Source: Rhodobacter maris (GTDB lineage: Bacteria > Pseudomonadota > Alphaproteobacteria > Rhodobacterales > Rhodobacteraceae). From it: 64,000 bases of DNA. The notes under the pieces are model-generated. The model was not told the DNA's origin. It did not search any database and saw only the letters and a program-made list of their open reading frames with translations. Every line of letters starts with the position of its first letter. Position 1 is the stretch's first letter. The position numbers and the translations under genes are program-made. The stretch spans positions 62,001-126,000 of the forward strand of contig NZ_OBMT01000005.1 in NCBI RefSeq assembly GCF_900217815.1, read 5' to 3'. Below are positions 1-64,000 of this stretch, piece after piece.

Positions 1-379
1 TGTAAAGCGCGGTCCAGGTGCCCTGCGCGTCGGAGGCCCAGAGCGCAACCGAGCGGTTGCCCGCAAGCGGGCTTTTCACGCGCGCATGCTCGCCGAAATC
101 TTGCGCAAGCCGGGTAGCGAGGGCGGCGTGATCGTCACAATAGGGCTGGTCATACCCCTGGTCCGGGCCGATCTCGCTGATCGCGTCAAAAACCGAGAGA
201 TCACCATAGGAACTATCGGGGCCATGGTCATCCATTGGTCGGCCAAGCGCCTCGGCGCGGGGGGAAAACCCGGGGATGTCCTGAGGCTCGATGCTGGAAA
301 ACGCCATACCGACCGTGCCCAGAACAGCCAGTGAAATCGCGGTTGCGCTGAGTGCGATCGTGCGATGGTTCATGGTCAT
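1..379 (-). CDS. Hypothetical exported or membrane-anchored protein (3' end cut by window edge)
   Basis: The frame is open from ATG at 379 to the window edge, so only the first 126 residues are visible. AGAGGG lies five bases before the ATG, which supports this start; a second ATG follows two codons later. Residues 8-28 are hydrophobic (IALSATAISLAVLGTVGMAF) and look like a signal peptide or single N-terminal anchor. The rest is acidic and soluble-looking, with DDHGPDSSYGDLSVFDAISEIG and one visible Cys in QPYCDDH. I do not recognise the family. It is divergent from the HD hydrolase gene. The coding call is good; function is unknown. Confidence 0.6.
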   Translation of the reverse strand, partial: MTMNHRTIALSATAISLAVLGTVGMAFSSIEPQDIPGFSPRAEALGRPMDDHGPDSSYGDLSVFDAISEIGPDQGYDQPYCDDHAALATRLAQDFGEHARVKSPLAGNRSVALWASDAQGTWTALY

Positions 380-499
380 GGCGGCCCTCTTTTCACGGTC
401 TGTCAAAAGCTCAACGCGAGATGTGTCATTCCAGTTCCGCGCGCCGTTTACAGCGGCGGGCAGTTTGGCTAGCAGGGGGCAGATCACGGAGGGCAGGCA

Positions 500-1090
500 A
501 TGAAACGGGCGTGGCAGCGGATGCTTTCGGGGCGCAGGCTCGATCTGCTCGATCCGACGCCGGTCGATATCGAGATCGAGGATATCGCGCATGGGCTCGC
601 CTTCGTGGCGCGCTGGAACGGCCAGACCAAGGGCGATTATGCGTATTCGGTGGCGGAACACTCGATCCTGGTGGAGGCGCTGTTTGCCCGCATGAACCCC
701 GGCATCGACCCGCGCTGGCGGCTCGCGGCGCTGTTGCACGACGCGCCCGAATATGTGCTGGGAGACATGATCTCACCGGTGAAGGCGGCGATCGGCGCGG
801 GTTATGGCGAGCTGGATGCGCGGCTCACGTCCGCTGTGCATATCCGCTTTGGCCTGCCCGCCGCACTGCCCGCCCCGATCAAGAAGGCGATCAAGGCGGC
901 AGACACGGTTTCAGCCCGGCTCGAGGCCGAACAGATTGCAGGGTTTTCGGAAGCAGAGGCGAACCGGATCTTTGGCAGGCTTGATCCGGGTCTGGTGCGG
1001 GGGCTGGCAATCCGCCTGCGCCCGCCCGCCGAGGTGCGCGCGGAGTTCACCGCGCGTCACCAATCCCTTTTGACCGCGCTCAGCGGTTGA
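500..1090 (+). CDS. HD-domain phosphohydrolase (YfbR-like)
   Basis: A 196-residue protein with the metal-binding pattern of the HD superfamily: H54 (VAEHS), the H80-D81 pair in ALLHDAPEYVLGD, and a distal D135 in KAADTVSARLEAEQ. The pattern HDAPEYVLGD followed by SPVK is typical of YfbR-type nucleotide hydrolases, which remove phosphate from 5'-nucleotides, so a cytoplasmic nucleotide phosphohydrolase is the best guess; the substrate is not shown by the sequence. The start ATG at 500 follows a GGAGGGCAGGCA stretch, a usable ribosome binding site. It stands alone. Its last 11 bases overlap a possible small gene on the other strand. Confidence 0.8.
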   Translation: MKRAWQRMLSGRRLDLLDPTPVDIEIEDIAHGLAFVARWNGQTKGDYAYSVAEHSILVEALFARMNPGIDPRWRLAALLHDAPEYVLGDMISPVKAAIGAGYGELDARLTSAVHIRFGLPAALPAPIKKAIKAADTVSARLEAEQIAGFSEAEANRIFGRLDPGLVRGLAIRLRPPAEVRAEFTARHQSLLTALSG

Positions 1091-1172
1091 ATTTGTATTC
1101 GCCAGCGTGACGGGCGCGGGGTGCGTAGCCCCCCATCGCGAGCGACATCACTTCAGCAAGCATCCGGAACAT
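1080..1172 (-). CDS. Candidate 30-residue small protein, divergent from LysR gene
   Basis: A short frame beginning MFRMLAEVMSLAMGGY and ending GEYKFNR. The main support is an AAAGGAG Shine-Dalgarno seven bases before the ATG at 1172, stronger than most in this window. A longer frame exists upstream (to 1268), but the strong site marks the inner ATG. The N-terminal half is amphipathic to hydrophobic and the C-terminal half basic. It overlaps the end of the HD hydrolase gene by 11 bases. Its upstream region lies against the LysR gene, so that regulator could control it. No family is recognised, and translation is unproven. Confidence 0.45.
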   Translation of the reverse strand: MFRMLAEVMSLAMGGYAPRARHAGEYKFNR

Positions 1173-1268
1173 TTCGGATCTCCTTTCACTCATCTGCCCT
1201 CGCTTTGCCTTGACCGGCGCGCCAAAGCGAGTCAGGAATTTTTCGTGATCTGACAGTTGAGCTAACAT

Positions 1269-2147
1269 ATGAGTGAAATCGACTGGAAACGTATGCCGCC
1301 GCTGACGGCCCTGCGCGCCTTTGCCGCAACGGCGCGGGCGGGCGGATTCAGTGCCGCGGCGCGTTTACTGAACGTTACCCATGCTGCCATAGCGCAGCAG
1401 GTTCGAGCGTTGGAAGGAGAGCTTGGTGTGCCGCTCGTGTGGCGCGACGGCAAGCATTTGCACCTGACGCCCGAGGGCGAGAGCTTCGCGCAGGCGCTGG
1501 GCGAAGGCTTTGCCACGATCCAGGCCGCGGCCGAGGCTCTGCGCACCCACGGGGCGGAAAAGCCGCTTGCCGTCACCGTGCCGCCGGCCTTTGCGTCGGA
1601 ATGGCTGATGCCGCGGCTGGCGCGGTTCTGGAAAAAGCACCCCGATATTGCGCTGTCGCTGCTGCCTGATCCGCGGCTGGTGGAATTGCGCGAGGTGGGG
1701 GCAAATCTCGGCATCCGCTTTGGGGTTGGCAAATGGCGCGGTGTCGTGTCCGAGTTTCTCACCGCCGCGCCGCAGATCGTGGTGGCGGCGCCCGAATTGC
1801 TGGGCGGGCGGACAAAACTCTCGCTGCGGGAAATGTCAGTTTTGCCCTGGATCCGCGAGGGCGACTGGCCGGAACAGATGCAACTTCTCGAAAGTATCGG
1901 GCTTATTCCCGCGGCGCTGAAATTCGTTGATTTTCCGAACGAGGAACTGGCGCTTGCCGCGGCCCGCGAGGGCATCGGCCTGCATCTGGAAACAGAGGCG
2001 CTGATCGTGGAAGACCTGAAACTCGGCTGGCTGGTGAAAATTCACGAATTGGCCGAGGAAAGCCTGGGCTATTATATCGTGCGACCGCCGGGTCCGATAA
2101 ACCCGACGGCCCGCATATTCATCGACTGGCTGAAAGCCGAAGCCTGA
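1269..2147 (+). CDS. LysR-family transcriptional regulator (GcvA-like)
   Basis: A 292-residue protein. Residues 10-70 hold the LysR winged helix (PPLTALRAFAATARAGGFSAAARLLNVTHAAIAQQVRALEGELGVPL), and a periplasmic-binding-type effector domain follows (about 95-290, beginning LAVTVPPAFASEWLMPRLARF). Phrases such as SEWLMPRL and IREGDWPEQ place it near GcvA/AmpR-type regulators. The ligand cannot be inferred. It is divergent from the candidate 30-residue gene, with about 97 bases between starts, and ends four bases before the convergent hvrA. No strong Shine-Dalgarno precedes ATG 1269, so translation may be weak. Confidence 0.88.
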   Translation: MSEIDWKRMPPLTALRAFAATARAGGFSAAARLLNVTHAAIAQQVRALEGELGVPLVWRDGKHLHLTPEGESFAQALGEGFATIQAAAEALRTHGAEKPLAVTVPPAFASEWLMPRLARFWKKHPDIALSLLPDPRLVELREVGANLGIRFGVGKWRGVVSEFLTAAPQIVVAAPELLGGRTKLSLREMSVLPWIREGDWPEQMQLLESIGLIPAALKFVDFPNEELALAAAREGIGLHLETEALIVEDLKLGWLVKIHELAEESLGYYIVRPPGPINPTARIFIDWLKAEA

Positions 2148-2150
2148 AGC

Positions 2151-2459
2151 TCAGATCATCAGGTCTTCGAGCGTCTTGCCGGAAGCGAGCGCCATCTCCA
2201 CCCATTTGGGCTTGCGGCCACGCCCCGTCCAGGTGTCCGCCGCATTGTCCGGGTTGGCATATTTCGGCGCAACGGTCTTGCGCGGCTTCTTCTCGGTAAG
2301 CGCGGTCAGTTCGGCGAGCGAATACCCCATTTTTCGGGCGGTTTCCTCGATCTCGGCCAGCGCCTCTTTTTTCTTGCGCTCTTCGAACGTCACGATCGCA
2401 CGCTCGACTTTCACGCGCAGGGCCTTGAGCTCGATCAGCGAAAGGTCATCAATATCCAT
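2151..2459 (-). CDS. hvrA: HvrA, H-NS-family trans-acting regulator
   Basis: A 102-residue H-NS-like protein: an N-terminal coiled coil (ELKALRVKVERAIVTFEERKKKEALAEIEE), a linker, and the C-terminal AT-hook-like DNA-binding core TWTGRGRKPKW. In Rhodobacter capsulatus HvrA (Spb in R. sphaeroides) activates photosynthesis genes in dim light, and it lies next to regA, as here, 79 bases downstream of it. GGAG lies six bases before the ATG. The start codon and this site sit in a perfect inverted repeat (see 2450-2492), which suggests translational control. Identification rests on both sequence and synteny. Confidence 0.92.
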   Translation of the reverse strand: MDIDDLSLIELKALRVKVERAIVTFEERKKKEALAEIEETARKMGYSLAELTALTEKKPRKTVAPKYANPDNAADTWTGRGRKPKWVEMALASGKTLEDLMI

Positions 2460-2492
2460 TCAAGTCTCCATGAGGGGTTTGAATGGATATTG
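2450..2492 (-). promoter_or_regulatory. 14-bp hairpin enclosing the hvrA start codon and ribosome binding site
   Basis: Bases 2479-2492 and 2450-2463 form a perfect 14-bp inverted repeat with a 15-base loop. In the hvrA transcript the 3' arm contains the start AUG (2459) and the loop contains the GGAG. The loop also holds AUG-GAG-ACU-UGA, a three-codon frame whose stop directly abuts the hvrA AUG. A TATAAT on the same strand at 2502-2497 would start RNA near the first base of the hairpin. The repeat is certain; a role in translation is inferred. Confidence 0.7.
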
Positions 2493-2538
2493 CTTATTAT
2501 AACGGAATAATCAAGATGTCCTTGCGTCAGCCCCAAAC

Positions 2539-3093
2539 TCAGCGCGGGCTGCGTTTGGCCAGAATGCGCTGCAACGTACGCCGGTGCATATTCAGCCGCC
2601 GCGCGGTTTCGGAAACGTTGCGGTCGCAAAGCTCGTAAACACGCTGGATATGCTCCCAGCGGACCCGGTCCGCGCTCATCGGGTTTTCCGGCGGTGGCGG
2701 CAGCATTTCGCCCTTGGCGAGAAGCGCATTCGAAATGTCATTCGCATCCGCCGGTTTCGACAGATAATCCGTGGCACCCATTTTCACCGCAGCGACCGCG
2801 GTGGCAATCGCCCCATAGCCGGTGAGCACGACGATCCGCGCTTCGGGACGGCGCTCGCGCAAGGCCTCGACCACTTCGAGCCCGTTGCCGTCCTCGAGCC
2901 GCAGGTCGATCACCGCATAGGCCGGTGCGCGGTTCTGCACGATCGCCTTGCCCGCGGCGACGGTCTCGGCGATCTCTGGCTGGAAGCCGCGTTTCTCCAT
3001 CGCGCGGGCCAGGCGGGTCAGGAAAGCATTGTCGTCATCGACCAGGAGAAGCGTGCGATCGCTGCCCAGTTCGGTGAATTCTTCATCGGCCAT
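2539..3093 (-). CDS. regA: RegA/PrrA redox response regulator
   Basis: A 184-residue response regulator. The receiver domain (about 13-130) has the acidic pocket DDD (19-21), phospho-acceptor D63 in VIDLRLEDGNG, T in VVLTGYG and K in YLSKPAD. A proline linker (PPPPENP) leads to a C-terminal Fis-type helix-turn-helix (NVSETARRLNMHRRTLQRILAKR). These are the known features of RegA/PrrA/ActR, which activates photosynthesis, CO2 and N2 fixation and respiratory genes when RegB phosphorylates it. The ATG at 3093 follows GGAAGGAAG; an upstream ATG at 3150 lacks such a site. senC is 78 bases upstream and hvrA is downstream. Confidence 0.95.
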   Translation of the reverse strand: MADEEFTELGSDRTLLLVDDDNAFLTRLARAMEKRGFQPEIAETVAAGKAIVQNRAPAYAVIDLRLEDGNGLEVVEALRERRPEARIVVLTGYGAIATAVAAVKMGATDYLSKPADANDISNALLAKGEMLPPPPENPMSADRVRWEHIQRVYELCDRNVSETARRLNMHRRTLQRILAKRSPR

Positions 3094-3121
3094 TGTGTCT
3101 TCCTTCCACCCTTTGTTCACG

Positions 3122-3150
3122 TTTCTATGATGATCCGCGCCGCGGGTCAA
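3122..3150 (-). promoter_or_regulatory. Candidate sigma-70-type promoter for regA
   Basis: On the minus strand TTGACC (3150-3145) and TAGAAA (3127-3122) are separated by exactly 17 bases, in the short gap between senC and regA. This could give regA a transcript separate from senC. It is a match to consensus only. Confidence 0.45.
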
Positions 3151-3171
3151 TTTGTCATACCGAAATGCGAC

Positions 3172-3813
3172 TTATTTTGTGTTTGTTTTCAGCGCATCGA
3201 TGAAACAGGCCACGCTCTCTGCCATGGCTTCGGGGGAAACGTCCCGATCATAGAAATCGAGATAGCCCCGCATCGGGTCCATCAGGTAGGTCTGGGTGGA
3301 ATGGTCGATCAGAGTTTCCGGGTTGCCGGGCTCGGCGACGCGGTAATAGGCGCGATAGGTCCGCACCACCGCGTCAATCTGCGCCTCGCTGCCGGTCAGG
3401 CCGATCATCTTCGGGCTCATCAGATCAGTGAATTCCCGCAGGCTTTCGGGCGTGTCGCGCGCATGGTCGACCGAGATGAAGACCGGCGTCACGTCATAGC
3501 CGCGGCTGGTCAGCAGATCGGCCGCAGCGGCATTGCGGGTGGAATCGATCGGACAGACATCGGGGCACCAAGTATAGCCGAAATAGACAAGGCTCGGGCC
3601 CGTGATCACGTCTTTTTCCGTCACCGTGGCGCCGGTTTCCGAGATCAGCGTGAAGGGACCGCCGATCTTGGCAGCCCCCGCGCGCGCGCCGATGCGGCAC
3701 TGGGCCAGCGGATCTTCGACGCCGGTGCGGGTCGTGAGATACCAGCTTGCGCCGAGCAAAGCCAGCAGGGCCAGCACGCCGCCAACTGCGGCGGTCTTTG
3801 CAGAAACGGACAT
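3172..3813 (-). CDS. senC: SenC/PrrC, Sco1-family copper protein
   Basis: A 213-residue thioredoxin-fold protein anchored by one N-terminal helix (about 8-26, AVGGVLALLALLGASWYL), so the domain faces the periplasm. Copper ligands of the Sco family are present: C83 and C87 in TWCPDVCP, and H171 in IDHST. Sco proteins deliver copper to cytochrome oxidase. In Rhodobacter SenC/PrrC is needed for cbb3 oxidase activity and modulates the RegB/RegA signal. ATG 3813 has AAAAGGAG upstream, better than the ATG eight codons earlier. It is divergent from regB with 86 bases between starts and precedes regA. Confidence 0.94.
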   Translation of the reverse strand: MSVSAKTAAVGGVLALLALLGASWYLTTRTGVEDPLAQCRIGARAGAAKIGGPFTLISETGATVTEKDVITGPSLVYFGYTWCPDVCPIDSTRNAAAADLLTSRGYDVTPVFISVDHARDTPESLREFTDLMSPKMIGLTGSEAQIDAVVRTYRAYYRVAEPGNPETLIDHSTQTYLMDPMRGYLDFYDRDVSPEAMAESVACFIDALKTNTK

Positions 3814-3899
3814 CGCTTCTCCTTTTCGTGCAACCATTGATTGCCCAGCCCATCGGGAATATCAAGGGCATGGGGATTTCGGGGAACGAGGATTACTGC

Positions 3900-5303
3900 A
3901 TGGCCGATCTGTTGCGGGCGCCCGAACGGGTGGAACTCGATCTTTCGGCAACGCAGGCGCATCAGGAATGGGTGCGGGTGCGCACCCTGATCCTGTTGCG
4001 CTGGGCGGCGATCGCGGGGCAGATCGCGGCGCTCGCCGTCGCCGATCTCTATTTTCAGATCGCGCTCAATCTGCCGCTCTGCTTTGTCACCGTGGGGGCG
4101 GCGGTCGTTGCCAATATTGCCGCGATCAATCTTTATCCGGAATCACGCCGCCTCTCGCAGGCGGAAGTGACGACGACGCTGCTGTTCGACACCGCCCAGC
4201 TCGCGCTTCTGCTCACGCTGACGGGCGGGCTCAACAACCCGTTCGCGCTTCTCATTCTGGTGCCGGTGACGATCGCTGCCACCGCGCTCAAGCTGCGACC
4301 GACGCTGCTGCTCGGCGGCTCGACGATCTTCATGATCACCCTCGTCGCGCTGGTCGCCGAGCCGCTTGTCACCAAGGCCGGGGCGCATATCGACGTGCCG
4401 GCGGAGATCGAATTCGGCACCTGGGTGGCGATCGTGATCGGCGTGGTGTTTCTGGGCGCTTACGCACACCGGATCGCGCAGGAGATCCATTCGATGTCGG
4501 ATGCGCTCTTTGCGACGCAGATGGCGCTGGCCCGCGAGCAGAAGCTGACCGATCTGGGCGGCGTGGTGGCTGCTGCCGCACATGAGCTCGGCACGCCGCT
4601 GGCCACGATCAAGCTTGTGTCGAGTGAGCTTGCCGACGAGCTTTCGGATGACCCGGAGCTTTACGACGACGCGGTGCTGATCCGAGATCAGGCCGACCGC
4701 TGCCGCGATATCCTGCGCTCGATGGGCCGCGCCGGGAAGGATGACGTGCATCTGCGGACGGCGCCGCTTCTGGCGGTGCTGCGCGAGGCGGCCGAACCGC
4801 ATATGGAGCGCGGCAAGCATATCGTCTTCGACTGTCGGCCCGGCGAAGGGGGCTCGGAGCGGCAACCCACGATCTATCGCTACCCCGAACTTGTGCATGC
4901 CTTGCGCAACCTGATCCAGAACGCGGTGGATTTCGCCCAGACGACCGTCTGGGTCGATACGGAATGGACCGACCGCAGCATCATTGTGCGCGTTTGCGAC
5001 GACGGGCGCGGCTATGCTCCCTCGGTGATCAACCGCATCGGCGATCCGTTCATCTCTTCGCGCAGCGGCGGCCGTTCCGAGCGGCCGGAATACGAAGGGA
5101 TGGGGCTGGGCCTCTTCATCGCCAAGACGCTTCTGGAGCGCACCGGAGCGAAACTGCGATTCGCCAATGGTCGCGAGCCCTATCAGAAAAACGCACCGGT
5201 GCCGCGCCGCTCCGGGGCAGTTGTCGAATTGCGTTGGCATATCGGGCGCTTGCTTGCGCCCGAGACCGGTCCTTTGGGCAAGAACGTCCCAATAGAGAGC
5301 TGA
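3900..5303 (+). CDS. regB: RegB/PrrB redox sensor histidine kinase
   Basis: A 467-residue sensor kinase. Six hydrophobic segments lie between about 28 and 190. The ubiquinone-binding heptad GGLNNPF (109-115) is intact. The H-box H228 (AAAHELGTPLATIK) and the redox-active cysteine C268 (QADRCRDILRSMGRAGKDD) match the sites known in R. capsulatus RegB (His225, Cys265). The ATPase domain has NLIQNAVDFA, DDGRGY and GMGLGLFIAKTLLER. RegB phosphorylates RegA when the quinone pool and oxygen tension are low. ATG 3900 (GAGG ten bases upstream) was chosen; ATG 3870 in the same frame would add ten residues. The C-terminus PLGKNVPIES resembles PrrB ends. Confidence 0.95.
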   Translation: MADLLRAPERVELDLSATQAHQEWVRVRTLILLRWAAIAGQIAALAVADLYFQIALNLPLCFVTVGAAVVANIAAINLYPESRRLSQAEVTTTLLFDTAQLALLLTLTGGLNNPFALLILVPVTIAATALKLRPTLLLGGSTIFMITLVALVAEPLVTKAGAHIDVPAEIEFGTWVAIVIGVVFLGAYAHRIAQEIHSMSDALFATQMALAREQKLTDLGGVVAAAAHELGTPLATIKLVSSELADELSDDPELYDDAVLIRDQADRCRDILRSMGRAGKDDVHLRTAPLLAVLREAAEPHMERGKHIVFDCRPGEGGSERQPTIYRYPELVHALRNLIQNAVDFAQTTVWVDTEWTDRSIIVRVCDDGRGYAPSVINRIGDPFISSRSGGRSERPEYEGMGLGLFIAKTLLERTGAKLRFANGREPYQKNAPVPRRSGAVVELRWHIGRLLAPETGPLGKNVPIES

Positions 5304-5336
5304 TGCTAGCCAAAAGGCGAGCCTGGCTATCCATGC

Positions 5337-5352
5337 TTAACGAGGCGTTAAC
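5337..5352 (+). promoter_or_regulatory. CtrA box upstream of the PAS/DivL-like gene
   Basis: TTAACGAGGCGTTAAC is an exact TTAA-N7-TTAAC, the full CtrA binding consensus. It lies 48 bases before the start of the PAS gene, in the only gap of this stretch. In Rhodobacter, CtrA controls flagella, chemotaxis and gene transfer agents. Confidence 0.6.
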
Positions 5353-5399
5353 CTTTATTCATCAATCATGACTGCGGGACAGGCAAAAGGGCTGCAGTC

Positions 5400-6998
5400 A
5401 TGCAGATGGATGTGTTTCAGGCGATTGTCATCGCCATAACTTCGGTCGGCTCGGCGCTTCTGGCGTTGATGGCGATCACTTTCATGCTGGCGCGGCCGCG
5501 GGGCCCGGCGCGCACGCCGACGATCTATCCGGTGCTTGAGCCGACCGTGTTCCTGTTTGACGATCAGGATCTGGTCGATGCGACCGCGCCTGCGCGTACG
5601 TTGCTTGAGGCCGCGCCGATGGGGGTGAGCGACTGGGCGCGGTTATGTGCTTTCGTAGCGCCCCGGTTCGAAGGGTTCGCCGCTGCGATGGCGCAGCTTG
5701 CCGCGCAGAGCCGGATCGAGCTCTGCGCGCGTCCCGAGCCGGGACGGGTGCAGGGGCTTCGGCTTGTGGCCGAGGATGTGGACGGCCTCGCCCGGATCAC
5801 GCTCATCGACCCCGACGCGGAGGGCAAGGGGCTTTTGGTCGACGGGCTCTCGCAGCGCGCGTTGGAAGACGAGCTCGAAGAGTTGCGCCAGACGCTCGAT
5901 CGTGCCCCGGCACTGGTCTGGCGCGAGGATGAAACCGGTGTTCTGACCTGGGCCAATCGAGCCTATGTGCTGCGCGCCGATGTTTTTGCCGCGGGGGAGG
6001 ATGCGCTTGTCTGGCCGCTGCCGAAGCTTTTCGACATCGAGCGCCCCGGTCGGGTAAGCGGGCCGCGCCGGCTCAGGCTCGAGGATAAGCTGACCGGCGA
6101 GATGAGCTGGTTCGACTGCCATTCCTATCCGCTCGAACGCGGCACGTTGCATTTTGCCCTGCCCGCCGATGCCGCGATGCGAGCCGAAAAGGCGCTGCGC
6201 GATTTCGTCCAGACCCTGAGCAAAACCTTTGCGGAGCTTCCGATCGGCCTTGCTGTCTTCGACCGACAACGCCAATTGCAGATCTTCAACCCGGCGCTGA
6301 TCGACCTCACCCAGCTTGGCGCCGAGTTTCTCGCGCGCCGTCCGACGCTTTACGCCTTTCTCGACCGGCTGCGCGAGGCGCGGATGATGCCCGAGCCGAA
6401 GGATTACCGCTCCTGGCGGCTGAAAATGACCGAGCTCGAAGAGGCCGCCGCCGCGGGCTTTCATTCGGAAACCTGGATGCTGCCCTCGGGCCAGACCTAT
6501 CGTGTCACCGGAAGGCCGCATCCCGATGGCGCCGTGGCCTTCCTGTTCGAGGATATTTCCACCGAGATCTCGCTCAGCCGGCAGTTCCGCGCCGAGCTTG
6601 AACAGGGGCAGGAAGTGCTCGACATGATGCGCGAGGCGGTGGCGGTGTTCCAACCGTCGGGCGAGATGACCGTTTCGAACGCGGGCTACGAGCGGCTCTG
6701 GGCCGTGGCCGCCTCGTCCTCTCTGAGCGGTCAGGGTCTTCAGGACGCGCTCCGGCACTGGCAGGCACAATGCGAGCCGAACGAGATCTGGGCGCGCGCG
6801 CGCGGCCTCTTTTCCCGCGAGGCGGCCGGGGGCGTGATCGAGGGCGAGGTGATGCGGCGTATCGACGGCGAAAAGATCGCCTGCCGCTTCATGCCGATGA
6901 CGGGCGGGGCGATGCTGGCAAGTTTTGCGCCGCGCAACCCTGCCCTGCTCGCCCCCTGTCCGGCGGCGCGTGCCGCGGTAGAGCTCGCCGTGAACTGA
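5400..6998 (+). CDS. Membrane-anchored multi-PAS protein, DivL-like without kinase domain
   Basis: A 532-residue protein with one N-terminal transmembrane helix (about 6-30). PAS-like segments follow at about 180-270 (LDRAPALVWREDETGVLTWANRAYV), 275-395 (LSKTFAELPIGLAVFDRQRQLQIFNPALIDLTQLGAEFL, the PAS_7 type) and 405-510 (QGQEVLDMMREAVAVFQPSGEMTVSNAGYERLW). No histidine phosphotransfer or ATPase domain follows. In Rhodobacter capsulatus a short PAS protein lacking the kinase core has been described as the DivL homologue acting on CckA-CtrA; the layout here fits, but orthology is inferred. It is 96 bases after regB, behind a CtrA box, with AAGGGC before ATG 5400. Confidence 0.75.
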   Translation: MQMDVFQAIVIAITSVGSALLALMAITFMLARPRGPARTPTIYPVLEPTVFLFDDQDLVDATAPARTLLEAAPMGVSDWARLCAFVAPRFEGFAAAMAQLAAQSRIELCARPEPGRVQGLRLVAEDVDGLARITLIDPDAEGKGLLVDGLSQRALEDELEELRQTLDRAPALVWREDETGVLTWANRAYVLRADVFAAGEDALVWPLPKLFDIERPGRVSGPRRLRLEDKLTGEMSWFDCHSYPLERGTLHFALPADAAMRAEKALRDFVQTLSKTFAELPIGLAVFDRQRQLQIFNPALIDLTQLGAEFLARRPTLYAFLDRLREARMMPEPKDYRSWRLKMTELEEAAAAGFHSETWMLPSGQTYRVTGRPHPDGAVAFLFEDISTEISLSRQFRAELEQGQEVLDMMREAVAVFQPSGEMTVSNAGYERLWAVAASSSLSGQGLQDALRHWQAQCEPNEIWARARGLFSREAAGGVIEGEVMRRIDGEKIACRFMPMTGGAMLASFAPRNPALLAPCPAARAAVELAVN

Positions 6999-7045
6999 GC
7001 GACAGAGGGGCTTGCCGGGGCGCGCCGGGCCGCTAGAGTGCGCCC

Positions 7046-7522
7046 ATGGTCACGCCACCCGAAATCCGCACGCTTGCGCTTGCCGATGCCGATGCCACCG
7101 CCCGGCTCGGGCGCTGGTTTGCGGCGTGTCTCGGGCCGGGCGATGTGCTCCTCCTCGACGGTCCGATCGGCGCGGGCAAGACCCATTTTGCCCGGGCATT
7201 GATCCGTGCCCGGATCGGGGCGGCGGAAGATGTGCCCTCGCCCACCTTCACACTGGTGCAAAGCTATGGCGCCGATCCCGAGATCTGGCATGCCGATCTC
7301 TACCGTCTCTCCCATCCCGACGAGGCGATCGAACTTGGCCTTGAGGAGGCATTTGAGACCGCGATCTGCCTGATCGAATGGCCCGAGAGGCTGGGCGCCC
7401 TTGCCCCCGAAACGGCTCTGACCCTGCGTTTTTCACTGATCGAAGGCGGTGCCGCGCGCGCCGTTGCGCTTTGCGGTGACACCGCCTGGGCCTTGCGTCT
7501 GGCCGCGCTGGAGCGCGTCTAG
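7046..7522 (+). CDS. tsaE: TsaE, ATPase of the tRNA t6A synthesis complex
   Basis: A 158-residue P-loop protein with Walker A GPIGAGKTH (39-47), the family motif SPTFTLVQSY, WHADLYRL, and the conserved LIEWPERLG near 120. TsaE drives the threonylcarbamoyl transfer reaction with TsaB and TsaD, placing t6A at position 37 of ANN-decoding tRNAs. Its length is normal. The stop TAG is followed at once by the amgK ATG, so the two are probably translationally coupled. This tsaE-amgK-murU order is common in alphaproteobacteria. Confidence 0.94.
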   Translation: MVTPPEIRTLALADADATARLGRWFAACLGPGDVLLLDGPIGAGKTHFARALIRARIGAAEDVPSPTFTLVQSYGADPEIWHADLYRLSHPDEAIELGLEEAFETAICLIEWPERLGALAPETALTLRFSLIEGGAARAVALCGDTAWALRLAALERV

Positions 7523-8512
7523 ATGGCGGAAATCACGGCGTTCCTCGCACGTCACGGCTGGGGTACGGCAGAGCGTCGGCCGCTCGCGGGGGATGCCTCG
7601 GCGCGCCGTTATGAGCGGATCCGGCACGGCGGGCAGAGCGCAGTACTGATGATCGCCCCGCCCGGCGCGGAATTCGCGCGATTTCTGAGCGTCGATGCCT
7701 GGCTTCTTGCGCAGGGCTTTTCCGCGCCGCAGATCCTTGCCGCTGCGCCCGAGACCGGATTGATGCTGCTTGAGGATTTTGGCGATGCGGTGCTCGCCCG
7801 GCTCCTGACGCTTCAACCGGAAAACCAACCCGCCTTTTATGCCGCAATCACCGATTTCCTGATCGCGCTCCATGCCTGCCCGGTGCCCGATTTCCTCGCG
7901 CCGCTCGACGGCCCGGCGCTGGCCGAGCTGGTTGGCCTTGTGCCGGCCTGGTATCCGCTGGCAGACTTGGCCGCGGGAGCCGAGCTCGTGCCGCTCATCG
8001 CGTCACTTTGGGCTGAAACAGAGCCTTTTGCACCGGTCATGTGCCTGCGCGATTTCCACGCCGAGAATGTGATCTGGCTGCCCGGCCGCGCCGGCTCCGC
8101 CCGCCTCGGTCTTCTCGATTTTCAGGATGCCGTCGTCGCGGCTCCGGCCTATGACCTCGTTTCGGCGTTGCAGGATGCCCGGCGCGATGTCCCCGCTGCG
8201 ATCGAGGCGCGCGAGCGGGCGCGCTACGTCGCGCTGCGGGGATTTGATCCGGTGCAGTTCGAGGCGAGCTATGCGCTTCTTGGCGCCCAGCGCGCGCTGC
8301 GGATTCTTGCCATTTTTGCGCGGCTCTGCCTTGCGGGGGGCAAGCCGCAGTATCTCGCGCTGATCCCGCGCGTCTGGGGGTATCTGCGCCGCAATCTTGG
8401 GGCGCCCGGGCTCGCGCCGCTGCGCCGCGTGGTCGACGCCGCGCTTTTGCCGCCCACCCCCGATCTGCTGGCAAGGATGGAACGCGAATGCGGCCAACAC
8501 CTGATGCGCTGA
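7523..8512 (+). CDS. amgK: AmgK-type MurNAc/GlcNAc anomeric kinase
   Basis: A 329-residue aminoglycoside-phosphotransferase-fold kinase with the Brenner-like catalytic motif CLRDFHAENVIWL and the metal motif LLDFQDAVVAAPAYDL. AmgK phosphorylates N-acetylmuramic acid at C1 in the peptidoglycan recycling route that bypasses MurA and confers fosfomycin tolerance in pseudomonads. Assignment rests on the fold plus its partner murU, whose start lies inside the last 25 bases of this gene. It begins directly after the tsaE stop. A copy of the dispersed AAACAGAG motif lies at 8015-8030, within WAETEPF. Confidence 0.88.
   Translation: MAEITAFLARHGWGTAERRPLAGDASARRYERIRHGGQSAVLMIAPPGAEFARFLSVDAWLLAQGFSAPQILAAAPETGLMLLEDFGDAVLARLLTLQPENQPAFYAAITDFLIALHACPVPDFLAPLDGPALAELVGLVPAWYPLADLAAGAELVPLIASLWAETEPFAPVMCLRDFHAENVIWLPGRAGSARLGLLDFQDAVVAAPAYDLVSALQDARRDVPAAIEARERARYVALRGFDPVQFEASYALLGAQRALRILAIFARLCLAGGKPQYLALIPRVWGYLRRNLGAPGLAPLRRVVDAALLPPTPDLLARMERECGQHLMR
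8015..8030 (+). repeat. Dispersed motif copy in amgK
   Basis: GAAACAGAGCCTTTTG, a 16-base copy of the GRAAYAG-AGM-CTRTTTC motif found in several unrelated genes of the window. It reads Glu-Thr-Glu-Pro-Phe and uses ACA, CCT and TTT codons, unusual in this gene. Confidence 0.5.
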
Positions 8513-9177
8513 TGCTTTTTGCCGCCGGGCGCGGCACGCGGATGGGGGCGCTGACGCAAACCCGGCCGAAGCCTTTGATCGAGGTTGCCGGGCGGCCCCT
8601 GATCGCATCTGCGCTTGATCTCGTGCGGGATGCCGGGCTGGGCAAGGCCGTCGCCAATGTCCATTATTTCAGCGATCAGCTGCGCGCTTATCTTGCGGGC
8701 AGCGAGGTCGAGATCTCCGACGAAAGCGATCTGTTGCTCGAAACCGGTGGCGGCCTGCGCAAGGCATTACCACTGCTGGGGCCGGGGCCGGTTTTCACGC
8801 TCAACACCGATGCTGTCTGGACCGGGCCGAATGTGCTTTCGACTCTGCGCGAGGCATGGGACGGAGAACGGATGCGCGCGCTGCTTGCGCTCGTGCCGCG
8901 GTCCGCAGCCACCGGGCACACCGGAGCAGGTGACTTCGACCTCGACCCCGATGGCCGGATCCGGCGCGGCACGACCTATGTTTATACCGGGGCGCAAATC
9001 CTCGATCCGGCCGGAATAGAGACGGTTTCCGAGCCCGTCTTTTCCCTCAACCTGATCTGGACCCGAGCAATTGCCGAGGGTCGTGCCTATGGCGTGGTGC
9101 ATCGGGGGGGCTGGTGCGATGTCGGCCGACCGGATTGCATTCCTCTTGCCGAGGAGATGCTTGGCCATGGCGCCTGA
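8488..9177 (+). CDS. murU: MurU, MurNAc-1-phosphate uridylyltransferase
   Basis: A 229-residue sugar nucleotidyltransferase with the N-terminal signature LMLFAAGRGTRMGALTQTRPKPLIEVAGRPLI, the substrate loop LLETGGGLRKALPLLG and the metal Asp in FTLNTDAVW. MurU makes UDP-MurNAc from MurNAc-alpha-1-phosphate, the step after AmgK, in the cytoplasm. ATG 8488 overlaps amgK by 25 bases and gives the usual N-terminus; a later ATG at 8512 would cut into the first strand. The end overlaps addB by 11 bases, so the run is one transcript. Confidence 0.92.
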   Translation: MRPTPDALMLFAAGRGTRMGALTQTRPKPLIEVAGRPLIASALDLVRDAGLGKAVANVHYFSDQLRAYLAGSEVEISDESDLLLETGGGLRKALPLLGPGPVFTLNTDAVWTGPNVLSTLREAWDGERMRALLALVPRSAATGHTGAGDFDLDPDGRIRRGTTYVYTGAQILDPAGIETVSEPVFSLNLIWTRAIAEGRAYGVVHRGGWCDVGRPDCIPLAEEMLGHGA

Positions 9178-12103
9178 GCCGAAGGTCTTCGCTTTGCCAC
9201 CCGGTGTGGATTTCGCCCGCGCGCTGGTGTGTGGCCTTGTGGCGCGCCTTGGCGACGCTCCGCCCGAGGAGATGGCGCAGACCCGTCTCTACCTCAACTC
9301 CGGCCGCATGCAACGCCGTGTGCGCGAGGAATTCGACCGCCTCGGCACCCGGTTTTTGCCGCGGCTCGCTCTCGTGAGCGATCTGGCGCGGGCCCCCGTG
9401 CCGGGGCTCGCACCCGCGATGCCGCCGCTTGGTCGCAAGCTCGAACTTGCCCGCCTCGTCGACCGGCTCGCGCGCGGCCTGCCCGCCTTCGAGACCGGGG
9501 CGGGGCTTTTCAGCCTCACCGACAGCCTCGCCGGTCTGATGGCGGAAATGCAGGGGGAGGGGGTAACCCCCGAGGTTTTCGAGCGCCTCGACATCCGCGA
9601 CAGCCATGCCGAGCACTGGCGCCAGAGTCTGCGCTTCATCCAGATTGTCGCGCGCTATTTTACAGCCGAGAACGCATCTGACCCGGAGCGGCGTCAGCGC
9701 CTCGTGGTCGAGAGCCTCGCGCGGAGCTGGGCCGAGGCGCCCTCGGACGAACGCATCGTGATCGCCGGGTCCACCGGCTCGCGCGGGGCGACGCGTCTCT
9801 TCATGCAGGCGGTGGCCGCACTGCCCAGAGGCGCGCTTGTGCTGCCCGGCTTCGATTTCGACATGCCTGAACCGGCATGGAAAGCGCTCTGTTCCGACGC
9901 ATTTCCGATCGAGGATCATCCGCAATACCGCTTCCTCGCGTTGCTCGGGGCGCTGGGCATGACGCCTGCGCAGGTCGCACGTTGGAGCACGGCGGCACCG
10001 CCCGCGCCAGCGCGCAACGCGCTGGTTTCGCTCGCACTGCGCCCCTCACCCGTCACCGATCAGTGGATGACGGAGGGGCAGGCACTGGAAAACCTGCCCG
10101 CCGCCTGCGCGGGCCTGACGCTGATCGAGGCGGCCGACCCGCGGCAGGAGGCGCTGGCGCTTGCCCTCGTGTTGCGCGAGGCGGTCGAACGCGGCGAGAA
10201 AGCGGCGCTGATCACCCCCGACCGGATGCTGACCCGGCGCATCGCTGCAGCGCTGGACCGTTGGGGCATCGTTCCCGATGATTCCGCGGGCCTGCCGCTG
10301 AGCCAGTCGCCGCCGGGGCGGCTGATCCGCCATCTGGCGCGGATGCTCGGACGTCCGCTCACGCTGGAGGGTCTGCTCGTGATCCTCAAGCACCCGCTAA
10401 CCGCCACCGGCGCGGCCGCGCGCGGCACTCATTTGCGGTTCACCCGTGAACTGGAGCTGAAGCTGCGCCGGGATGGCCCCGCCTTTCCCGATCCCGAGAC
10501 GATCCGCGCCTGGGGGTCGGCCAATTCACCTGAAGGCGCTGTCTGGGGAGATTGGCTCGCGGGGGTGATGACGAGGCTTCCGGCGCCCCCGGCGCAACCG
10601 GTTGCAGCCTGGCTTGCGCAACATCTCAAAGTGCTCGAAGTCCTCGCCAATGGCCCGGACGGCACAGCGGCGGCGAGCGAGCTCTGGCTTGGTGCGGCGG
10701 GCGATATGTGCCGGCGGCTTCTCGCAGAGCTTGGCGCCGAAGCGGAGGAGGCGCTGAGCCTGACCGCTGCCAATTACGCCGACCTGATCGACTCGCTTAT
10801 GGCGGGCGCGCAAACCCGCAACCCGCGCGCGGCGCATCCGCTGGTGAGCTTTCTGGGCACGCTTGAAGCGCGCGCCCATGGCGCTGATCTGGTGCTTCTG
10901 GCGGGTTTGAACGAGAAGAGCTGGCCCGAGGCGCCCGCCCCGGACCCATGGCTCAGCCGCAAGATGCGGCTCGACTCCGGCCTTTTGCTGCCAGAGCGGC
11001 AGATCGGACTTGCCGCGCATGACTTTCAGCAGGCGATTGCCGGGCCGCGCGTGGTGCTTTCGCGCGCGCGGCGGGATGCCGAAGCGGAAACCGTCCCGGC
11101 ACGCTGGCTGAACCGGCTCGTGAACCTTCTGGGCGGACTCAAGGACGCCGGCGGCCCGGATGCGCTGGCGCAGATGCAGGCGCGCGGTGCGCATTGGCGA
11201 GCGTTAGCGGGTGCGCTCGAGCGGCCGGATGCGCCGGTGCCCCCCGTGCCCCGCCCCGCCCCGCGCCCGCCGGTTGAGGCCCGGCCACGCCAGCTTTCCG
11301 TCACCGCGATCAAGACGCTGATCCGGGACCCCTATGCGATCTATGCCCGCCATGTGCTGCGTCTTGTGCCGCTTGAGGCCCTTACTCCCGAGCCCGATCC
11401 GCGGCTGCGCGGCGAGGCGCTGCATCAGATGGTTGAGCGGTTCGTGGCGCGCTTCGACCCGGAGCAGGCGCCGGATGCAGCGATCGCGGATCTGCTTATT
11501 CTGGCGGAACAGAGCCTGAAAGCCAGCGTTCCCTGGCCCTCGGCGCAACGGCTCTGGCTGGCGCGGATTGCCCGGATTGCGCCCGAGCTCGTGGCGCAGG
11601 AACGCGCGCGCCGGGCCGAAGGCGCCCCCGCGCTGGTAGAGGAAAAGGGAAAGATCACGCTCAAGGCGCCTGCCTTCACGCTGACTGCGCGGCCCGACCG
11701 GATCGACCTGCTGCGGGATGGCTCCGCGGTGGTCTATGATTACAAATCCGGTGCCCCGCCGAGCGATGCCGAGGTGAGGCATTTCGACAAGCAGCTTCCG
11801 CTTGAGGCTGCGATGATCACGCGCGGAGCTTTTGCCGCGCTTGGTCCGCGCGAGGTTTCGGCGATGCGTTATATCCAGCTGGGAGGCAGCGGGGCTTGCC
11901 GGGAGATCGCCCTTGGCCGCGAAGATGTGGCGCAGAGCTGGGAGGGGCTGCATCGGCTGCTTGCGCGTTACCTCTCGCCCGAGCAGGGGTTCGCGGCCCG
12001 ACGCGCGCTGCAAAAGGCGCGCGGGCCGAGCGACTATGATCACCTCTCGCGCTTCGGGGAATGGGATATGATCGATCTCTCGTGCCCGGAGGATGTGGGA
12101 TGA
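9167..12103 (+). CDS. addB: AddB, subunit of AddAB helicase-nuclease
   Basis: A 978-residue protein of the alphaproteobacterial AddB type. It begins MAPEPKVFALPPGVDFARALVCGL. There is no Walker A in the N-terminal part; a RecB-like nuclease domain near the C-terminus carries the PD-(D/E)XK motif VVYDYKSGAPP. AddAB resects double-strand breaks and loads RecA. GAGGAG nine bases before ATG 9167 supports this start, which overlaps murU by 11 bases; upstream in-frame ATGs lie inside murU. The stop overlaps the addA ATG (ATGA). Confidence 0.95.
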   Translation: MAPEPKVFALPPGVDFARALVCGLVARLGDAPPEEMAQTRLYLNSGRMQRRVREEFDRLGTRFLPRLALVSDLARAPVPGLAPAMPPLGRKLELARLVDRLARGLPAFETGAGLFSLTDSLAGLMAEMQGEGVTPEVFERLDIRDSHAEHWRQSLRFIQIVARYFTAENASDPERRQRLVVESLARSWAEAPSDERIVIAGSTGSRGATRLFMQAVAALPRGALVLPGFDFDMPEPAWKALCSDAFPIEDHPQYRFLALLGALGMTPAQVARWSTAAPPAPARNALVSLALRPSPVTDQWMTEGQALENLPAACAGLTLIEAADPRQEALALALVLREAVERGEKAALITPDRMLTRRIAAALDRWGIVPDDSAGLPLSQSPPGRLIRHLARMLGRPLTLEGLLVILKHPLTATGAAARGTHLRFTRELELKLRRDGPAFPDPETIRAWGSANSPEGAVWGDWLAGVMTRLPAPPAQPVAAWLAQHLKVLEVLANGPDGTAAASELWLGAAGDMCRRLLAELGAEAEEALSLTAANYADLIDSLMAGAQTRNPRAAHPLVSFLGTLEARAHGADLVLLAGLNEKSWPEAPAPDPWLSRKMRLDSGLLLPERQIGLAAHDFQQAIAGPRVVLSRARRDAEAETVPARWLNRLVNLLGGLKDAGGPDALAQMQARGAHWRALAGALERPDAPVPPVPRPAPRPPVEARPRQLSVTAIKTLIRDPYAIYARHVLRLVPLEALTPEPDPRLRGEALHQMVERFVARFDPEQAPDAAIADLLILAEQSLKASVPWPSAQRLWLARIARIAPELVAQERARRAEGAPALVEEKGKITLKAPAFTLTARPDRIDLLRDGSAVVYDYKSGAPPSDAEVRHFDKQLPLEAAMITRGAFAALGPREVSAMRYIQLGGSGACREIALGREDVAQSWEGLHRLLARYLSPEQGFAARRALQKARGPSDYDHLSRFGEWDMIDLSCPEDVG

Positions 12104-15100
12104 ACCGCCGCGACGCCGCCACCGAACGTCAGGTTCAGGCTGCCGATCCGGCGGGTTCGACCTGGCTTTCTGCCAATGCCGGATCGGGCAAGACGAAAGT
12201 GTTGACCGATCGGGTTGCACGCCTTCTTTTTGCCGGAACAGAGCCGCAGAAAGTGCTCTGCCTGACCTATACCAAGGCCGCCGCCGCCGAGATGCAGAAC
12301 CGGCTTTTGAAACGGCTGGGCGGTTGGGCGATGCTCGGCGATGCCGCGTTGACCGCCGAGCTGGAGGCGCTCGGCGTCGAGGGGCGGCTTGACGCCGGAG
12401 CGCTGGCCCGCGCGCGTCGGCTCTTTGCGCAGGCGATCGAGACCCCGGGCGGCTTGAAGATCCAGACGATCCACGCCTTTTGCGGGGCGCTGCTGCGCCG
12501 CTTCCCGCTCGAGGCCGGGGTGACGCATGGATTTTCGGAACTGGATGAGCGCTCGGCACAGCGGCTGCGCGAGGAAGTGCTCGAAGAGATTGCCTCCGGC
12601 CCCGACCGACCGGTGTTCGACCGCTTTCTCACCCATTTCTCCGGCGCAAGCCTGCCTGAGATCCTCGCGGAAATCAGCCAGAACAGAGACGCTTTCGAGA
12701 AGGCGTCCGACGAGGCCGGGCTGCGTGTTCTGCTCGATCTGCCGCAGGATCTGACGCAGCAGGATCTGCCGGATCGCGTCTTCGCCACGGCGGGTAGAGC
12801 ATTGATCGCCGATGTAATCGCGGCGGCAAAGCGCGACCCGGGCGTGAAGATGCAGAAACTGGCCGCCGGGCTTGCCGCGCTCGATCTGATCGCCCCGGGG
12901 CCTGCGGATCTCGCCGCGCTGGGTGCGCTTCTCATCGTTAAGGAAGGCACGCATGTCCAGAAGAAGCTCCTGGGCAAAGCTGTGGAAGAGGCGCTCGGCC
13001 CGGCCGCGACGGAAGCGTTCCAAGATCTCGCAGAACAGGTCTTTGCAGCAAAACGGCATGAACAGGCTCTTCTCACGCTGGAGCGAACGCGGACGCTTCG
13101 GGCATTTGCGCGCGTCTTCCTGCCCCGGCTCGCCCGCAAAAAAGCGCAGGGCGGCTGGCTCGATTTTGACGATCTGATCGAGCGGGCGGGGGCGCTGCTC
13201 TCGGATCCGGCCACCGCGCAATGGGTTCTGTTCCGGCTTGATGGCGGCATCGACCATATTCTTGTCGACGAGGCGCAGGATACCTCGCCCGGCCAATGGC
13301 GCGTGATCGAGCGGCTCGCCGATGAATTCACCGCCGGGGAAGGGGCGCGGCCCGATGCCCGGACAATCTTCGTGGTGGGGGATCGCAAGCAATCGATCTA
13401 TTCCTTCCAGGGCGCCGATCTGAGCCATTTCGAAGCGGTGAAGAGCCGTTTTGCCGAACGGTTCGCCGCGATTGCCAGACCATTGCAGGACGCTGCGCTG
13501 TTGCATTCCTTCCGGTCTTCGCTGGCGATCCTGCGGCTCGTCGATCTGACCTTTCAGGGGGCTGCCGCGGCGGGGCTGGGCGGCGCGCCCGAGCATCTGG
13601 CCTTTCATGCCGATCTGCCGGGGCGGGTGGATCTTTGGCCCGCGGTGCCGCCGCCCGAGGCGCCGGCGGATGACGACTGGGAAAACCCCGTCGATCTGCC
13701 CGGCGCCGATACAGCGCCGGTGGTGCTGGCCCGCGCCATCGCCGCCGAGATTGCCGCGATGATTTCCGCGGGAGTGCGTATCCCCGAACGCGATGGTGTC
13801 CGGCCGGTTCATGCGGGGGATTTTCTGGTGCTGGTGCAGCGCCGCTCCGATCTTTTTCTCGAGATCATCCGCGCCTGCAAGGCACAGGGGCTCGATGTGG
13901 CGGGGGCAGACCGGCTGCGCCTTGGGGGCGAGCTTGCGGTGCGGGATATTGTCTCCGTTCTGGCCTTTCTGGCCACGCCGGAAGATGATCTGGCGCTGGC
14001 CGAAGCGCTCCGTTCGCCGTTGTTTGGGCTTTCAGAGGACGCGCTGTTCCGGCTCGCGCATGGCCGGCCCGGATTCCTGTGGCAGGCCCTGCGCGAGAGC
14101 GATCACGAGGCGGTGCTCGAGGTGCTTGGCGACTTGCGCGACCATGCCGATTTTCTGCGTCCGCATGATGTGATCGAGCGGTTGCTGATCCGCCATGACG
14201 GACGACGGCGACTGGTGGCACGGCTCGGACCCGAGGCGGAGGAGGGGATCGATGCGCTGATCGCCCAGGCGCTCGCCTATGAACAAAAGGAAGTGCCGAG
14301 CCTCACCGGGTTTCTCGCCTGGCTCGGCGCTGACGAGATCGAGATCAAGCGCCAGCAGGAGGGGGCGGGGCGGGCGCTTCGGGTGATGACGGTGCATGGC
14401 TCGAAAGGGCTTGAGGCGCCGATCGTGGTCCTGCCCGACACCGGCCCGCGCCGGAGCTCTCAACGCGGCGAGATCCTGACCGCGGCAGGGGGCGTTGCGC
14501 TCTGGAAAGCGCCGGGAAAGTTGCAGCCCGAAGTGATTGCGGAAACGCTGGCGGAACGGGGGGGGCGCGAGGAAGCCGAGCGGCTTCGGCTGCTTTATGT
14601 GGCCATGACCCGGGCTGAAAAATGGCTGATCGTGGCGCAGGCGGGGGCCCACGAAAAGGCGCTCGGGAGTTGGTATGCGCTGATTGAGGCCGGTATGACT
14701 ATGGCTGGAACAGAGACTGTTTCAGCGCTTTCCGATGAGGTGCGCGCATTCGGAGCGATCCGCCGGTTCGCGCATGGCGTTTGGCCCGCGCCCGCCGGTG
14801 CGCCAGACGCCGCCGCGTCCCCTCCGCCGCAGCTGCTCCCCGACTGGGCGCAAGCCCGGCCTGCGCCCCGCCCCGCCTCTGTCCCCGCGCTGTCGGCTTC
14901 CGACCTTGGCGGTGCAAAGGTCGTTGCGGGCGAGAGGGCGCTGCCCGGGGCCGACGACGGGTTGCGCCATGGTCGGCAATTGCACCTTTTGCTCGAACAT
15001 CTTCCGCAATGGCCGGAGGAGCGCTGGCCAGAGATCGCCGCGGATCTGCTCGCCTTCGGCGAAGATCGCGCCGATCTGGCTGAAACAGAGACTGTTTTAT

Positions 15101-15474
15101 TCCAGGCGCGCCGGGTCTTGCTCGCCGTCCAGCGAGCGGGATTGCGCGAGGGTCTGGCCTTGGCCGAAGTCGAGCTTGTCGCCGATCTGCCCGAGTTTCC
15201 AGGCCGCAAGCTGCATGGGGTGATTGACCTGATGCAGGTGTTGCCGGACCGGATCCGCATTCTCGATTACAAGTCGAATGCCGTGGTGCCCGCAACCGCC
15301 GCCGAAGTGCCGCTCGGTCTGGTACGCCAGCTCGCGGCCTATCGCGGGGCAGTACGCCAGCTTTACCCGGGGCGGCAGGTCGACTGTCTGCTTCTGTGGA
15401 CGGCGACGGGCACCATCATGGCGCTTGACCCCGCACAGATGGATGCCGCGCTGGCTCCCGCCGCTAGTTCTTGA
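12100..15474 (+). CDS. addA: AddA, helicase-nuclease subunit
   Basis: A 1124-residue UvrD/RecB-family helicase with C-terminal nuclease. Motif I is [20 protein letters not shown], motif [16 protein letters not shown], motif [19 protein letters not shown], motif [19 protein letters not shown], motif [16 protein letters not shown], and the nuclease motif [11 protein letters not shown]. It is the motor of AddAB in double-strand break repair. It is coupled to addB by ATGA. Two near-identical copies of a 17-base palindromic motif lie in its last quarter (14707 and 15082), encoded through rare codons including TTA. Confidence 0.95.
14707..14723 (+). repeat. Dispersed motif copy in addA (first)
   Basis: GGAACAGAGACTGTTTC: arms GRAACAG and CTGTTTC around AGA. 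It encodes Gly-Thr-Glu-Thr-Val-Ser. Confidence 0.55.
15082..15098 (+). repeat. Dispersed motif copy in addA (second)
   Basis: GAAACAGAGACTGTTTT, 15 of 17 bases identical to the copy 375 bases upstream and in the same reading frame (Glu-Thr-Glu-Thr-Val-Leu, with a TTA leucine codon). Confidence 0.55.
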
Positions 15475-15527
15475 CGATGGCAGGAGCGCGCCCTACCTTC
15501 CGGCCAACCCACTTGCAGGAGATGCCC

Positions 15528-15848
15528 ATGGCCACCGTCGCCGTTACCGATGCCACTTTCGATGCCGAAGTGCGCCAGTCCGATATTCCGGTCGTCGTCG
15601 ATTTCTGGGCCGAATGGTGCGGCCCCTGCCGGATGATCGGCCCCGCGCTCGAAGAGATCGCCGCGGAAATGGCGGGCAAGATCAAGATCGTGAAAGTGAA
15701 CGTCGACGAGAACCCGGACAGCCCGGCGGTTCTGGGCGTGCGCGGCATCCCGGCGCTGTTCCTGTTCAAGGATGGTCAGGTCGTGTCGAACAAGGTTGGC
15801 GCCGCGCCGAAAGCGGCGCTGCAATCCTGGATCGAATCGGCGATCTGA
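15528..15848 (+). CDS. trxA: Thioredoxin 1
   Basis: A 106-residue classical thioredoxin with active site WCGPC in [16 protein letters not shown], the cis-Pro loop [12 protein letters not shown], and normal length. It reduces protein disulfides in the cytoplasm with electrons from thioredoxin reductase. ATG 15528 follows AGGAG by six bases; the longer frame upstream has no such site. It follows addA by 53 bases and ends at a strong terminator, so it probably closes the tsaE-trxA run. Confidence 0.96.
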
Positions 15849-15865
15849 GTCTTTGAAAACCGCTC

Positions 15866-15891
15866 AAAAGGGCGCCTTCGGGCGCCCTTTT
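15866..15891 (+). terminator. Rho-independent terminator after trxA
   Basis: A perfect 11-bp stem (AAAAGGGCGCC / GGCGCCCTTTT) closed by a TTCG tetraloop and ending in TTTT, 17 bases after the trxA stop. The A-run on the other side makes it potentially bidirectional. Confidence 0.9.
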
Positions 15892-15937
15892 GCATGCGCG
15901 ACGCCAGCCGATGCGACCGCGCCGGGCAATCGGTCAC

Positions 15938-15966
15938 CTTGCAAGGGGCTGACCCGCTCCCAATAT
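15938..15966 (+). promoter_or_regulatory. Candidate heat-shock (RpoH) promoter for hslVU
   Basis: CTTGCA and CCCAATAT are separated by 15 bases, close to the RpoH consensus (CTTGAA, CCCATNT), and sit 20 bases before hslV. hslVU is a classical heat-shock operon, so position and match agree. No experiment supports it here. Confidence 0.45.
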
Positions 15967-15986
15967 TTGCGCAAACGGAGGATCTC

Positions 15987-16544
15987 ATGACCGACGAGAA
16001 ATTTCCCGGCTGGCACGGCACGACCATCATCGGCGTGCGCAAAGGTGGCCGCGTGGTGGTGGCGGGTGACGGGCAGGTGAGCCTTGGCCAGACCGTGATC
16101 AAGGGCACTGCGCGCAAGGTGCGCCGCCTCAACCCCGGAGGCCGCGAGGTGGTGGCGGGGTTCGCGGGCTCGACCGCGGATGCCTTCACGCTGCTCGAAC
16201 GGTTGGAGAAAAAGCTCGAGGCCGCACCGGGGCAACTGGCCCGCGCCTGTGTCGAGCTCGCCAAGGACTGGCGGATGGACAAATACCTGCGCAATCTCGA
16301 GGCTATGCTGATCGTGACCGATGGCGCCGATCTTTATGTGCTCACCGGTGCGGGCGATGTGCTCGAACCCGAGCATGACATTGCGGCAATTGGCTCGGGC
16401 GGCAATTACGCGCTCGCCGCCGCCCGCGCGCTCATTGACAGCGATCTTGATGCCGAGGCGATTGCCCGCAAGGCAATGGCGATTGCCGCCGAGATCTGCG
16501 TTTACACCAACGGCAACCTGACGGTGGAAAGCCTTTCCAAATGA
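15987..16544 (+). CDS. hslV: HslV (ClpQ), protease subunit of HslVU
   Basis: A 185-residue proteasome-like protease. The propeptide [11 protein letters not shown] precedes the catalytic N-terminal Thr (T12 of [12 protein letters not shown]), as in alphaproteobacterial HslV. The core has [30 protein letters not shown] and [14 protein letters not shown]. It forms the dodecameric chamber that degrades unfolded proteins fed by HslU. ATG 15987 follows GGAGG by five bases. The stop overlaps the hslU ATG (ATGA). Confidence 0.96.
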
Positions 16545-17842
16545 CCAATCTGACCCCCCGCGAAATCGTTTCTGAACTCGACCGTTTCATCATTGGCCAG
16601 GCCGATGCCAAGCGCGCCGTGGCCGTGGCGCTGCGCAACCGCTGGCGCCGCCAGCGCCTTTCGCCCGAGATGCGCGAAGAGGTTTACCCCAAGAACATCC
16701 TGATGATCGGGCCGACCGGCGTTGGCAAAACCGAGATCTCCCGCCGCCTTGCCAAGCTTGCGAAGGCGCCGTTCCTGAAGGTGGAGGCGACGAAATTCAC
16801 CGAGGTCGGCTATGTGGGCCGCGATGTCGAGCAGATCATCCGTGATCTCGTTGATGCCGCGATGGTGGAAACGCGCGAGCGGATGCGCGAGGAGGTGAAG
16901 ACGCGCGCCCACAAGGCGGCGGAGGAGCGGGTGATCGAGGCTCTGGCCGGGGCGGATGCGCGCGAGCAGACGCGCGAGATGTTCCGCCGCAAGCTCCGCG
17001 ATGGCGAGCTCGATGACAAGCAGATCGAGATCGAAGTCGCCGATACTGCCGGGCCGCAGATGATGCTGGGGGGCAATCCCGGCATGGAAATGCAGATGCA
17101 GGGCCTGCAGGATCTCTTCAAGGCGTTTGGCGGCGCAAAGAAGACGCGGCGCAAGATGTCGGTCGCGGAGAGCTACGAGGTGCTGATTTCCGAAGAGGCC
17201 GACAAGCTCCTGGATGACGAAATGGTGAAGACCGCGGCGCTTGAGGCTGTGAGCCAGTCCGGCATCGTGTTTCTGGACGAGATCGACAAGGTGGCGGCGC
17301 GGGCCGAGACCCGCGGCGCCGATGTCAGCCGCGAGGGCGTGCAGCGCGATTTGCTGCCGCTGATCGAAGGCACCACCGTTTCCACCAAATATGGCCCGGT
17401 GAAAACCGATCACATCCTCTTCATCGCTTCCGGCGCCTTCCACATTGCCAAGCCCTCGGACCTGCTGCCCGAGCTTCAGGGCCGCTTGCCGATCCGCGTC
17501 GAGCTGCGCCCGCTGACGGAGGAGGACTTCGTCCGCATCCTGACCGAGACGGACAATGCGCTCACCCGGCAATATACCGCGCTCATGGGCACGGAAGAAG
17601 TTACGGTCACCTTCACCGAAGACGGGATCGCGGCGCTTGCGCGCATCGCTGCCGAGGTCAACCGCTCGGTCGAGAACATCGGCGCGCGCAGGCTCTACAC
17701 GGTGATGGAGCGGGTGTTCGAGGAGCTTTCCTTCACCGCGCCGGACCGGGCTGGCGACATTGTGACCGTCGATGCCGCCTTTGTCGAAAAACATCTGGGT
17801 GCGCTCGCGCAATCGGCCGATCTGAGCCGCTACGTGCTCTGA
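16541..17842 (+). CDS. hslU: HslU (ClpY), ATPase subunit of HslVU
   Basis: A 433-residue AAA+ unfoldase with Walker [10 protein letters not shown] (57-65), the GYVGRDVE pore motif, Walker [12 protein letters not shown], sensor [12 protein letters not shown] and arginine-finger region [15 protein letters not shown]. The C-terminal tail LSRYVL docks into HslV. The inserted I-domain (about 110-230) is methionine-rich ([15 protein letters not shown]). It unfolds substrates for HslV. It is coupled to hslV by a 4-base overlap. Confidence 0.97.
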
Positions 17843-17908
17843 AACCGCTGGCCGGGGGCGGATGCTCTGGTATCCTGCCCACGACCGGAGGGGATCTCGG
17901 AGGAAGTC

Positions 17909-19006
17909 ATGCGGAGGCTGGCGCTTTGCGTGGTGATCGTGCTGACGGGCTGTGCGCCGCGCGGCGCGCTGGGTCCGATCACCGAAAACCCGCCGGGCAG
18001 GACGCTGGCGATCTTCGTCGGCTCCACCCGCGGCACCGATCCGCAAACGGGTGCAGATTTCAGCTATACCCGCAGCGAAACGCTGGAGCTCGCGCGGTTC
18101 GATGTCTCGGTTCCGCCGGTGCGGGAAACCGGTGCGCTCTCTCATCCGCGGATCGGTCGGCGCGTGGATCCGGCGCATGATTTCATGCTGGCGGGGGACA
18201 CGGTCTTCGACACGCCCGCCGCCTTCCGCGCCGATCTGCAATCCCATCTGGTGCGGCATGGCGGCGATGCGATCGTGTTCGTGCACGGGTTCAACACCAA
18301 TTTTGCCGAAGGGCTCTACCGGCTGGCGCAGATGGGCGAGGATTTCGCGTTGCCGGGCACGCTCGTGACCTATGCCTGGCCCTCGCGCGGGCATGTGATG
18401 GGCTATGCCTATGACCGCGACTCGGCGCTGTTCGCCCGCGACGGGTTGCAAAATCTGCTCCGCGAATTGCGCCGGGCGGGGGCACGGCACATTTTGCTCG
18501 TGGCGCATTCGATGGGCTCCGCGCTGACGATGGAAACCCTGCGCCAGATCGCGCTTTCGGGTGACCGAGCCACGCTTGAGATGCTCAACGGCGTGGTGCT
18601 GATTTCGCCCGACATCGACGTGGATCTCTTTCGCGAACAGGCGCGCAGTGTGGGCAGGCTGCCGCAGCCCTTCCTGATCTTCACTTCCGAAAAGGACAGG
18701 GCGCTGAAGCTCTCGTCGCGGCTGTCGGGGGAGGCGGCGCGGCTTGGCAACCTGCAAGATGTTGCGCGGGTCGCCGATCTGAAGGTGAAGCTGGTGGATA
18801 CCGCCGCCTATGACACGCGCGACGGCCATTTCAACGTGGCCAACAACCCGGCGCTGATCAAGCTTCTGCGCGACTCAAGCGCGATGGCGCAGATCCTCGA
18901 GGGAGATCAGGCGGGGCGGACGAGCCTTGCTTCGGGGGTGATGATGACGGTGGAAAATGCGACGGAGGTAATCCTTTCGCCGCTTGCCGCCCTTGGCGGT
19001 GGTTAA
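17909..19006 (+). CDS. Alpha/beta-hydrolase lipoprotein (DUF900 type)
   Basis: A 365-residue protein with a lipobox (VLTGC, Cys15), so it is probably a lipoprotein. The hydrolase fold shows AIVFVHGFNTNFAEGLYRLAQM and the nucleophile elbow LVAHSMGSALTME with S201; DGHFNVANNP probably carries the catalytic His. This is the DUF900 group of putative esterases, whose natural substrate is unknown. It lies 66 bases after hslU on the same strand and ends four bases into the convergent Smr gene. A GGAGGAAGTC stretch precedes ATG 17909. Confidence 0.82.
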   Translation: MRRLALCVVIVLTGCAPRGALGPITENPPGRTLAIFVGSTRGTDPQTGADFSYTRSETLELARFDVSVPPVRETGALSHPRIGRRVDPAHDFMLAGDTVFDTPAAFRADLQSHLVRHGGDAIVFVHGFNTNFAEGLYRLAQMGEDFALPGTLVTYAWPSRGHVMGYAYDRDSALFARDGLQNLLRELRRAGARHILLVAHSMGSALTMETLRQIALSGDRATLEMLNGVVLISPDIDVDLFREQARSVGRLPQPFLIFTSEKDRALKLSSRLSGEAARLGNLQDVARVADLKVKLVDTAAYDTRDGHFNVANNPALIKLLRDSSAMAQILEGDQAGRTSLASGVMMTVENATEVILSPLAALGGG

Positions 19007-19602
19007 CGCGCGCGCCGCAGATAGACGTAATAGGCGCCGCCGCCGCCGTGCCGCAGATGCGCCTCGTTCACCTGCAGCACCACCGGGCCCAGGGGCGGCA
19101 GCCGCAGCCAGTGCGGCACCTGATGGCGCAAAACGCCCGGACGCTGCGGAATGGGCCCCTCGTCGCGGCCGCGCTTGCCCTTGCCGGTGATCACCAGCAC
19201 AAGCCGCGCGCCGCGCGCCTGGGCGCGCAGGATGAAATGGATCAGCTCCGGATGTGCCTCGGCGAGGGTCATGCCGTGCAGATCGATCTTCGCTTCGGGC
19301 TCAAGCTTGCCGCGCGTCATCTCGCGATGCGTCTTGCGGTCCATCTGCACCGCCTGGCGCTGCAAGGCCTCGGAGAGAGACGGGGCAATGTCGTGCCGGC
19401 GCACCGGGCCACGCGCGGCCTCGCCAATGCGAAATTCCGGGACTTCGGGTCGCGGCGGGGGCGACGCGATGATGTGACGCTCGCCGCGATCCGGGGCCGT
19501 TTCGGCCGAAATCGGTGCATGCGGGTGGAGCGCATGGGTTGAGGCGGCGACCTTTTCCCACAGTTCCCGTTCTTCCGGGGTCAACAGGCGGCGCCGTTTC
19601 AT
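19003..19602 (-). CDS. Smr-domain protein
   Basis: A 199-residue protein with a C-terminal Smr domain: KIDLHGMTLAEAHPELIHFI, LVLVITGKGKRG and VNEAHLRHGGGGAYYVYLRR, which match the LDLHG, GKG and HGGxG motifs. Smr domains are small nucleases, also found on MutS2. The N-terminal half is a charged linker. A TTG start at 19638 would overlap the stop of the Tim44 gene (TTGA) and add 12 residues; ATG 19602 gives the more usual N-terminus (MKRRRLLTPEERELWEKV), so the start is uncertain. Confidence 0.85.
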   Translation of the reverse strand: MKRRRLLTPEERELWEKVAASTHALHPHAPISAETAPDRGERHIIASPPPRPEVPEFRIGEAARGPVRRHDIAPSLSEALQRQAVQMDRKTHREMTRGKLEPEAKIDLHGMTLAEAHPELIHFILRAQARGARLVLVITGKGKRGRDEGPIPQRPGVLRHQVPHWLRLPPLGPVVLQVNEAHLRHGGGGAYYVYLRRAR

Positions 19603-19634
19603 CGCCGCAAGCTCCGCCGCGCGCGGTGCACCGC

Positions 19635-20294
19635 TCAACCGCCCGTGGCGACAAGTTGCCAGTTCGGATCATTGCTGCCCATCTCGCGCGCAAAGGTCCA
19701 GCTGTCGCGTTGTTTGCGCGGGGTCTTCGGGTCGCCCTCGACCACTGCGCCCGCAGAATCGCGCGCCGCCGAGATCAGTTCGGCGCCGAAGCGCACGGTG
19801 ATCTCCGCCTCGCGGCTGGCGGTGTCGAAGCTCGCGCCGGTCAGCACAAGCTCTCGCAGGCCCAGGAATTCTGCTGTCACAGTCAGCCCGCGTGCCCTGC
19901 GCTCTGCCACCGCGGCGGTGAAGGCTTCATAGACTTCCGGTGCGAGAAATGGCCGCACGGGCTCCAGTTCGCCCTTCTCGAAGGCCATCAAAATCATTTC
20001 ATAGGCGGCACGCGAACCTTGCAGAAAGGCCGCGACATTGAAGCCCGGCTCCACGCGCTTCATCTGCGCAAGCGTCGCCGCGGCATCCGAGCCCTCTGGC
20101 ACATGGTCCAAGATGTCGCGGTCCAGACCGCCCTCGATCACCTCAAACGCATCGGCGTCGATTCGGTCGACCCGCTCCACAGGATTGATTTCGCTTTCAA
20201 ATCCGTCACGCGTGCCCAGCACGTTGCGCAGCCGGAAGATCAGGAACAGCGCAATGGCCGCGAGCACGATCAGTTGGAACAGGGCAGAGCTCAT
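19635..20294 (-). CDS. Tim44/TimA-domain membrane protein
   Basis: A 219-residue protein with one N-terminal transmembrane helix (MSSALFQLIVLAAIALFLIFRL), a charged linker and a C-terminal Tim44-like domain (FLQGSRAAYEMILMAFEKGELEPVRPFLAPEVYEAF through DSWTFAREMGSNDPNWQLVATG). It resembles the matrix translocase component Tim44; alphaproteobacterial versions associate with the inner membrane, but their role is not settled. It is divergent from fxsA, with secB next, and lies directly upstream of the Smr gene. Confidence 0.88.
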   Translation of the reverse strand: MSSALFQLIVLAAIALFLIFRLRNVLGTRDGFESEINPVERVDRIDADAFEVIEGGLDRDILDHVPEGSDAAATLAQMKRVEPGFNVAAFLQGSRAAYEMILMAFEKGELEPVRPFLAPEVYEAFTAAVAERRARGLTVTAEFLGLRELVLTGASFDTASREAEITVRFGAELISAARDSAGAVVEGDPKTPRKQRDSWTFAREMGSNDPNWQLVATGG

Positions 20295-20393
20295 GGGTTT
20301 TCCGTCTAATTGGTGGTATGGCGGCCTTCAGCACTTATGTAAGGGACCGGGACATTCAAGTCCACCAATGGGCTGCGCGTGATCGGAGGGAAT

Positions 20394-20873
20394 ATGTGGG
20401 TGATGCTGGCATTGATGGCCTGGCCGCTGATCGAGATCGGGCTCTTTGTCGAGATCGGCTCGGTCCTCGGGCTCTGGGGCACGCTGGGCGAAGTGGTGCT
20501 GACCATGGTGCTGGGCCTTGCGGTGCTGCGCTCTCAGGGCGAGCGGGCCCAGGCCAACCTGCGCGCGACGATGCAAGGGATCGGAACCCCCGGAGTGCCG
20601 CTTGCGCATGAGGCGTTGATCCTCTTTGCCGGAGTGTTGCTGATGCTGCCCGGATTCCTCACCGATGCGCTCGGGCTTTTGCTCCTGTTGCCGCCGGTGC
20701 GCAGCCTCGCGATTGCGCGGCTCAAGACCCGGGTGGTGGTGCAGGGCTACAACATGCACCAGCCGCGCCGGGCCGATGAAGACGGGCCGGGCACGGTGAT
20801 CGAGGGGGATTTTCTGGAAGTCGACCCGAAGAGCCCGCCCCCGCGCGGGAACTCCGGCTGGACGAAACCGTAA
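20394..20873 (+). CDS. fxsA: FxsA-family membrane protein
   Basis: A 159-residue protein with hydrophobic segments at about 3-22, 27-45 and 73-97, and the FxsA hallmark PLIEIGLFVEIGSVLGLWGT followed by ILFAGVLLMLPGFLTDALGLLLLLPPVR. In E. coli FxsA relieves exclusion of phage T7 by the F plasmid; the ordinary function is unknown. The cytoplasmic tail is acidic and proline-rich. ATG 20394 follows GGAGGG; a GTG at 20379 would add five residues. It precedes secB in the same direction by 77 bases. Confidence 0.88.
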   Translation: MWVMLALMAWPLIEIGLFVEIGSVLGLWGTLGEVVLTMVLGLAVLRSQGERAQANLRATMQGIGTPGVPLAHEALILFAGVLLMLPGFLTDALGLLLLLPPVRSLAIARLKTRVVVQGYNMHQPRRADEDGPGTVIEGDFLEVDPKSPPPRGNSGWTKP

Positions 20874-20950
20874 GCAAGCCTCTGCGTCGCTCGCGCCTTG
20901 AGGCACTGGGGGCAGAATGCTAAAGAGGCGCAAACCATAGGGAGAGACCC

Positions 20951-21451
20951 ATGACCGATGCCCCCAACGGCGCCCCGCAGCCGCAACAGCAGCTCAAGAT
21001 GAGCATTCTGGCGCAATTCGTGCGCGACATGTCCTTTGAGAATGCGGTGGCGCTCAAAGGCCTGCAAAGCGCCGAAGTGCAGCCCGAGATGCAGGTGCAG
21101 GTGAGCCTCGATGCGCGCAAACGCCCCGCGGAGAACCAGTTCGAAGTGATCACCAAGTTCAAGATCACCGCGACCAACAAGGCCACGAATACCGCGCTTT
21201 ACCTGCTTGAGGTGGATTACGGCGGGATCTTCCACATCGAGGGCGTGCCGGACGACCAGATGCATCCGTTCCTCTTGATCGAATGCCCGCGCCAGCTCTT
21301 CCCCTTCGTGCGCCGGATTGTTTCCGATGTGACGCGCGACGGCGGCTTCCCGCCCTTCAACCTTGACCCGGTCGATTTCGTCGGGCTCTATCGTGCCGAG
21401 CTCGCCCGCCGCGCCGAGGCCGAGAAACCGGCGGATGTGCCGCTTTCGTAA
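20951..21451 (+). CDS. secB: SecB, protein-export chaperone
   Basis: A 166-residue SecB with the family core LKMSILAQFVRDMSFENAVALKG, LLEVDYGGIFHIEGVPDDQMHPFLLIECPRQLFPFVRRIVSDVTRDGGFPPFNLDPVDF. SecB tetramers hold preproteins unfolded and pass them to SecA. A GGGAGAGACCC stretch precedes ATG 20951. The length is normal for alphaproteobacteria. An eight-base inverted repeat around 21448-21494 straddles the stop but lacks a U-tract. Confidence 0.96.
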   Translation: MTDAPNGAPQPQQQLKMSILAQFVRDMSFENAVALKGLQSAEVQPEMQVQVSLDARKRPAENQFEVITKFKITATNKATNTALYLLEVDYGGIFHIEGVPDDQMHPFLLIECPRQLFPFVRRIVSDVTRDGGFPPFNLDPVDFVGLYRAELARRAEAEKPADVPLS

Positions 21452-21590
21452 GCGGCGAACTGTTCATAATTGGTTAACAAAACCGACCGCTTACCGCGTC
21501 AACCTGCCTCAGGGACAAGGTGACATGCTGACAAGGGCCGCTCCCGGGCGCATGCTTCGGGGGCGTTTCCATTGGGTCGGAACCGAAAAA

Positions 21591-22121
21591 ATGAGCGAGC
21601 ATATTCCCGCCTGGGTCGGCGATACGCTGACTCCGGTGGAAAAAACGGAAGTGCATCGCAAGGGGCTTCGCCACAAGGCGGTGTCGATCTTCGTCATGGA
21701 CGGGGAGCAGGTGCTTATTCAGCGTCGGGCTGAAATGAAGTACCACTCTCCCGGTCTGTGGGCGAACACTTGCTGCACGCATCCCGCCTGGGACGAACGT
21801 CCCGAGGTCTGCGCCGTCAGACGGCTGCGGGAAGAACTTGGCATTACGGGCCTTTATCCGGCCCATGCCGACAAGCTTGAGTATCGCGCCGATGTCGGCG
21901 GCGGGATGATCGAGCATGAGGTGGTGGATATCTACCTTGCCTATGCGAAGCCGCAGATGCGGATCATGCCGGATCCTCAGGAGGTGTCGGACCTCCGTTG
22001 GGTCGGGCTTTACGATCTTGCAGCCGAGGTGAACCGCCACCCCGAGCGATTCTCGAAATGGCTCATTCTTTATATGGCGGGCCATCTCGACCGGATCTTC
22101 GGATCGATCCTGCGCGCCTGA
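21591..22121 (+). CDS. idi: Isopentenyl-diphosphate isomerase, type 1
   Basis: A 176-residue Nudix-fold isomerase converting IPP to DMAPP for isoprenoids such as quinones and carotenoids. The catalytic Cys lies in LWANTCCTHPAW and the catalytic Glu in GMIEHEVVDIY; REELGITG is the Nudix-like helix. The N-terminus MSEHIPAWVGDTLTPVEK aligns with R. capsulatus Idi, so ATG 21591 is preferred over upstream in-frame ATGs at 21525 and 21552. Unlike in Rhodobacter phototrophs, no photosynthesis or carotenoid gene adjoins it; secB lies before and tamA after. Confidence 0.93.
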   Translation: MSEHIPAWVGDTLTPVEKTEVHRKGLRHKAVSIFVMDGEQVLIQRRAEMKYHSPGLWANTCCTHPAWDERPEVCAVRRLREELGITGLYPAHADKLEYRADVGGGMIEHEVVDIYLAYAKPQMRIMPDPQEVSDLRWVGLYDLAAEVNRHPERFSKWLILYMAGHLDRIFGSILRA

Positions 22122-22164
22122 ACGCAGGCTGAAGAAGCGACACCGAGTCGCTGCATCGCGGCGT

Positions 22165-22200
22165 TTTTTGGCGCTGCGGGCTGGCCTTTTGGCGCCAAAA
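22165..22200. promoter_or_regulatory. TTTTGGCGC direct repeat with 14-bp palindrome upstream of tamA
   Basis: TTTTGGCGCCAAAA at 22187-22200 is a perfect palindrome; its left half TTTTGGCGC also occurs 20-odd bases upstream (22165-22174, inside a T6 run). The pair sits in the 118-base gap between idi and tamA, about 40 bases before the tamA start. It may be an operator, or part of an idi terminator. The repeat is certain, its role is not. Confidence 0.4.
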
Positions 22201-22239
22201 CTGCATCTAATCGGACGAGCGGATCGAGGGGTGCAGGAG

Positions 22240-24036
22240 ATGAGAGGCTGTCGTTTGGCCGTTGCTGTGCTGGCGGGCGCTGCGTTTTGCGGGCCTGTCT
22301 TGGCCGGAACCGGGTTCACCCTTGACGTGCCGGGAGCGGGAAAGGATTTGCGCAAGGCGATCGAAGCCGCCTCGCTCACCCGCAGCGCCAGTGCCGCGGA
22401 AGACAGTACCGCGCAGGATGTCTTTGCGGCCGCCCGCGCCGATTATGCCCGGCTCGTGGGCGCGCTCTATGATGCGGGCTATTACGGGGGCACGATCTCG
22501 ATCCGGATCGACGGGCGCGAGGCGGCGGGGATCGCCCCGATGGACGCGCCCGCGCAGATCGCGCAGGTGGAGATCCGCGTCACCCCCGGCCCGGTCTTCA
22601 CCTTCTCCAAGGCGGTGGTCGCGCCGCTGGCGAAAGACACCGAGCTTCCCGCGGATTTCGCCGCGGGCAAGACAGCGCGTTCGGGGGTGATTGCCGATGC
22701 CGCGCAGACGGGGATTTCGGGCTGGCGCGAGATCGGTCATGCGAAAGCGGAAATCGGCCGCCAGCAGATCACCGCCGATCATCGCGCCGAGACGCTCGCG
22801 GCCGATATCGCGCTCTTCACCGGCCCGCTCACCAGTTTCGGCACGCTCCATGCGCAGGGCAACGCGCGACTGCGCACGAAGCGGCTTTACGAGATCGCGG
22901 GTTTTCCTTCCGGCAAGCGTTTCTCGCCCGAGGCGCTGGAGGAAGTGCGCGACCGGCTGCGCCGCACCGGGATCTTTTCTTCCGTGACGCTGAGCGAAGC
23001 GGAGCATCTGCGCGCCGGCAACCTGCTTGACGGCGAACTCACGGTGATCGAGGCGAAGACACGCCGGATCGGCGCCGGGGCCGAGATCGCGAGCAATGAC
23101 GGTGTGACGCTCAGCGGCTACTGGCTGCACCGCAATCTTTTTGGCGGCGGCGAGCGGCTGCGCTTCGATGCCGAGGTGGCGGGGATCGGCGGCGCCACCG
23201 GCGGCACGGATTACAGCCTCGCCGGTCGGCTCGACCGGCCCGCGACCTTCAGCCCGGATACCTCGGCCTTCCTCGCCACTGAACTGAGCCGGAGCGACGA
23301 GGAAGACTACACCGAACAAGCCTTCGACATCAGCTTCGGGCTGAGCCATATCTTCAACCCGCGGCTGACCGGCGAGGCGGGGATCGGCTATGGCTGGTCG
23401 CGCATCACCGATGCGACGGGCAACAGCCTCTATCGCACCATCGACCTGCCCCTGAGCCTGACCTGGGACAACCGCGATGATCCCGCCGATGCCACGCGCG
23501 GTTATTACGGCAAGGCCGAACTCACCCCCTTCCTCGGCCTCTCGGGCACCGGCTCCGGGGCGCGGCTCACCGGTGATTTCCGCGCATATCATGCGCTCGA
23601 TGCGGGCGGGCGCTTCGTGCTGGCGGGGCGCGCGCAATTCGGGGGCCTCTTCGGCCCGGATCTGGACGAGGCCCCGCGTGATGATCTGTTCTATTCCGGC
23701 GGTGGCGGCACAGTGCGGGGGCAACCCTACCAGTCGCTCGGTGTCGCCGTGCTTCAAGGCGGCACGCTGAAAACCGGCGGGAACCGCTTTCTCGGCGTTT
23801 CCGGCGAGATCCGCGCCGCGATCACCGCCTCGATCGGCGTTGTCGCCTTTTACGATGCCGGCTTCGTCGGGCTCGACGGGTTCTCGGACACCGATGGCGA
23901 CTGGCAGTCGGGCGCGGGCCTCGGCCTGCGCTACAAAACGCCCATCGGCCCGATCCGGCTCGATATTGCGGGCCCTGTCAGCGGTTCTACCGGCAGCGGG
24001 GCGCAAATCTATCTTGGCATAGGGCAGGCTTTCTGA
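22240..24036 (+). CDS. tamA: TamA, Omp85-family outer-membrane translocase
   Basis: A 598-residue protein. A signal peptide (1-22, LAVAVLAGAAFCGPVLAG) is followed by POTRA-like domains (about 30-270, with YDAGYYGGTISIRIDGREA and RTKRLYEIAGFPSGKRFSPEALEEVRDRLRRTGIF) and a C-terminal beta-barrel (300-598) with the Omp85 signature GGGGTVRGQPYQSLG and YKTPIGPIRLDIAGP. With TamB it helps insert or supply outer-membrane components. ATG 22240 is preceded by GAGGGG at about eight bases; earlier ATGs would push the signal peptide inward. Its stop overlaps the tamB start (TGATG). Confidence 0.92.
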   Translation: MRGCRLAVAVLAGAAFCGPVLAGTGFTLDVPGAGKDLRKAIEAASLTRSASAAEDSTAQDVFAAARADYARLVGALYDAGYYGGTISIRIDGREAAGIAPMDAPAQIAQVEIRVTPGPVFTFSKAVVAPLAKDTELPADFAAGKTARSGVIADAAQTGISGWREIGHAKAEIGRQQITADHRAETLAADIALFTGPLTSFGTLHAQGNARLRTKRLYEIAGFPSGKRFSPEALEEVRDRLRRTGIFSSVTLSEAEHLRAGNLLDGELTVIEAKTRRIGAGAEIASNDGVTLSGYWLHRNLFGGGERLRFDAEVAGIGGATGGTDYSLAGRLDRPATFSPDTSAFLATELSRSDEEDYTEQAFDISFGLSHIFNPRLTGEAGIGYGWSRITDATGNSLYRTIDLPLSLTWDNRDDPADATRGYYGKAELTPFLGLSGTGSGARLTGDFRAYHALDAGGRFVLAGRAQFGGLFGPDLDEAPRDDLFYSGGGGTVRGQPYQSLGVAVLQGGTLKTGGNRFLGVSGEIRAAITASIGVVAFYDAGFVGLDGFSDTDGDWQSGAGLGLRYKTPIGPIRLDIAGPVSGSTGSGAQIYLGIGQAF

Positions 24037-27000
24037 TGCGCGCGATGACCCGAGGACTGATCGCCTTTCTGATGTTCCTGCTGCCGCTGCAGGCGTTTGC
24101 GCAAGACCTGAGCGACGCGAGCACGCGCGACCGTTCCTATCTGACCGGCTTGATTGAGGACAATCTCTCGGGGGCGGGGCGCGCGGTTCGGCTTGACGGG
24201 TTTCAGGGCGCGCTCTCCTCGCGCGCGACCTTCGAGACGCTCTCGATTGCGGATGACAACGGTGTCTGGATCACCGTGAAGAACGGCGCGATGCAATGGA
24301 ACCGCGCCGCCCTTCTGCGCGGCGAGATCAAGATAGACGAGCTTTCCGCCGAAGAGATCGACCTGCCGCGGTTGCCGGTAAGCGACGCCGGGCCCACCGC
24401 GCCGGAGGCGACGCCCTTCGCGCTGCCTGATCTGCCGGTGGCCGTCGACATCGGCACGGTGAAAGCGCAAAAGGTGGTTCTGGGCGAAACGGTGCTGGGC
24501 CAGGCGGTCACGCTGAAGCTCGAAGGGGCTTTGACGCTCGCGGGGGGCGCGGGCGAAACGAAGCTTGCCATCTCCCGCCTCGACGGGCCGAAGGGCGAGG
24601 TCTCGCTCAATGCAAGCTACGCCAATGATACCCACCAGGCGCTGATCGACCTTTTGCTGCGCGAGGGCGAAGGCGGGATTGCTGCAAGCCTCTTGCAGCT
24701 TCCCGGCACCCCCGCTTTGTCGCTCTCGCTCAGCGGCCTCGGTCCGCTGGAGGATTTCAAGGCGGATGTCGCGCTGAGCACCATGGGGCAGACCCGGCTC
24801 ACCGGCCAGATCGCGCTGAAAAAGACGACGGGCGAGCCGGCGGGAAGCGGCTTTGACCTGCATCTGTCGGGCGATGTCTCGCCGCTGCTTCCCGCCGAAT
24901 ATCAGGCGTTTTTCGGCACCGATGCCGTTTTGGCCGCGCGTGGCCAGCGCAGCGGCACCGGCATGGTGCAACTTGAAAGCCTCACGCTGTCCGGCGCGGC
25001 GGTGCAGGTCTCGGGCGCGCTCGATCTGCTGCCCGGCGGCCTGCCGGAGCGCTTCGATCTGCAGGCAAGGATCGGGCTCGAGAACGCGGAGCCGGTGCTT
25101 TTGCCGATTTCGGGACCGCAGACCCGGCTGCGCAAGGGCACCCTGAGCCTTGCCTATGACCGCAGCCGGGGCGAGGGCTGGCGGCTTGAAGGCGCGCTTG
25201 AAGGCTTGACTCGGGGCGGTGATGCGCTTGATCGCCTGAGTCTCACCGGCTCGGGCCGGATCGGCCAGCCGGTCGCGGGGAGCGCCAGCGCGGGCGGCAT
25301 CCTGCGCTTTGCCGCCGCGGGCCTCGCGCTTGCCGATCCCGGCATGACCGAAGCGCTGGGCGAGACGGCCTCGGGGGCGGTGCGGTTTTTCTGGCAAGCG
25401 GGCAAACCGCTCTCGGTGCCGCAACTGAACCTGATCGCAGGCGATTTCGGCGCCACGGGGCGGTTCAGAATAGACGGGGGGACAGTCTCGGGGCAGATCC
25501 GCGCCGATCATCACGCGCTTGCCAGCCTCTCGACACTCGCGGGCCGCAAGCTCTCGGGGTCGGTTGCGGCCGAGCTGAGCGGCGCCTACACGTTCCTTTC
25601 GGGCGCTTTCGATGCGGAGGCGGCGGTAACCGGACAGGATCTGCGGGTCGATCAGCCGCAGGCCGATGCGCTCCTCTCCGGTGTCTCGCGGATCACTGTT
25701 TCTGCCAAGCGCGACGCAACGGGGCTGACGCTGCGCAGCCTCGAGGCCAAGGCGGATACGCTGACACTGGCCGCCTCGGGCACGCTCGCCAGCGCCGCGA
25801 ATGACCTGACGGCAACGCTCGATCTGGCCGATCTCGCCCGGCTCGGCGGTGGCTACGACGGATCGGCCCATGCGCAGGCGCATCTTTCCGGCGCGCTCGG
25901 CGCGCGGCAAGTGGTGCTTTCGGGCAATGCCCGTGATCTGGCGCTCGCCCAGGCGGCGCTGAACCGGATTCTGGCGGGCGAAAGCCGTTTCAACGTGGCG
26001 CTGAGCGAAACCAAAGCAGGCTTCGGCCTCGCCGATCTGACGCTTGCCACCCCGCAGCTTTCTGCGAGTGCCAAGGCGCGCGCGGGGGCGGCGACGACGC
26101 TCGATCTGGGCCTGAAACTCGCCAATGCGGCGCTGCTCGCGCCGGGCTTTCCGGGGCCGGTCACGCTTTCGGGAAGTCTCGGGCAGGGGGACACAAACTA
26201 TGCGCTCGACCTTGCGGGCACCGGACCCGGCGGCACCAAAGCGGCAGTGAAGGGGAGCCTCGCGCGCGATTTCTCCACGGCGGATCTGACCATCAAAGGG
26301 CAAAGCGAATCGGCGTTGATCAACGGGTTGATCGAACCGCGCTCGGTCAGCGGGCCGCTTGCCTTCGATCTGAGCCTGCGCGGTGCGCCGGGGCTCCCGG
26401 CGCTTTCGGGCACGGTGAAGGGCAACGGCCTGCGCGTCTCGCTGCCGACGCTCGGGCAGGCGCTTCAGGATATCGCGATCACCGCCCAGCTTGGCAGCGG
26501 GACGGCGCAGGTTTCCGCGCAGGGCGCCTTTGCGGGTGGCGGCACGATTGCGCTCAAGGGCCCGATCGGGCTCGGTTCGCCTTTTCCTTCCGATCTGGCG
26601 CTCGTGCTTCAGAGTGCGCATCTGCGCGACCCCGAGCTTTACGACACGCGGCTTTCGGGCAAGCTTGGCATCAAGGGCGGGCTCACCGGCAATCTGCGCA
26701 TCGCGGGCGCGCTCAGCCTTGCGGAAACCGAGCTGCGCATCCCCTCCTCGGGGCTTGGCGGGGCGGCGGCGATCCCCGACATCACGCATCTGCATGAACC
26801 GGCGGCGGTCCGCACCACCCGCGCCCGTGCCGGGCTGATCGAGACGAAGAGCACAGGCGGATCTGGCTCATCGCGCACGGTTTCCCTCGATATCGCGCTT
26901 TCCGCCCCGAACCAGATCTTCGTGCGTGGCCGCGGGCTCGATGCGGAACTCGGCGGGCAGCTGCGCGTCACCGGTACCACCGATGCTATCGTGCCGATCG

Positions 27001-27572
27001 GCCAGTTCAACCTGATCCGCGGCAGGCTCGACGTGCTGGGCAAGCGCTTCACCCTCTCCGAGGGGCAAGTGGCGCTGCAAGGTGCGCTGATGCCCTGGGT
27101 GCTCTTCGAGGCGACGACAAGCCAGGAAGACACCGCGATCACGCTCACCCTTCAGGGTGCGGCGGCAGAACCGAGCCTCACGATCGCTTCCTCACCCGAA
27201 CTGCCGGAGGAAGAGGTTCTGGCAAGGCTTTTGTTCGACAAGGGGCTGACCAATCTTTCGCCCTTGCAGGCCGCACAGCTTGCCTCGGCAGTGGCAACGC
27301 TTGCGGGCAAGGGCGGCGAGGGGATCGTGTCGAAACTGCGCAAGGGGTTCGGCCTCGACGATCTGGATGTGGGCACCGATGACAGCGGCAATGCCTCGGT
27401 GCGGGCGGGCAAATACCTCTCCGAAAACCTCTATTCCGATGTCTCGGTCGATGCCTCCGGTCAGGCCGAAGTGACGCTAAACCTCGATATCACCAAGCAG
27501 CTTACCGCGCGCGGCACGGTCGGTTCGGATGGTGGCAGTGCGCTTGGCCTTTTCTTCGAGAAGGATTACTGA
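24036..27572 (+). CDS. tamB: TamB, AsmA-like bridge protein
   Basis: An 1178-residue protein with an N-terminal signal/anchor helix (RGLIAFLMFLLPLQAFA), a long repetitive beta-rich region typical of AsmA-like lipid-groove proteins, and a C-terminal DUF490/TamB domain (RVTGTTDAIVPIGQFNLIRGRLDVLGKRFTLSEGQVALQG through AEVTLNLDITKQLTARGTVGSDGGSALGLFFEKDY). It spans the periplasm and partners TamA; related proteins move phospholipids to the outer membrane. The start ATG shares a base with the tamA stop. It ends seven bases inside the convergent LysR gene. Confidence 0.93.
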   Translation: MRAMTRGLIAFLMFLLPLQAFAQDLSDASTRDRSYLTGLIEDNLSGAGRAVRLDGFQGALSSRATFETLSIADDNGVWITVKNGAMQWNRAALLRGEIKIDELSAEEIDLPRLPVSDAGPTAPEATPFALPDLPVAVDIGTVKAQKVVLGETVLGQAVTLKLEGALTLAGGAGETKLAISRLDGPKGEVSLNASYANDTHQALIDLLLREGEGGIAASLLQLPGTPALSLSLSGLGPLEDFKADVALSTMGQTRLTGQIALKKTTGEPAGSGFDLHLSGDVSPLLPAEYQAFFGTDAVLAARGQRSGTGMVQLESLTLSGAAVQVSGALDLLPGGLPERFDLQARIGLENAEPVLLPISGPQTRLRKGTLSLAYDRSRGEGWRLEGALEGLTRGGDALDRLSLTGSGRIGQPVAGSASAGGILRFAAAGLALADPGMTEALGETASGAVRFFWQAGKPLSVPQLNLIAGDFGATGRFRIDGGTVSGQIRADHHALASLSTLAGRKLSGSVAAELSGAYTFLSGAFDAEAAVTGQDLRVDQPQADALLSGVSRITVSAKRDATGLTLRSLEAKADTLTLAASGTLASAANDLTATLDLADLARLGGGYDGSAHAQAHLSGALGARQVVLSGNARDLALAQAALNRILAGESRFNVALSETKAGFGLADLTLATPQLSASAKARAGAATTLDLGLKLANAALLAPGFPGPVTLSGSLGQGDTNYALDLAGTGPGGTKAAVKGSLARDFSTADLTIKGQSESALINGLIEPRSVSGPLAFDLSLRGAPGLPALSGTVKGNGLRVSLPTLGQALQDIAITAQLGSGTAQVSAQGAFAGGGTIALKGPIGLGSPFPSDLALVLQSAHLRDPELYDTRLSGKLGIKGGLTGNLRIAGALSLAETELRIPSSGLGGAAAIPDITHLHEPAAVRTTRARAGLIETKSTGGSGSSRTVSLDIALSAPNQIFVRGRGLDAELGGQLRVTGTTDAIVPIGQFNLIRGRLDVLGKRFTLSEGQVALQGALMPWVLFEATTSQEDTAITLTLQGAAAEPSLTIASSPELPEEEVLARLLFDKGLTNLSPLQAAQLASAVATLAGKGGEGIVSKLRKGFGLDDLDVGTDDSGNASVRAGKYLSENLYSDVSVDASGQAEVTLNLDITKQLTARGTVGSDGGSALGLFFEKDY

Positions 27573-28465
27573 GCCGCCTCGGCAACCGTGCGGCCGATCC
27601 AGTCGCGAAAGGCGGCAAGCGCGGGGGAGGGCGTGACACCCGCGGGCCAAACGAGATGATAGGCGCCCACGCCGGAAACCACTTCGCCCGGCGCGGCAAC
27701 CAGCCGCCCCTCGGCGATCTCGGGGCGGGCGAGGAATTCGGGCAGGAGCGCGATGCCGAGCCCATGAACGGCGGCCTGCAGCATCGGCGCGAACTGATCG
27801 AACATCAGCCCGCCGCGGGAGGGGGCCGGGAGCCCGTGATGCGCGCACCAGCTCATCCAGGCATTCGGGCGCGATTCAAGCTGGAACAGAGATTGTTTGA
27901 GCAGGTCTTCAGGCCCCCGGAGCCGCTGCGCCGCCGCAAGGTCCGGGGAACAGGTGGCGAGGATGCGTTCTTCGAACAGCATCAGATGCTCGGCTTCGGG
28001 CCAGGGTCGGATGCCGAAATGGATCGCCGCGTCGAAGGTTTCGGTGGCGAAATCGAAAGGCCGCATCCGCGTGCCGAGGTTGAGCGTCACCCCCGGGTTT
28101 TCGGCCAGAAAGGCGGCGAGCCGCGGCGCGAGCCAGCGCGTGCCGAAAGTGGGCAGGATCGCGAGATTGAGCACCCCGCCGCCGGGGTTGGCGCGCAACC
28201 CCAGCGAGGCGCGACCGATGAGATCCAGCGCCTTGCGCACATCGCGCGCATAGGCAAGCGCGGCCTCGGTGGGCGTGAGCCGTCGTCCCTCGCGGCGGAA
28301 GAGTTGCACGCCAAGCTGCCCCTCAAGCGTTTGCACCAAACGGCTCACCGCGCCTTGGGTGAGGCTGAGCTCGCGCGCCGCAGCAGCGGTGGAGCCGGTG
28401 CGGCAGACCGCCTCGAAGGCGGAGAGGAGCGAGATCGAGGGCAGGTAGCGCCGCGGCAGGCTCAT
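27566..28465 (-). CDS. LysR-family regulator divergent from gcdH
   Basis: A 299-residue LysR protein: helix-turn-helix at about 8-65 (PSISLLSAFEAVCRTGSTAAAARELSLTQGAVSRLVQTLEGQLGVQLFRREGRRL), effector domain about 95-295. It is of the GcvA type (GTRWLAPRLAAFLAENPG). Its gene is divergent from glutaryl-CoA dehydrogenase, and regulators in this place (often called GcdR) usually control gcdH in response to glutarate or lysine catabolites; that role is inferred. A palindrome starts one base upstream of its ATG. A dispersed-motif copy (27883-27899) lies within its LKQSLFQ segment. Confidence 0.88.
   Translation of the reverse strand: MSLPRRYLPSISLLSAFEAVCRTGSTAAAARELSLTQGAVSRLVQTLEGQLGVQLFRREGRRLTPTEAALAYARDVRKALDLIGRASLGLRANPGGGVLNLAILPTFGTRWLAPRLAAFLAENPGVTLNLGTRMRPFDFATETFDAAIHFGIRPWPEAEHLMLFEERILATCSPDLAAAQRLRGPEDLLKQSLFQLESRPNAWMSWCAHHGLPAPSRGGLMFDQFAPMLQAAVHGLGIALLPEFLARPEIAEGRLVAAPGEVVSGVGAYHLVWPAGVTPSPALAAFRDWIGRTVAEAAQ
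27883..27899 (+). repeat. Dispersed motif copy in the LysR gene
   Basis: GGAACAGAGATTGTTTG on the plus strand, antisense to the gene. Thirteen of 17 bases equal the addA copies. Confidence 0.45.
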
Positions 28466-28484
28466 CTATGTGTTCCATACATAG
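28466..28484. promoter_or_regulatory. Palindromic LysR-type operator between LysR and gcdH
   Basis: CTATGT-N7-ACATAG is a 19-base interrupted palindrome containing a T-N11-A LysR box. It touches the LysR start codon (28465) and lies 72 bases before gcdH, the expected place for autoregulation plus activation of the divergent gene. Confidence 0.6.
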
Positions 28485-28555
28485 GTTGGGGCGGGATTAT
28501 CGCTGGATAGCGGCTTTCAACGCGCGCATAAAGCATGGAATGCATGGAGGACCGC

Positions 28556-29764
28556 ATGGCGCTGAAACCCAAGGACGCCCCCGATCTGGCCCGGTTCGAC
28601 TGGGAAGACCCGTTCCGGCTGGAAAGCCAGTTGAGCGAAGAGGAACACATGTTGCGCGATGCCGCCCGCGCCTATGCGCAGGAGAAATTGCAGCCCCGCG
28701 TGATCCGCGCCTTTGCGGAGGAAGAGACCGATCCGGCGATCTTCCGCGAAATGGGCGAAATGGGTCTTTTGGGCGTGACGATCCCCGAGGAATATGGCGG
28801 GCTTGGGGCCTCTTACGTGGCTTACGGGCTTGTCGCGCGCGAGATCGAGCGGGTCGACAGCGGCTATCGCTCGATGATGTCGGTGCAGTCGAGCCTCGTG
28901 ATGTATCCGATTTATGCTTACGGCTCGGAAGAACAGCGGCGGAAGTATCTGCCCAAGCTCGCAAGCGGGGAGTGGATCGGCTGCTTTGGCCTCACGGAGC
29001 CCGATGCGGGCTCGGACCCGGCAAGCCTCAAGACCGTCGCGAAGAAAACCGCCAATGGTTATGTGCTCTCCGGCACGAAAATGTGGATCTCGAACGCGCC
29101 GATTGCCGATGTGTTCGTCGTCTGGGCGAAGTCGGAAGCGCATGGCGGCAAGATCCGCGGTTTTGTGCTGGAAAAGGGTCTTAAAGGCCTCTCCGCGCCA
29201 AAGATCGCGGGCAAGCTGAGCTTGCGCGCCTCGATCACGGGCGAGATTGTCATGGAGGGCGTTGAGGTGGGCGAAGACGCGCTTTTGCCCGGCGTCGAGG
29301 GGTTGAAGGGGCCGTTCGGGTGCCTCAACCGGGCGCGCTACGGCATCGCCTGGGGCGTGCTGGGGGCGGCGGAGTTTTGCTTCCATGCGGCGCGGAGCTA
29401 TGGGCTCGAACGCAAGCAGTTCAACAAACCGCTGGCGCAGACGCAGCTTTTCCAACTCAAGCTTGCCAATATGCTCACCGAGATCAGCCTTGGCCTGCAG
29501 GCCTCATTGCAAGTGGGGCGGTTGATGGATGAGGCCAATGCCGCACCAGAGATGATTTCGGTGATCAAGCGCAACAATTGCGGCAAGGCGCTCGAAATCG
29601 CGCGGCACGCCCGCGACATGCATGGCGGCAACGGCATCAGCGGCGATTTTCAGGTGATCCGCCACATGGTCAACCTTGAGACGGTGAACACCTATGAGGG
29701 CACGCATGATGTTCATGCGCTGATCCTTGGCCGGGCGATCACCGGCTTGCAGGCGTTTTTCTGA
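28556..29764 (+). CDS. gcdH: Glutaryl-CoA dehydrogenase
   Basis: A 402-residue acyl-CoA dehydrogenase that oxidises and decarboxylates glutaryl-CoA to crotonyl-CoA in lysine, tryptophan and glutarate breakdown, using FAD. Hallmarks are [17 protein letters not shown] (FAD/substrate loop), [20 protein letters not shown], the Arg of [21 protein letters not shown], and the catalytic Glu in [22 protein letters not shown] 28556 has GGAGG six bases upstream; ATG 28535 in the same frame lacks one. It is divergent from a LysR regulator. The crotonase at 58.4 kb could act on the product but is not linked. Confidence 0.92.
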
Positions 29765-29773
29765 GCCTGCCGC

Positions 29774-30586
29774 TCAGGTCTCGGAGGGCTCTTCGGCCCG
29801 CACCGCATTGAGCGCGGCGCCGAAGAGCACCGAGAATGCGCCAAGATAGAGCCACATCAAAAGCGCGATCACCGCACCAAGCGAGCCATAGACCTTGTTG
29901 TAACTGCCAAAGTTCGCAAGGTAATAGGTGAGCCCGAGCGAGGCCGCGCCCCACAGAAACGTGGCCACCACGGCGCCGAGCGAAAAGAACGGGTCGCGCT
30001 GCGCGGGCTCATAGGGCGCGAAGCGATACATCACGCCGAGCACCGAGAGCATCAGCCCCACCATCGCCAGCCAGGGAAACCAGGTCAGCAGCCAGTTCAG
30101 AAGCGCATGGAACGGCAGGTAGTTCACGATCACCGGCACCGCGACGATGGTGGCCATGGCCAGAAGCATCACTCCTACAAGCGCCGCCGTCATCGCATAA
30201 CCAAAGACGAAGCTGAGGAAAGTGGCGCGCGCCCGGCTGCCGTGGATCAGGTTGAGCCCTTTGATCAGCGCATCTACCCCCGCGCGGGCCGACCAGAGCG
30301 CAAACAGGATCGAGACCAGCGTGCCCCAGCCGAGCGTATCGCGCGGCCCGTTGACAAGCCCGCTCACCTGCCCGTCCAGAATGGCATAGGCTTCGGGCGG
30401 GATGAAGTTCTCGGCCACCTCGAGATAATCACGGATGACGATCGGATCGGCCACTGTGCTCCAGATCGAGATTGTCGCCGTCAGCCCCGGAAACACGGCC
30501 AGCATCGCGTAAAAGGCCACGCCCGCAGAGATCAGGAAGATGTTGGTCCGGCTCAGCCGGTCGTTCAGTCTGACCAGAAAGCGCAT
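29774..30586 (-). CDS. YihY/BrkB-family membrane protein
   Basis: A 270-residue inner-membrane protein with about six transmembrane segments and the family phrases NIFLISAGVAFYAMLAVFPGLTATIS, RDTLGWGTLVSILFALWSARAGVDALIKGLNLIH and YKVYGSLGAVIALLMWLYL-like text near the C-terminus (SYNKVYGSLGAVI). Members were once called ribonuclease BN by error; the function is unknown, possibly transport. ATG 30586 is preceded by AAGGAG. It converges on gcdH with nine bases between stops. Confidence 0.88.
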   Translation of the reverse strand: MRFLVRLNDRLSRTNIFLISAGVAFYAMLAVFPGLTATISIWSTVADPIVIRDYLEVAENFIPPEAYAILDGQVSGLVNGPRDTLGWGTLVSILFALWSARAGVDALIKGLNLIHGSRARATFLSFVFGYAMTAALVGVMLLAMATIVAVPVIVNYLPFHALLNWLLTWFPWLAMVGLMLSVLGVMYRFAPYEPAQRDPFFSLGAVVATFLWGAASLGLTYYLANFGSYNKVYGSLGAVIALLMWLYLGAFSVLFGAALNAVRAEEPSET

Positions 30587-30694
30587 GAAATCTCCTTCCG
30601 TTGAACCTCTCCAAGGTAGCGCCTTGGGCCGCTTGCGCAACCGTGAGGGCCGTGCTCTCTTTGGGATCAGCGCCTTCGGGAGGGAGCGTCAGGG

Positions 30695-32032
30695 ATGGGC
30701 ACAGCGGTTTCATCGGCAGCTAGACAGGCACTGCTGCTGCTATTTATGGCCAGCGGGGCGCAGGCGCAGGCTCTGCCGCCGCCCTTGACGGAGGCGGATT
30801 TCTTCCCAGTGAACATGGAAGAGGCGCGGCTGGGCCAGCTTCTCTTTTACGACCCGATCCTCTCGGGCAACCGCAACATTTCCTGCGCGGGCTGCCACCA
30901 TCCGCGCTTTGGCACCTCTGACGGGCTCAGCCTCGGGCTTGGCGAGGGGGCGGTGGACCTTGGGGCGGCCCGCCATGTCACGGCGGAAAACACGCCCGAG
31001 CAACGCATTCCGCGCAACTCGCCCGCGCTGTTCAACCTTGGTGCGCGGGAGGTGACCCATCTCTTTCACGATGGCCGGATCGGGGTCGATCCGAGCCGCC
31101 CCTCGGGGATGCGCACACCGATGGATGAGGAGATGGTGACGGGCTTCGCCTCGGTGCTTTCGGCGCAGACGATGTTTCCGGTGCTTTCTCCCGATGAGAT
31201 GGCGGGGCATTACAACGAAAACGAGGTGGCGAAGGCGGTGCGCTCGGGCTTCATCACCGGCGAGAATGGCGCCTGGAGCCGGATTTCGGCGCGAGTTGCG
31301 GCGGTCCCGGCTTATCAGGCGGCCTTCGAGAACGCCTATCCTGAGATCGCCGCAGGAAGGCCGCTTGCCTTCACCGATATCTCAAACGCCATCGCTCAGT
31401 TCGTCGCCTTCGAGTGGCGTTCGGATACGAGCCCTTTTGATGCGGTTCTGCGCGGCGAGGCGGCTTTTGCACCGGAGGCGGCGGCGGGTGCGGATCTCTT
31501 CTACGGCGCCGCGGGGTGCTCAATGTGCCATTCCGGCCCGCTCTTGAGCGATCAGGGCTTTCATGCGATGGGAGCGCCGCAGCTTGGCCCCGGCAAAGCG
31601 GAGCGGTTCGAGCGCCATTCGCGCGACGAGGGGCGGTTTCGCGTGACGGGGCATGCGGAAGACATGTTTGCCTTCCGCACCCCCAGCCTGCGCAATGTGA
31701 TGGAAACCGGCCCATGGGGGCATGCGGGAAGCCACCGCGATCTGGCGACCTTCCTCGCCGATCATGCGCGGCGCGGGGACGCCTTGGCGGGCTATGACCG
31801 GGCGCAAGCTGTGCTGCCCGATCTGCCAAAGACAAAGCCCGATTGGGCCGAGATGGAGACACCCGATGATCTGGCGGCGATCCGCGCTGCAGCAGGGCCG
31901 GGCCAAGCGCTGCGCCCCGCAGATGTGGCGGCGCTGATGGCGTTTCTGGCAACGCTCTCGGACCCGGTCGCGCTCAAGGGGCGCCTTGGTATTCCCGAAA
32001 CCGTGCCGAGCGGGTTGCCGGTGGAGCGTTAG
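30695..32032 (+). CDS. Di-heme cytochrome c peroxidase family protein (MauG/CCP-like)
   Basis: A 445-residue exported protein: signal peptide at about 1-24 (ALLLLFMASGAQAQA), two haem c sites CAGCH (near 64) and CSMCH (near 274), and the family segment FAFRTPSLRNVMETGPWGHAGSHRDL. This places it in the bacterial cytochrome c peroxidase/MauG group, which either reduces H2O2 or oxidises residues in partner proteins. At 445 residues it is longer than classical CCP (about 330). The gene converges with, and overlaps by four bases, a tryptophan-rich CRTAC1-type protein, a possible partner. Which haem ligand replaces Met or Tyr cannot be settled by eye. Confidence 0.85.
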   Translation: MGTAVSSAARQALLLLFMASGAQAQALPPPLTEADFFPVNMEEARLGQLLFYDPILSGNRNISCAGCHHPRFGTSDGLSLGLGEGAVDLGAARHVTAENTPEQRIPRNSPALFNLGAREVTHLFHDGRIGVDPSRPSGMRTPMDEEMVTGFASVLSAQTMFPVLSPDEMAGHYNENEVAKAVRSGFITGENGAWSRISARVAAVPAYQAAFENAYPEIAAGRPLAFTDISNAIAQFVAFEWRSDTSPFDAVLRGEAAFAPEAAAGADLFYGAAGCSMCHSGPLLSDQGFHAMGAPQLGPGKAERFERHSRDEGRFRVTGHAEDMFAFRTPSLRNVMETGPWGHAGSHRDLATFLADHARRGDALAGYDRAQAVLPDLPKTKPDWAEMETPDDLAAIRAAAGPGQALRPADVAALMAFLATLSDPVALKGRLGIPETVPSGLPVER

Positions 32033-33516
32033 CGCGCGATCCGGGTCACCGCGTCGAGCGGCACGGTCTGCCACGGTCCGGCAATGCCATCGGGCCAGAT
32101 CACCCGCACCTCCGCTTCTGTTGCGGTGCCGAGCCCGAAATGCACAGGCCCTGCCGTGCCGCCTGCATGCCCGCCGCCCACCGTGACCTCCTGTGCCTCG
32201 GAATGCGCGCCCGCGCGCAGCTCCACCCAGGCGCCGATGGCGCGGGTGTTCGGCGCCTTCTGAAAAGGCTCTATTTCGGCCCAATGGCCGGTTTTTTCGG
32301 TTGCATTGCGCCAGATTTCCATCGCTACGCGCCGGTTCATCACCACGAGATCGAGCCGCCCGTCTGCGTTGAGGTCAACAAGTGCCGCGCCGCGCGCGCG
32401 TGCGGTGCTGGCGACCCCGGCCTGCGCGGCCGCTTCATGGAAGGTGCCGTCCTCCCCCTGCATCAACAGGTTGTTCGGGTCATGCGAGGCATTTGAGGGC
32501 ATCTGGTCGACATTGCCCTTGGCAATGAAAAGATCGACGCGCCCGTCGTTGTCCACATCGCCAAAGACCGGAGCCCAGCCGGTTGAGGGCCGCCCGTCGT
32601 CGCCGGAAAACGGTCGCTGCGCATAGGTGCCGAGACTATAGGGCGCATTCTCGTAGTGATCGCCGCGATTGATCTGCAAAAGCTGGTCGCCCATTGAGGT
32701 CATCATCACTTCGGGAAGCCCGTCGCCGGTGAGGTCGCGGCTCGCGATCCCCATGCCCCAGAGCGAGACATGCGGCCAGTCTTCCCGCTCGGCAAGCGGG
32801 TTCAGGCGGAACATCTGTTCATAGCCGCCGCGCACGTAATAATGCCGGTCGTTGGAGATCCGCAGCTCCGGCGTGCCGCTGCGCTGCCAATCGCTGATCA
32901 GCGCCGAGAGCGCGCAATAGCCCGGAGAAATAGGCTCTATTGCGCCGTATTTTTTGCCGTCCGGGCGGAAGAGCGCGCTTTTATCGCAGGCTTCGAAAGG
33001 CCCGTCGGCATTGGCGCGGTCCACGTAATTTCCAAAGAAAAGCGTGGGGAAATCATGCCCCTTCTCCCATGTTACGGTGAAGGAGGTGGTCCAGTCGTAA
33101 CGGGTGGGCAGGCCCCAATCCTCGGTGGCCTCTTCGAACCGGCAATTGCCCAGGCCCCGCCAGAGCTGGTTGGGCCCGGCGCGCAGCACGGCAAGATCGA
33201 GGGTTCCGTCACCGTCGATATCGAGCGGATAGGCGCCGGTCACGGCCAAAACAGGCTCTATATCGCCTTGATCAAAGCGCAAGGCGCCCCCCCGTTCAGA
33301 CCGGTTGATGAAGAGCGCTGCCGGGTTGGCGCCCCCCGCGGCAAAAAGATCTGGCCGCCCGTCTGCGTTACAATCGAGCACGGCGACGCCGCCGCCCACA
33401 AAATGCTCCCACCCGCCAGCATAGATTTGCGGATGCGGCAGGCCCGCTGCGTCATCGACAAAAAGCGGCTCTGCACAAGCCGGAAACGCGATAAGGCAGA
33501 GCGCGAGCCGTTTCAT
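32029..33516 (-). CDS. CRTAC1-family protein with FG-GAP/EF-hand-like repeats
   Basis: A 495-residue exported protein (signal peptide about 1-15, LALCLIAFPACA). It has at least five calcium-binding FG-GAP loops of the type DxDxDGxxD (DCNADGRPDL, DIDGDGTLDL, DLTGDGLPEV, DVDNDGRVDL, DLNADGRLDL) forming a predicted beta-propeller, then an ASPIC/UnbV-like C-terminal segment (EVTVGGGHAGGTAGPVHFGLG, VRVIWPDG). It is rich in Trp. Its role is unknown. Its ATG overlaps the stop of the ROK regulator gene (ATGA). The only three ATA isoleucine codons of the gene all fall inside copies of the dispersed motif. Confidence 0.85.
   Translation of the reverse strand: MKRLALCLIAFPACAEPLFVDDAAGLPHPQIYAGGWEHFVGGGVAVLDCNADGRPDLFAAGGANPAALFINRSERGGALRFDQGDIEPVLAVTGAYPLDIDGDGTLDLAVLRAGPNQLWRGLGNCRFEEATEDWGLPTRYDWTTSFTVTWEKGHDFPTLFFGNYVDRANADGPFEACDKSALFRPDGKKYGAIEPISPGYCALSALISDWQRSGTPELRISNDRHYYVRGGYEQMFRLNPLAEREDWPHVSLWGMGIASRDLTGDGLPEVMMTSMGDQLLQINRGDHYENAPYSLGTYAQRPFSGDDGRPSTGWAPVFGDVDNDGRVDLFIAKGNVDQMPSNASHDPNNLLMQGEDGTFHEAAAQAGVASTARARGAALVDLNADGRLDLVVMNRRVAMEIWRNATEKTGHWAEIEPFQKAPNTRAIGAWVELRAGAHSEAQEVTVGGGHAGGTAGPVHFGLGTATEAEVRVIWPDGIAGPWQTVPLDAVTRIAR
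32262..32277 (-). repeat. Dispersed motif copy 1 in the CRTAC1 gene
   Basis: Sense strand GAAATAGAGCCTTTTC, encoding Glu-Ile-Glu-Pro-Phe with a rare ATA codon. Confidence 0.5.
32927..32943 (-). repeat. Dispersed motif copy 2 in the CRTAC1 gene
   Basis: Sense strand GCAATAGAGCCTATTTC, arms 6/7 complementary around AGC, encoding Ala-Ile-Glu-Pro-Ile with ATA. Confidence 0.5.
33247..33263 (-). repeat. Dispersed motif copy 3 in the CRTAC1 gene
   Basis: Sense strand ATATAGAGCCTGTTTTG, encoding Asp-Ile-Glu-Pro-Val with ATA. Confidence 0.45.
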
Positions 33517-34781
33517 TCTGCCGCCAACTCCCGGCTCGGGCCAAGCAATTGCTCGGTCAACTCATGCAGTGCCAGCGCAGCCGCACCATGCGCCCAAAGG
33601 AGATCGCCCCAAGCATGGGTTTCGATCTGCGGCGCGTCGCGGCCGGTGTCGAGCATCATCGCATGCATCTCGGCGAGGGTTTCGGAGGCATAGAGGTAAT
33701 CGTAACGCATCCGCTCGCCCGAGAGGATGATCAGCTCCGGGTCGAACAGGTTGACGATATTCGAGAGCCCGACCGCCAGATACCGCCCGGCGCGCCGGAA
33801 GATCGAGCGCGCCGCGGCATTGCCGGCCTTGGCGTGATCGAACAGGCTCTCGAGCATCACGCCCACCGATTGCATCTCGCCCAGGGGCAGGTTCAGCGCC
33901 GTTTGCGCCTCGCGCACCAGCGCATAATCGGCCACGTAAGCCTCAAGGCAGCCGCGCTGGCCACAGCGGCAAAGCGCGCCGTCGAGCTGCACCTTGGTGT
34001 GACCAAGCTCCATGCCCATGCCACGCGAGCCACGATAGATGCGGTGGTTGATGACAAAGCCCATGCCCACGCCATGCTCGATGGTGACGACCGCGAAGTC
34101 GGAGAGCCTGCGCCCGGCGCCAAACCAGAGCTCGGCCAAGGTCACGAGGTTGGCGTCGTTATCCACAAAGACGGTCCGGCCAAGGCGGGCGCGCAATGCG
34201 GCCTGCAAGGCCACGTGACGGTGCAAAAGCACCGGGGACCAATGCACCACGCCCGAGTCGCAGTCGACAAACCCCGGCACGCCGAGCCCGACCGCCTCCA
34301 CCGCCTCACGCGCGACGCCCGCGCGAGTGCAAACGCGGTCCAGAAGCCGTTCGGCGGCATCCAGAATGGCATCAAGCGCCATCGGCCCCGGGTCGCGCGG
34401 GATCGCCTCGCCCGCGAGCATGGTGCCCGCAAAATCGACCAGCACAGCGGTATGTTCGCGGTCTGAAAGCTTGATGCCGACGACAAGGCGGGTGTTGGGC
34501 CGCACGCGCAGCGCCACAGCGGGGCGGCCGCGCCCGCCCTCGCCCTCGCGCAGGGTCTCCACCGCTTCCAGCAGGCCAGCGTCGATCAGTTCGGAGGTGA
34601 TCGTGGTAACGGAGGCGGGCGAAATGCAAAGCTCCTTGGCCAATTGCACCCGCGCCATCTGCCCCGCCGCGCGCACGCGCTCAAAGATTTGCTGGCGCAG
34701 GGGGCGGGCCGTGTCGGTGAGCGGCTGGATCAGCGGCCCGCAGCCGACGGAGGCCCGTCCGATAGGTGCGATCTGTCTCAT
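33513..34781 (-). CDS. ROK-family transcriptional regulator (XylR type)
   Basis: A 422-residue repressor: N-terminal winged helix (about 20-80, PLRQQIFERVRAAGQMARVQLAKELCISPASVTTITSELIDAGLLE) fused to a ROK sugar-kinase-like domain with VEAVGLGVPGFVD, VFVDNDANLVTLAELWFGAG, EHGVGMGFV and the zinc motif GHTKVQLDGALCRCGQRGCLEAYV. Being divergent from xylFHGBA, it is most likely the xylose-responsive repressor XylR. ATG 34781 is chosen, giving a typical N-terminal tail before the helix; a much longer frame upstream would run through the operator. It also leads the CRTAC1 gene by a 4-base overlap. Confidence 0.9.
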   Translation of the reverse strand: MRQIAPIGRASVGCGPLIQPLTDTARPLRQQIFERVRAAGQMARVQLAKELCISPASVTTITSELIDAGLLEAVETLREGEGGRGRPAVALRVRPNTRLVVGIKLSDREHTAVLVDFAGTMLAGEAIPRDPGPMALDAILDAAERLLDRVCTRAGVAREAVEAVGLGVPGFVDCDSGVVHWSPVLLHRHVALQAALRARLGRTVFVDNDANLVTLAELWFGAGRRLSDFAVVTIEHGVGMGFVINHRIYRGSRGMGMELGHTKVQLDGALCRCGQRGCLEAYVADYALVREAQTALNLPLGEMQSVGVMLESLFDHAKAGNAAARSIFRRAGRYLAVGLSNIVNLFDPELIILSGERMRYDYLYASETLAEMHAMMLDTGRDAPQIETHAWGDLLWAHGAAALALHELTEQLLGPSRELAAE

Positions 34782-34835
34782 CCCGTCTCTTTCGTTCGTC
34801 GACTTAACAAAAAAACGCATCACCATCGCAGCGGA

Positions 34836-34864
34836 GCGGCAAATTTCGCCGCGTTGCGGCAAAT
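34836..34864. promoter_or_regulatory. Repeated GCGGCAAAT element between the ROK regulator and xylF
   Basis: GCGGCAAAT occurs at 34836-34844 and 34856-34864, exactly 20 bases (about two helical turns) apart; the first copy is also half of the near-palindrome GCGGC-N7-GCCGC. It sits about 55 bases before the regulator start and may be a second site for the ROK protein or an activator. Confidence 0.4.
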
Positions 34865-34902
34865 GTGGCCGGTTCCTCGCTTGTTTTCCATTGTTGCTGG
34901 CC

Positions 34903-34926
34903 AATTTTATTTTGACAACTAAAATT
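34903..34926. promoter_or_regulatory. Probable XylR operator overlapping the xyl promoter -35
   Basis: AATTTTA-N10-TAAAATT is a perfect 7-bp inverted repeat. The spacer contains TTGACA (34912-34917), a consensus -35 box, so a bound protein would block RNA polymerase. Its architecture resembles the Bacillus XylR operator (TTAGTTT-N11-AAACTAA, with a central TTTG..CAAC). It lies 70 bases before xylF. Confidence 0.65.
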
Positions 34927-34996
34927 AACAGGCTCATCCTGCGCTCATTCCGACGAATCCGTCGGGGGCCCTCGGGCCAAACTCTGGGAGGAGCAC

Positions 34997-36016
34997 ATGT
35001 ATAAAATTCTTCTGGCCGCCGTCGCGCTGACGGCAGGCCTGACCACCACGGCTTTTGCAGATATGACGGTCGGCGTGTCCTGGTCGAACTTCCAGGAAGA
35101 GCGCTGGAAAACCGATGAGGCGGCGATCAAGTCGGCGCTCGAAGCGGCGGGCGCCACCTATGTTTCGGCGGATGCGCAATCGTCTTCGGCCAAGCAACTC
35201 TCCGATATCGAATCGCTGATGGCGCAGGGCGTCGATGCGCTGATCGTGCTGGCGCAGGACACTGCGGCGATTGGCCCGGCGGTGCAGGCGGCGGCGGATG
35301 AAGGCATTCCGGTCATCGCCTATGACCGTCTGATCGAAGACCCCCGCGCCTTTTATCTGACGTTTGACAACGTCGAGGTGGGGCGGATGCAGGCGCGCGC
35401 CGTTTATGCGCTGGCGCCGAAGGGCAATTACGTGATGATCAAGGGCTCGCCCACCGATCCGAACGCCGATTTCCTGCGCGGCGGGCAACAGGAGGTGCTG
35501 CAGGCAGCGATTGACGCGGGCGATATCAAGATCGTTGGCGAGGCCTATACCGATGGCTGGCTGCCGGCGAATGCGCAGCGCAACATGGAACAGATCCTGA
35601 CCGCGAACGACAACCATGTCGACGCGGTGGTGGCTTCGAACGATGGCACCGCGGGCGGCGCCGTGGCGGCGCTTTCGGCACAGGGCATGGTGGTTCCGGT
35701 TTCGGGACAAGATGCTGATTTCGCAGCGCTGAACCGGGTGGCGCTTGGCACGCAGACGGTTTCGGTCTGGAAGGACTCGCGCGAGCTGGGCAAGGCCGCC
35801 GCGGAAATCGCGCTCGCGCTCGCCGGGGGTACCGATATGAAGTCGATCGAAGGCGCGACGGAATGGACCTCGCCTGCGGGCACCAAGATGACGGCGAAGT
35901 TCCTCGCCCCGGTGCCGATCACCAAAGACAATCTCGACGTGGTCGTCGATGCGGGCTGGATCCCGAAAGACACGCTTTGCCAGGGCGTGACGAACGGCCC
36001 GGCGCCCTGCAACTGA
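34997..36016 (+). CDS. xylF: XylF, D-xylose-binding periplasmic protein
   Basis: A 339-residue substrate-binding protein with signal peptide 1-21 ([19 protein letters not shown]). The mature part is of the ribose/xylose type: [64 protein letters not shown] and [16 protein letters not shown]. It captures D-xylose in the periplasm for Xyl[10 protein letters not shown] lies before the ATG. It is the first gene of the xyl operon; hairpins after it probably keep its mRNA abundant. Confidence 0.96.
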
Positions 36017-36026
36017 TGTGACGAAC

Positions 36027-36074
36027 GGGCGGCTCTGCGGGGCCGCCCTCCCGGCGGTGCCTGCGGGCGCCGCC
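36027..36074 (+). promoter_or_regulatory. Tandem hairpins between xylF and xylH
   Basis: Two GC-rich stem-loops lie side by side: GGGCGGC/GCCGCCC (36027-36048, 8-base loop) and GGCGGUGCC/GGCGCCGCC (36053-36074, 4-base loop). No U-run follows either. Such structures after a binding-protein gene typically attenuate or stabilise mRNA so that XylF exceeds the membrane proteins. Confidence 0.55.
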
Positions 36075-36099
36075 GCTTGACCCGTTAAAGGATGCTCCC

Positions 36100-37389
36100 A
36101 TGCATACCCCCGCTCCGCAGGAGGCGGCCCCGAAGCGCTCGCTCATGCAATCGCTTGAGCTCGACACGCGTCTTCTGGGCATGATCGGCGCCTTCGTCGT
36201 GATCTGCCTCGTTTTCAACCTGATCACCGACGGGCGGTTTCTGACCGCGCGCAACATCTTCAATCTCGCGATCCAGACTGTTTCGGTGGCGATCATGGCG
36301 ACGGGGATGGTCTTCGTGATCGTCACCCGCCATATCGACCTGTCGGTGGGCGCGGTGCTGGCGATCTGCTCGGCGGTGATGGGCGTGCTGCAGGTGCAGC
36401 TTCTGCCAGCCTATTTCGGGCTCGGCCATCCGGCGATCATGCCGCTCACGGTGCTGGGCGGGCTTGTCACCGGCGCAGTGATCGGCGCCTTCAACGGCTG
36501 GCTTGTCGGTTATCAGCGCATTCCGGCCTTCATCGTCACGCTGGGGGGGTTGCTGATCTGGCGCAACGTCGGCTGGTATCTGACCGATGGCCAGACGCTC
36601 GGCCCGCTTGACCAGACCTTCCGGCTTTTTGGCGGTGTCGAGGGCACGATGGGTTCGGCCATTTCCTGGGGGCTTGGCGCGCTCTTCTCCGTTCTTGCGG
36701 TTTTCGCGCTCTGGCGCGGGCGGCAGGCCAAGATCCGGCATGAATTCCCGGTCAAACCGCTCTGGGCCGAAGGGGCGATGATGGTGATTGCGGTGGGCGC
36801 GATCATGGGCCTTGTCGCGATCCTGAACAGCTACGAGATCCCGATCGGGCGGCTCAAACGCCAGTTCGAGGCGGCGGGCGAGACCATGCCCGTGGGCTAT
36901 GTCGATTATTATGGTCTGCCGATCTCGGTCTTGTTGCTGATCCTCATTGCCGTGGCGATGACGCTGATTGCACGCCGCACCCGCTTTGGGCGCTATGTCT
37001 TTGCGGCCGGCGGCAATCCCGATGCGGCCGAGCTTTCGGGCATCAACACCCGCATGCTGACGGTGAAGATCTTCATGCTGATGGGTGTGCTCTGCGCGAT
37101 TTCGGCGATGGTGGCGCAGGCGCGGCTTGCCAACCACACCAATGACATCGGCACGCTGGATGAGCTGCGCGTGATTGCGGCCGCCGTGATTGGCGGCACC
37201 GCGCTCGCTGGCGGCGTCGGCACGATCTATGGCGCGGTGCTCGGCGCGATCATCATGCAATCGCTGCAATCGGGCATGGCCATGGTGGGCGTGGATGCGC
37301 CGTTCCAGAACATCGTTGTGGGCGGCGTGCTCGTCCTCGCGGTCTGGATCGACATTCAGTACCGCAAGCGGACGGGAGAAAAGGTATGA
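36100..37389 (+). CDS. xylH: XylH, D-xylose ABC transporter permease
   Basis: A 429-residue permease with about ten transmembrane helices of the AraH/RbsC/XylH family. Hallmarks are [74 protein letters not shown] and [24 protein letters not shown]. It forms the channel for xylose import with XylG. The C-terminal stop overlaps the xylG ATG (ATGA). Confidence 0.95.
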
Positions 37390-38147
37390 CGCGACAAGGC
37401 AAACCGCTCGTCGAGCTGCGCGACATCTCGATCGCCTTCGGCGGGATCAAGGCGGTCGATCACGTCACGATCGACCTTCATCCGGGCGAGGTGGTCGGGC
37501 TTCTGGGCCACAATGGTGCGGGCAAATCCACGCTGATCAAATGCCTCTCGGGCGCCTATCAGATGGACAGCGGCGCGATCTACATCAACGGCGAAAAGGC
37601 CGAGATCCGCAATCCGCGCGATGCGCGCCGTTACAATATCGAGACGATCTACCAGACCCTTGCGCTCGCCGATAACCTCGACGCCGCCTCGAACCTGTTT
37701 TTGGGCCGCGAACTGGTGACGCCCCTGGGCTTTGTGGACGATGCGCAGATGGAGGCCGAGACGCGCAAGATCATGGGCCGTCTCAACCCCAATTTCCGCA
37801 AATTCAAGGAGCCGGTGAAGGCGCTCTCGGGCGGGCAGCGGCAATCGGTGGCGATTGCGCGCGCGGTCTATTTCAATGCCAAGATCCTGATCATGGATGA
37901 GCCGACTGCGGCTCTGGGTCCGCATGAAACGCAGATGGTCGCGGAGCTGATCGAGGAGCTGAAAGCGCAGGGCCTCGGCATCTTCCTGATCGAGCATGAC
38001 ATCCACAACGTCATGAAGCTGTGCGACCGCGCCTCGGTGATGAAGAACGGCCAGCTTGTCGGCACGGTCGATGTGAAACAGGTCACGGATGAAGACATCC
38101 TCGGCATGATCATCCTTGGCAAGACGCCGGATCGGGGGATGGTTTGA
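37386..38147 (+). CDS. xylG: XylG, D-xylose ABC transporter ATPase (single domain)
   Basis: A 253-residue ATP-binding subunit: Walker [10 protein letters not shown] (41-49), Q-loop in ETIYQTLAL, signature [14 protein letters not shown], Walker [13 protein letters not shown], and H-loop FLIEHDIH. E. coli XylG has two fused ATPase domains (about 510 residues); this one has a single domain, so it probably works as a dimer, which is common in alphaproteobacteria. It overlaps both neighbours. Confidence 0.95.
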
Positions 38148-39583
38148 TGTATCTCGGCCTCGATCTGGGCACCTCCGGCCTCAAGGGGATTTTGATCAAT
38201 GAGGATCAGGAGGTGTTGGCCGAGGCCACCGCGCCCCTTTCGGTTGCCCGCCCGCAGCAGGGGTGGTCGGAACAGGCCCCGGCTGACTGGATCGGCGCCG
38301 CCGAGAAGGTGCTGAGCCAGCTTGCGGGGGCTGGGCTTGGCGGGCTCAGGGGCATCGGGCTCTCGGGGCAGATGCACGGGGCGGTGTTGCTCGATGGCGC
38401 CGATGACGTGCTGCGCCCCTGTATCTTGTGGAACGACACGCGCGCGCATGCCGAGGCGGCAGAGCTGGATGCGATGCCCGGTGTGCGTGCGCTTTCGGGC
38501 AATATCGTGTTTCCGGGCTTTACTGCGCCCAAGCTCGTCTGGCTTGCGCGCCATGAGCCCGGCGTGTTTGCGCGCGTGGCGAAGGTGCTTTTGCCCAAGG
38601 ATTATCTGCGGCTCTGGCTTACCGGCGAACATGTGGCGGAGATGTCTGATGCCGCCGGAACAAGCTGGCTCGACACCGGCAAGCGCGACTGGTCAGAGGC
38701 GCTGCTCACCGCCTCCGGCATGCAGCGCGCGCAGATGCCGCGGCTGGTGGAGGGCTCCGAGGTTTCGGGGCAGATCCGGCCCGAGCTTGCGCAGCGCTTT
38801 GGCATGCCGGCGGGGGTGGTGGTCGCGGGCGGCGGCGGTGACAATGCCGCCTCGGGCATCGGGGTTGGCGTGGTGAAAGCAGGGCAGGCTTTTGTCAGCC
38901 TTGGCACCTCGGGCGTGCTCTTTGCCGCCAACGATGGTTATCAGCCGGACCCTGAAACCGCCGTGCACACCTTTTGCCATGCGCTCCCCGGACGCTGGCA
39001 TCAGATGGGCGTGATCCTCGCCGCCACCGATGCGCTGAACTGGTTTGCCCGCCTGACGGGCACCAGCGCGCAGGATCTGACGGCGGATCTGGGCCCGCTC
39101 AAAGGGCCAGAAAAGACCCTGTTTCTGCCCTATCTGGGGGGCGAGCGCACGCCGCTCAACGATGCCGCGATCCGCGGCGCCTTCATCGGGCTTGCGCATG
39201 CAACCGACCGCGCGGCGGCCACGCGCGCCGTGCTTGAGGGCGTTAGCTTTGCCATTCGCGATTGCCGCGATGCGCTGGCCGCCACCGGCACCAGGATCGA
39301 GAGCCTGTTGGCCGTGGGCGGTGGGTCGAACTCGCGCCTTTGGTGCGCGATGATCGCCACCGCGCTCGGCACGCCCGTTTCCCTGCCCGTGGCGGGGGAT
39401 TTTGGCGGCGCCTTCGGCGCGGCCCGGCTTGGCCTGATGGCCGCCACCGGGGCGGGGGAAGAGATCGCCCATCCGCCCGCAATTTCTGCCGTGATAGAGC
39501 CTGATCGGGCACTTGAGGCGGCATTTGACGAAGGCCATGCCCGCTACCGTGCGGCGCAGGCCGCAATCCGAGGACTGACATGA
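38147..39583 (+). CDS. xylB: Xylulokinase
   Basis: A 478-residue FGGY-family kinase phosphorylating D-xylulose to xylulose-5-phosphate. Motifs: [20 protein letters not shown] (phosphate 1), [15 protein letters not shown] (substrate), [37 protein letters not shown] and [22 protein letters not shown] 38147 shares one base with the xylG stop (TGATG). It overlaps xylA by four bases. Confidence 0.95.
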
Positions 39584-40881
39584 CCGATTTCTTCAAGGGT
39601 ATCCCCCAGATCCGCTACGAGGGGCCGCAGACGACGAACGAGTTCGCCTTCCGCCACTACAACCCCGAAGAGGTCGTGGCGGGCAAGACGCTGGCAGAAC
39701 ATCTGCGCTTTGCGATTGCATGGTGGCACAGCTTTGCCTGGCCGGGGGGCGACCCGTTTGGCGGGCAGACCTTGCAGCGCCCGTGGTTTGGCGACACGCT
39801 CGATCTGGCGAAGCTCAAGGCCGATGTCGCGTTCGAGATGTTCGACATTCTGCAGGCGCCGTTCTTCTGCTTTCATGATGCCGACATCCGCCCCGAGGGG
39901 AAGGATTTTGCCGAAAACACCCGCAACTTGAAAACCATCGTCGATTACATCGGCGAGAAGATGACGGGCTCGAACACGAAGCTCCTTTGGGGCACGGCGA
40001 ACCTGTTCAGCCATCGCCGCTTCATGTCTGGCGCGGCGACCAACCCGGACCCGGAGGTGTTTGCCTGGTCGGCGGCAACGGTGAAAACCTGCATGGATGC
40101 GACGCTGCAGCTTGGCGGGCAGAACTATGTGCTCTGGGGCGGGCGCGAGGGCTATGAGACACTGCTCAACACCGACCTGACGCAAGAGGCTGAACATGCC
40201 GGGCGGTTTTTGCAGATGGTGGTCGAGTACAAGCACAAGATCGGTTTCAAGGGCGCGATCCTGATCGAGCCGAAGCCGCAGGAGCCCTCCAAGCATCAAT
40301 ATGATTACGATGTGGCGACCGTCTACGGCTTCCTCAAGCGGTTCGGGCTTGAGGGCGAGGTGAAGGTGAATATCGAACAGGGCCATGCGATTTTGGCCGG
40401 TCACAGCTTCGAACATGAGCTGGCGCTGGCGGCCTCGCTTGGTATCTTCGGCTCGATCGACATGAACCGCAACGATTACCAATCCGGCTGGGATACCGAC
40501 CAGTTCCCCGATTCCGTGCCGGAGATGGCGCGTGCCTATTACGAGGTGCTGCGTGCGGGGGGCTTCACCACCGGCGGCACGAACTTCGACGCGAAAATCC
40601 GCCGCCAGTCGCTCGACCCGGAAGACCTGATCCTCGCCCATGTGGGGGCGATGGATGTCTGCGCCCGCGCGCTCAAGGCCGCGGCGGCGGCCCTGGAAGA
40701 TGGCGGGCTCGAGGCGCAGCGGCGCGCGCGTTATGCCGGCTGGGAGACGGCCGAGGCAAAAGCGATGCTCGGCTCCGATCTCGCCAGCATCGAGGCGATG
40801 GTGCGCGAGAAAGGGATCAACCCCGAGCCGCGCTCTGGCCGGCAGGAACGGCTCGAAAACCTCTGGAACCGCTTCGTCTGA
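39580..40881 (+). CDS. xylA: Xylose isomerase
   Basis: A 433-residue metal-dependent isomerase (D-xylose to D-xylulose), family II by length. The catalytic His and Asp lie in [13 protein letters not shown] (H99, D100); other signatures are [71 protein letters not shown] and [19 protein letters not shown]. It is the last gene of the operon, followed by a terminator. Confidence 0.97.
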
Positions 40882-40890
40882 AGCAGGATC

Positions 40891-40914
40891 GGGCCGCCGC
40901 GAGGCGGCCCTTTC
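40891..40914 (+). terminator. Terminator after xylA
   Basis: Perfect 8-bp stem GGGCCGCC/GGCGGCCC with a GCGA loop, then TTTC, nine bases after the xylA stop. The end of the T-run is also the stop codon of the convergent ABC permease. Confidence 0.75.
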
Positions 40915-42049
40915 AATCCAGCGTCTGGCGGAACCGGCTCAGCGCCAGCGCCGAGAAGGCAAGCGCAAAGCCGGTGAGGATGATGAGCGGTTGCGCCACG
41001 TCCGTAACCCCCGCGCCTTTCAGCATCACCGCCCGCACGAGGCGCAAAAAATGCGTGAGCGGCAGCGCCTCGCCGATCCATTGCGCCCAGGTGGGCATGC
41101 CCCGAAACGGGAACATGAAGCCCGAGAGCATGATCGAGGGCAGGAAGAAAAAGAAGGTGAGCTGCATCGCCTGCATCTGCGTGCGCGCGAGCGTCGAGAA
41201 CACATAGCCCAAAACCACAAGCGCCATCACGAAGATCAGCACGCCCAGAAGCAACAGCCCGAGGCTGCCGACGAAGGGCACGCCGAAAAGCAGCTTGGCC
41301 GCAGTGAGCACAACGAGCACCTGTACCGCGCCAACGACGAAATAGGGCAGCACCTTGCCCAGCATCACTTCGATCGGCGTCACCGGCATGGAGAGCAGGT
41401 TTTCCATCGTGCCGCGCTCGGTCTCGCGGGTGAGCGCCATCGCCGTCATCATCACCATCGTCATTTGCAAGATCACGCCCAGAAGGCCGGGGACGATGTT
41501 GTATTGCGTGATGCCCTCCGGGTTGTAGCGGCGATGCACGACCACATCGACCTGGCGGGCTTGTTGTGCTTGCGTTTCCGCCTCTGTGCCCGCCTCGCGG
41601 GTGAGCGCCTGCCGGGCGAGCGTGCCGAGGGTGGAAATCGCGCCCGAAGCAACGGCGGGGTCACTCGCATCCGCCTCGATCAGGATCTGCGGGCTGTCGC
41701 CGCGCAACACCTTGGCGCCGAAATCGGTGGGTAGGGTGACGACGAAGCTCACCTCGCCCCGCGTGATCAGCGCCTCTCCCTCGGCGGCGGAAACGTAGGG
41801 GTGGGTGAAGCGGTAGTAACCCGTCACCTCCAGCGCGCTCACCATGGCGCGGGCGAAACGGTCTTCGGGCGTGGCGACAAGCGCGGCGGGCAGGCCCTTG
41901 GGGTCGCTGTTGATGGCAAAGCCGAACAGGAAAAGCTGCATCAGCGGCACGCCCAGCATCATCGCAAAGGTGATCCGGTCGCGGCGCATCTGCACCGCCT
42001 CCTTGGCGATGATGGAGAAAAGGCGGCGGAATGACAAAAACCGGCTCAT
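40913..42049 (-). CDS. ABC-2 family exporter permease (YbhR/YbhS-like)
   Basis: A 378-residue permease: one N-terminal helix (MLGVPLMQLFLFGFAINSDP), a large periplasmic domain (about 55-170) and five helices in the C-terminal half, with the ABC-2 segment LLSMPVTPIEVMLGKVLPYFVVG and LPSIMLSGFMFPFRGMP. The E. coli Ybh system has two permeases; only one is present here, so it may homodimerise. The ATG overlaps the stop of the ATPase gene. The cargo is unknown, probably a drug or toxic compound. Confidence 0.88.
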   Translation of the reverse strand: MSRFLSFRRLFSIIAKEAVQMRRDRITFAMMLGVPLMQLFLFGFAINSDPKGLPAALVATPEDRFARAMVSALEVTGYYRFTHPYVSAAEGEALITRGEVSFVVTLPTDFGAKVLRGDSPQILIEADASDPAVASGAISTLGTLARQALTREAGTEAETQAQQARQVDVVVHRRYNPEGITQYNIVPGLLGVILQMTMVMMTAMALTRETERGTMENLLSMPVTPIEVMLGKVLPYFVVGAVQVLVVLTAAKLLFGVPFVGSLGLLLLGVLIFVMALVVLGYVFSTLARTQMQAMQLTFFFFLPSIMLSGFMFPFRGMPTWAQWIGEALPLTHFLRLVRAVMLKGAGVTDVAQPLIILTGFALAFSALALSRFRQTLD

Positions 42050-42966
42050 GACATGTTGTCCTGCGCAGCGCCCATGAGCTGGATGAACACATCCTCAAGC
42101 CCGGTCTCGGCGGGAATGAGCCGGGCGCCGGTCTCCGCCGCCACGGCTTCGGCCGCGCGCCTTAGTGCCGCGCCATTGGCGCCGATCACATGCAGATCGG
42201 TGCCATAGGGGGCGACCTGATCCACGCCGGGCTGGCCTCTGAGCCGCTTTTGCGCCGCCACGATGTCTCCGCCGCGCAAGATCACCGTGGTCAGCCCGGC
42301 ATGCGCCACCACTTCCGCCACCGTGCCATGGCTGATCAGCCGCCCGTAGGAGATGTAATTGATGCGGTGGCAGCGCTCGGCCTCATCCATGTAATGGGTG
42401 GAGACAAGCACGGTCAGCCCCTCCGCCGCGCGCTCGTGAATTTCGTCCCAGAAGTCACGCCGCGCCTTCGGGTCGACGCCGGCGGTGGGTTCGTCGAGCA
42501 TCAAGAGCTTCGGGCGGTGCATGATGCAGGCGGCAAGCGCGAGGCGTTGCTTCCAGCCGCCCGAAAGCGCGCCCGCAAGCTGGTGTTTGCGCGACGTTAG
42601 GCCAAGGTCCGCGAGCGCCTGCGCCACCGCGCCCTTTTCCAGCCCGTAAACCCCCGCGACAAAGCGCAGGTTCTCCTCGATTGTCAGGTCTTCGTAAAAG
42701 CTGAAGCGCTGGGTCATGTAACCCACCTCGCGCTTGATCGCGCGCTGGGCGCGCAAAATGTCATGGCCGAGCACTTTGCCGCTGCCGCCATCGGGGGTGA
42801 GCAACCCGCACATCATGCGGATTGTCGTTGTTTTCCCCGAGCCGTTCGGGCCGAGGAAGCCGACGATCTCGCCCGGCGCGACCTCCATCGAGACGTGATC
42901 GACCACGGTGCGGCTGCCATAGACCTTCACCAGATCGGTGACGGTGATAGCGGGCGGGGCACTCAC
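42046..42966 (-). CDS. ABC exporter ATP-binding protein (YbhF-like half)
   Basis: A 306-residue ATPase: Walker A GPNGSGKTT, Q-loop GYMTQRFSFYEDLT, signature LSGGWKQRLALAA, Walker B LLMLDEPTAGVDPKAR, H-loop VSTHYMDEAERC, with a C-terminal extension. GTG 42966 is chosen because it overlaps the hlyD stop (GTGA) and gives the normal start SAPPAITVTDLVKVYG; the long frame upstream lies inside hlyD. It powers the exporter with the permease at 40.9 kb. Confidence 0.9.
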   Translation of the reverse strand: MSAPPAITVTDLVKVYGSRTVVDHVSMEVAPGEIVGFLGPNGSGKTTTIRMMCGLLTPDGGSGKVLGHDILRAQRAIKREVGYMTQRFSFYEDLTIEENLRFVAGVYGLEKGAVAQALADLGLTSRKHQLAGALSGGWKQRLALAACIMHRPKLLMLDEPTAGVDPKARRDFWDEIHERAAEGLTVLVSTHYMDEAERCHRINYISYGRLISHGTVAEVVAHAGLTTVILRGGDIVAAQKRLRGQPGVDQVAPYGTDLHVIGANGAALRRAAEAVAAETGARLIPAETGLEDVFIQLMGAAQDNMS

Positions 42967-43910
42967 GGCGCCGCCTCGGCGCGGGTGACATCGACGATCT
43001 GGCCGGGCTTGAGCGCGGCCGCGCCTATCGGGCGTGCCTCGACCAGATAGACGAGCTTTTGCCGGTTCTGCAGCGAATAGATCACCGGCGGCGTGAATTC
43101 CGGCCCCTCGGCAATATAGCTCACCTCGGCGCGCAGCCCCGGGGCGCAGCCGTCGCATTGGACGGCGAGCTTCGTGCCGGGCCGGATTGAGGCGATGTCT
43201 GCCTCATCGACATAAAGGCGCAGCGTCACGGCCGCATCCGGGAGCAATGTGAGCACCGGCGCGCTGGGTCCGGCCATTTCGCCGGGGTAAAGGAGCAGGT
43301 CTGAAATCACCCCGTCAGTCGGGGCGGTCAGGGTGCGCTTGCCAAGCGCCCATTCGGCCCGGGCCAGATCGGCACGCGCCCCGCGCACCGAAGCCTCGGC
43401 CGCGGCGATTTCGGCCGGGCGGGCGGGCAGGGCCGCAACGGCAAGGTTCGCCTCCGCCTCTGCAAGACTTGCACGGGCAACATTGAGCGCGGTTTCGGCA
43501 TCATCGCTGTCGGCTTTGGTGGCCGTGCCGCGAGCGGCCAGCGCCGAGGTGCGCGCAGCCGTGCGCTCGGCCTCGGCGAGCTTCGCTTGCGCTGAGGAGC
43601 GCGCGGCCTCCATCACCCGGATCTCTTCCGGCCGCTTGCCTTCCTTGAGATCGGCAAGCTGGCTTTCGGCCTGCGCCAGCGCCGCGCTGGCCTGGTCGAG
43701 CGCAATCTGCGCGTCGCGGTCTTCCTGCCGCGCGAGCACGGCACCCGCCGCAACCCGCTCGCCCCGCGTTACCGCAAGGCTTTTCACCTCGGCCACCGCG
43801 ACCGGAGCCAGCGCACGGTGTTCCCCCTCGACATAACCGGTGCCAAGCGTGGCCGGGGTGGCGCAAGCGGTGAACAGCGACGCGATCAACGGCAGCGAAC
43901 AAAGGCTCAT
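42963..43910 (-). CDS. HlyD/YbhG-type periplasmic adaptor, probable lipoprotein
   Basis: A 315-residue membrane fusion protein. The N-terminus MSLCSLPLIASLFTAC has a lipobox-like end (Cys16). It is followed by a biotinyl-lipoyl half, a long coiled-coil hairpin (about 65-175, rich in Ala, Glu, Lys) and the second lipoyl half with LGKRTLTAPTDGVISDLLLYPGEMAGP. It would link the inner-membrane ABC complex to an outer-membrane channel not encoded here. It overlaps tetR and the ATPase gene by four bases each. Confidence 0.88.
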   Translation of the reverse strand: MSLCSLPLIASLFTACATPATLGTGYVEGEHRALAPVAVAEVKSLAVTRGERVAAGAVLARQEDRDAQIALDQASAALAQAESQLADLKEGKRPEEIRVMEAARSSAQAKLAEAERTAARTSALAARGTATKADSDDAETALNVARASLAEAEANLAVAALPARPAEIAAAEASVRGARADLARAEWALGKRTLTAPTDGVISDLLLYPGEMAGPSAPVLTLLPDAAVTLRLYVDEADIASIRPGTKLAVQCDGCAPGLRAEVSYIAEGPEFTPPVIYSLQNRQKLVYLVEARPIGAAALKPGQIVDVTRAEAAP

Positions 43911-44569
43911 GCCGGGGTCCTCCGGTCCAGCGCGATCAGCGCGGAGATATTTGACTTCAGGATCTTCACGATGGCTTCGGCTTCTGCAGGGCCGATTTCG
44001 GCCCAGCCCATGCGGCGCTTCACCACCGGCGCGCCGATGCGGAAATAAAGGATCTGGCCAAGCGCGCTGAAGATCATCAGCCGGGTTTCGGGCGCTTCGG
44101 CGGGGGCGCCGGTGGCCGCCTGCCAGATCCGGCAGAGCCGCCCATGCGCGGGGCCCACGAGCCGCTCATAGAAGATGTCGAGCCCGGCGCCGCCCTCGGC
44201 CACTTCGCGCAGGATGAAGGCGACGAGCGGCTGCATCGCGTGATCGGCCACCATATGCGCGGCGAAGCGCTCGACGATGGCAAGGATCAGCGCTTCGGCG
44301 GCCGCGGGGGTTTCAGGTTCGGGCAGGGCATCAAGCGCGAGCAAGGCGCTCATATGCGCGGCAAAGGCCTGCGCGCAGGCCTGCCGCAAGCCTTCCTTGG
44401 AGCCGAAATGATAGGCGATGGAGGCGACATTGGTCTGCGCCGCGGCGGCAATCTCGCGCGTCGAAGTGGCGCCAAAGCCTTTCTGGCCGAAGCAGGCGAT
44501 GGCGGCGCGCAACAGCGCCCCGGCGGTGCCGGGATCGTCGAGGGGGATGGAGTGGGTTTGCTCGATCAT
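43907..44569 (-). CDS. TetR-family regulator (CecR/YbiH-like)
   Basis: A 220-residue regulator with an N-terminal TetR helix-turn-helix (about 14-60, AGALLRAAIACFGQKGFGATSTREIAAAAQTNVASIAYHFGSKEGL) and a DUF1956-type C-terminal domain as in E. coli CecR, which controls the ybhGFSR exporter. The same gene order (tetR-adaptor-ATPase-permease) with 4-base overlaps makes this the operon's own regulator. A perfect palindrome lies 13 bases upstream of its start. Confidence 0.9.
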   Translation of the reverse strand: MIEQTHSIPLDDPGTAGALLRAAIACFGQKGFGATSTREIAAAAQTNVASIAYHFGSKEGLRQACAQAFAAHMSALLALDALPEPETPAAAEALILAIVERFAAHMVADHAMQPLVAFILREVAEGGAGLDIFYERLVGPAHGRLCRIWQAATGAPAEAPETRLMIFSALGQILYFRIGAPVVKRRMGWAEIGPAEAEAIVKILKSNISALIALDRRTPA

Positions 44570-44581
44570 GCCGCAAATTCA

Positions 44582-44595
44582 ATCAAACGTTTGAT
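44582..44595. promoter_or_regulatory. Palindromic operator of the TetR-exporter operon
   Basis: ATCAAACGTTTGAT is a perfect 14-bp palindrome just upstream of the tetR start and is the natural autoregulatory site. Confidence 0.65.
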
Positions 44596-44621
44596 CAAGT
44601 CAAGCGTGATGGCGCTTTGCG

Positions 44622-44655
44622 GCAAACGAAACCGATCCGGCCGGAGCCGGATCGG
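44622..44655 (-). terminator. Terminator after flgI
   Basis: A perfect 10-bp stem (CCGATCCGGC/GCCGGATCGG) with a 4-base loop; on the minus strand it is followed by TTTCGTTT. It ends the motB-flgI run, 24 bases beyond the flgI stop. Confidence 0.65.
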
Positions 44656-44678
44656 CGCAAAAGCTCCTGCGGGTGGGC

Positions 44679-45788
44679 TCAGTTCACCACGAATTCGGCG
44701 TGCAGCGCGCCCGCGGCATTGATGCTTTTCAGAATGTCGATCATGTCGCGCGGGCTGACGCCAAGCGCATTCAACCCGGCGACCACATCGGAAAGCGAGC
44801 TGGTTTCGGGCACTTCGGCCATTTTGATGCCGGGGCCCTGCTGGATCGAGGCCTGGGTCCGGGGCACCACCACGGTCTCGCCGCGCGCAAACGGGTTGGG
44901 TTGCACAACGAGCGGCGCTTCCTGCACGCGCAGCGTCAGGTTGCCCTGGCTCACGGCGACGCGCGAAATCCGCACGTCCTCGCCCATGACAATCGTGCCG
45001 GAACGCTGGTCCACCACCACGCGGGCGCGCTGTTCGGGCTCGACATCAAGGTTTTCGAGCCGACCGAGCACATGGGCGGCCGAGCGCATCCCCGCCGCGC
45101 CGATATTCACCGTCACCGTGCCCGAATCTTCCATCGAGGCGATTCGCTTGCCGAATTCGGAGTTGATCGCCTTTTCGATCCGTCCTGCGGTGGTGAAATC
45201 GGGCTCGCGCAGCGCCAGCCGGATCGAGGAGAGGCTGTTGAGCTCGAAACCGATCTCGCGTTCGATATGCGCGCCCGAAGGGATCATCCCCGAGGTCGGC
45301 ACGCCCTGCACCACCGAAGCGGCCTGACCCTGGGCGGAGACACCGCCCGCGATCACCGCCCCCTGCGCAACCGCATAGATCTCACCGTCGGCGGCGTTCA
45401 TCGGCGTCATGATCAGCGTGCCGCCGAGCAGGCTCTTGGCATCGCCGATGGCCGAAACGGTGACGTCGATCTTGCCCCCCGCGCGGGCAAAGGCAGGCAG
45501 CGTGGCCGTGACCATGACCGCGGCGACGTTTTTCGGCCGGAATTGCTCTCCGTTAACGTTAACGCCGAGCCTTTCGAGGATGTTGGCCATGATCTCTTCG
45601 GTAAAGGGCGCGTTGCGGATGCCGTCGCCCGTGCCGTTGAGGCCGACCACGAGCCCGTAACCCACGAGGTCGTTGCCGCGCACGCCGTCGAACTCCACCA
45701 GATCCTTGATCCGGATCGGTGCGGCGAGGCTGAGCGTCGGCACCATCAGCGCGAGGAGAAGAAGCAGTAGTCTGGTCAGCGATTTCAT
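44679..45788 (-). CDS. flgI: FlgI, flagellar P-ring protein
   Basis: A 369-residue P-ring protein with signal peptide (about 1-22, LLLLLLALMVPTLSLAAP) and the family text IRIKDLVEFDGVRGNDLVGYGLVVGLNGTGDG, NVAAVMVTATLPAFARAGGKIDVTVSAIGDAKSLLGGTLI and VVDQRSGTIVMGEDVRI. It forms the periplasmic rod bushing. The ATG overlaps the flgL stop (ATGA). Last gene of the operon. Confidence 0.96.
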   Translation of the reverse strand: MKSLTRLLLLLLALMVPTLSLAAPIRIKDLVEFDGVRGNDLVGYGLVVGLNGTGDGIRNAPFTEEIMANILERLGVNVNGEQFRPKNVAAVMVTATLPAFARAGGKIDVTVSAIGDAKSLLGGTLIMTPMNAADGEIYAVAQGAVIAGGVSAQGQAASVVQGVPTSGMIPSGAHIEREIGFELNSLSSIRLALREPDFTTAGRIEKAINSEFGKRIASMEDSGTVTVNIGAAGMRSAAHVLGRLENLDVEPEQRARVVVDQRSGTIVMGEDVRISRVAVSQGNLTLRVQEAPLVVQPNPFARGETVVVPRTQASIQQGPGIKMAEVPETSSLSDVVAGLNALGVSPRDMIDILKSINAAGALHAEFVVN

Positions 45789-46798
45789 CTGATGTAATCC
45801 GTCAGCGACAGTTGCGACAGGCGCGAAGTCAGGGTGTAGAGCGTTTCGAGTTGTGTCTCGACGGCTTCGAGGGCGGTGGCCGTGTCGTATTCATCGACGC
45901 CGATCAGATCGAGCTGCGCCAAGCTGAGCGCGGTTTTCTGGTTGGCGTTGCGCGTCTGCGCGTCGCTGATCAACTCTTCGACCGAGCCCAGATTGGCGCG
46001 AGTCGTCGTCAGCGCGTTCTCGGCATTGATGATCTGGCCGCCGGCGGAAGAGGCCAGCGCGGCGCGGGCGGTTTCCGAGAGCGTGTCGTCGGTTGCCAGC
46101 GCCGCAAGGGCAAAGCCTTTGAGCATGTTGCGAATCGCCGGATCTGCGGCCGTCACGGTCAGCTGTGCGGATTCAGTTTCCGAGACCGCAACCGCCGAGG
46201 TCGCCGTGGTCGAACCGAAATAGGCTTCGTCGAGGAAGCCGCTCCCGCTGCCTTCGGGCTGATCGAACCAGTCGTTAACCGCCTCAATGATTTCGGTCGC
46301 GGTGGTCATGCCGGAAGTTTCGGCCTTCAACGCCGCGAGAATATCGTCGGCCGAGGCGACGGGGCGGGTATCGGTGGCCACCCCCGACATCAGATATCGC
46401 CCCGAAACCGAAACGTTGAGCGATTGGACGATGGAGGAGAACCGATACGCGGCGTCTTGCAGCGTGGCGTCGACCGATGTCGAGACGCCGGTCGTGCCCG
46501 CGGCCACAAGCTCCGAGCCAACCGATTGCGCATGCGTCTGGATCGTCTCGAGCGCGGTCTGCTGGGTGCTGGTGCTCAACGCCATCTCTTTCGCTGCCTG
46601 ATCGTAAGATTCGATGCGCTGCAGCGAATGCGTGATCGAGGCGAGCGCAGTGAAATCGCCGCCGACGGCCGCGCCGACATCCTGGGCTACGCCGGTCACC
46701 AGCTCCTCGGAGAGCCGGGTCATCGTGGTTTTGAGCTGGGCGTTGTGGTTGCGCATCGTGTAGGTCTGCGCCATGTCGCCGACGGAAACATACTTCAT
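45785..46798 (-). CDS. flgL: FlgL, hook-filament junction protein
   Basis: A 337-residue flagellin-like protein. The N-terminal coiled coil (MAQTYTMRNHNAQLKTTMTRLSEELVTGVAQDVGAAVGGDFTALASI) and the C-terminal partner (LIGVDEYDTATALEAVETQLETLYTLTSRLSQLSLTDYIR) flank a Thr/Ser-rich middle. It joins hook and filament as HAP3. It follows flgK by one base and overlaps flgI. Confidence 0.9.
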   Translation of the reverse strand: MKYVSVGDMAQTYTMRNHNAQLKTTMTRLSEELVTGVAQDVGAAVGGDFTALASITHSLQRIESYDQAAKEMALSTSTQQTALETIQTHAQSVGSELVAAGTTGVSTSVDATLQDAAYRFSSIVQSLNVSVSGRYLMSGVATDTRPVASADDILAALKAETSGMTTATEIIEAVNDWFDQPEGSGSGFLDEAYFGSTTATSAVAVSETESAQLTVTAADPAIRNMLKGFALAALATDDTLSETARAALASSAGGQIINAENALTTTRANLGSVEELISDAQTRNANQKTALSLAQLDLIGVDEYDTATALEAVETQLETLYTLTSRLSQLSLTDYIR

Positions 46799-46799
46799 C

Positions 46800-48245
46800 T
46801 CAGAGATCCAGAATTTCTTGCAACAGGGAGTCGATGGCGGAGATCACCTTGGCATTTGCGGCATAGGCCTGTTCGATCACGAGCAGGTTTTGCAGCTCGT
46901 AATCGGTGTCGACCCCCTGGCCCAGGACCATCTCGTTGAGCGATTCCTGGCGCGCGCTGGTGTAGCTTTGCGTCAGTTCCGCCGATTGCCGATCCGAGGC
47001 GACGATCGACAGAAAACCCGCGGCGAGCCCCGAGAATGACCGTCGGGTGCTGCCCATGTTGCCCGAGGCCGGTGCGCTCTCGTCGCTCAGCGCGGCAGAG
47101 ATCGCATTGAGGAGCGTGGCATTGCCCACGGCGCCCTCGGAAGTGGCATCTAGGCCGTCGCGAATGCGCCATACCGCGCCGTCTTCCTGACTCGGATCGA
47201 CCGACGCGTTCAGGCGCAGCCGCCCCGCCAGACCGGTTTCGTTGGCCGCATCGAAGGCTTCGCCGGCATCGGTGAAGAGCCCGGCACCGTTATCGTCGAC
47301 ACTCACGCTTTCGAGCCGTGTCATCAGATCGCGCGCCACCGCATCGAGATTGGCCTGCGCTTCGGGGGCGAGTTCGTCGCGGATCGCGAAATTGGCCGCC
47401 AGCGAGCCGCCGCCGAACATGCCGCTTTCCGCGGTGGAGACCGGCTGGCCGTTCAGCGTCAGCCCGGAGAGCGTGCCGGATTCGAGGGTCCAGCCCGGAT
47501 CCATGGCACTTGACGAGCTGAAACCGATCTCGCTCGGAGAGCCGTCGAGCAGGATCGCCCCGCTCTTGGTGAAAATCGAGATCTGGTTGTTGTCGCGGTC
47601 GACAACCTTGATCGGAACGATCTCGGCGATCTGGTCGAGCACCATCTGCCGTTCGTCCATCAGCGCGCTCGCATCGCGGCCGGTGGAAAGCTGAGACGTG
47701 ATCGCGTGGTTCAACTCGTCGATCCGCACAAGCGATTCGTTGAGCAGGTCAACCTGCTCGCCGATCGCATGGTCCGCCTCGAGCCGGGACGCCTGAATTT
47801 CGTCGGAAATTGCGTTGATCTTGCTGACGACCGATTGCGCGGTGGTCACTGTCGCGGTCAGCCGCGCAACGCTGTCGGGCATGCTCGAGGCTTCGAGCAG
47901 CGCGTTTTCGAAATCCGAAATCGTCTGGCCGAGCGAACCAGCCTCGGTCGGATCGCCGATCTCCGCCTCGATATTGGCGAAGAAATCCACTTTCACATCG
48001 ATATTGGCCGCGGCGGCATCGGCAAGCTGCTTGTCTTGCAGAAGCGTTGCATCGACGATGCGGTTGACGCCGAGGATACGCACGCCGCCACCATCGCCGC
48101 CGAGTGTTTCGGCGCTGATCGACAGTTCGCGGCGGGCGTAGCCCTCGGTCATCGCATTGGCCACGTTGGCCGAGACGATCTCGGCTTTGCGTGAGGAAGC
48201 GGTCAGCCCGGAGACTGCGTTGTTGAAGGCGTTGTTGATGCCCAT
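46800..48245 (-). CDS. flgK: FlgK, hook-associated protein 1
   Basis: A 481-residue protein with the N-terminal rod/hook motif NNAFNNAVSGLTASSRKAEIVSANVANAMTEGYARRELSIS and the C-terminal LNEMVLGQGVDTDYELQNLLVIEQAYAANAKVISAIDSLLQEILDL shared by axial proteins. It is the first hook-filament junction protein. It lies between flgE (31 bases upstream) and flgL. Confidence 0.95.
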   Translation of the reverse strand: MGINNAFNNAVSGLTASSRKAEIVSANVANAMTEGYARRELSISAETLGGDGGGVRILGVNRIVDATLLQDKQLADAAAANIDVKVDFFANIEAEIGDPTEAGSLGQTISDFENALLEASSMPDSVARLTATVTTAQSVVSKINAISDEIQASRLEADHAIGEQVDLLNESLVRIDELNHAITSQLSTGRDASALMDERQMVLDQIAEIVPIKVVDRDNNQISIFTKSGAILLDGSPSEIGFSSSSAMDPGWTLESGTLSGLTLNGQPVSTAESGMFGGGSLAANFAIRDELAPEAQANLDAVARDLMTRLESVSVDDNGAGLFTDAGEAFDAANETGLAGRLRLNASVDPSQEDGAVWRIRDGLDATSEGAVGNATLLNAISAALSDESAPASGNMGSTRRSFSGLAAGFLSIVASDRQSAELTQSYTSARQESLNEMVLGQGVDTDYELQNLLVIEQAYAANAKVISAIDSLLQEILDL

Positions 48246-48276
48246 CGTTCAGCTCCTGTCACTGGCCGCTCCGGCC

Positions 48277-49632
48277 TCAGCGTTTGATGTTGGTGGTCTC
48301 TTGCAGCATTTCGTCGACGGTCTGGATAACCTTGGCGTTCGACGAATAGGCACGCTGCGTCTGGATCAAGTTGGTCAGTTCTTCGGCCACGTCGACCGCG
48401 GAACCCTCGCGGGCGTAGCCTTCGATCGAGCCGGTCGGGCCGTCGCCTGCATCCCAGAGGTAGAACGAGCCCGAAGTCGAGGAGACCTGGAAGGTCTGGT
48501 TGTCGAGCGCGCTGAGGCCGTTGGCATTCGCCACATCGACGAGCGGGATCTGGTAGACGGTGCGGATGAAGCCGGTGTCATAAGTGGCGAGGATGAAACC
48601 GTTCTCGTCGATTTCCACGCCGGTGAGGCTGCCCACCGGAGAGCCATCCTTGCTGATCGAGGTCGGCGCGAAATCGGTGGCGAGCTGGGTCAGGCCATTG
48701 GTGTCGCCAATCTTGCCGATCGTCACCTCGATGTCCTGCAGGCCTTCGGCGACCGAGAGCGAGATCTTTCCGGTTGCCGCGTCATAGGTCGGGCTCGGCA
48801 GCGAGCCCGTGTCGTCGCCCACCACGGTCAGAAGTGTGCCGCCGCTGGTCGAGGTATTGTCGAACGTCAATTCGTAGGTGCCCAGAACACCCGTGCCAAG
48901 GCCGAGCGGGTCGGTCGTGGTGGCGTTATCGACGATCGTCATCGTCCAGGTGTTGGTTGCCGGGTTGTCGGGGTCCGCAACGGTCGGCGTGAAAGTGATC
49001 TCAAGCGTGTTCGAGGTGCCGAGGTTGCCGAAATATTCAACCGACGAGGTGAGGCTTTCGCCGCTGCCGGTCGATTCGGTTTCCGTCGCGGGCAGGTTGA
49101 TGCCGAGGTTCATCACCGTCGTCGGGTCGCCCGCCGTCTGGTTGGCGTTGATCACCACCGGCTCGAGCCCGGCGGTCGTATCGCGCGGCTGGGTCGGGAT
49201 CGTGCCATCGGCATTGGCCGCCCAGCCGAGCAGGACGAGACCCGAATCGGTGCGCAGCACGCCATCCGCGTCGGTGCTGAAGGAGCCCGTGGTGGTCATC
49301 AGCAGCGGTTGCGCGTCCAGCCCGTTGATGAGGCCCGCCGTGGTCGCCACCGGCAGGAAGCCGCGTCCCGAGATCGCGAGGTCCATGGCGTTCGACGTGG
49401 AGACGAGCGAGCCGCGCTCGTCGATCAGTCGGCCGGTGGAGGCGCGCACGCCGCCCGCCGAATAGGTGCCGGAGCCGCTCGACTGGGCAAGCACCATGCT
49501 CTCGAAATCGGTCGTGGCTCGCTTGTAGCCATAAGTGCCGGAGTTGGCGATGTTGTCAGAAATCGTCGCAAGGCGGGTGGCATTGGCCGCGAGACCAGCC
49601 ACACCGGCGTTGAGCGAAGAAGAGATGGACAT
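48277..49632 (-). CDS. flgE: FlgE, flagellar hook protein
   Basis: A 451-residue hook subunit: MSISSSLNAGVAGLAANATRLATISDNIANSGTYGYKRATTDFESMVLAQ at the N-terminus, TGRLIDERGSLVSTSNAMDLAISGRGFLPV, a Thr/Asp-rich variable centre, and the C-terminal SAVDVAEELTNLIQTQRAYSSNAKVIQTVDEMLQETTNIKR. A near-consensus CtrA box lies about 57 bases upstream, in the 146-base gap after motB. Confidence 0.95.
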   Translation of the reverse strand: MSISSSLNAGVAGLAANATRLATISDNIANSGTYGYKRATTDFESMVLAQSSGSGTYSAGGVRASTGRLIDERGSLVSTSNAMDLAISGRGFLPVATTAGLINGLDAQPLLMTTTGSFSTDADGVLRTDSGLVLLGWAANADGTIPTQPRDTTAGLEPVVINANQTAGDPTTVMNLGINLPATETESTGSGESLTSSVEYFGNLGTSNTLEITFTPTVADPDNPATNTWTMTIVDNATTTDPLGLGTGVLGTYELTFDNTSTSGGTLLTVVGDDTGSLPSPTYDAATGKISLSVAEGLQDIEVTIGKIGDTNGLTQLATDFAPTSISKDGSPVGSLTGVEIDENGFILATYDTGFIRTVYQIPLVDVANANGLSALDNQTFQVSSTSGSFYLWDAGDGPTGSIEGYAREGSAVDVAEELTNLIQTQRAYSSNAKVIQTVDEMLQETTNIKR

Positions 49633-49689
49633 GGGGGGGCGCCTTTCTGCTGCTTGTCCCTCGATCGAAGGCCAGAGTGCAGCAGCGCC

Positions 49690-49705
49690 GTTAACATCGA
49701 CCTAA
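49690..49705 (-). promoter_or_regulatory. Near-consensus CtrA box upstream of flgE
   Basis: On the minus strand TTAG-GTCGATG-TTAAC differs by one base from TTAA-N7-TTAAC and is oriented toward flgE. Confidence 0.45.
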
Positions 49706-49778
49706 CACCTAAAATGCCAGGGATTTCTTTGCCGTTATCCCGGCCGCCGATCCTGATCGGGGCCGGGGTGCGGCAGCC

Positions 49779-50630
49779 TTACCTTCCGTCGCGCAAAAGG
49801 ATCAGCTCAAGCCGGTTGTTGCGGATCGAGAGCGTCGCCTCGACCGCGGGCTTGCGATCGGCGAAACCGGAGACGCGCTGTACCCTTGCGGGGTCGAAAC
49901 CGTCGTCTTCCATCAGTTGCCGCATCGCCTGCGCCCGTGCGCTCGAGAGATCCCAGACCGGGTTCTCACGCAGCATCGACGGGTAGGAACGCGTGAAGCC
50001 GTTGATTGCCACGCTGTTGGTGGCGAGCCCGAACACGCGTGACAGCATCTTTGCGATCTCGCGCAGGAGCGGCTCTGGCGTGACAGTCTCGGGCGTGAAA
50101 AGCGGCTCGTTCTCCAGATCGAAGAACTCCACGATCAGCCCCTCGTCGGTGATCTTGGTCACGATGTGGCGCGCCATCTGCTCGCTTACCATCGATTCGC
50201 CGCCCATCCCCTGCAGCGCCTTCTCGATTTCCTTCGCGATGCGCTCGAATTCGGCCTTGTCCTTTGCCGTGTCCGCGCTGTCCATGCCGCTGTCGCCGCG
50301 GGCCTGACGCTCTGCCGTCGGGCTCTGCCCCGAGGCACCGGTACCGGTCTGCGCGATCTGGTCCTCCGAGAACACCGAATCTCCGCCGAAGGCGCCCTCG
50401 CCCCCTCCCGAGACCCGGTTGATCGGGATCGTCGGATTGAAATAATCCGCAATCCCCTTGCGTTGCTTTTCCGTTGTCGCGTTCAGCAGCCACATCAGCA
50501 GAAAGAAGGCCATCATGGCGGTCACGAAATCGGCATAGGCAACCTTCCACGCCCCACCGTGGTGCCCGCCGCCCGCGACGACTTTCTTTCGCTTGATGAT
50601 GACTGGCGCCGCGTTGTCACGCGAGCCCAT
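49779..50630 (-). CDS. motB: MotB, flagellar motor stator protein
   Basis: A 283-residue stator protein: basic N-terminus, then a single transmembrane helix WKVAYADFVTAMMAFFLLMWLLNATT with the proton-accepting D34, a plug/linker, and an OmpA-like peptidoglycan-binding domain (about 160-283, EPLFTPETVTPEPLLREIAKML through LSSARAQAMRQLMEDDGFDPARVQRVSGFADRKP). It anchors the stator to the cell wall; no motA is adjacent in the window. A perfect CtrA box lies about 45 bases upstream. Confidence 0.94.
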   Translation of the reverse strand: MGSRDNAAPVIIKRKKVVAGGGHHGGAWKVAYADFVTAMMAFFLLMWLLNATTEKQRKGIADYFNPTIPINRVSGGGEGAFGGDSVFSEDQIAQTGTGASGQSPTAERQARGDSGMDSADTAKDKAEFERIAKEIEKALQGMGGESMVSEQMARHIVTKITDEGLIVEFFDLENEPLFTPETVTPEPLLREIAKMLSRVFGLATNSVAINGFTRSYPSMLRENPVWDLSSARAQAMRQLMEDDGFDPARVQRVSGFADRKPAVEATLSIRNNRLELILLRDGR

Positions 50631-50675
50631 TCCACCACCTCATATTCACCCGAAACAATGCGTATCATCCGGGGC

Positions 50676-50691
50676 TTAAGGGGCACTTAAC
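50676..50691 (-). promoter_or_regulatory. CtrA box upstream of motB
   Basis: TTAAGGGGCACTTAAC is an exact TTAA-N7-TTAAC in the 88-base gap before motB; both half-sites are complete, so it can act in either direction. Confidence 0.6.
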
Positions 50692-50718
50692 GGATAAAAT
50701 CCGCAGGAGTTCTCTGGC

Positions 50719-51276
50719 TCAGGCGGAGGGGGTGAAACCGCCGAAACGGCCTGCGAAGAAGCAGAGCGGCGCACCTTGATGCGCAAGCGTGAACCGTGCG
50801 ACCCGGCCGATGATGATGGTATGGTCGCCGCCTTCATGGGTCGCCTCGGTTTCGCATTCGAACCGGGCGAGGCAGCCCTCAAGCAACGGCACCGCCTGGG
50901 CGTTGAGGCGGGCTTCCAGCCCCTCGAAACCGGGCCCGGAAGAGGTGGAAAATCGTTTCGCAAGATCCGTCTGCCCGGCGCCGAGCACATGGATCGCAAA
51001 AGCGGGGGCGGCAGCAAAATGGCGATGCCGCATCGAGGAGCGCGCCGCCGACCACAGCACCAGCGCCGGATCGAGCGAGACCGAGGCGAAAGAATTCACC
51101 GTGATGCCGATCGGATCGCCGCTGCCTTGCTCGCGCGCGGTGATCACCGTGACACCGGTGGCAAAGCGCCCCAAAGCATCGCGCAGAAGCCGCGGCGCGG
51201 CCGGGTCGGGCTGGTGCCCCTCCGCCGCGGCTTCGGCCTGCTCCACCGCGGCTTCGATCTTGTCACTCTCGCTCAT
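50719..51276 (-). CDS. Flavin reductase domain protein
   Basis: A 185-residue protein: a charged N-terminal extension (about 1-30), then a flavin-reductase/FMN-binding split barrel with LRDALGRFATGVTVITA, PIGITVNSFASVSLDPALVLWSAARSSMRH, FAIHVLGAGQTDLAKRF and the C-terminal LAHQGAPLCFFAGRFGGF. Such proteins supply reduced flavin to monooxygenases; the partner is not in the window. GGGAGG precedes the ATG. It follows gyrB by 24 bases on the same strand. Confidence 0.88.
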   Translation of the reverse strand: MSESDKIEAAVEQAEAAAEGHQPDPAAPRLLRDALGRFATGVTVITAREQGSGDPIGITVNSFASVSLDPALVLWSAARSSMRHRHFAAAPAFAIHVLGAGQTDLAKRFSTSSGPGFEGLEARLNAQAVPLLEGCLARFECETEATHEGGDHTIIIGRVARFTLAHQGAPLCFFAGRFGGFTPSA

Positions 51277-51300
51277 CCTGCCTCCCGGGGTCTGCCCGTG

Positions 51301-53757
<2,457 letters not shown>

Positions 53758-53824
53758 CTATCCTGCAAGTCGATGGCGATTTATAGGGTTTCGGCGCCGC
53801 CTTGTCACGCCTTCGCCACAATAT

Positions 53825-54895
53825 TTAGCGGTTCTGGAACGCGGTTTCCGCGAGCGCTGAGGTGCCAGCGGTTTCGGTCACTTCCCAGTAGCGCGCCCGC
53901 TCTCCCAGCGCCTCGAAAAGCTCCGCCCCGGTGCCGGTCATCATCACCTGCGCAGGCAGCGCGCAGATCTCGTCATAAAGCGCGGCGCGGCGGGCCGCAT
54001 CGAGATGGGCGGCCACCTCATCGAGCAAAAGCACCGTCGTTTCACCTGCCAGCGCCCGGGCATTGGCCAGAAGAAGCGAAATCAGCAGCGCCTTTTGCTC
54101 ACCCGTGGAGCATTGATCGGCCGGGGCGTCTTTCTCGGCGTAAACCGCGCTCAGGTCCGCCCGGTGCGGCCCGGTGAGCGTGCGCCCCGCCGCCATGTCC
54201 CGCCACCGCCCCTCGGCGAGCGCCGCAGCGAGGTCTTCGGGCCCCTCGCCGGTGATCGCGAGCGTCGCCGCCGGAAAGGCTGTGGCGGCCCCGGCCTGCG
54301 CCGCAGCAAGCTTCGTCAGCGTCTCGGCGCGGTGAACGCGGATCTGTGCGCCCGCCTCCGCCATCTGGCCTTCCAGCGCATGATACCAGGCGCCGTCCTG
54401 CACATCATCCTTCAAAAGCCGGTTGCGCTCGCGCATCGCTTTTTCATAAGCCAGCACCGCCTCCGCATGAGCGGGAAAAAAGCTCAGCGCCATCCGGTCG
54501 AGAAAGCGGCGCCGCCCTTCCGCGCCCTCGATCCAGAGCCGGTCCATCGCCGGCACCAGCCAGAGCACGCGCAAAAGCCGCCCGAGCGCGAGTTGCGAGG
54601 CGGCCTTGCCGTCGATGCGCACCTCCCGGCTTTGCCCCGGCAGGGCCGAGGTCTCGATCTCATAGTCGGAGAGGGTGGCCTTCAGCTTCCATCCCACGGC
54701 TTCTTGCCGTCGGATCAGCTCTTCCGCACTCGCGCGGCGCAGGCCCCGGCCCGGGGAAAGGAGCGAGACCGCCTCCAGCACCGAGGTCTTGCCCGCGCCA
54801 TTCGGCCCGTAAAGCGCCACGGGCCGGGTATCAAACGCAAGATCCGCCCGGCGATGCGAGCGGAACTGCAAAAGCGTCAGGCTGCGCAAGCTCAC
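53825..54895 (-). CDS. recF: RecF, recombination mediator
   Basis: A 356-residue SMC-like ATPase: Walker A in ALYGPNGAGKTSVLEAVSLLSPGRGLR (30-37), signature DQCSTGEQKALLISLLLANA, Walker B VLLLDEVAAHLDAARR. It loads RecA at gaps with RecOR. It starts with GTG 54895, overlapping the dnaN stop (GTGA). Confidence 0.94.
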   Translation of the reverse strand: MSLRSLTLLQFRSHRRADLAFDTRPVALYGPNGAGKTSVLEAVSLLSPGRGLRRASAEELIRRQEAVGWKLKATLSDYEIETSALPGQSREVRIDGKAASQLALGRLLRVLWLVPAMDRLWIEGAEGRRRFLDRMALSFFPAHAEAVLAYEKAMRERNRLLKDDVQDGAWYHALEGQMAEAGAQIRVHRAETLTKLAAAQAGAATAFPAATLAITGEGPEDLAAALAEGRWRDMAAGRTLTGPHRADLSAVYAEKDAPADQCSTGEQKALLISLLLANARALAGETTVLLLDEVAAHLDAARRAALYDEICALPAQVMMTGTGAELFEALGERARYWEVTETAGTSALAETAFQNR

Positions 54896-56010
54896 ACGCG
54901 CATCGGCATCACGACATAGACGGCGGAGGTGTCATTGCCTTCGCGCATCAGCGTCGGATCACCTGAGGAGTTGAACAGGAAGACGGCGTTTTCGCGGTCC
55001 ACCTGGCTCGCGATTTCCAGCAGATACTTGGCGTTGAAGCCGATCTCGAGCCGTTCGTCGCCGTAAGCCACGGCCAGTTCTTCTTCCGCCGCACCGGCAT
55101 CGGGGGCATTGACCGAAAGCACAAGCCGATCTTCATCAAGGCTCAGCTTCACCGCGCGCGAGCGCTCGGAAGAGACGGTGGCCACCCGGTCCACGGCTTT
55201 CGCGAATTCCTGCGCATCCACCTCAAGACGCCGCGCATTCCCCATTGGGATGACGCGGGTGTAATCGGGGAAGGTGCCGTCGATCACTTTTGAGGTGAGC
55301 GTGATCTCGGGCGTGGCAAAGCGCACCTTGGTCTCGGAGACGGAAACGGCGATCTGCGCCTCGTCGTCATCCAGAAGCTTGCGCAGCTCGTTCACGGTTT
55401 TGCGCGGCACGATCACGCCGGGCATGCCCGCAGCACCTTCGGGCTGCGGCGCATCGATCCGGGCGAGCCGGTGGCCATCGGTCGCCACGCAGCGCAGCAC
55501 CGCGCCATCCTCGCCGGTCGCCAGATGCATGTAGACGCCGTTGAGGTAATAGCGTGTCTCCTCTGTCGAGATCGCGAATTTCGACTTGTCGAACAGGCGC
55601 TTGAGCACGCCGGCCTTGGCGGCGAAATTGGCGGTATATTCCGAGCTCGCCATCACCGGAAAATCTTCTTTCGGCAGGGTAGCAAGGTTGAAGCTCGAGC
55701 GCCCCGCCATCACCGAGAGCCGACCCGCGGCGGGGTCATCACTCAGCTGCACGAGTGCGCCATCGGGGAGCTTGCGCACGATTTCATGCAGCATCACCGC
55801 CGAAACCGTGGTCGCGCCCGCCCGTTCGACCTGCGCAGGCGCCTTGTCGACAACCTCGATATCGAGATCGGTGGCGCGGAAGGACACGGTTGCTCCTTCC
55901 GCCTCGATCAGCACATTGGCCAGGATCGGGATCGTGTTGCGCCGTTCGACAACCGATTGGGCCTGAGCCACCGCCTTCAGCAGGGCGGCGCGTTCGATGC
56001 TGATCTTCAT
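54892..56010 (-). CDS. dnaN: DNA polymerase III beta sliding clamp
   Basis: A 372-residue clamp subunit with three repeated domains: MKISIERAALLKAVAQAQSVVERRNTIPILANVLIEA, RRLFDKSKFAIS-type text (KRLFDKSKFAISTEETRYYLNGVYMH) and GRLEVDAQEFAKAVDRVATVSSERSRAVKLSL-like text, ending DTSAVYVVMPMRV. It rings DNA and tethers polymerase III. The second ATG (56010) is preferred because GAGGA lies six bases before it, whereas it abuts the first ATG at 56016. It overlaps recF by four bases. Confidence 0.96.
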   Translation of the reverse strand: MKISIERAALLKAVAQAQSVVERRNTIPILANVLIEAEGATVSFRATDLDIEVVDKAPAQVERAGATTVSAVMLHEIVRKLPDGALVQLSDDPAAGRLSVMAGRSSFNLATLPKEDFPVMASSEYTANFAAKAGVLKRLFDKSKFAISTEETRYYLNGVYMHLATGEDGAVLRCVATDGHRLARIDAPQPEGAAGMPGVIVPRKTVNELRKLLDDDEAQIAVSVSETKVRFATPEITLTSKVIDGTFPDYTRVIPMGNARRLEVDAQEFAKAVDRVATVSSERSRAVKLSLDEDRLVLSVNAPDAGAAEEELAVAYGDERLEIGFNAKYLLEIASQVDRENAVFLFNSSGDPTLMREGNDTSAVYVVMPMRV

Positions 56011-56111
56011 ATCCATTCCTCACCGGGGCCGGGGTCGGCACGGTAACATGCCGTCACGCCGGAACAAGATTTTTCCGGACATTCCGTTGCTTTGGTCGGG
56101 GCGTCAAGAGT

Positions 56112-57470
56112 TCAGGATTCCATCAGGCGCCGCAGAAGCCCGATATCTTCGGCTAGTTGCGTATCGGTCGCCATCAACTCGTCGATCTTGCGGATGCCAT
56201 GCATGATGGTGGTGTGATCGCGCCCGCCGAACCGGCGTCCGATTTCGGGCAGGCTCCGCGTGGTGAGATGCTTGGCAAGATACATCGCCACCTGCCGTGG
56301 CCGGGCGATGGTGCGCAGCCGCTTCGGTCCGATCATGTCCGAGAGGCGCACATTGTAATGCTCCGCCACCTTGCGCTGGATTTCCTCGATGGTGACGCGG
56401 CGATCAGAGGCGCGCAGAATGTCGGCAAGGCATTCCTGAGCCAGATCGAGCGTGATTTCGCGCCCCACGAGCGAGGCAAAGGCAAAAAGCCGCGTCAGCG
56501 CCCCTTCGAGCACGCGCACGTTGGTGGTGATCCGATGCGCGAGGAATTCGAGCACGCCATCGGCCATCACGAGGCCCGGGTAGCTCACACGGTAAGCCTC
56601 GGCCTTGGTTTGCAGGATGCCGAGCCGCAGCTCATAATCGGTCGGATGCAGGTCGACAACGAGGCCGCATTGCAGCCGGCTCTTGATCCGTTCCTCCAGA
56701 TCCTTGATCTCGCCCGGCGCGCGGTCTGCCGAAATCACGATCTGCTTGCCCTGATCGACGAGTGCGTTGAAGGTGTGGAAAAATTCCTCCTGTGTGCTGT
56801 CCTTGCCGGCGATGAACTGCACATCATCGACCATCAGCACGTCGACCGAGCGGAAGAGTTCCTTGAAATCCATGATCTGCCGGTCGCGCAAGGCCTGCAC
56901 GAAGCGATACATGAACTGCTCGGCGGAAAGGTAGAGCACGCGCAGATCGCTGTGATGCGCCTGCAGCTCATGGGCGATCGCATGCATCAGGTGGGTCTTG
57001 CCGAGCCCGACGCCGCCGTAAAGGAAGAGCGGGTTGAAAGTGACCGGCCCGCCCTCGGCGACGCGGCGTGCCGCGGCATGGGCGAGTTCGTTCGGCTTGC
57101 CGACGACGAAACTGTCGAAGGTGAAGCGCGCATCGAGCGGTGCGCCGGGAAGCTCCTGATCTTCGGCGGTGCGATGCGCTTTGCGCATCATGGCAGCGGG
57201 CGCGGGTGTCTCGGGCGCCGCGGCACGGCCGACGCCCAGCGCAAGCGTTACCCGCTCGACCGGCGCGCCGGCATTGCGCAGTGCGCGCAGGATCGGTTCC
57301 CCATAATTGCGCGAGACCCAGTCGCACATGAATTTGGTCGGCGCTTCCAGCGCCGCGATGCCGTCGTTCAGCGCGACGAGCTCAAGCGGAGCGATCCAAG
57401 TGGAGTGGTTCGTCGTGCCGACGGTCTTGCGCAATTCATCGCTTGCTTGCCCCCAGAGCTCTTTTGTCAT
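56112..57470 (-). CDS. dnaA: DnaA, chromosomal replication initiator
   Basis: A 452-residue initiator: domain I (1-75, LWGQASDELRKTVGTTNHSTWIAPLE), a short linker, AAA+ domain III with Walker A YGGVGLGKTHLMHAIAHEL (152-160) and Walker B VLMVDDVQFI, and DNA-binding domain IV with RQVAMYLAKHLTTRSLPEIGRRFGGRDHTTIMHGIRKI. It opens the origin. A 454-base non-coding leader lies upstream; dnaN follows 101 bases downstream. Confidence 0.97.
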   Translation of the reverse strand: MTKELWGQASDELRKTVGTTNHSTWIAPLELVALNDGIAALEAPTKFMCDWVSRNYGEPILRALRNAGAPVERVTLALGVGRAAAPETPAPAAMMRKAHRTAEDQELPGAPLDARFTFDSFVVGKPNELAHAAARRVAEGGPVTFNPLFLYGGVGLGKTHLMHAIAHELQAHHSDLRVLYLSAEQFMYRFVQALRDRQIMDFKELFRSVDVLMVDDVQFIAGKDSTQEEFFHTFNALVDQGKQIVISADRAPGEIKDLEERIKSRLQCGLVVDLHPTDYELRLGILQTKAEAYRVSYPGLVMADGVLEFLAHRITTNVRVLEGALTRLFAFASLVGREITLDLAQECLADILRASDRRVTIEEIQRKVAEHYNVRLSDMIGPKRLRTIARPRQVAMYLAKHLTTRSLPEIGRRFGGRDHTTIMHGIRKIDELMATDTQLAEDIGLLRRLMES

Positions 57471-57924
57471 GTTCTTTCCATCAGCAGTCCTGCCCAGTCG
57501 CGGACCACGCCCTCAGGAGCCCCAACCGTCGCAGCGACGGATGAGGTCAGACATGACGATGCGTCCGGCGCAAATCCGGATACGGCATCACCTGCCGATG
57601 AGGCTTTCGCCCCTTTTTCGTCTGATCGCATCCGAGTGCCGAAGCGCAGGCTTCTTGGTATCGCGGCAGCTTTATCGAGCCAGCTTCGACCCTCGCGAGG
57701 CGTCATGTCCCCCAAGGCGACGTGAATCGCACCTAGACGCTAGCAAGCCGGACGGGGCGGCTGCAACCGATCTTCGCGCTTGACGCCCTGTTTCGCGAAA
57801 CGAATCTCCCGCGCCGCCGCAGGGCCGGTATGCATTGGTTCAAAGCATTGAATATAAAAAGAAATCAGGCGCCCTAAACGAGGGCGCCTGATTAATACGT
57901 GCCTGTTCCGGCCTTCGCCAGATC
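57471..57924. other. dnaA-rpsT intergenic region
   Basis: A 454-base gap, the longest in the window. It holds the rpsT terminator (57855-57893) and a leader for dnaA. I find no cluster of TTATCCACA-like DnaA boxes and no AT-rich unwinding segment, so an origin here is not supported. An 82-codon open frame ends on the dnaA start codon (TGA within ATGA) but has codon use unlike its neighbours. Confidence 0.5.
57855..57893 (-). terminator. Rho-independent terminator of rpsT
   Basis: A perfect 12-bp stem (AATCAGGCGCCC/GGGCGCCTGATT) with a 7-base loop, followed on the minus strand by TTTCTTTTTAT. It lies 32 bases after the rpsT stop. Confidence 0.92.
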
Positions 57925-58191
57925 TCAGTTCGAGAGCGCTTTCACGCGGGCCGAAAGGCGCGAGATTTTGCGCGAAACGGTGTTCTTGTGCAGCACGCCC
58001 TTGGTCACGCCACGCGCCATTTCCGGCTCGGCCGCTTGCAGTGCGAGCTTGGCGGCATCGGCATTGCCCGAGGCGATCGCTTCTTCGACCTTGCGGATGA
58101 AGGTGCGGATGCGCGAGCGACGCGCCTTGTTGATGTCGTTGCGGCGCTCGGACTGGCGGGCGCGTTTTTTGGACTGGGGCGTATTGGCCAT
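57925..58191 (-). CDS. rpsT: 30S ribosomal protein S20
   Basis: An 88-residue basic helical protein with the S20 signature [39 protein letters not shown] and [22 protein letters not shown]. It binds 16S rRNA early in 30S assembly. It has its own terminator. It lies upstream of dnaA on the same strand, as in other Rhodobacteraceae. Confidence 0.97.
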
Positions 58192-58314
58192 TCTCTGTTC
58201 CCGGACTTTTGCAATTCAAAAAGCGTAAAGCCCGGTCGTCCCAGCGAACCGGATGATTCTAGCCTGAGCGGGCTCCACGCGCATGTGAGGGCCGCCTATA
58301 GGCCAAAGACGCTC

Positions 58315-58340
58315 AAAAGAAAAGCCCCTTTCGGGGCCTC
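58315..58340 (-). terminator. Terminator after enoyl-CoA hydratase
   Basis: On the minus strand GCCCC-GAAA-GGGGC followed by TTTTCTTTT, 11 bases after the stop of the crotonase gene. Confidence 0.75.
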
Positions 58341-58350
58341 TCCCCCGGCA

Positions 58351-59127
58351 TCACTTGTCGCGGAACTGCGGTTCGCGCTTTTCGAGGAAGGCGGACATGC
58401 CTTCCTTTTGGTCTTCGGTGGCAAAGAGGGCGTGGAACACGCGGCGCTCGAACAGCACGCCCTCGCGCAGGGTGGTTTCATAGGCGCGGTTGACGCATTC
58501 CTTGACCACCATCGTCGCCACGGCGGATTTCGAGGCGATCTTGCGCGCGGCGGCCAGCGCCTCGGGGACAAGCTGCGCCACCGGCACGACGCGGCTCACA
58601 AGCCCAGAGCGCTCGGCTTCGGCGGCATCCATGAAGCGGCCGGTCAGATGCATGTCCATCGACTTCGATTTGCCGACAAAGCGGGTGAGGCGCTGCGTGC
58701 CGCCGATCCCCGCCACCACGCCGAGGTTGATCTCGGGCTGGCCGAATTTGGCGTTGTCGGCGCAGATGATGAAATCGCACATCATCGCAAGCTCGCAGCC
58801 GCCGCCGAGCGCGTATCCCGCCACCGCGGCGATGATCGGCTTGCGCGTGCGCAGAAGGCTGTCGGCTTCCACCCCGAAGAAGTCGGTGGTGAACATCTCG
58901 ACGAAGCTCTTTTCCGACATCTCCTTGATATCGGCGCCCGCGGCGAAGGCTTTTTCCGAGCCGGTCAGCACGATGCAGCGCACCTTGTCGTTCGCATCGA
59001 GTTGTTTGAGTGCATCGGCAAGCTCGCTCAGCAACGCAGAGTTGAGCGCGTTGAGGGCTTCGGGGCGATTGAGGCGAATGAGCGCGACGCTGTCTTCGAT
59101 TTCGACGATCAGGGTCTGGTAGGCCAT
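58351..59127 (-). CDS. Enoyl-CoA hydratase (crotonase)
   Basis: A 258-residue crotonase: oxyanion-hole text [11 protein letters not shown] (60-70) and [17 protein letters not shown] with catalytic E112, and second catalytic E132 in [20 protein letters not shown]. It hydrates trans-2-enoyl-CoA in fatty-acid or amino-acid breakdown, and closely follows short-chain crotonases in length and motifs. ATG 59127 (GGAAAGG upstream) is chosen over 59184. It is monocistronic, with its own terminator. Confidence 0.92.
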
Positions 59128-59249
59128 TGCGGATGCCTTTCCTTGTTTTCGGGGAAGTCCTATCAGGTAAGACGCGAAACTCAAGACTTGTTGCGGGCCT
59201 GTAGCGCAGCGTTACCGGCAGTGCGGCGCAAATGCCCTGCCGGCGGCTT

Positions 59250-60095
59250 TTATCGTTGACACTGCGGGCAGAAATAGCTCGACCGCCCCCCCTGCGCGAT
59301 GCGCCGGATCGGGGTGCCGCAGGCGGGGCAGGGCGCATCCTCACGGTCATAGACACGGAAGGCATGCTGGAAATAGCCCAGTTCCCCATCGGCCTGACGA
59401 TGATCGCGCAGGCTCGATCCGCCCGCCTCGATGGCCTCCGAGAGCACCTCGCGGATGATCGGCACCAGCGCGGCAATGCGCGCGGCGGCGATGCGACTCG
59501 CCGCCCGGCGCGGGTCGATCCCGGCGCGGAAGAGCACCTCACACACATAGATATTGCCAAGCCCGGCAAGGAGATGCTGATCAAGAAGCGCGGTCTTGAT
59601 CGGGCTCTTGCGGGCCTTCAGCGCGGCGACAAGGTAGCCCTCGTTGAAGGCGTTGCCGAAGGGCTCGGGGCCGAGTCCAGCCAGCAGCCAATGCGCCGCC
59701 TCACGATCGGTGCGCACCAGATCCATCGCGCCGAACCGGCGCGCATCGTTGAAGGTGACGCGCGCGCCGCCCTCCATGTGCAGCACGACATGATCGTGCT
59801 TTTGCGGCACCGGATGATCGAGATGGAACCGCCCGAGCGTGACGCCCGAGACGAGCATTCGCCCCGACATACCAAGGTGGATGAGCAGACTTTCGCCGGT
59901 ATCGAGATCGGCGAGGATATATTTCGAGCGCCGCCGGAGCAGGGTGACCCGCGCGCCGCCAAGCCGCTCTGCCAGCCCTTCGGGCAAGGGCCAGCGCAGG
60001 TCGGGCCGGTTCACCTCGGCCCGTTCGATCCGCCGCCCTTCCATCGCCTGCACCAGCCCCCGGCGCACCGTTTCCACCTCTGGCAGTTCGGGCAT
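59250..60095 (-). CDS. mutM: Formamidopyrimidine-DNA glycosylase (Fpg)
   Basis: A 281-residue base-excision repair enzyme removing 8-oxoguanine and ring-opened purines. The N-terminal [13 protein letters not shown] carries catalytic P2 and E3; [15 protein letters not shown], the H2TH region [27 protein letters not shown], and the zinc finger [24 protein letters not shown] are complete. It is divergent from ubiE with 76 bases between starts. Confidence 0.96.
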
Positions 60096-60171
60096 TTTCG
60101 CTCCTGTCGCATTGTCACGGCCGAAACCGACCCTATAAGAGGGGGAACGTTTTCAGGATCGGCAAGGGCAG

Positions 60172-60924
60172 ATGAGCACGGATCAGACCAGAACGACGCA
60201 TTTCGGCTACCAGACCGTCGAGGAAGACGCGAAGGCCGGGATGGTGCATGGCGTGTTTTCGCGGGTGGCCTCGAAATACGACATCATGAACGACCTGATG
60301 AGCATGGGCATCCACCGGCTCTGGAAGGATGCGATGATGGACTGGCTCGCGCCGCGCCCGGGGCAAAAGCTGCTCGATGTGGCGGGCGGCACCGGCGACG
60401 TGGCCTTCCGCTTCCTCAAACGCGCCCCCGGCGCCACCGCCACCGTCTGCGACATGACGGAATCGATGCTGATCGAGGGGCAGAAACGCGCCGATGCGGC
60501 GAATATGGCGGAGCGGCTCAATTGGGTGGTCGGCGATGCGATGGACCTGCCCTTCGAGAGCAACACCTTTGACGTCTACACGATCTCTTTCGGGATCCGG
60601 AACGTCACCCGGATTCAGGACGCGCTGAACGAGGCTTACCGCGTGCTGCGCCCCGGCGGGCGGCTGATGGTGCTCGAGTTCAGCCAGATCCCGAATGATC
60701 TGATGCAGGCGGTCTATGATGCCTATTCCTTCAACGTGATCCCGGTGATGGGGCAGATCGTGGCGAATGACCGCGCCAGCTATCAGTATCTGGTGGAATC
60801 GATCCGCAAATTCCCGAACCAGGAGCTGTTCGCCTCGATGATCCGCGAAGCCGGCTTCGAACAGGTGAAATACCGCAACCTTTCCATGGGCATCGCAGCG
60901 CTGCACTCGGGCTGGAAGGTCTGA
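60172..60924 (+). CDS. ubiE: UbiE, ubiquinone C-methyltransferase
   Basis: A 250-residue SAM methyltransferase: [42 protein letters not shown], motif [18 protein letters not shown], and the family signature [32 protein letters not shown]. It methylates the ring in ubiquinone synthesis, supplying the quinone that RegB senses. It is followed one base later by ubiB. Confidence 0.96.
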
Positions 60925-60925
60925 A

Positions 60926-62452
60926 ATGCGCGGCCCGCATAATATCTGGCGTCTGATCCGCACCGGGGCGACCTTCGAGCGCACCGGGGCGATGCGGGTC
61001 GCGCTGGAAGCGATGGAGGCGCCGCCGCGGCTGCGCCTCGTCGCGCGCATCATGGGCTGGCCGTTCAAATGGCTGGGCTACAAGGGCGACCCGAGCCTGC
61101 CGCCGGTGACCCGGGCGATCACCGCGCTCGGCCCCTCCTACATCAAGTTCGGCCAGATCATGTCTACCCGCCCCGATGTGGTGGGCGAGGAGCTGGCGAA
61201 CCAGTTGCGCATGCTGCAAGACCGGCTGCCGCCCTTTGATCAGCAGGTTGCGAAGGCGGTTCTGGCCGAGGAATTCGGCCGCCCGGTCGACGAGATCTTC
61301 ACCGAGTTTTCCGAACCCGTCGCCGCGGCCTCGATCGCGCAGGTCCATGCCGCGCGGCTCGCCGAGACCGGCGAGAAAGTGGCCGTGAAAGTGCTGCGCC
61401 CCGGCATCGAGAAAGCCTTCCAGCGCGATATTGACGCCTTCCATTTTGCCGCCGAGATGATCGAGCGGCTCTCGCCCGCCTCGCGGCGGCTGCGCCCCAC
61501 CGATGTGATCAAGCATTTCGAGGGCATCGTCACCGGCGAGCTCGATCTCAGGCTCGAAGCGGCCGCAGCCTCACAATTCAGTGCCAATACCGAGCGGGAC
61601 GAAAAATTTCGCGTGCCGCTGCCGGTCTGGTCGCTCTCGAGCCGGCGCGTGCTGGTGATGGATTGGGCCGAGGGTCTGCCGATGGGCGACCCCGAGGCGC
61701 TGAAGGCCGCGGGCCACGACCTGACGGCAATCGGCACGCGGGTGCTGCAACTCTTCCTGAGCCACGCGCTGCGCGACGGCTATTTCCATGGCGACATGCA
61801 TCAGGGCAACCTGAAGGTGGCGGAAAACGGCGATATCATCGCCTTTGACTTCGGCATCATGGGCCAGATCGACGAATACACCCGCCACGTCTATGCCGAG
61901 ATCCTGATGGGCTTCATCCAGCGCGATTACCGCCGCGTGGCCGAGGTCCATTTCGAGGCGGGCTATGTGCCGAAAGATCAGGATGTGACGCAATTCGCGC
62001 TGGCGCTTCGCGCCGTGGGCGAGCCGATCTTTGGCATGAACGCGAAACAGATCTCGATGGCGCGGCTTCTGGCTTACCTCTTCGAGGTGACCGAGCGCTT
62101 CGGCATGGCGACGCGGACCGAGCTGATCTTGCTGCAACGCACCATGGTGGTGGTCGAGGGGGTGGCGCGTTCGCTCAACCCGGCGATCAACATGTGGGAA
62201 ACGGCAAAGCCGGTGGTGGAGAGCTATATCCGCGAGAATGTGGGCCCGAAGGCGGCGCTGCGCAACCTTGGGCGCACCGCGCGGGTTCTGGGCCGGTTCG
62301 GCCCGCAATTGCCCGACATGCTTACCGCGGCGCTTGAAAACGCGACCCGCCCGCCCGCGCCCGCGCCCGAACCGCAACCGGTGCGGGGTGTGCATCTGGC
62401 AGGCGGGGCCGGGCTTGTCCTGCTCGGGATCGTGCTTGGCCTGCTCCTCTGA
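60926..62452 (+). CDS. ubiB: UbiB, ubiquinone biosynthesis atypical kinase
   Basis: A 508-residue ADCK/UbiB-family protein: the KxGQ motif in ALGPSYIKFGQIMSTRPDVVGEELANQL, the Ala-rich nucleotide loop AAASIAQVHAARLAETGEKVAVKVLRPG, FHGDMHQGNLKV and IIAFDFGIMGQI, and a C-terminal transmembrane helix (GGAGLVLLGIVLGLLL). It supports ubiquinone assembly at the inner membrane. It is coupled to ubiE and ends directly against convergent flgD. Confidence 0.95.
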   Translation: MRGPHNIWRLIRTGATFERTGAMRVALEAMEAPPRLRLVARIMGWPFKWLGYKGDPSLPPVTRAITALGPSYIKFGQIMSTRPDVVGEELANQLRMLQDRLPPFDQQVAKAVLAEEFGRPVDEIFTEFSEPVAAASIAQVHAARLAETGEKVAVKVLRPGIEKAFQRDIDAFHFAAEMIERLSPASRRLRPTDVIKHFEGIVTGELDLRLEAAAASQFSANTERDEKFRVPLPVWSLSSRRVLVMDWAEGLPMGDPEALKAAGHDLTAIGTRVLQLFLSHALRDGYFHGDMHQGNLKVAENGDIIAFDFGIMGQIDEYTRHVYAEILMGFIQRDYRRVAEVHFEAGYVPKDQDVTQFALALRAVGEPIFGMNAKQISMARLLAYLFEVTERFGMATRTELILLQRTMVVVEGVARSLNPAINMWETAKPVVESYIRENVGPKAALRNLGRTARVLGRFGPQLPDMLTAALENATRPPAPAPEPQPVRGVHLAGGAGLVLLGIVLGLLL

Positions 62453-63121
62453 TCAGCTCTCTTCGCGCAGCGCCGTAATCGACCCGGTCTCGATCGTCGT
62501 GCCGCCCTGCAACACCAGAACCGCGCCATCCGAGGTGCCCTGCGCCTCGACGATGCGGTTGTAGGTCTCGACCGGGTCGGTCGAAAGCAGGGTGCCGCTG
62601 TTGTAGCTCTCCAGCTCGAAGGTGTAGAGCCCCGCGGGCAGCGCATTGCCTTCGGCATCCGTGCCATCCCATTCGATCGAATCGGAGGAGACATCGATCG
62701 CGCCGCGGGAGACTTCGCCACCCGATTCATCGGTGATCACCAATACGCAATCGGTCGCCCCCACCACCGGGTTGGGCGAGATCGTCACCGCGTTCGTGCC
62801 ATCGAAATAGGCGGGCGATTCGCTGCGCGCTTCCATGCCGACCCAGCCGGCATATTCGCTCATCCCCATCAGGCCGAGCTGAACGAGCATGCTTTCGAGC
62901 AAGTCATTGGTCTGGGTTTGCTGTTCGACCTGCGAGAAGGTGGCGAGCTGCACCGCGTAATCGGCGCTGTCCATCGGATCGGTCGGATCCTGGTTCGTCA
63001 TCTGCGTGGTGAGCAGCTTCAGGAAGGTCTCGTAATCCGAGGTCAGCCCGCTCGCGGAGGTGCTCGAGGAGGAGCTCGACGAGGAGGAGGAGGAGGAGGT
63101 CGTGGAGGTGACGGTGGTCAT
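62453..63121 (-). CDS. flgD: FlgD, flagellar hook capping protein
   Basis: A 222-residue hook scaffold: a low-complexity N-terminus (Thr then a run of 12 Ser), the FlgD_N motif DYETFLKLLTTQMTNQDPTDPMDSADYAVQLATFSQVEQQTQTNDLLESM, and the C-terminal Ig-like/tudor part (WDGTDAEGNALPAGLYTFELES). It caps the growing hook of FlgE subunits. The stop abuts the ubiB stop. It follows fliK by nine bases. Confidence 0.94.
   Translation of the reverse strand: MTTVTSTTSSSSSSSSSSSSTSASGLTSDYETFLKLLTTQMTNQDPTDPMDSADYAVQLATFSQVEQQTQTNDLLESMLVQLGLMGMSEYAGWVGMEARSESPAYFDGTNAVTISPNPVVGATDCVLVITDESGGEVSRGAIDVSSDSIEWDGTDAEGNALPAGLYTFELESYNSGTLLSTDPVETYNRIVEAQGTSDGAVLVLQGGTTIETGSITALREES
63081..63099. repeat. GAG trinucleotide microsatellite in flgD
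   Basis: Six perfect GAG units on the plus strand encode the Ser run near the FlgD N-terminus; two interrupted copies flank it. Slippage by one unit would keep the frame. Confidence 0.7.
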
Positions 63122-63130
63122 GGCATATCC

Positions 63131-64000
63131 TCAAAAGCGAAGGTCGAGCCCACCCGCGGCAGTGCCGCGGCGCTGCAGGGCGAGGCTGGTGTCGTCGAAT
63201 CGGGCCGGGCGCTCCGCCGCGGCGGTACGGGCGTTCTCGCCACCCTGTTGCTCCTGCGCTGCGCGCGCGGACTCACCGCGATCCTGTGCCGATTGCTGCC
63301 CGCCCGACTGATTGGCGAAGTCAAAGCTGATGTCGGAATAGCCCATGTCGCGGAAGTCGCGCGCGAGGCTGTCGATGTTGCGGCGCATCAGGTCGAGCGT
63401 TTCGGGGCGTTCGGCATGGACCGAGACGGTGATCCCTGTGTCGGAGCTGTGCAGCGTCATCCGCACCTTGCCGAGTTCCTCGGGCGAGAGCGAGATCTCG
63501 ACCGGCTGATCGGCGGTGGCAGGAATCGCTTGCGCGAGCTGCCGGGCGATATGATGCGCACTGTTGGCGGCATTGGCGCCGGAGGCGGAGGGTTGCGTCA
63601 TCTCGGCACCGCCGGTCCGGAGGCTGCGGTCGAGCCCGGTGACACTGAGAAAACTGTCGCCCGCCTCGACGCTGCCCGCGGCCGCGGTCTCGGAGGTTGA
63701 GGCGATCGTCGTTTCGGATGCGGGCGGGCGCCCCTGCGTCCCGCTTTGCCCGGTCTCGCTGCCGCGGGCCGTGGCGACATGCTCTGTGCCGCGTCCGTCC
63801 GGGCGGATGTCGGCGCGGCTCTCGGCGCGCTCGATCCGCTCTTCGCGGCGGTTGCGTTCTTGCTTTTGCTCCCCGTCGCTTGCGGTCTCCGGGGCGGCCA
63901 CCGCCGTGCCCGGTGCCGCAGCGGCGGGAGCTGCCGTGGCGGGCGAGGAAACGGCGCTCGCCGCTGCAACGGGTTGGCTGTTGCCGCCCGTCGCCCGGTT
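63131..64000 (-). CDS. fliK: FliK, flagellar hook-length control protein (5' end cut by window edge)
   Basis: Frame open to the window edge; 289 codons are visible. The C-terminal FliK domain is clear: ARQLAQAIPATADQPVEISLSPEELGKVRMTLHSSDTGITVSVHAERPETLDLMRRNIDSLARDFRDMGYSDISFDF. The region before it is disordered and rich in Ala, Thr, Glu and Arg, as usual for the ruler part. FliK sets hook length and switches export to filament proteins. It precedes flgD as an operon. Confidence 0.88.
   Translation of the reverse strand, partial: NRATGGNSQPVAAASAVSSPATAAPAAAAPGTAVAAPETASDGEQKQERNRREERIERAESRADIRPDGRGTEHVATARGSETGQSGTQGRPPASETTIASTSETAAAGSVEAGDSFLSVTGLDRSLRTGGAEMTQPSASGANAANSAHHIARQLAQAIPATADQPVEISLSPEELGKVRMTLHSSDTGITVSVHAERPETLDLMRRNIDSLARDFRDMGYSDISFDFANQSGGQQSAQDRGESARAAQEQQGGENARTAAAERPARFDDTSLALQRRGTAAGGLDLRF

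Follow-up and report, generated by a model that had tools for sequence, protein, structure and literature searches.

A dispersed, asymmetric near-palindromic motif surrounds parS in Rhodobacter and may mark the origin domain

Why would one near-palindromic motif recur inside unrelated genes of a single chromosomal region, down to their rare ATA codons? This question is raised by 64,000 nucleotides of Rhodobacter maris (hereafter the window), in which an initial annotation had described seven main copies and some weaker relatives of such a motif and had attributed them to selection on the DNA itself.

Results

Scored with a PWM built without this genome, the window contains 14 copies above 19 bits, nine of which had been listed before. 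On the plus strand, the motif core at 8015..8031 in an amgK-like ORF (PWM 27.8, already listed) and the copy at 11506..11522 in an addB-like ORF (22.6, listed as weaker) each have no counterpart in the other genomes aligned. The plus-strand site at 9013..9029 in a murU-like ORF, previously missed, has the window's highest score (32.9); it occupies an identical alignment column in six of six Rhodobacter genomes and is absent from G005 and G235. The addA gene carries, on the plus strand, a weaker and previously missed copy at 12235..12251 (19.6) and copies at 12680..12696 (29.0; column 196 in 5/6 genomes), 14707..14723 (27.9; column 878 in 5/6 genomes) and 15082..15098 (30.1; column 1003 in 4/6 genomes). 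At 27883..27899 (plus strand, 26.1) the motif lies antisense in a LysR-family gene, at column 191 and always antisense in 6/6 genomes. In a CRTAC1/ASPIC-type FG-GAP gene, minus-strand copies are located at 32261..32277 (29.6; column 415 in four genomes), 32927..32943 (26.7; column 193 in four genomes), 33248..33264 (29.3) and 33461..33477 (23.0; missed before), and all three ATA codons of this gene do fall within motif copies. The copies had been thought to stop before about 34 kb; further sites that had been overlooked lie in an FGGY sugar-kinase gene at 39109..39125 (minus strand, antisense, 23.6; column 323 in three genomes) and 39491..39507 (plus strand, 27.4; column 450 in five genomes), and the same contig has sites past the window at 132.5, 133.2 and 138.7 kb. 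A marginal match (16.4) in a tsaE-like ORF at 7408..7424 on the minus strand occupies an identical column in three genomes. The original observation is therefore confirmed in part. The seven main copies exist, at 26-30 bits on the matrix made without this genome, and they lie inside coding regions whose Pfam domains fit the gene names given; of the weaker relatives, those at 11506 and 12681 (29.0) are supported, and the one at 13060 (10.0) is not.

The motif, first described as a near palindrome of 16-17 bases, is real but longer and asymmetric. Its consensus is about WTYNNGCYGRAAYAGAGMCTGTTTY, approximately 25 bases with a 17-base core. In the flanks outside the search pattern, position −2 is G in 66 and position −1 is C in 63 of 69 matches, a set in which one species is represented by two strains and one site enters once per strand, and these unselected flanks reveal a conserved WTYNNGC extension. 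In k-mer counts, GGAACAGAG ranks first among 9-mers when scored with a third-order model; a higher-order model did not bring the motif out. Literature searches aimed at such an element turned up no published description, in keeping with the earlier remark that no matching element was known.

With up to three mismatches, the window contains 11 matches versus a shuffle mean of 0.53, an optimistic comparison given that the pattern was derived from the window, and the whole genome contains 61 versus 29 in the control, so that about half are background. Codon-preserving shuffles scored with leave-species-out matrices are more telling: 17, 21 and 17 sites were observed versus means of 0.5, 0.4 and 0.55, the first comparison covering the genes of the whole contig of this genome with a leave-genome-out matrix. 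Orthologous genes keep the motif positions, in sense as well as antisense orientation, and in alignments codon identity is 0.632 in sites, 0.542 in flanking codons and 0.592 further away, non-independent counts pooled over related species. The two checks proposed at the outset, frequency relative to codon-preserving shuffles (17-21 sites versus about 0.5) and retention of nucleotides beyond the peptide in orthologues, thus both came out against refutation. The codon shuffles, the orthologous sense and antisense sites, and the joint absence of sites in G005, where the genes remain, all support selection at the level of the DNA.

Of 231 sites, 205 lie inside called ORFs (121 sense, 84 antisense) and 26 outside, as judged by a crude ORF caller that misses some genes, for example the one containing 95248. 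Sites occur in both orientations and all frames; one reading frame is preferred among the sense sites (75/121), a preference due in part to orthologous sites entering the count more than once. Mixed orientation and the 205 sites in ORFs disfavour promoter operators of a transcription factor, and mixed orientation together with intragenic position likewise disfavours RNA hairpins.

Where on the chromosome do the sites lie? A search of 18 Rhodobacter genomes with the long pattern gave 142 whole-genome matches from 13 of them, 133 within 160 kb of the parS centromere and nine off the parS contig; the backwards control gave six matches. In the genome studied here (3.83 Mb), all four matches with at most one mismatch are at C15:71-95 kb. 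The closed 3.74-Mb chromosome of G003 has 12 matches, 11 at 17.7-81.8 kb and one at 225.5 kb, with parS at 71-73 kb; parS was found in 17 Rhodobacter genomes, always as two sites. Each of nine motif-bearing regions scanned holds 20-48 sites above 20 bits, often about 1 kb apart within clusters, and the arrays of G017 and G235 span approximately 260 kb. The array is patchy: within its span in G017, two stretches of about 85 and 98 kb are devoid of sites, which suggests that the sites partly follow genes by descent. Strand counts showed no consistent bias on either side of parS, and on these counts we rejected a polar signal along replication. The picture is one of a dispersed array concentrated in one chromosomal domain, with near-palindromic sites at conserved positions relative to the origin, as measured from parS rather than from oriC.

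The array extends to another genus: in G235, 48 sites above 20 bits reach from −130 to +136 kb relative to parS (the backwards control gave 0), and the outermost 28 kb and 87 kb of its contig contain no such site. The motif is present in many but not all genera of Rhodobacteraceae, and outside the family the pattern is at background. No match was found in 98 of 295 family genomes, and many others have one or two. Among the matches listed, 13 of 14 motif-bearing genomes, hand-picked as one from each of 14 other genera, have a site on the parS contig; G181 has one of its nine sites there and G130 none, and G203 and G224, outside the hand-picked parS check, have four scattered matches each. Sites cluster loosely in G200, G133, G205 and G053, and G111 and G114 are fragmented.

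One member of the genus differs. G005, which sits within Rhodobacter beside G010, has one site above 20 bits in 300 kb; it retains the addA and murU orthologues, two identical parS sites and a ParB_N protein next to them. The array appears to have been lost from G005, with genes and parS left in place. This genome lives with almost no sites, a point against the explanation that we favour below. The patchiness of the array, the family genomes with no, few, scattered or loosely clustered matches, and the nine Rhodobacter matches off the parS contig also count against it.

Discussion

What reads these sites? We propose, as the probable explanation, that the copies are binding sites of a putative sequence-specific protein that marks the origin domain around parS. 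Because the motif is near-palindromic, this protein would probably bind DNA as a dimer. The domain that the sites would mark lies near the replication origin and covers roughly 100-270 kb around parS; a protein occupying many of the sites could confer domain identity, much as an address label does. Such identity may act by folding the origin domain; alternatively, it may hold the domain at a cell pole, attach it to the segregation machinery next to ParABS or couple it to division. The initial annotation had offered a nucleoid-protein or segregation site among its readings, which fits because the sites surround parS; its interpretation as a whole is partly supported. A narrower version, in which the array is the origin-domain counterpart of MatP/matS and a dedicated putative protein uses dozens of sites within genes to fold or anchor up to about 270 kb and was lost with the sites in the G005 lineage, we advance tentatively.

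PopZ (PF10691) gave no above-cut-off match in 18 of 18 family genomes, with one sub-threshold match in G007 and a positive Caulobacter control, an absence that makes it plausible that the origin pole is handled differently. In R. sphaeroides, oriC1/ParB1 is at the old pole (available text of PMC6315104). Proteins shorter than 420 aa common to the origin regions of G017, G235 and G003, inspected by eye, included no obvious candidate binding protein. The array is dense, precisely defined, genetically removable and found in R. capsulatus, a tractable, non-pathogenic laboratory organism, which makes it testable how alphaproteobacteria that lack PopZ recognise and position the origin region; the motif is a ready bait for its putative protein, and comparison of array-bearing genomes with G005 provides a phylogenetic filter for the gene. 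The array is also a clean case of a signal tied to parS distance that shapes coding sequence.

Could the sites instead serve a division regulator that, like SlmA, Noc or RefZ, binds DNA and keeps FtsZ away from the origin or pole? Their position around parS fits nucleoid occlusion or septum placement. SlmA and Noc sites, however, are spread over most of the chromosome, whereas the motif is nearly confined to about 300 kb, and the by-eye list of origin-region proteins did not provide such a regulator. While near-palindromic, origin-flanking sites at conserved positions recall the RefZ RBMs (PMC6657595, in part), it is MipZ that the available portion of PMC6315104 reports as the link between chromosome segregation and division in R. 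sphaeroides. We consider a division-regulator reading of the motif unlikely.

Control of replication initiation, with the sites titrating an initiator or inhibitor as datA or iterons do, would profit from their position, since sites near the origin should replicate early and double soon after initiation. But the motif is unlike the DnaA box, whose consensus is TTATCCACA, and a single cluster would suffice for titration, yet the sites cover about 260 kb in G017 and G235; this explanation is quite improbable.

The motif occupies the same chromosomal region as parS and has TGTTTC/GAAACA letters in common with it, which raises the idea of secondary ParB sites or of everted half-sites read by a second ParB-like protein; most Rhodobacter genomes do encode further ParB_N proteins. 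However, the order is everted (GAAACA...TGTTTC versus TGTTTC...GAAACA in parS), the centre is another one, without the ACGT of parS, and the asymmetric WTYNNGC extension is absent from parS; the motif does not match the TGTTTCACGTGAAACA-type palindrome, and parS was found separately. G005 has both parS sites and the adjoining ParB_N protein without the motif, and we judge ParB itself an unlikely reader. In G015 as in G016, a single ParB_N match stands beside 16 motif matches with up to two mismatches; an extra ParB_N protein is thus not present in every motif-bearing genome, which disfavours a second, Noc-type system. Either form of the idea is very improbable.

A recombination hotspot and an uptake tag, both suggested initially, do not fit because the motif hardly occurs beyond about 150 kb from parS. 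For a Chi-like, DNA-uptake or GTA-packaging signal, or a mobile-element remnant, speak three strong copies in addA and the GTA particles of R. capsulatus (PMC3423380, in part), but such signals should be spread genome-wide, whereas 11 of the 12 matches on the closed G003 chromosome lie within 64 kb, and the sites occupy identical alignment columns in varied conserved genes; we regard these readings as highly improbable. The over-representation across the genome expected of a Chi of AddAB is not found, and the local concentration of own-genome and G003 matches led us to reject any genome-wide element (Chi, uptake, restriction or KOPS-like). Finally, a consensus assembled by coincidence from chance matches in one window, to which the window-derived first pattern and the background level at three mismatches might point, is refuted by replication in unselected flanks, other species, another genus and codon-preserving shuffles.

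How does the proposed label of the origin domain compare with known systems? In MatP/matS of enterobacteria, as here, many short sites are dispersed over one domain, the Ter macrodomain. The matS consensus is GTGACRNYGTCAC; our motif differs from it and is longer, and its array is denser. The 23 matS sites reported in the accessible part of PMC5441646 lie in Ter, at the terminus, whereas here nearly all matches lie in the origin region. MaoP/maoS of the E. coli Ori macrodomain is likewise a site-specific origin-region system, in which maoS gives the origin region domain character (PMC5441646, same part), but it has one 17-bp site near oriC in place of a dispersed array. ZapT, a MerR-family protein of the alphaproteobacterium Caulobacter, resembles our case in that its sites lie mostly within ORFs and favour one domain; unlike ours they are terminus-proximal, and the text available of PMC7188993 gives 10 positions, for which its authors found no consensus motif. 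RefZ, a TetR-family septum tuner of Bacillus, has nearly palindromic RBMs whose positions relative to oriC are conserved across the genus (PMC6657595, in the same portion), a feature shared with our sites; RBMs number five, however, compared with 20-48 sites here, and belong to a sporulation-linked system of another phylum. The best reading, by analogy, is that the array would work in a mode like that of matS/MatP or RefZ/RBM, without being assigned to either.

Results

Motif copies in the window and their shape

The initial annotation had claimed seven main copies of the near-palindromic motif in the window, and all seven are present at their places to within one base; of three weaker copies that it named, two are supported and one is not. 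The window, which spans C15:62001-126000 of the 3.83 Mb draft, holds 11 pattern matches at ≤3 mismatches, versus 0.53 in shuffles. Across the whole R. maris genome (G000) the same tolerance yields 61 matches versus 29 for a control in which the pattern is read backwards, and much of this loose set is therefore background. At ≤1 mismatch all 4 genomic matches lie at C15:71.0-94.9 kb, and at ≤2 mismatches contig C15 carries 8 of 15. The palindromic decamer TCGCGCGCGA occurs 10 times over both strands of the whole window (5 places), versus 3.06 expected.

Flanks outside the search pattern are also conserved: position −2 is G in 66 of 69 matches, position −1 is C in 63 of 69, and positions −7 to −5, likewise outside the pattern, read W-T-Y. 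An iterated matrix returned the same flank conservation. Of the two halves, the left one is both longer and more strictly conserved, and the site is thus asymmetric.

Selection on the DNA itself

We compared genes with codon-preserving shuffles (20 shuffles; matrices built without the test species; cut-off >20 bits; both strands counted and overlapping matches unmerged in data and shuffles alike). There were 17 matches in 197 genes of G000 (shuffle mean 0.5, maximum 2), 21 in 130 genes of Rhodobacter genome G003 (mean 0.4, maximum 1) and 17 in 102 genes of Rhodobacter genome G009 (mean 0.55, maximum 2), which supports the proposal that selection acts on the DNA itself. Orthologues agree, with nucleotide sites at the same alignment column across up to six genomes: the murU-like site and the antisense LysR site each in 6/6, and the addA sites at columns 196 and 878 each in 5/6. 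Other aligned sites are confined to one or two species, so sites do turn over. Where two other species share an amino acid, they use the same codon in 3147 of 4982 cells for codons within sites; the corresponding figures are 37,871 of 69,889 for the codons flanking them and 394,229 of 665,658 for more distant ones. These cells are not independent. Ile in the murU-like site is encoded by the rare ATA in every one of the seven site-bearing Rhodobacter genomes of the alignment; the site-free gene of Rhodobacter genome G005 has Leu CTG in its place. Called genes contain 205 of the 231 sites >16 bits, 121 in sense and 84 in antisense orientation, and the other 26 lie outside them; one frame is favoured by the sense sites (75/121). 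Since the motif is intragenic and found on both strands and in all frames, we regard it as a DNA-level signal.

Position around parS and extent of the domain

We located parS with the consensus that we take to be TGTTTCACGTGAAACA. G000 has two parS sites, at C15:45,388 and 47,287, adjoining the motif array, and 17 of the 18 Rhodobacter genomes have two each; a genome-wide search of G012 (81% complete) with this consensus gave no match. The motif at ≤2 mismatches was counted in all 18 genomes, and the longer pattern WTYNNGCYGRAAYAGAGMCTGTTTY, at ≤3 mismatches, was run on 13. With position measured from parS, 133 of the 142 WTYNNGCYGRAAYAGAGMCTGTTTY matches lie on the parS contig at a distance of ≤160 kb; for the backwards control there were 6 matches in total. 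The remaining nine fall in G000 and G006 (two each) and G001, G002, G005, G007 and G009 (one each). On the closed chromosome, genes that by eye resemble dnaA lie ~70 kb before the parS pair, and hemJ/maf-like genes, also named by eye, ~3 kb after it.

The domain was scanned at >20 bits with a matrix from nine Rhodobacter regions, from which G017 (Rhodobacter) and G235 (another genus of the family) were left out. G003 (closed, 3.74 Mb chromosome) has 24 sites, lying between −109 and +10 kb relative to parS (scanned −211 to +148 kb; backwards control 0), G017 has 43 from −144 to +117 kb (scanned −193 to +207 kb; control 1) and G235 has 48 from −130 to +136 kb (scanned −158 to +223 kb; control 0), with no site >20 bits beyond those spans within the stretches scanned. 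Across the nine motif-bearing regions that were scanned, neighbouring sites are separated by a median of 0.9-3.7 kb. The G017 array is patchy: its span includes two gaps that lack any site >20 bits, one of ~98 kb (90-188 kb) and one of ~85 kb (224-309 kb); a G003 stretch (about 83-134 kb) matching much of the second block is likewise site-free. One further G003 pattern match lies outside the scanned stretch, at +152 kb of parS (C1:225527). It belongs to a strong site (..GGAATAGAGACGCTTTC) apart from the main cluster and common to several species (also G001:C29:23546, G002:C9:51816, G016:C2:106285 and G017:C1:328220); in the three genomes where it shares a contig with parS, it lies 95-152 kb away.

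Distribution in the family and class

A motif match occurs in 197 of 295 Rhodobacteraceae genomes, many with only one or two; the maximum is 22 (G235) and the largest control count 7. In a sample of 289 genomes drawn from across the class, of which 4 were Rhodobacteraceae, genomes outside the family never exceeded 4 matches to this motif form and mostly had 0 or 1. Among 80 addA neighbourhoods of named organisms (sites >16 bits), four Rhodobacter loci have 13-18 sites per 23 kb, four Thioclava 12-13, Roseovarius 0-6 and Shimia 1-6; in the remainder, some loci have as many as 9 sites and many lack them (control 0-3), a count that describes the addA locus only, so that no site there need not mean none in the genome.

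Fourteen family genomes of other genera, chosen as each having several listed matches, all have parS, and in 13 at least one site lies on the parS contig among the matches listed. The fragmented G130 has none there among those listed, and G181 has 1 of 9 listed sites there. Outside this set, the four listed matches of G203 are scattered, as are the four of G224. In 11 more genera, examined for clustering of the matches alone, matches cluster in G270 (16/16 within 237 kb; genome size 3.7 Mb) and on one contig in G029 (11/11), and cluster in G033 (13/14), G241 (11/12) and G296 (14/17); clustering is looser in G200, G133, G205 and G053, and G111 and G114 are fragmented. Near-matches like ATCGTGCCGGAATAGAGCGTGTTTT recur in family genomes (e.g., G146, G181, G219, G309 and G224) with no obvious tie to parS; perhaps they represent one conserved gene, background to the motif.

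Near-absence in G005

G005 retains parS and orthologues of rho, coaE, dnaQ, addA and amgK/murU, and has one site >20 bits across 300 kb around parS and a single WTYNNGCYGRAAYAGAGMCTGTTTY match, off the parS contig. A tree (8 proteins, 2649 columns, G235 outgroup) places G005 inside the genus beside G010, next to G009. In G010, the 40 kb that were scanned contain three sites >16 bits, and the genome has one WTYNNGCYGRAAYAGAGMCTGTTTY match, near parS. On contig C5 of G005 (loci L104-107, L124-125 and L261-269), origin-region genes and parS are kept and motif sites are almost absent. Such joint erosion is what losing a putative reading protein would give, and G005 offers a ready filter for finding that protein.

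Discussion

What might the array do? That it is centred on parS argues for a role in the origin domain, and our preferred reading is that it is probably an origin-domain organiser or anchor, acting via a putative protein. There is no need to invoke a second ParB-like protein: G015 and G016 (both Rhodobacter) have one ParB_N match each, yet 16 motif matches each. PopZ gave no match over the cut-off in any of the 18 family genomes tested, with one sub-threshold match (G007), in agreement with PMC5182065, which describes many Rhodobacterales as without a conspicuous PopZ.

A literature search aimed at such an element found no such motif for Rhodobacteraceae in open-access papers, and the motif appears novel on that basis. 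The sites do not belong to matS or maoS, from which they differ in sequence, place or number. In its putative manner of working, the array nevertheless resembles MatP/matS and MaoP/maoS, as outlined in PMC5441646, and RefZ/RBM, as outlined in PMC6657595.
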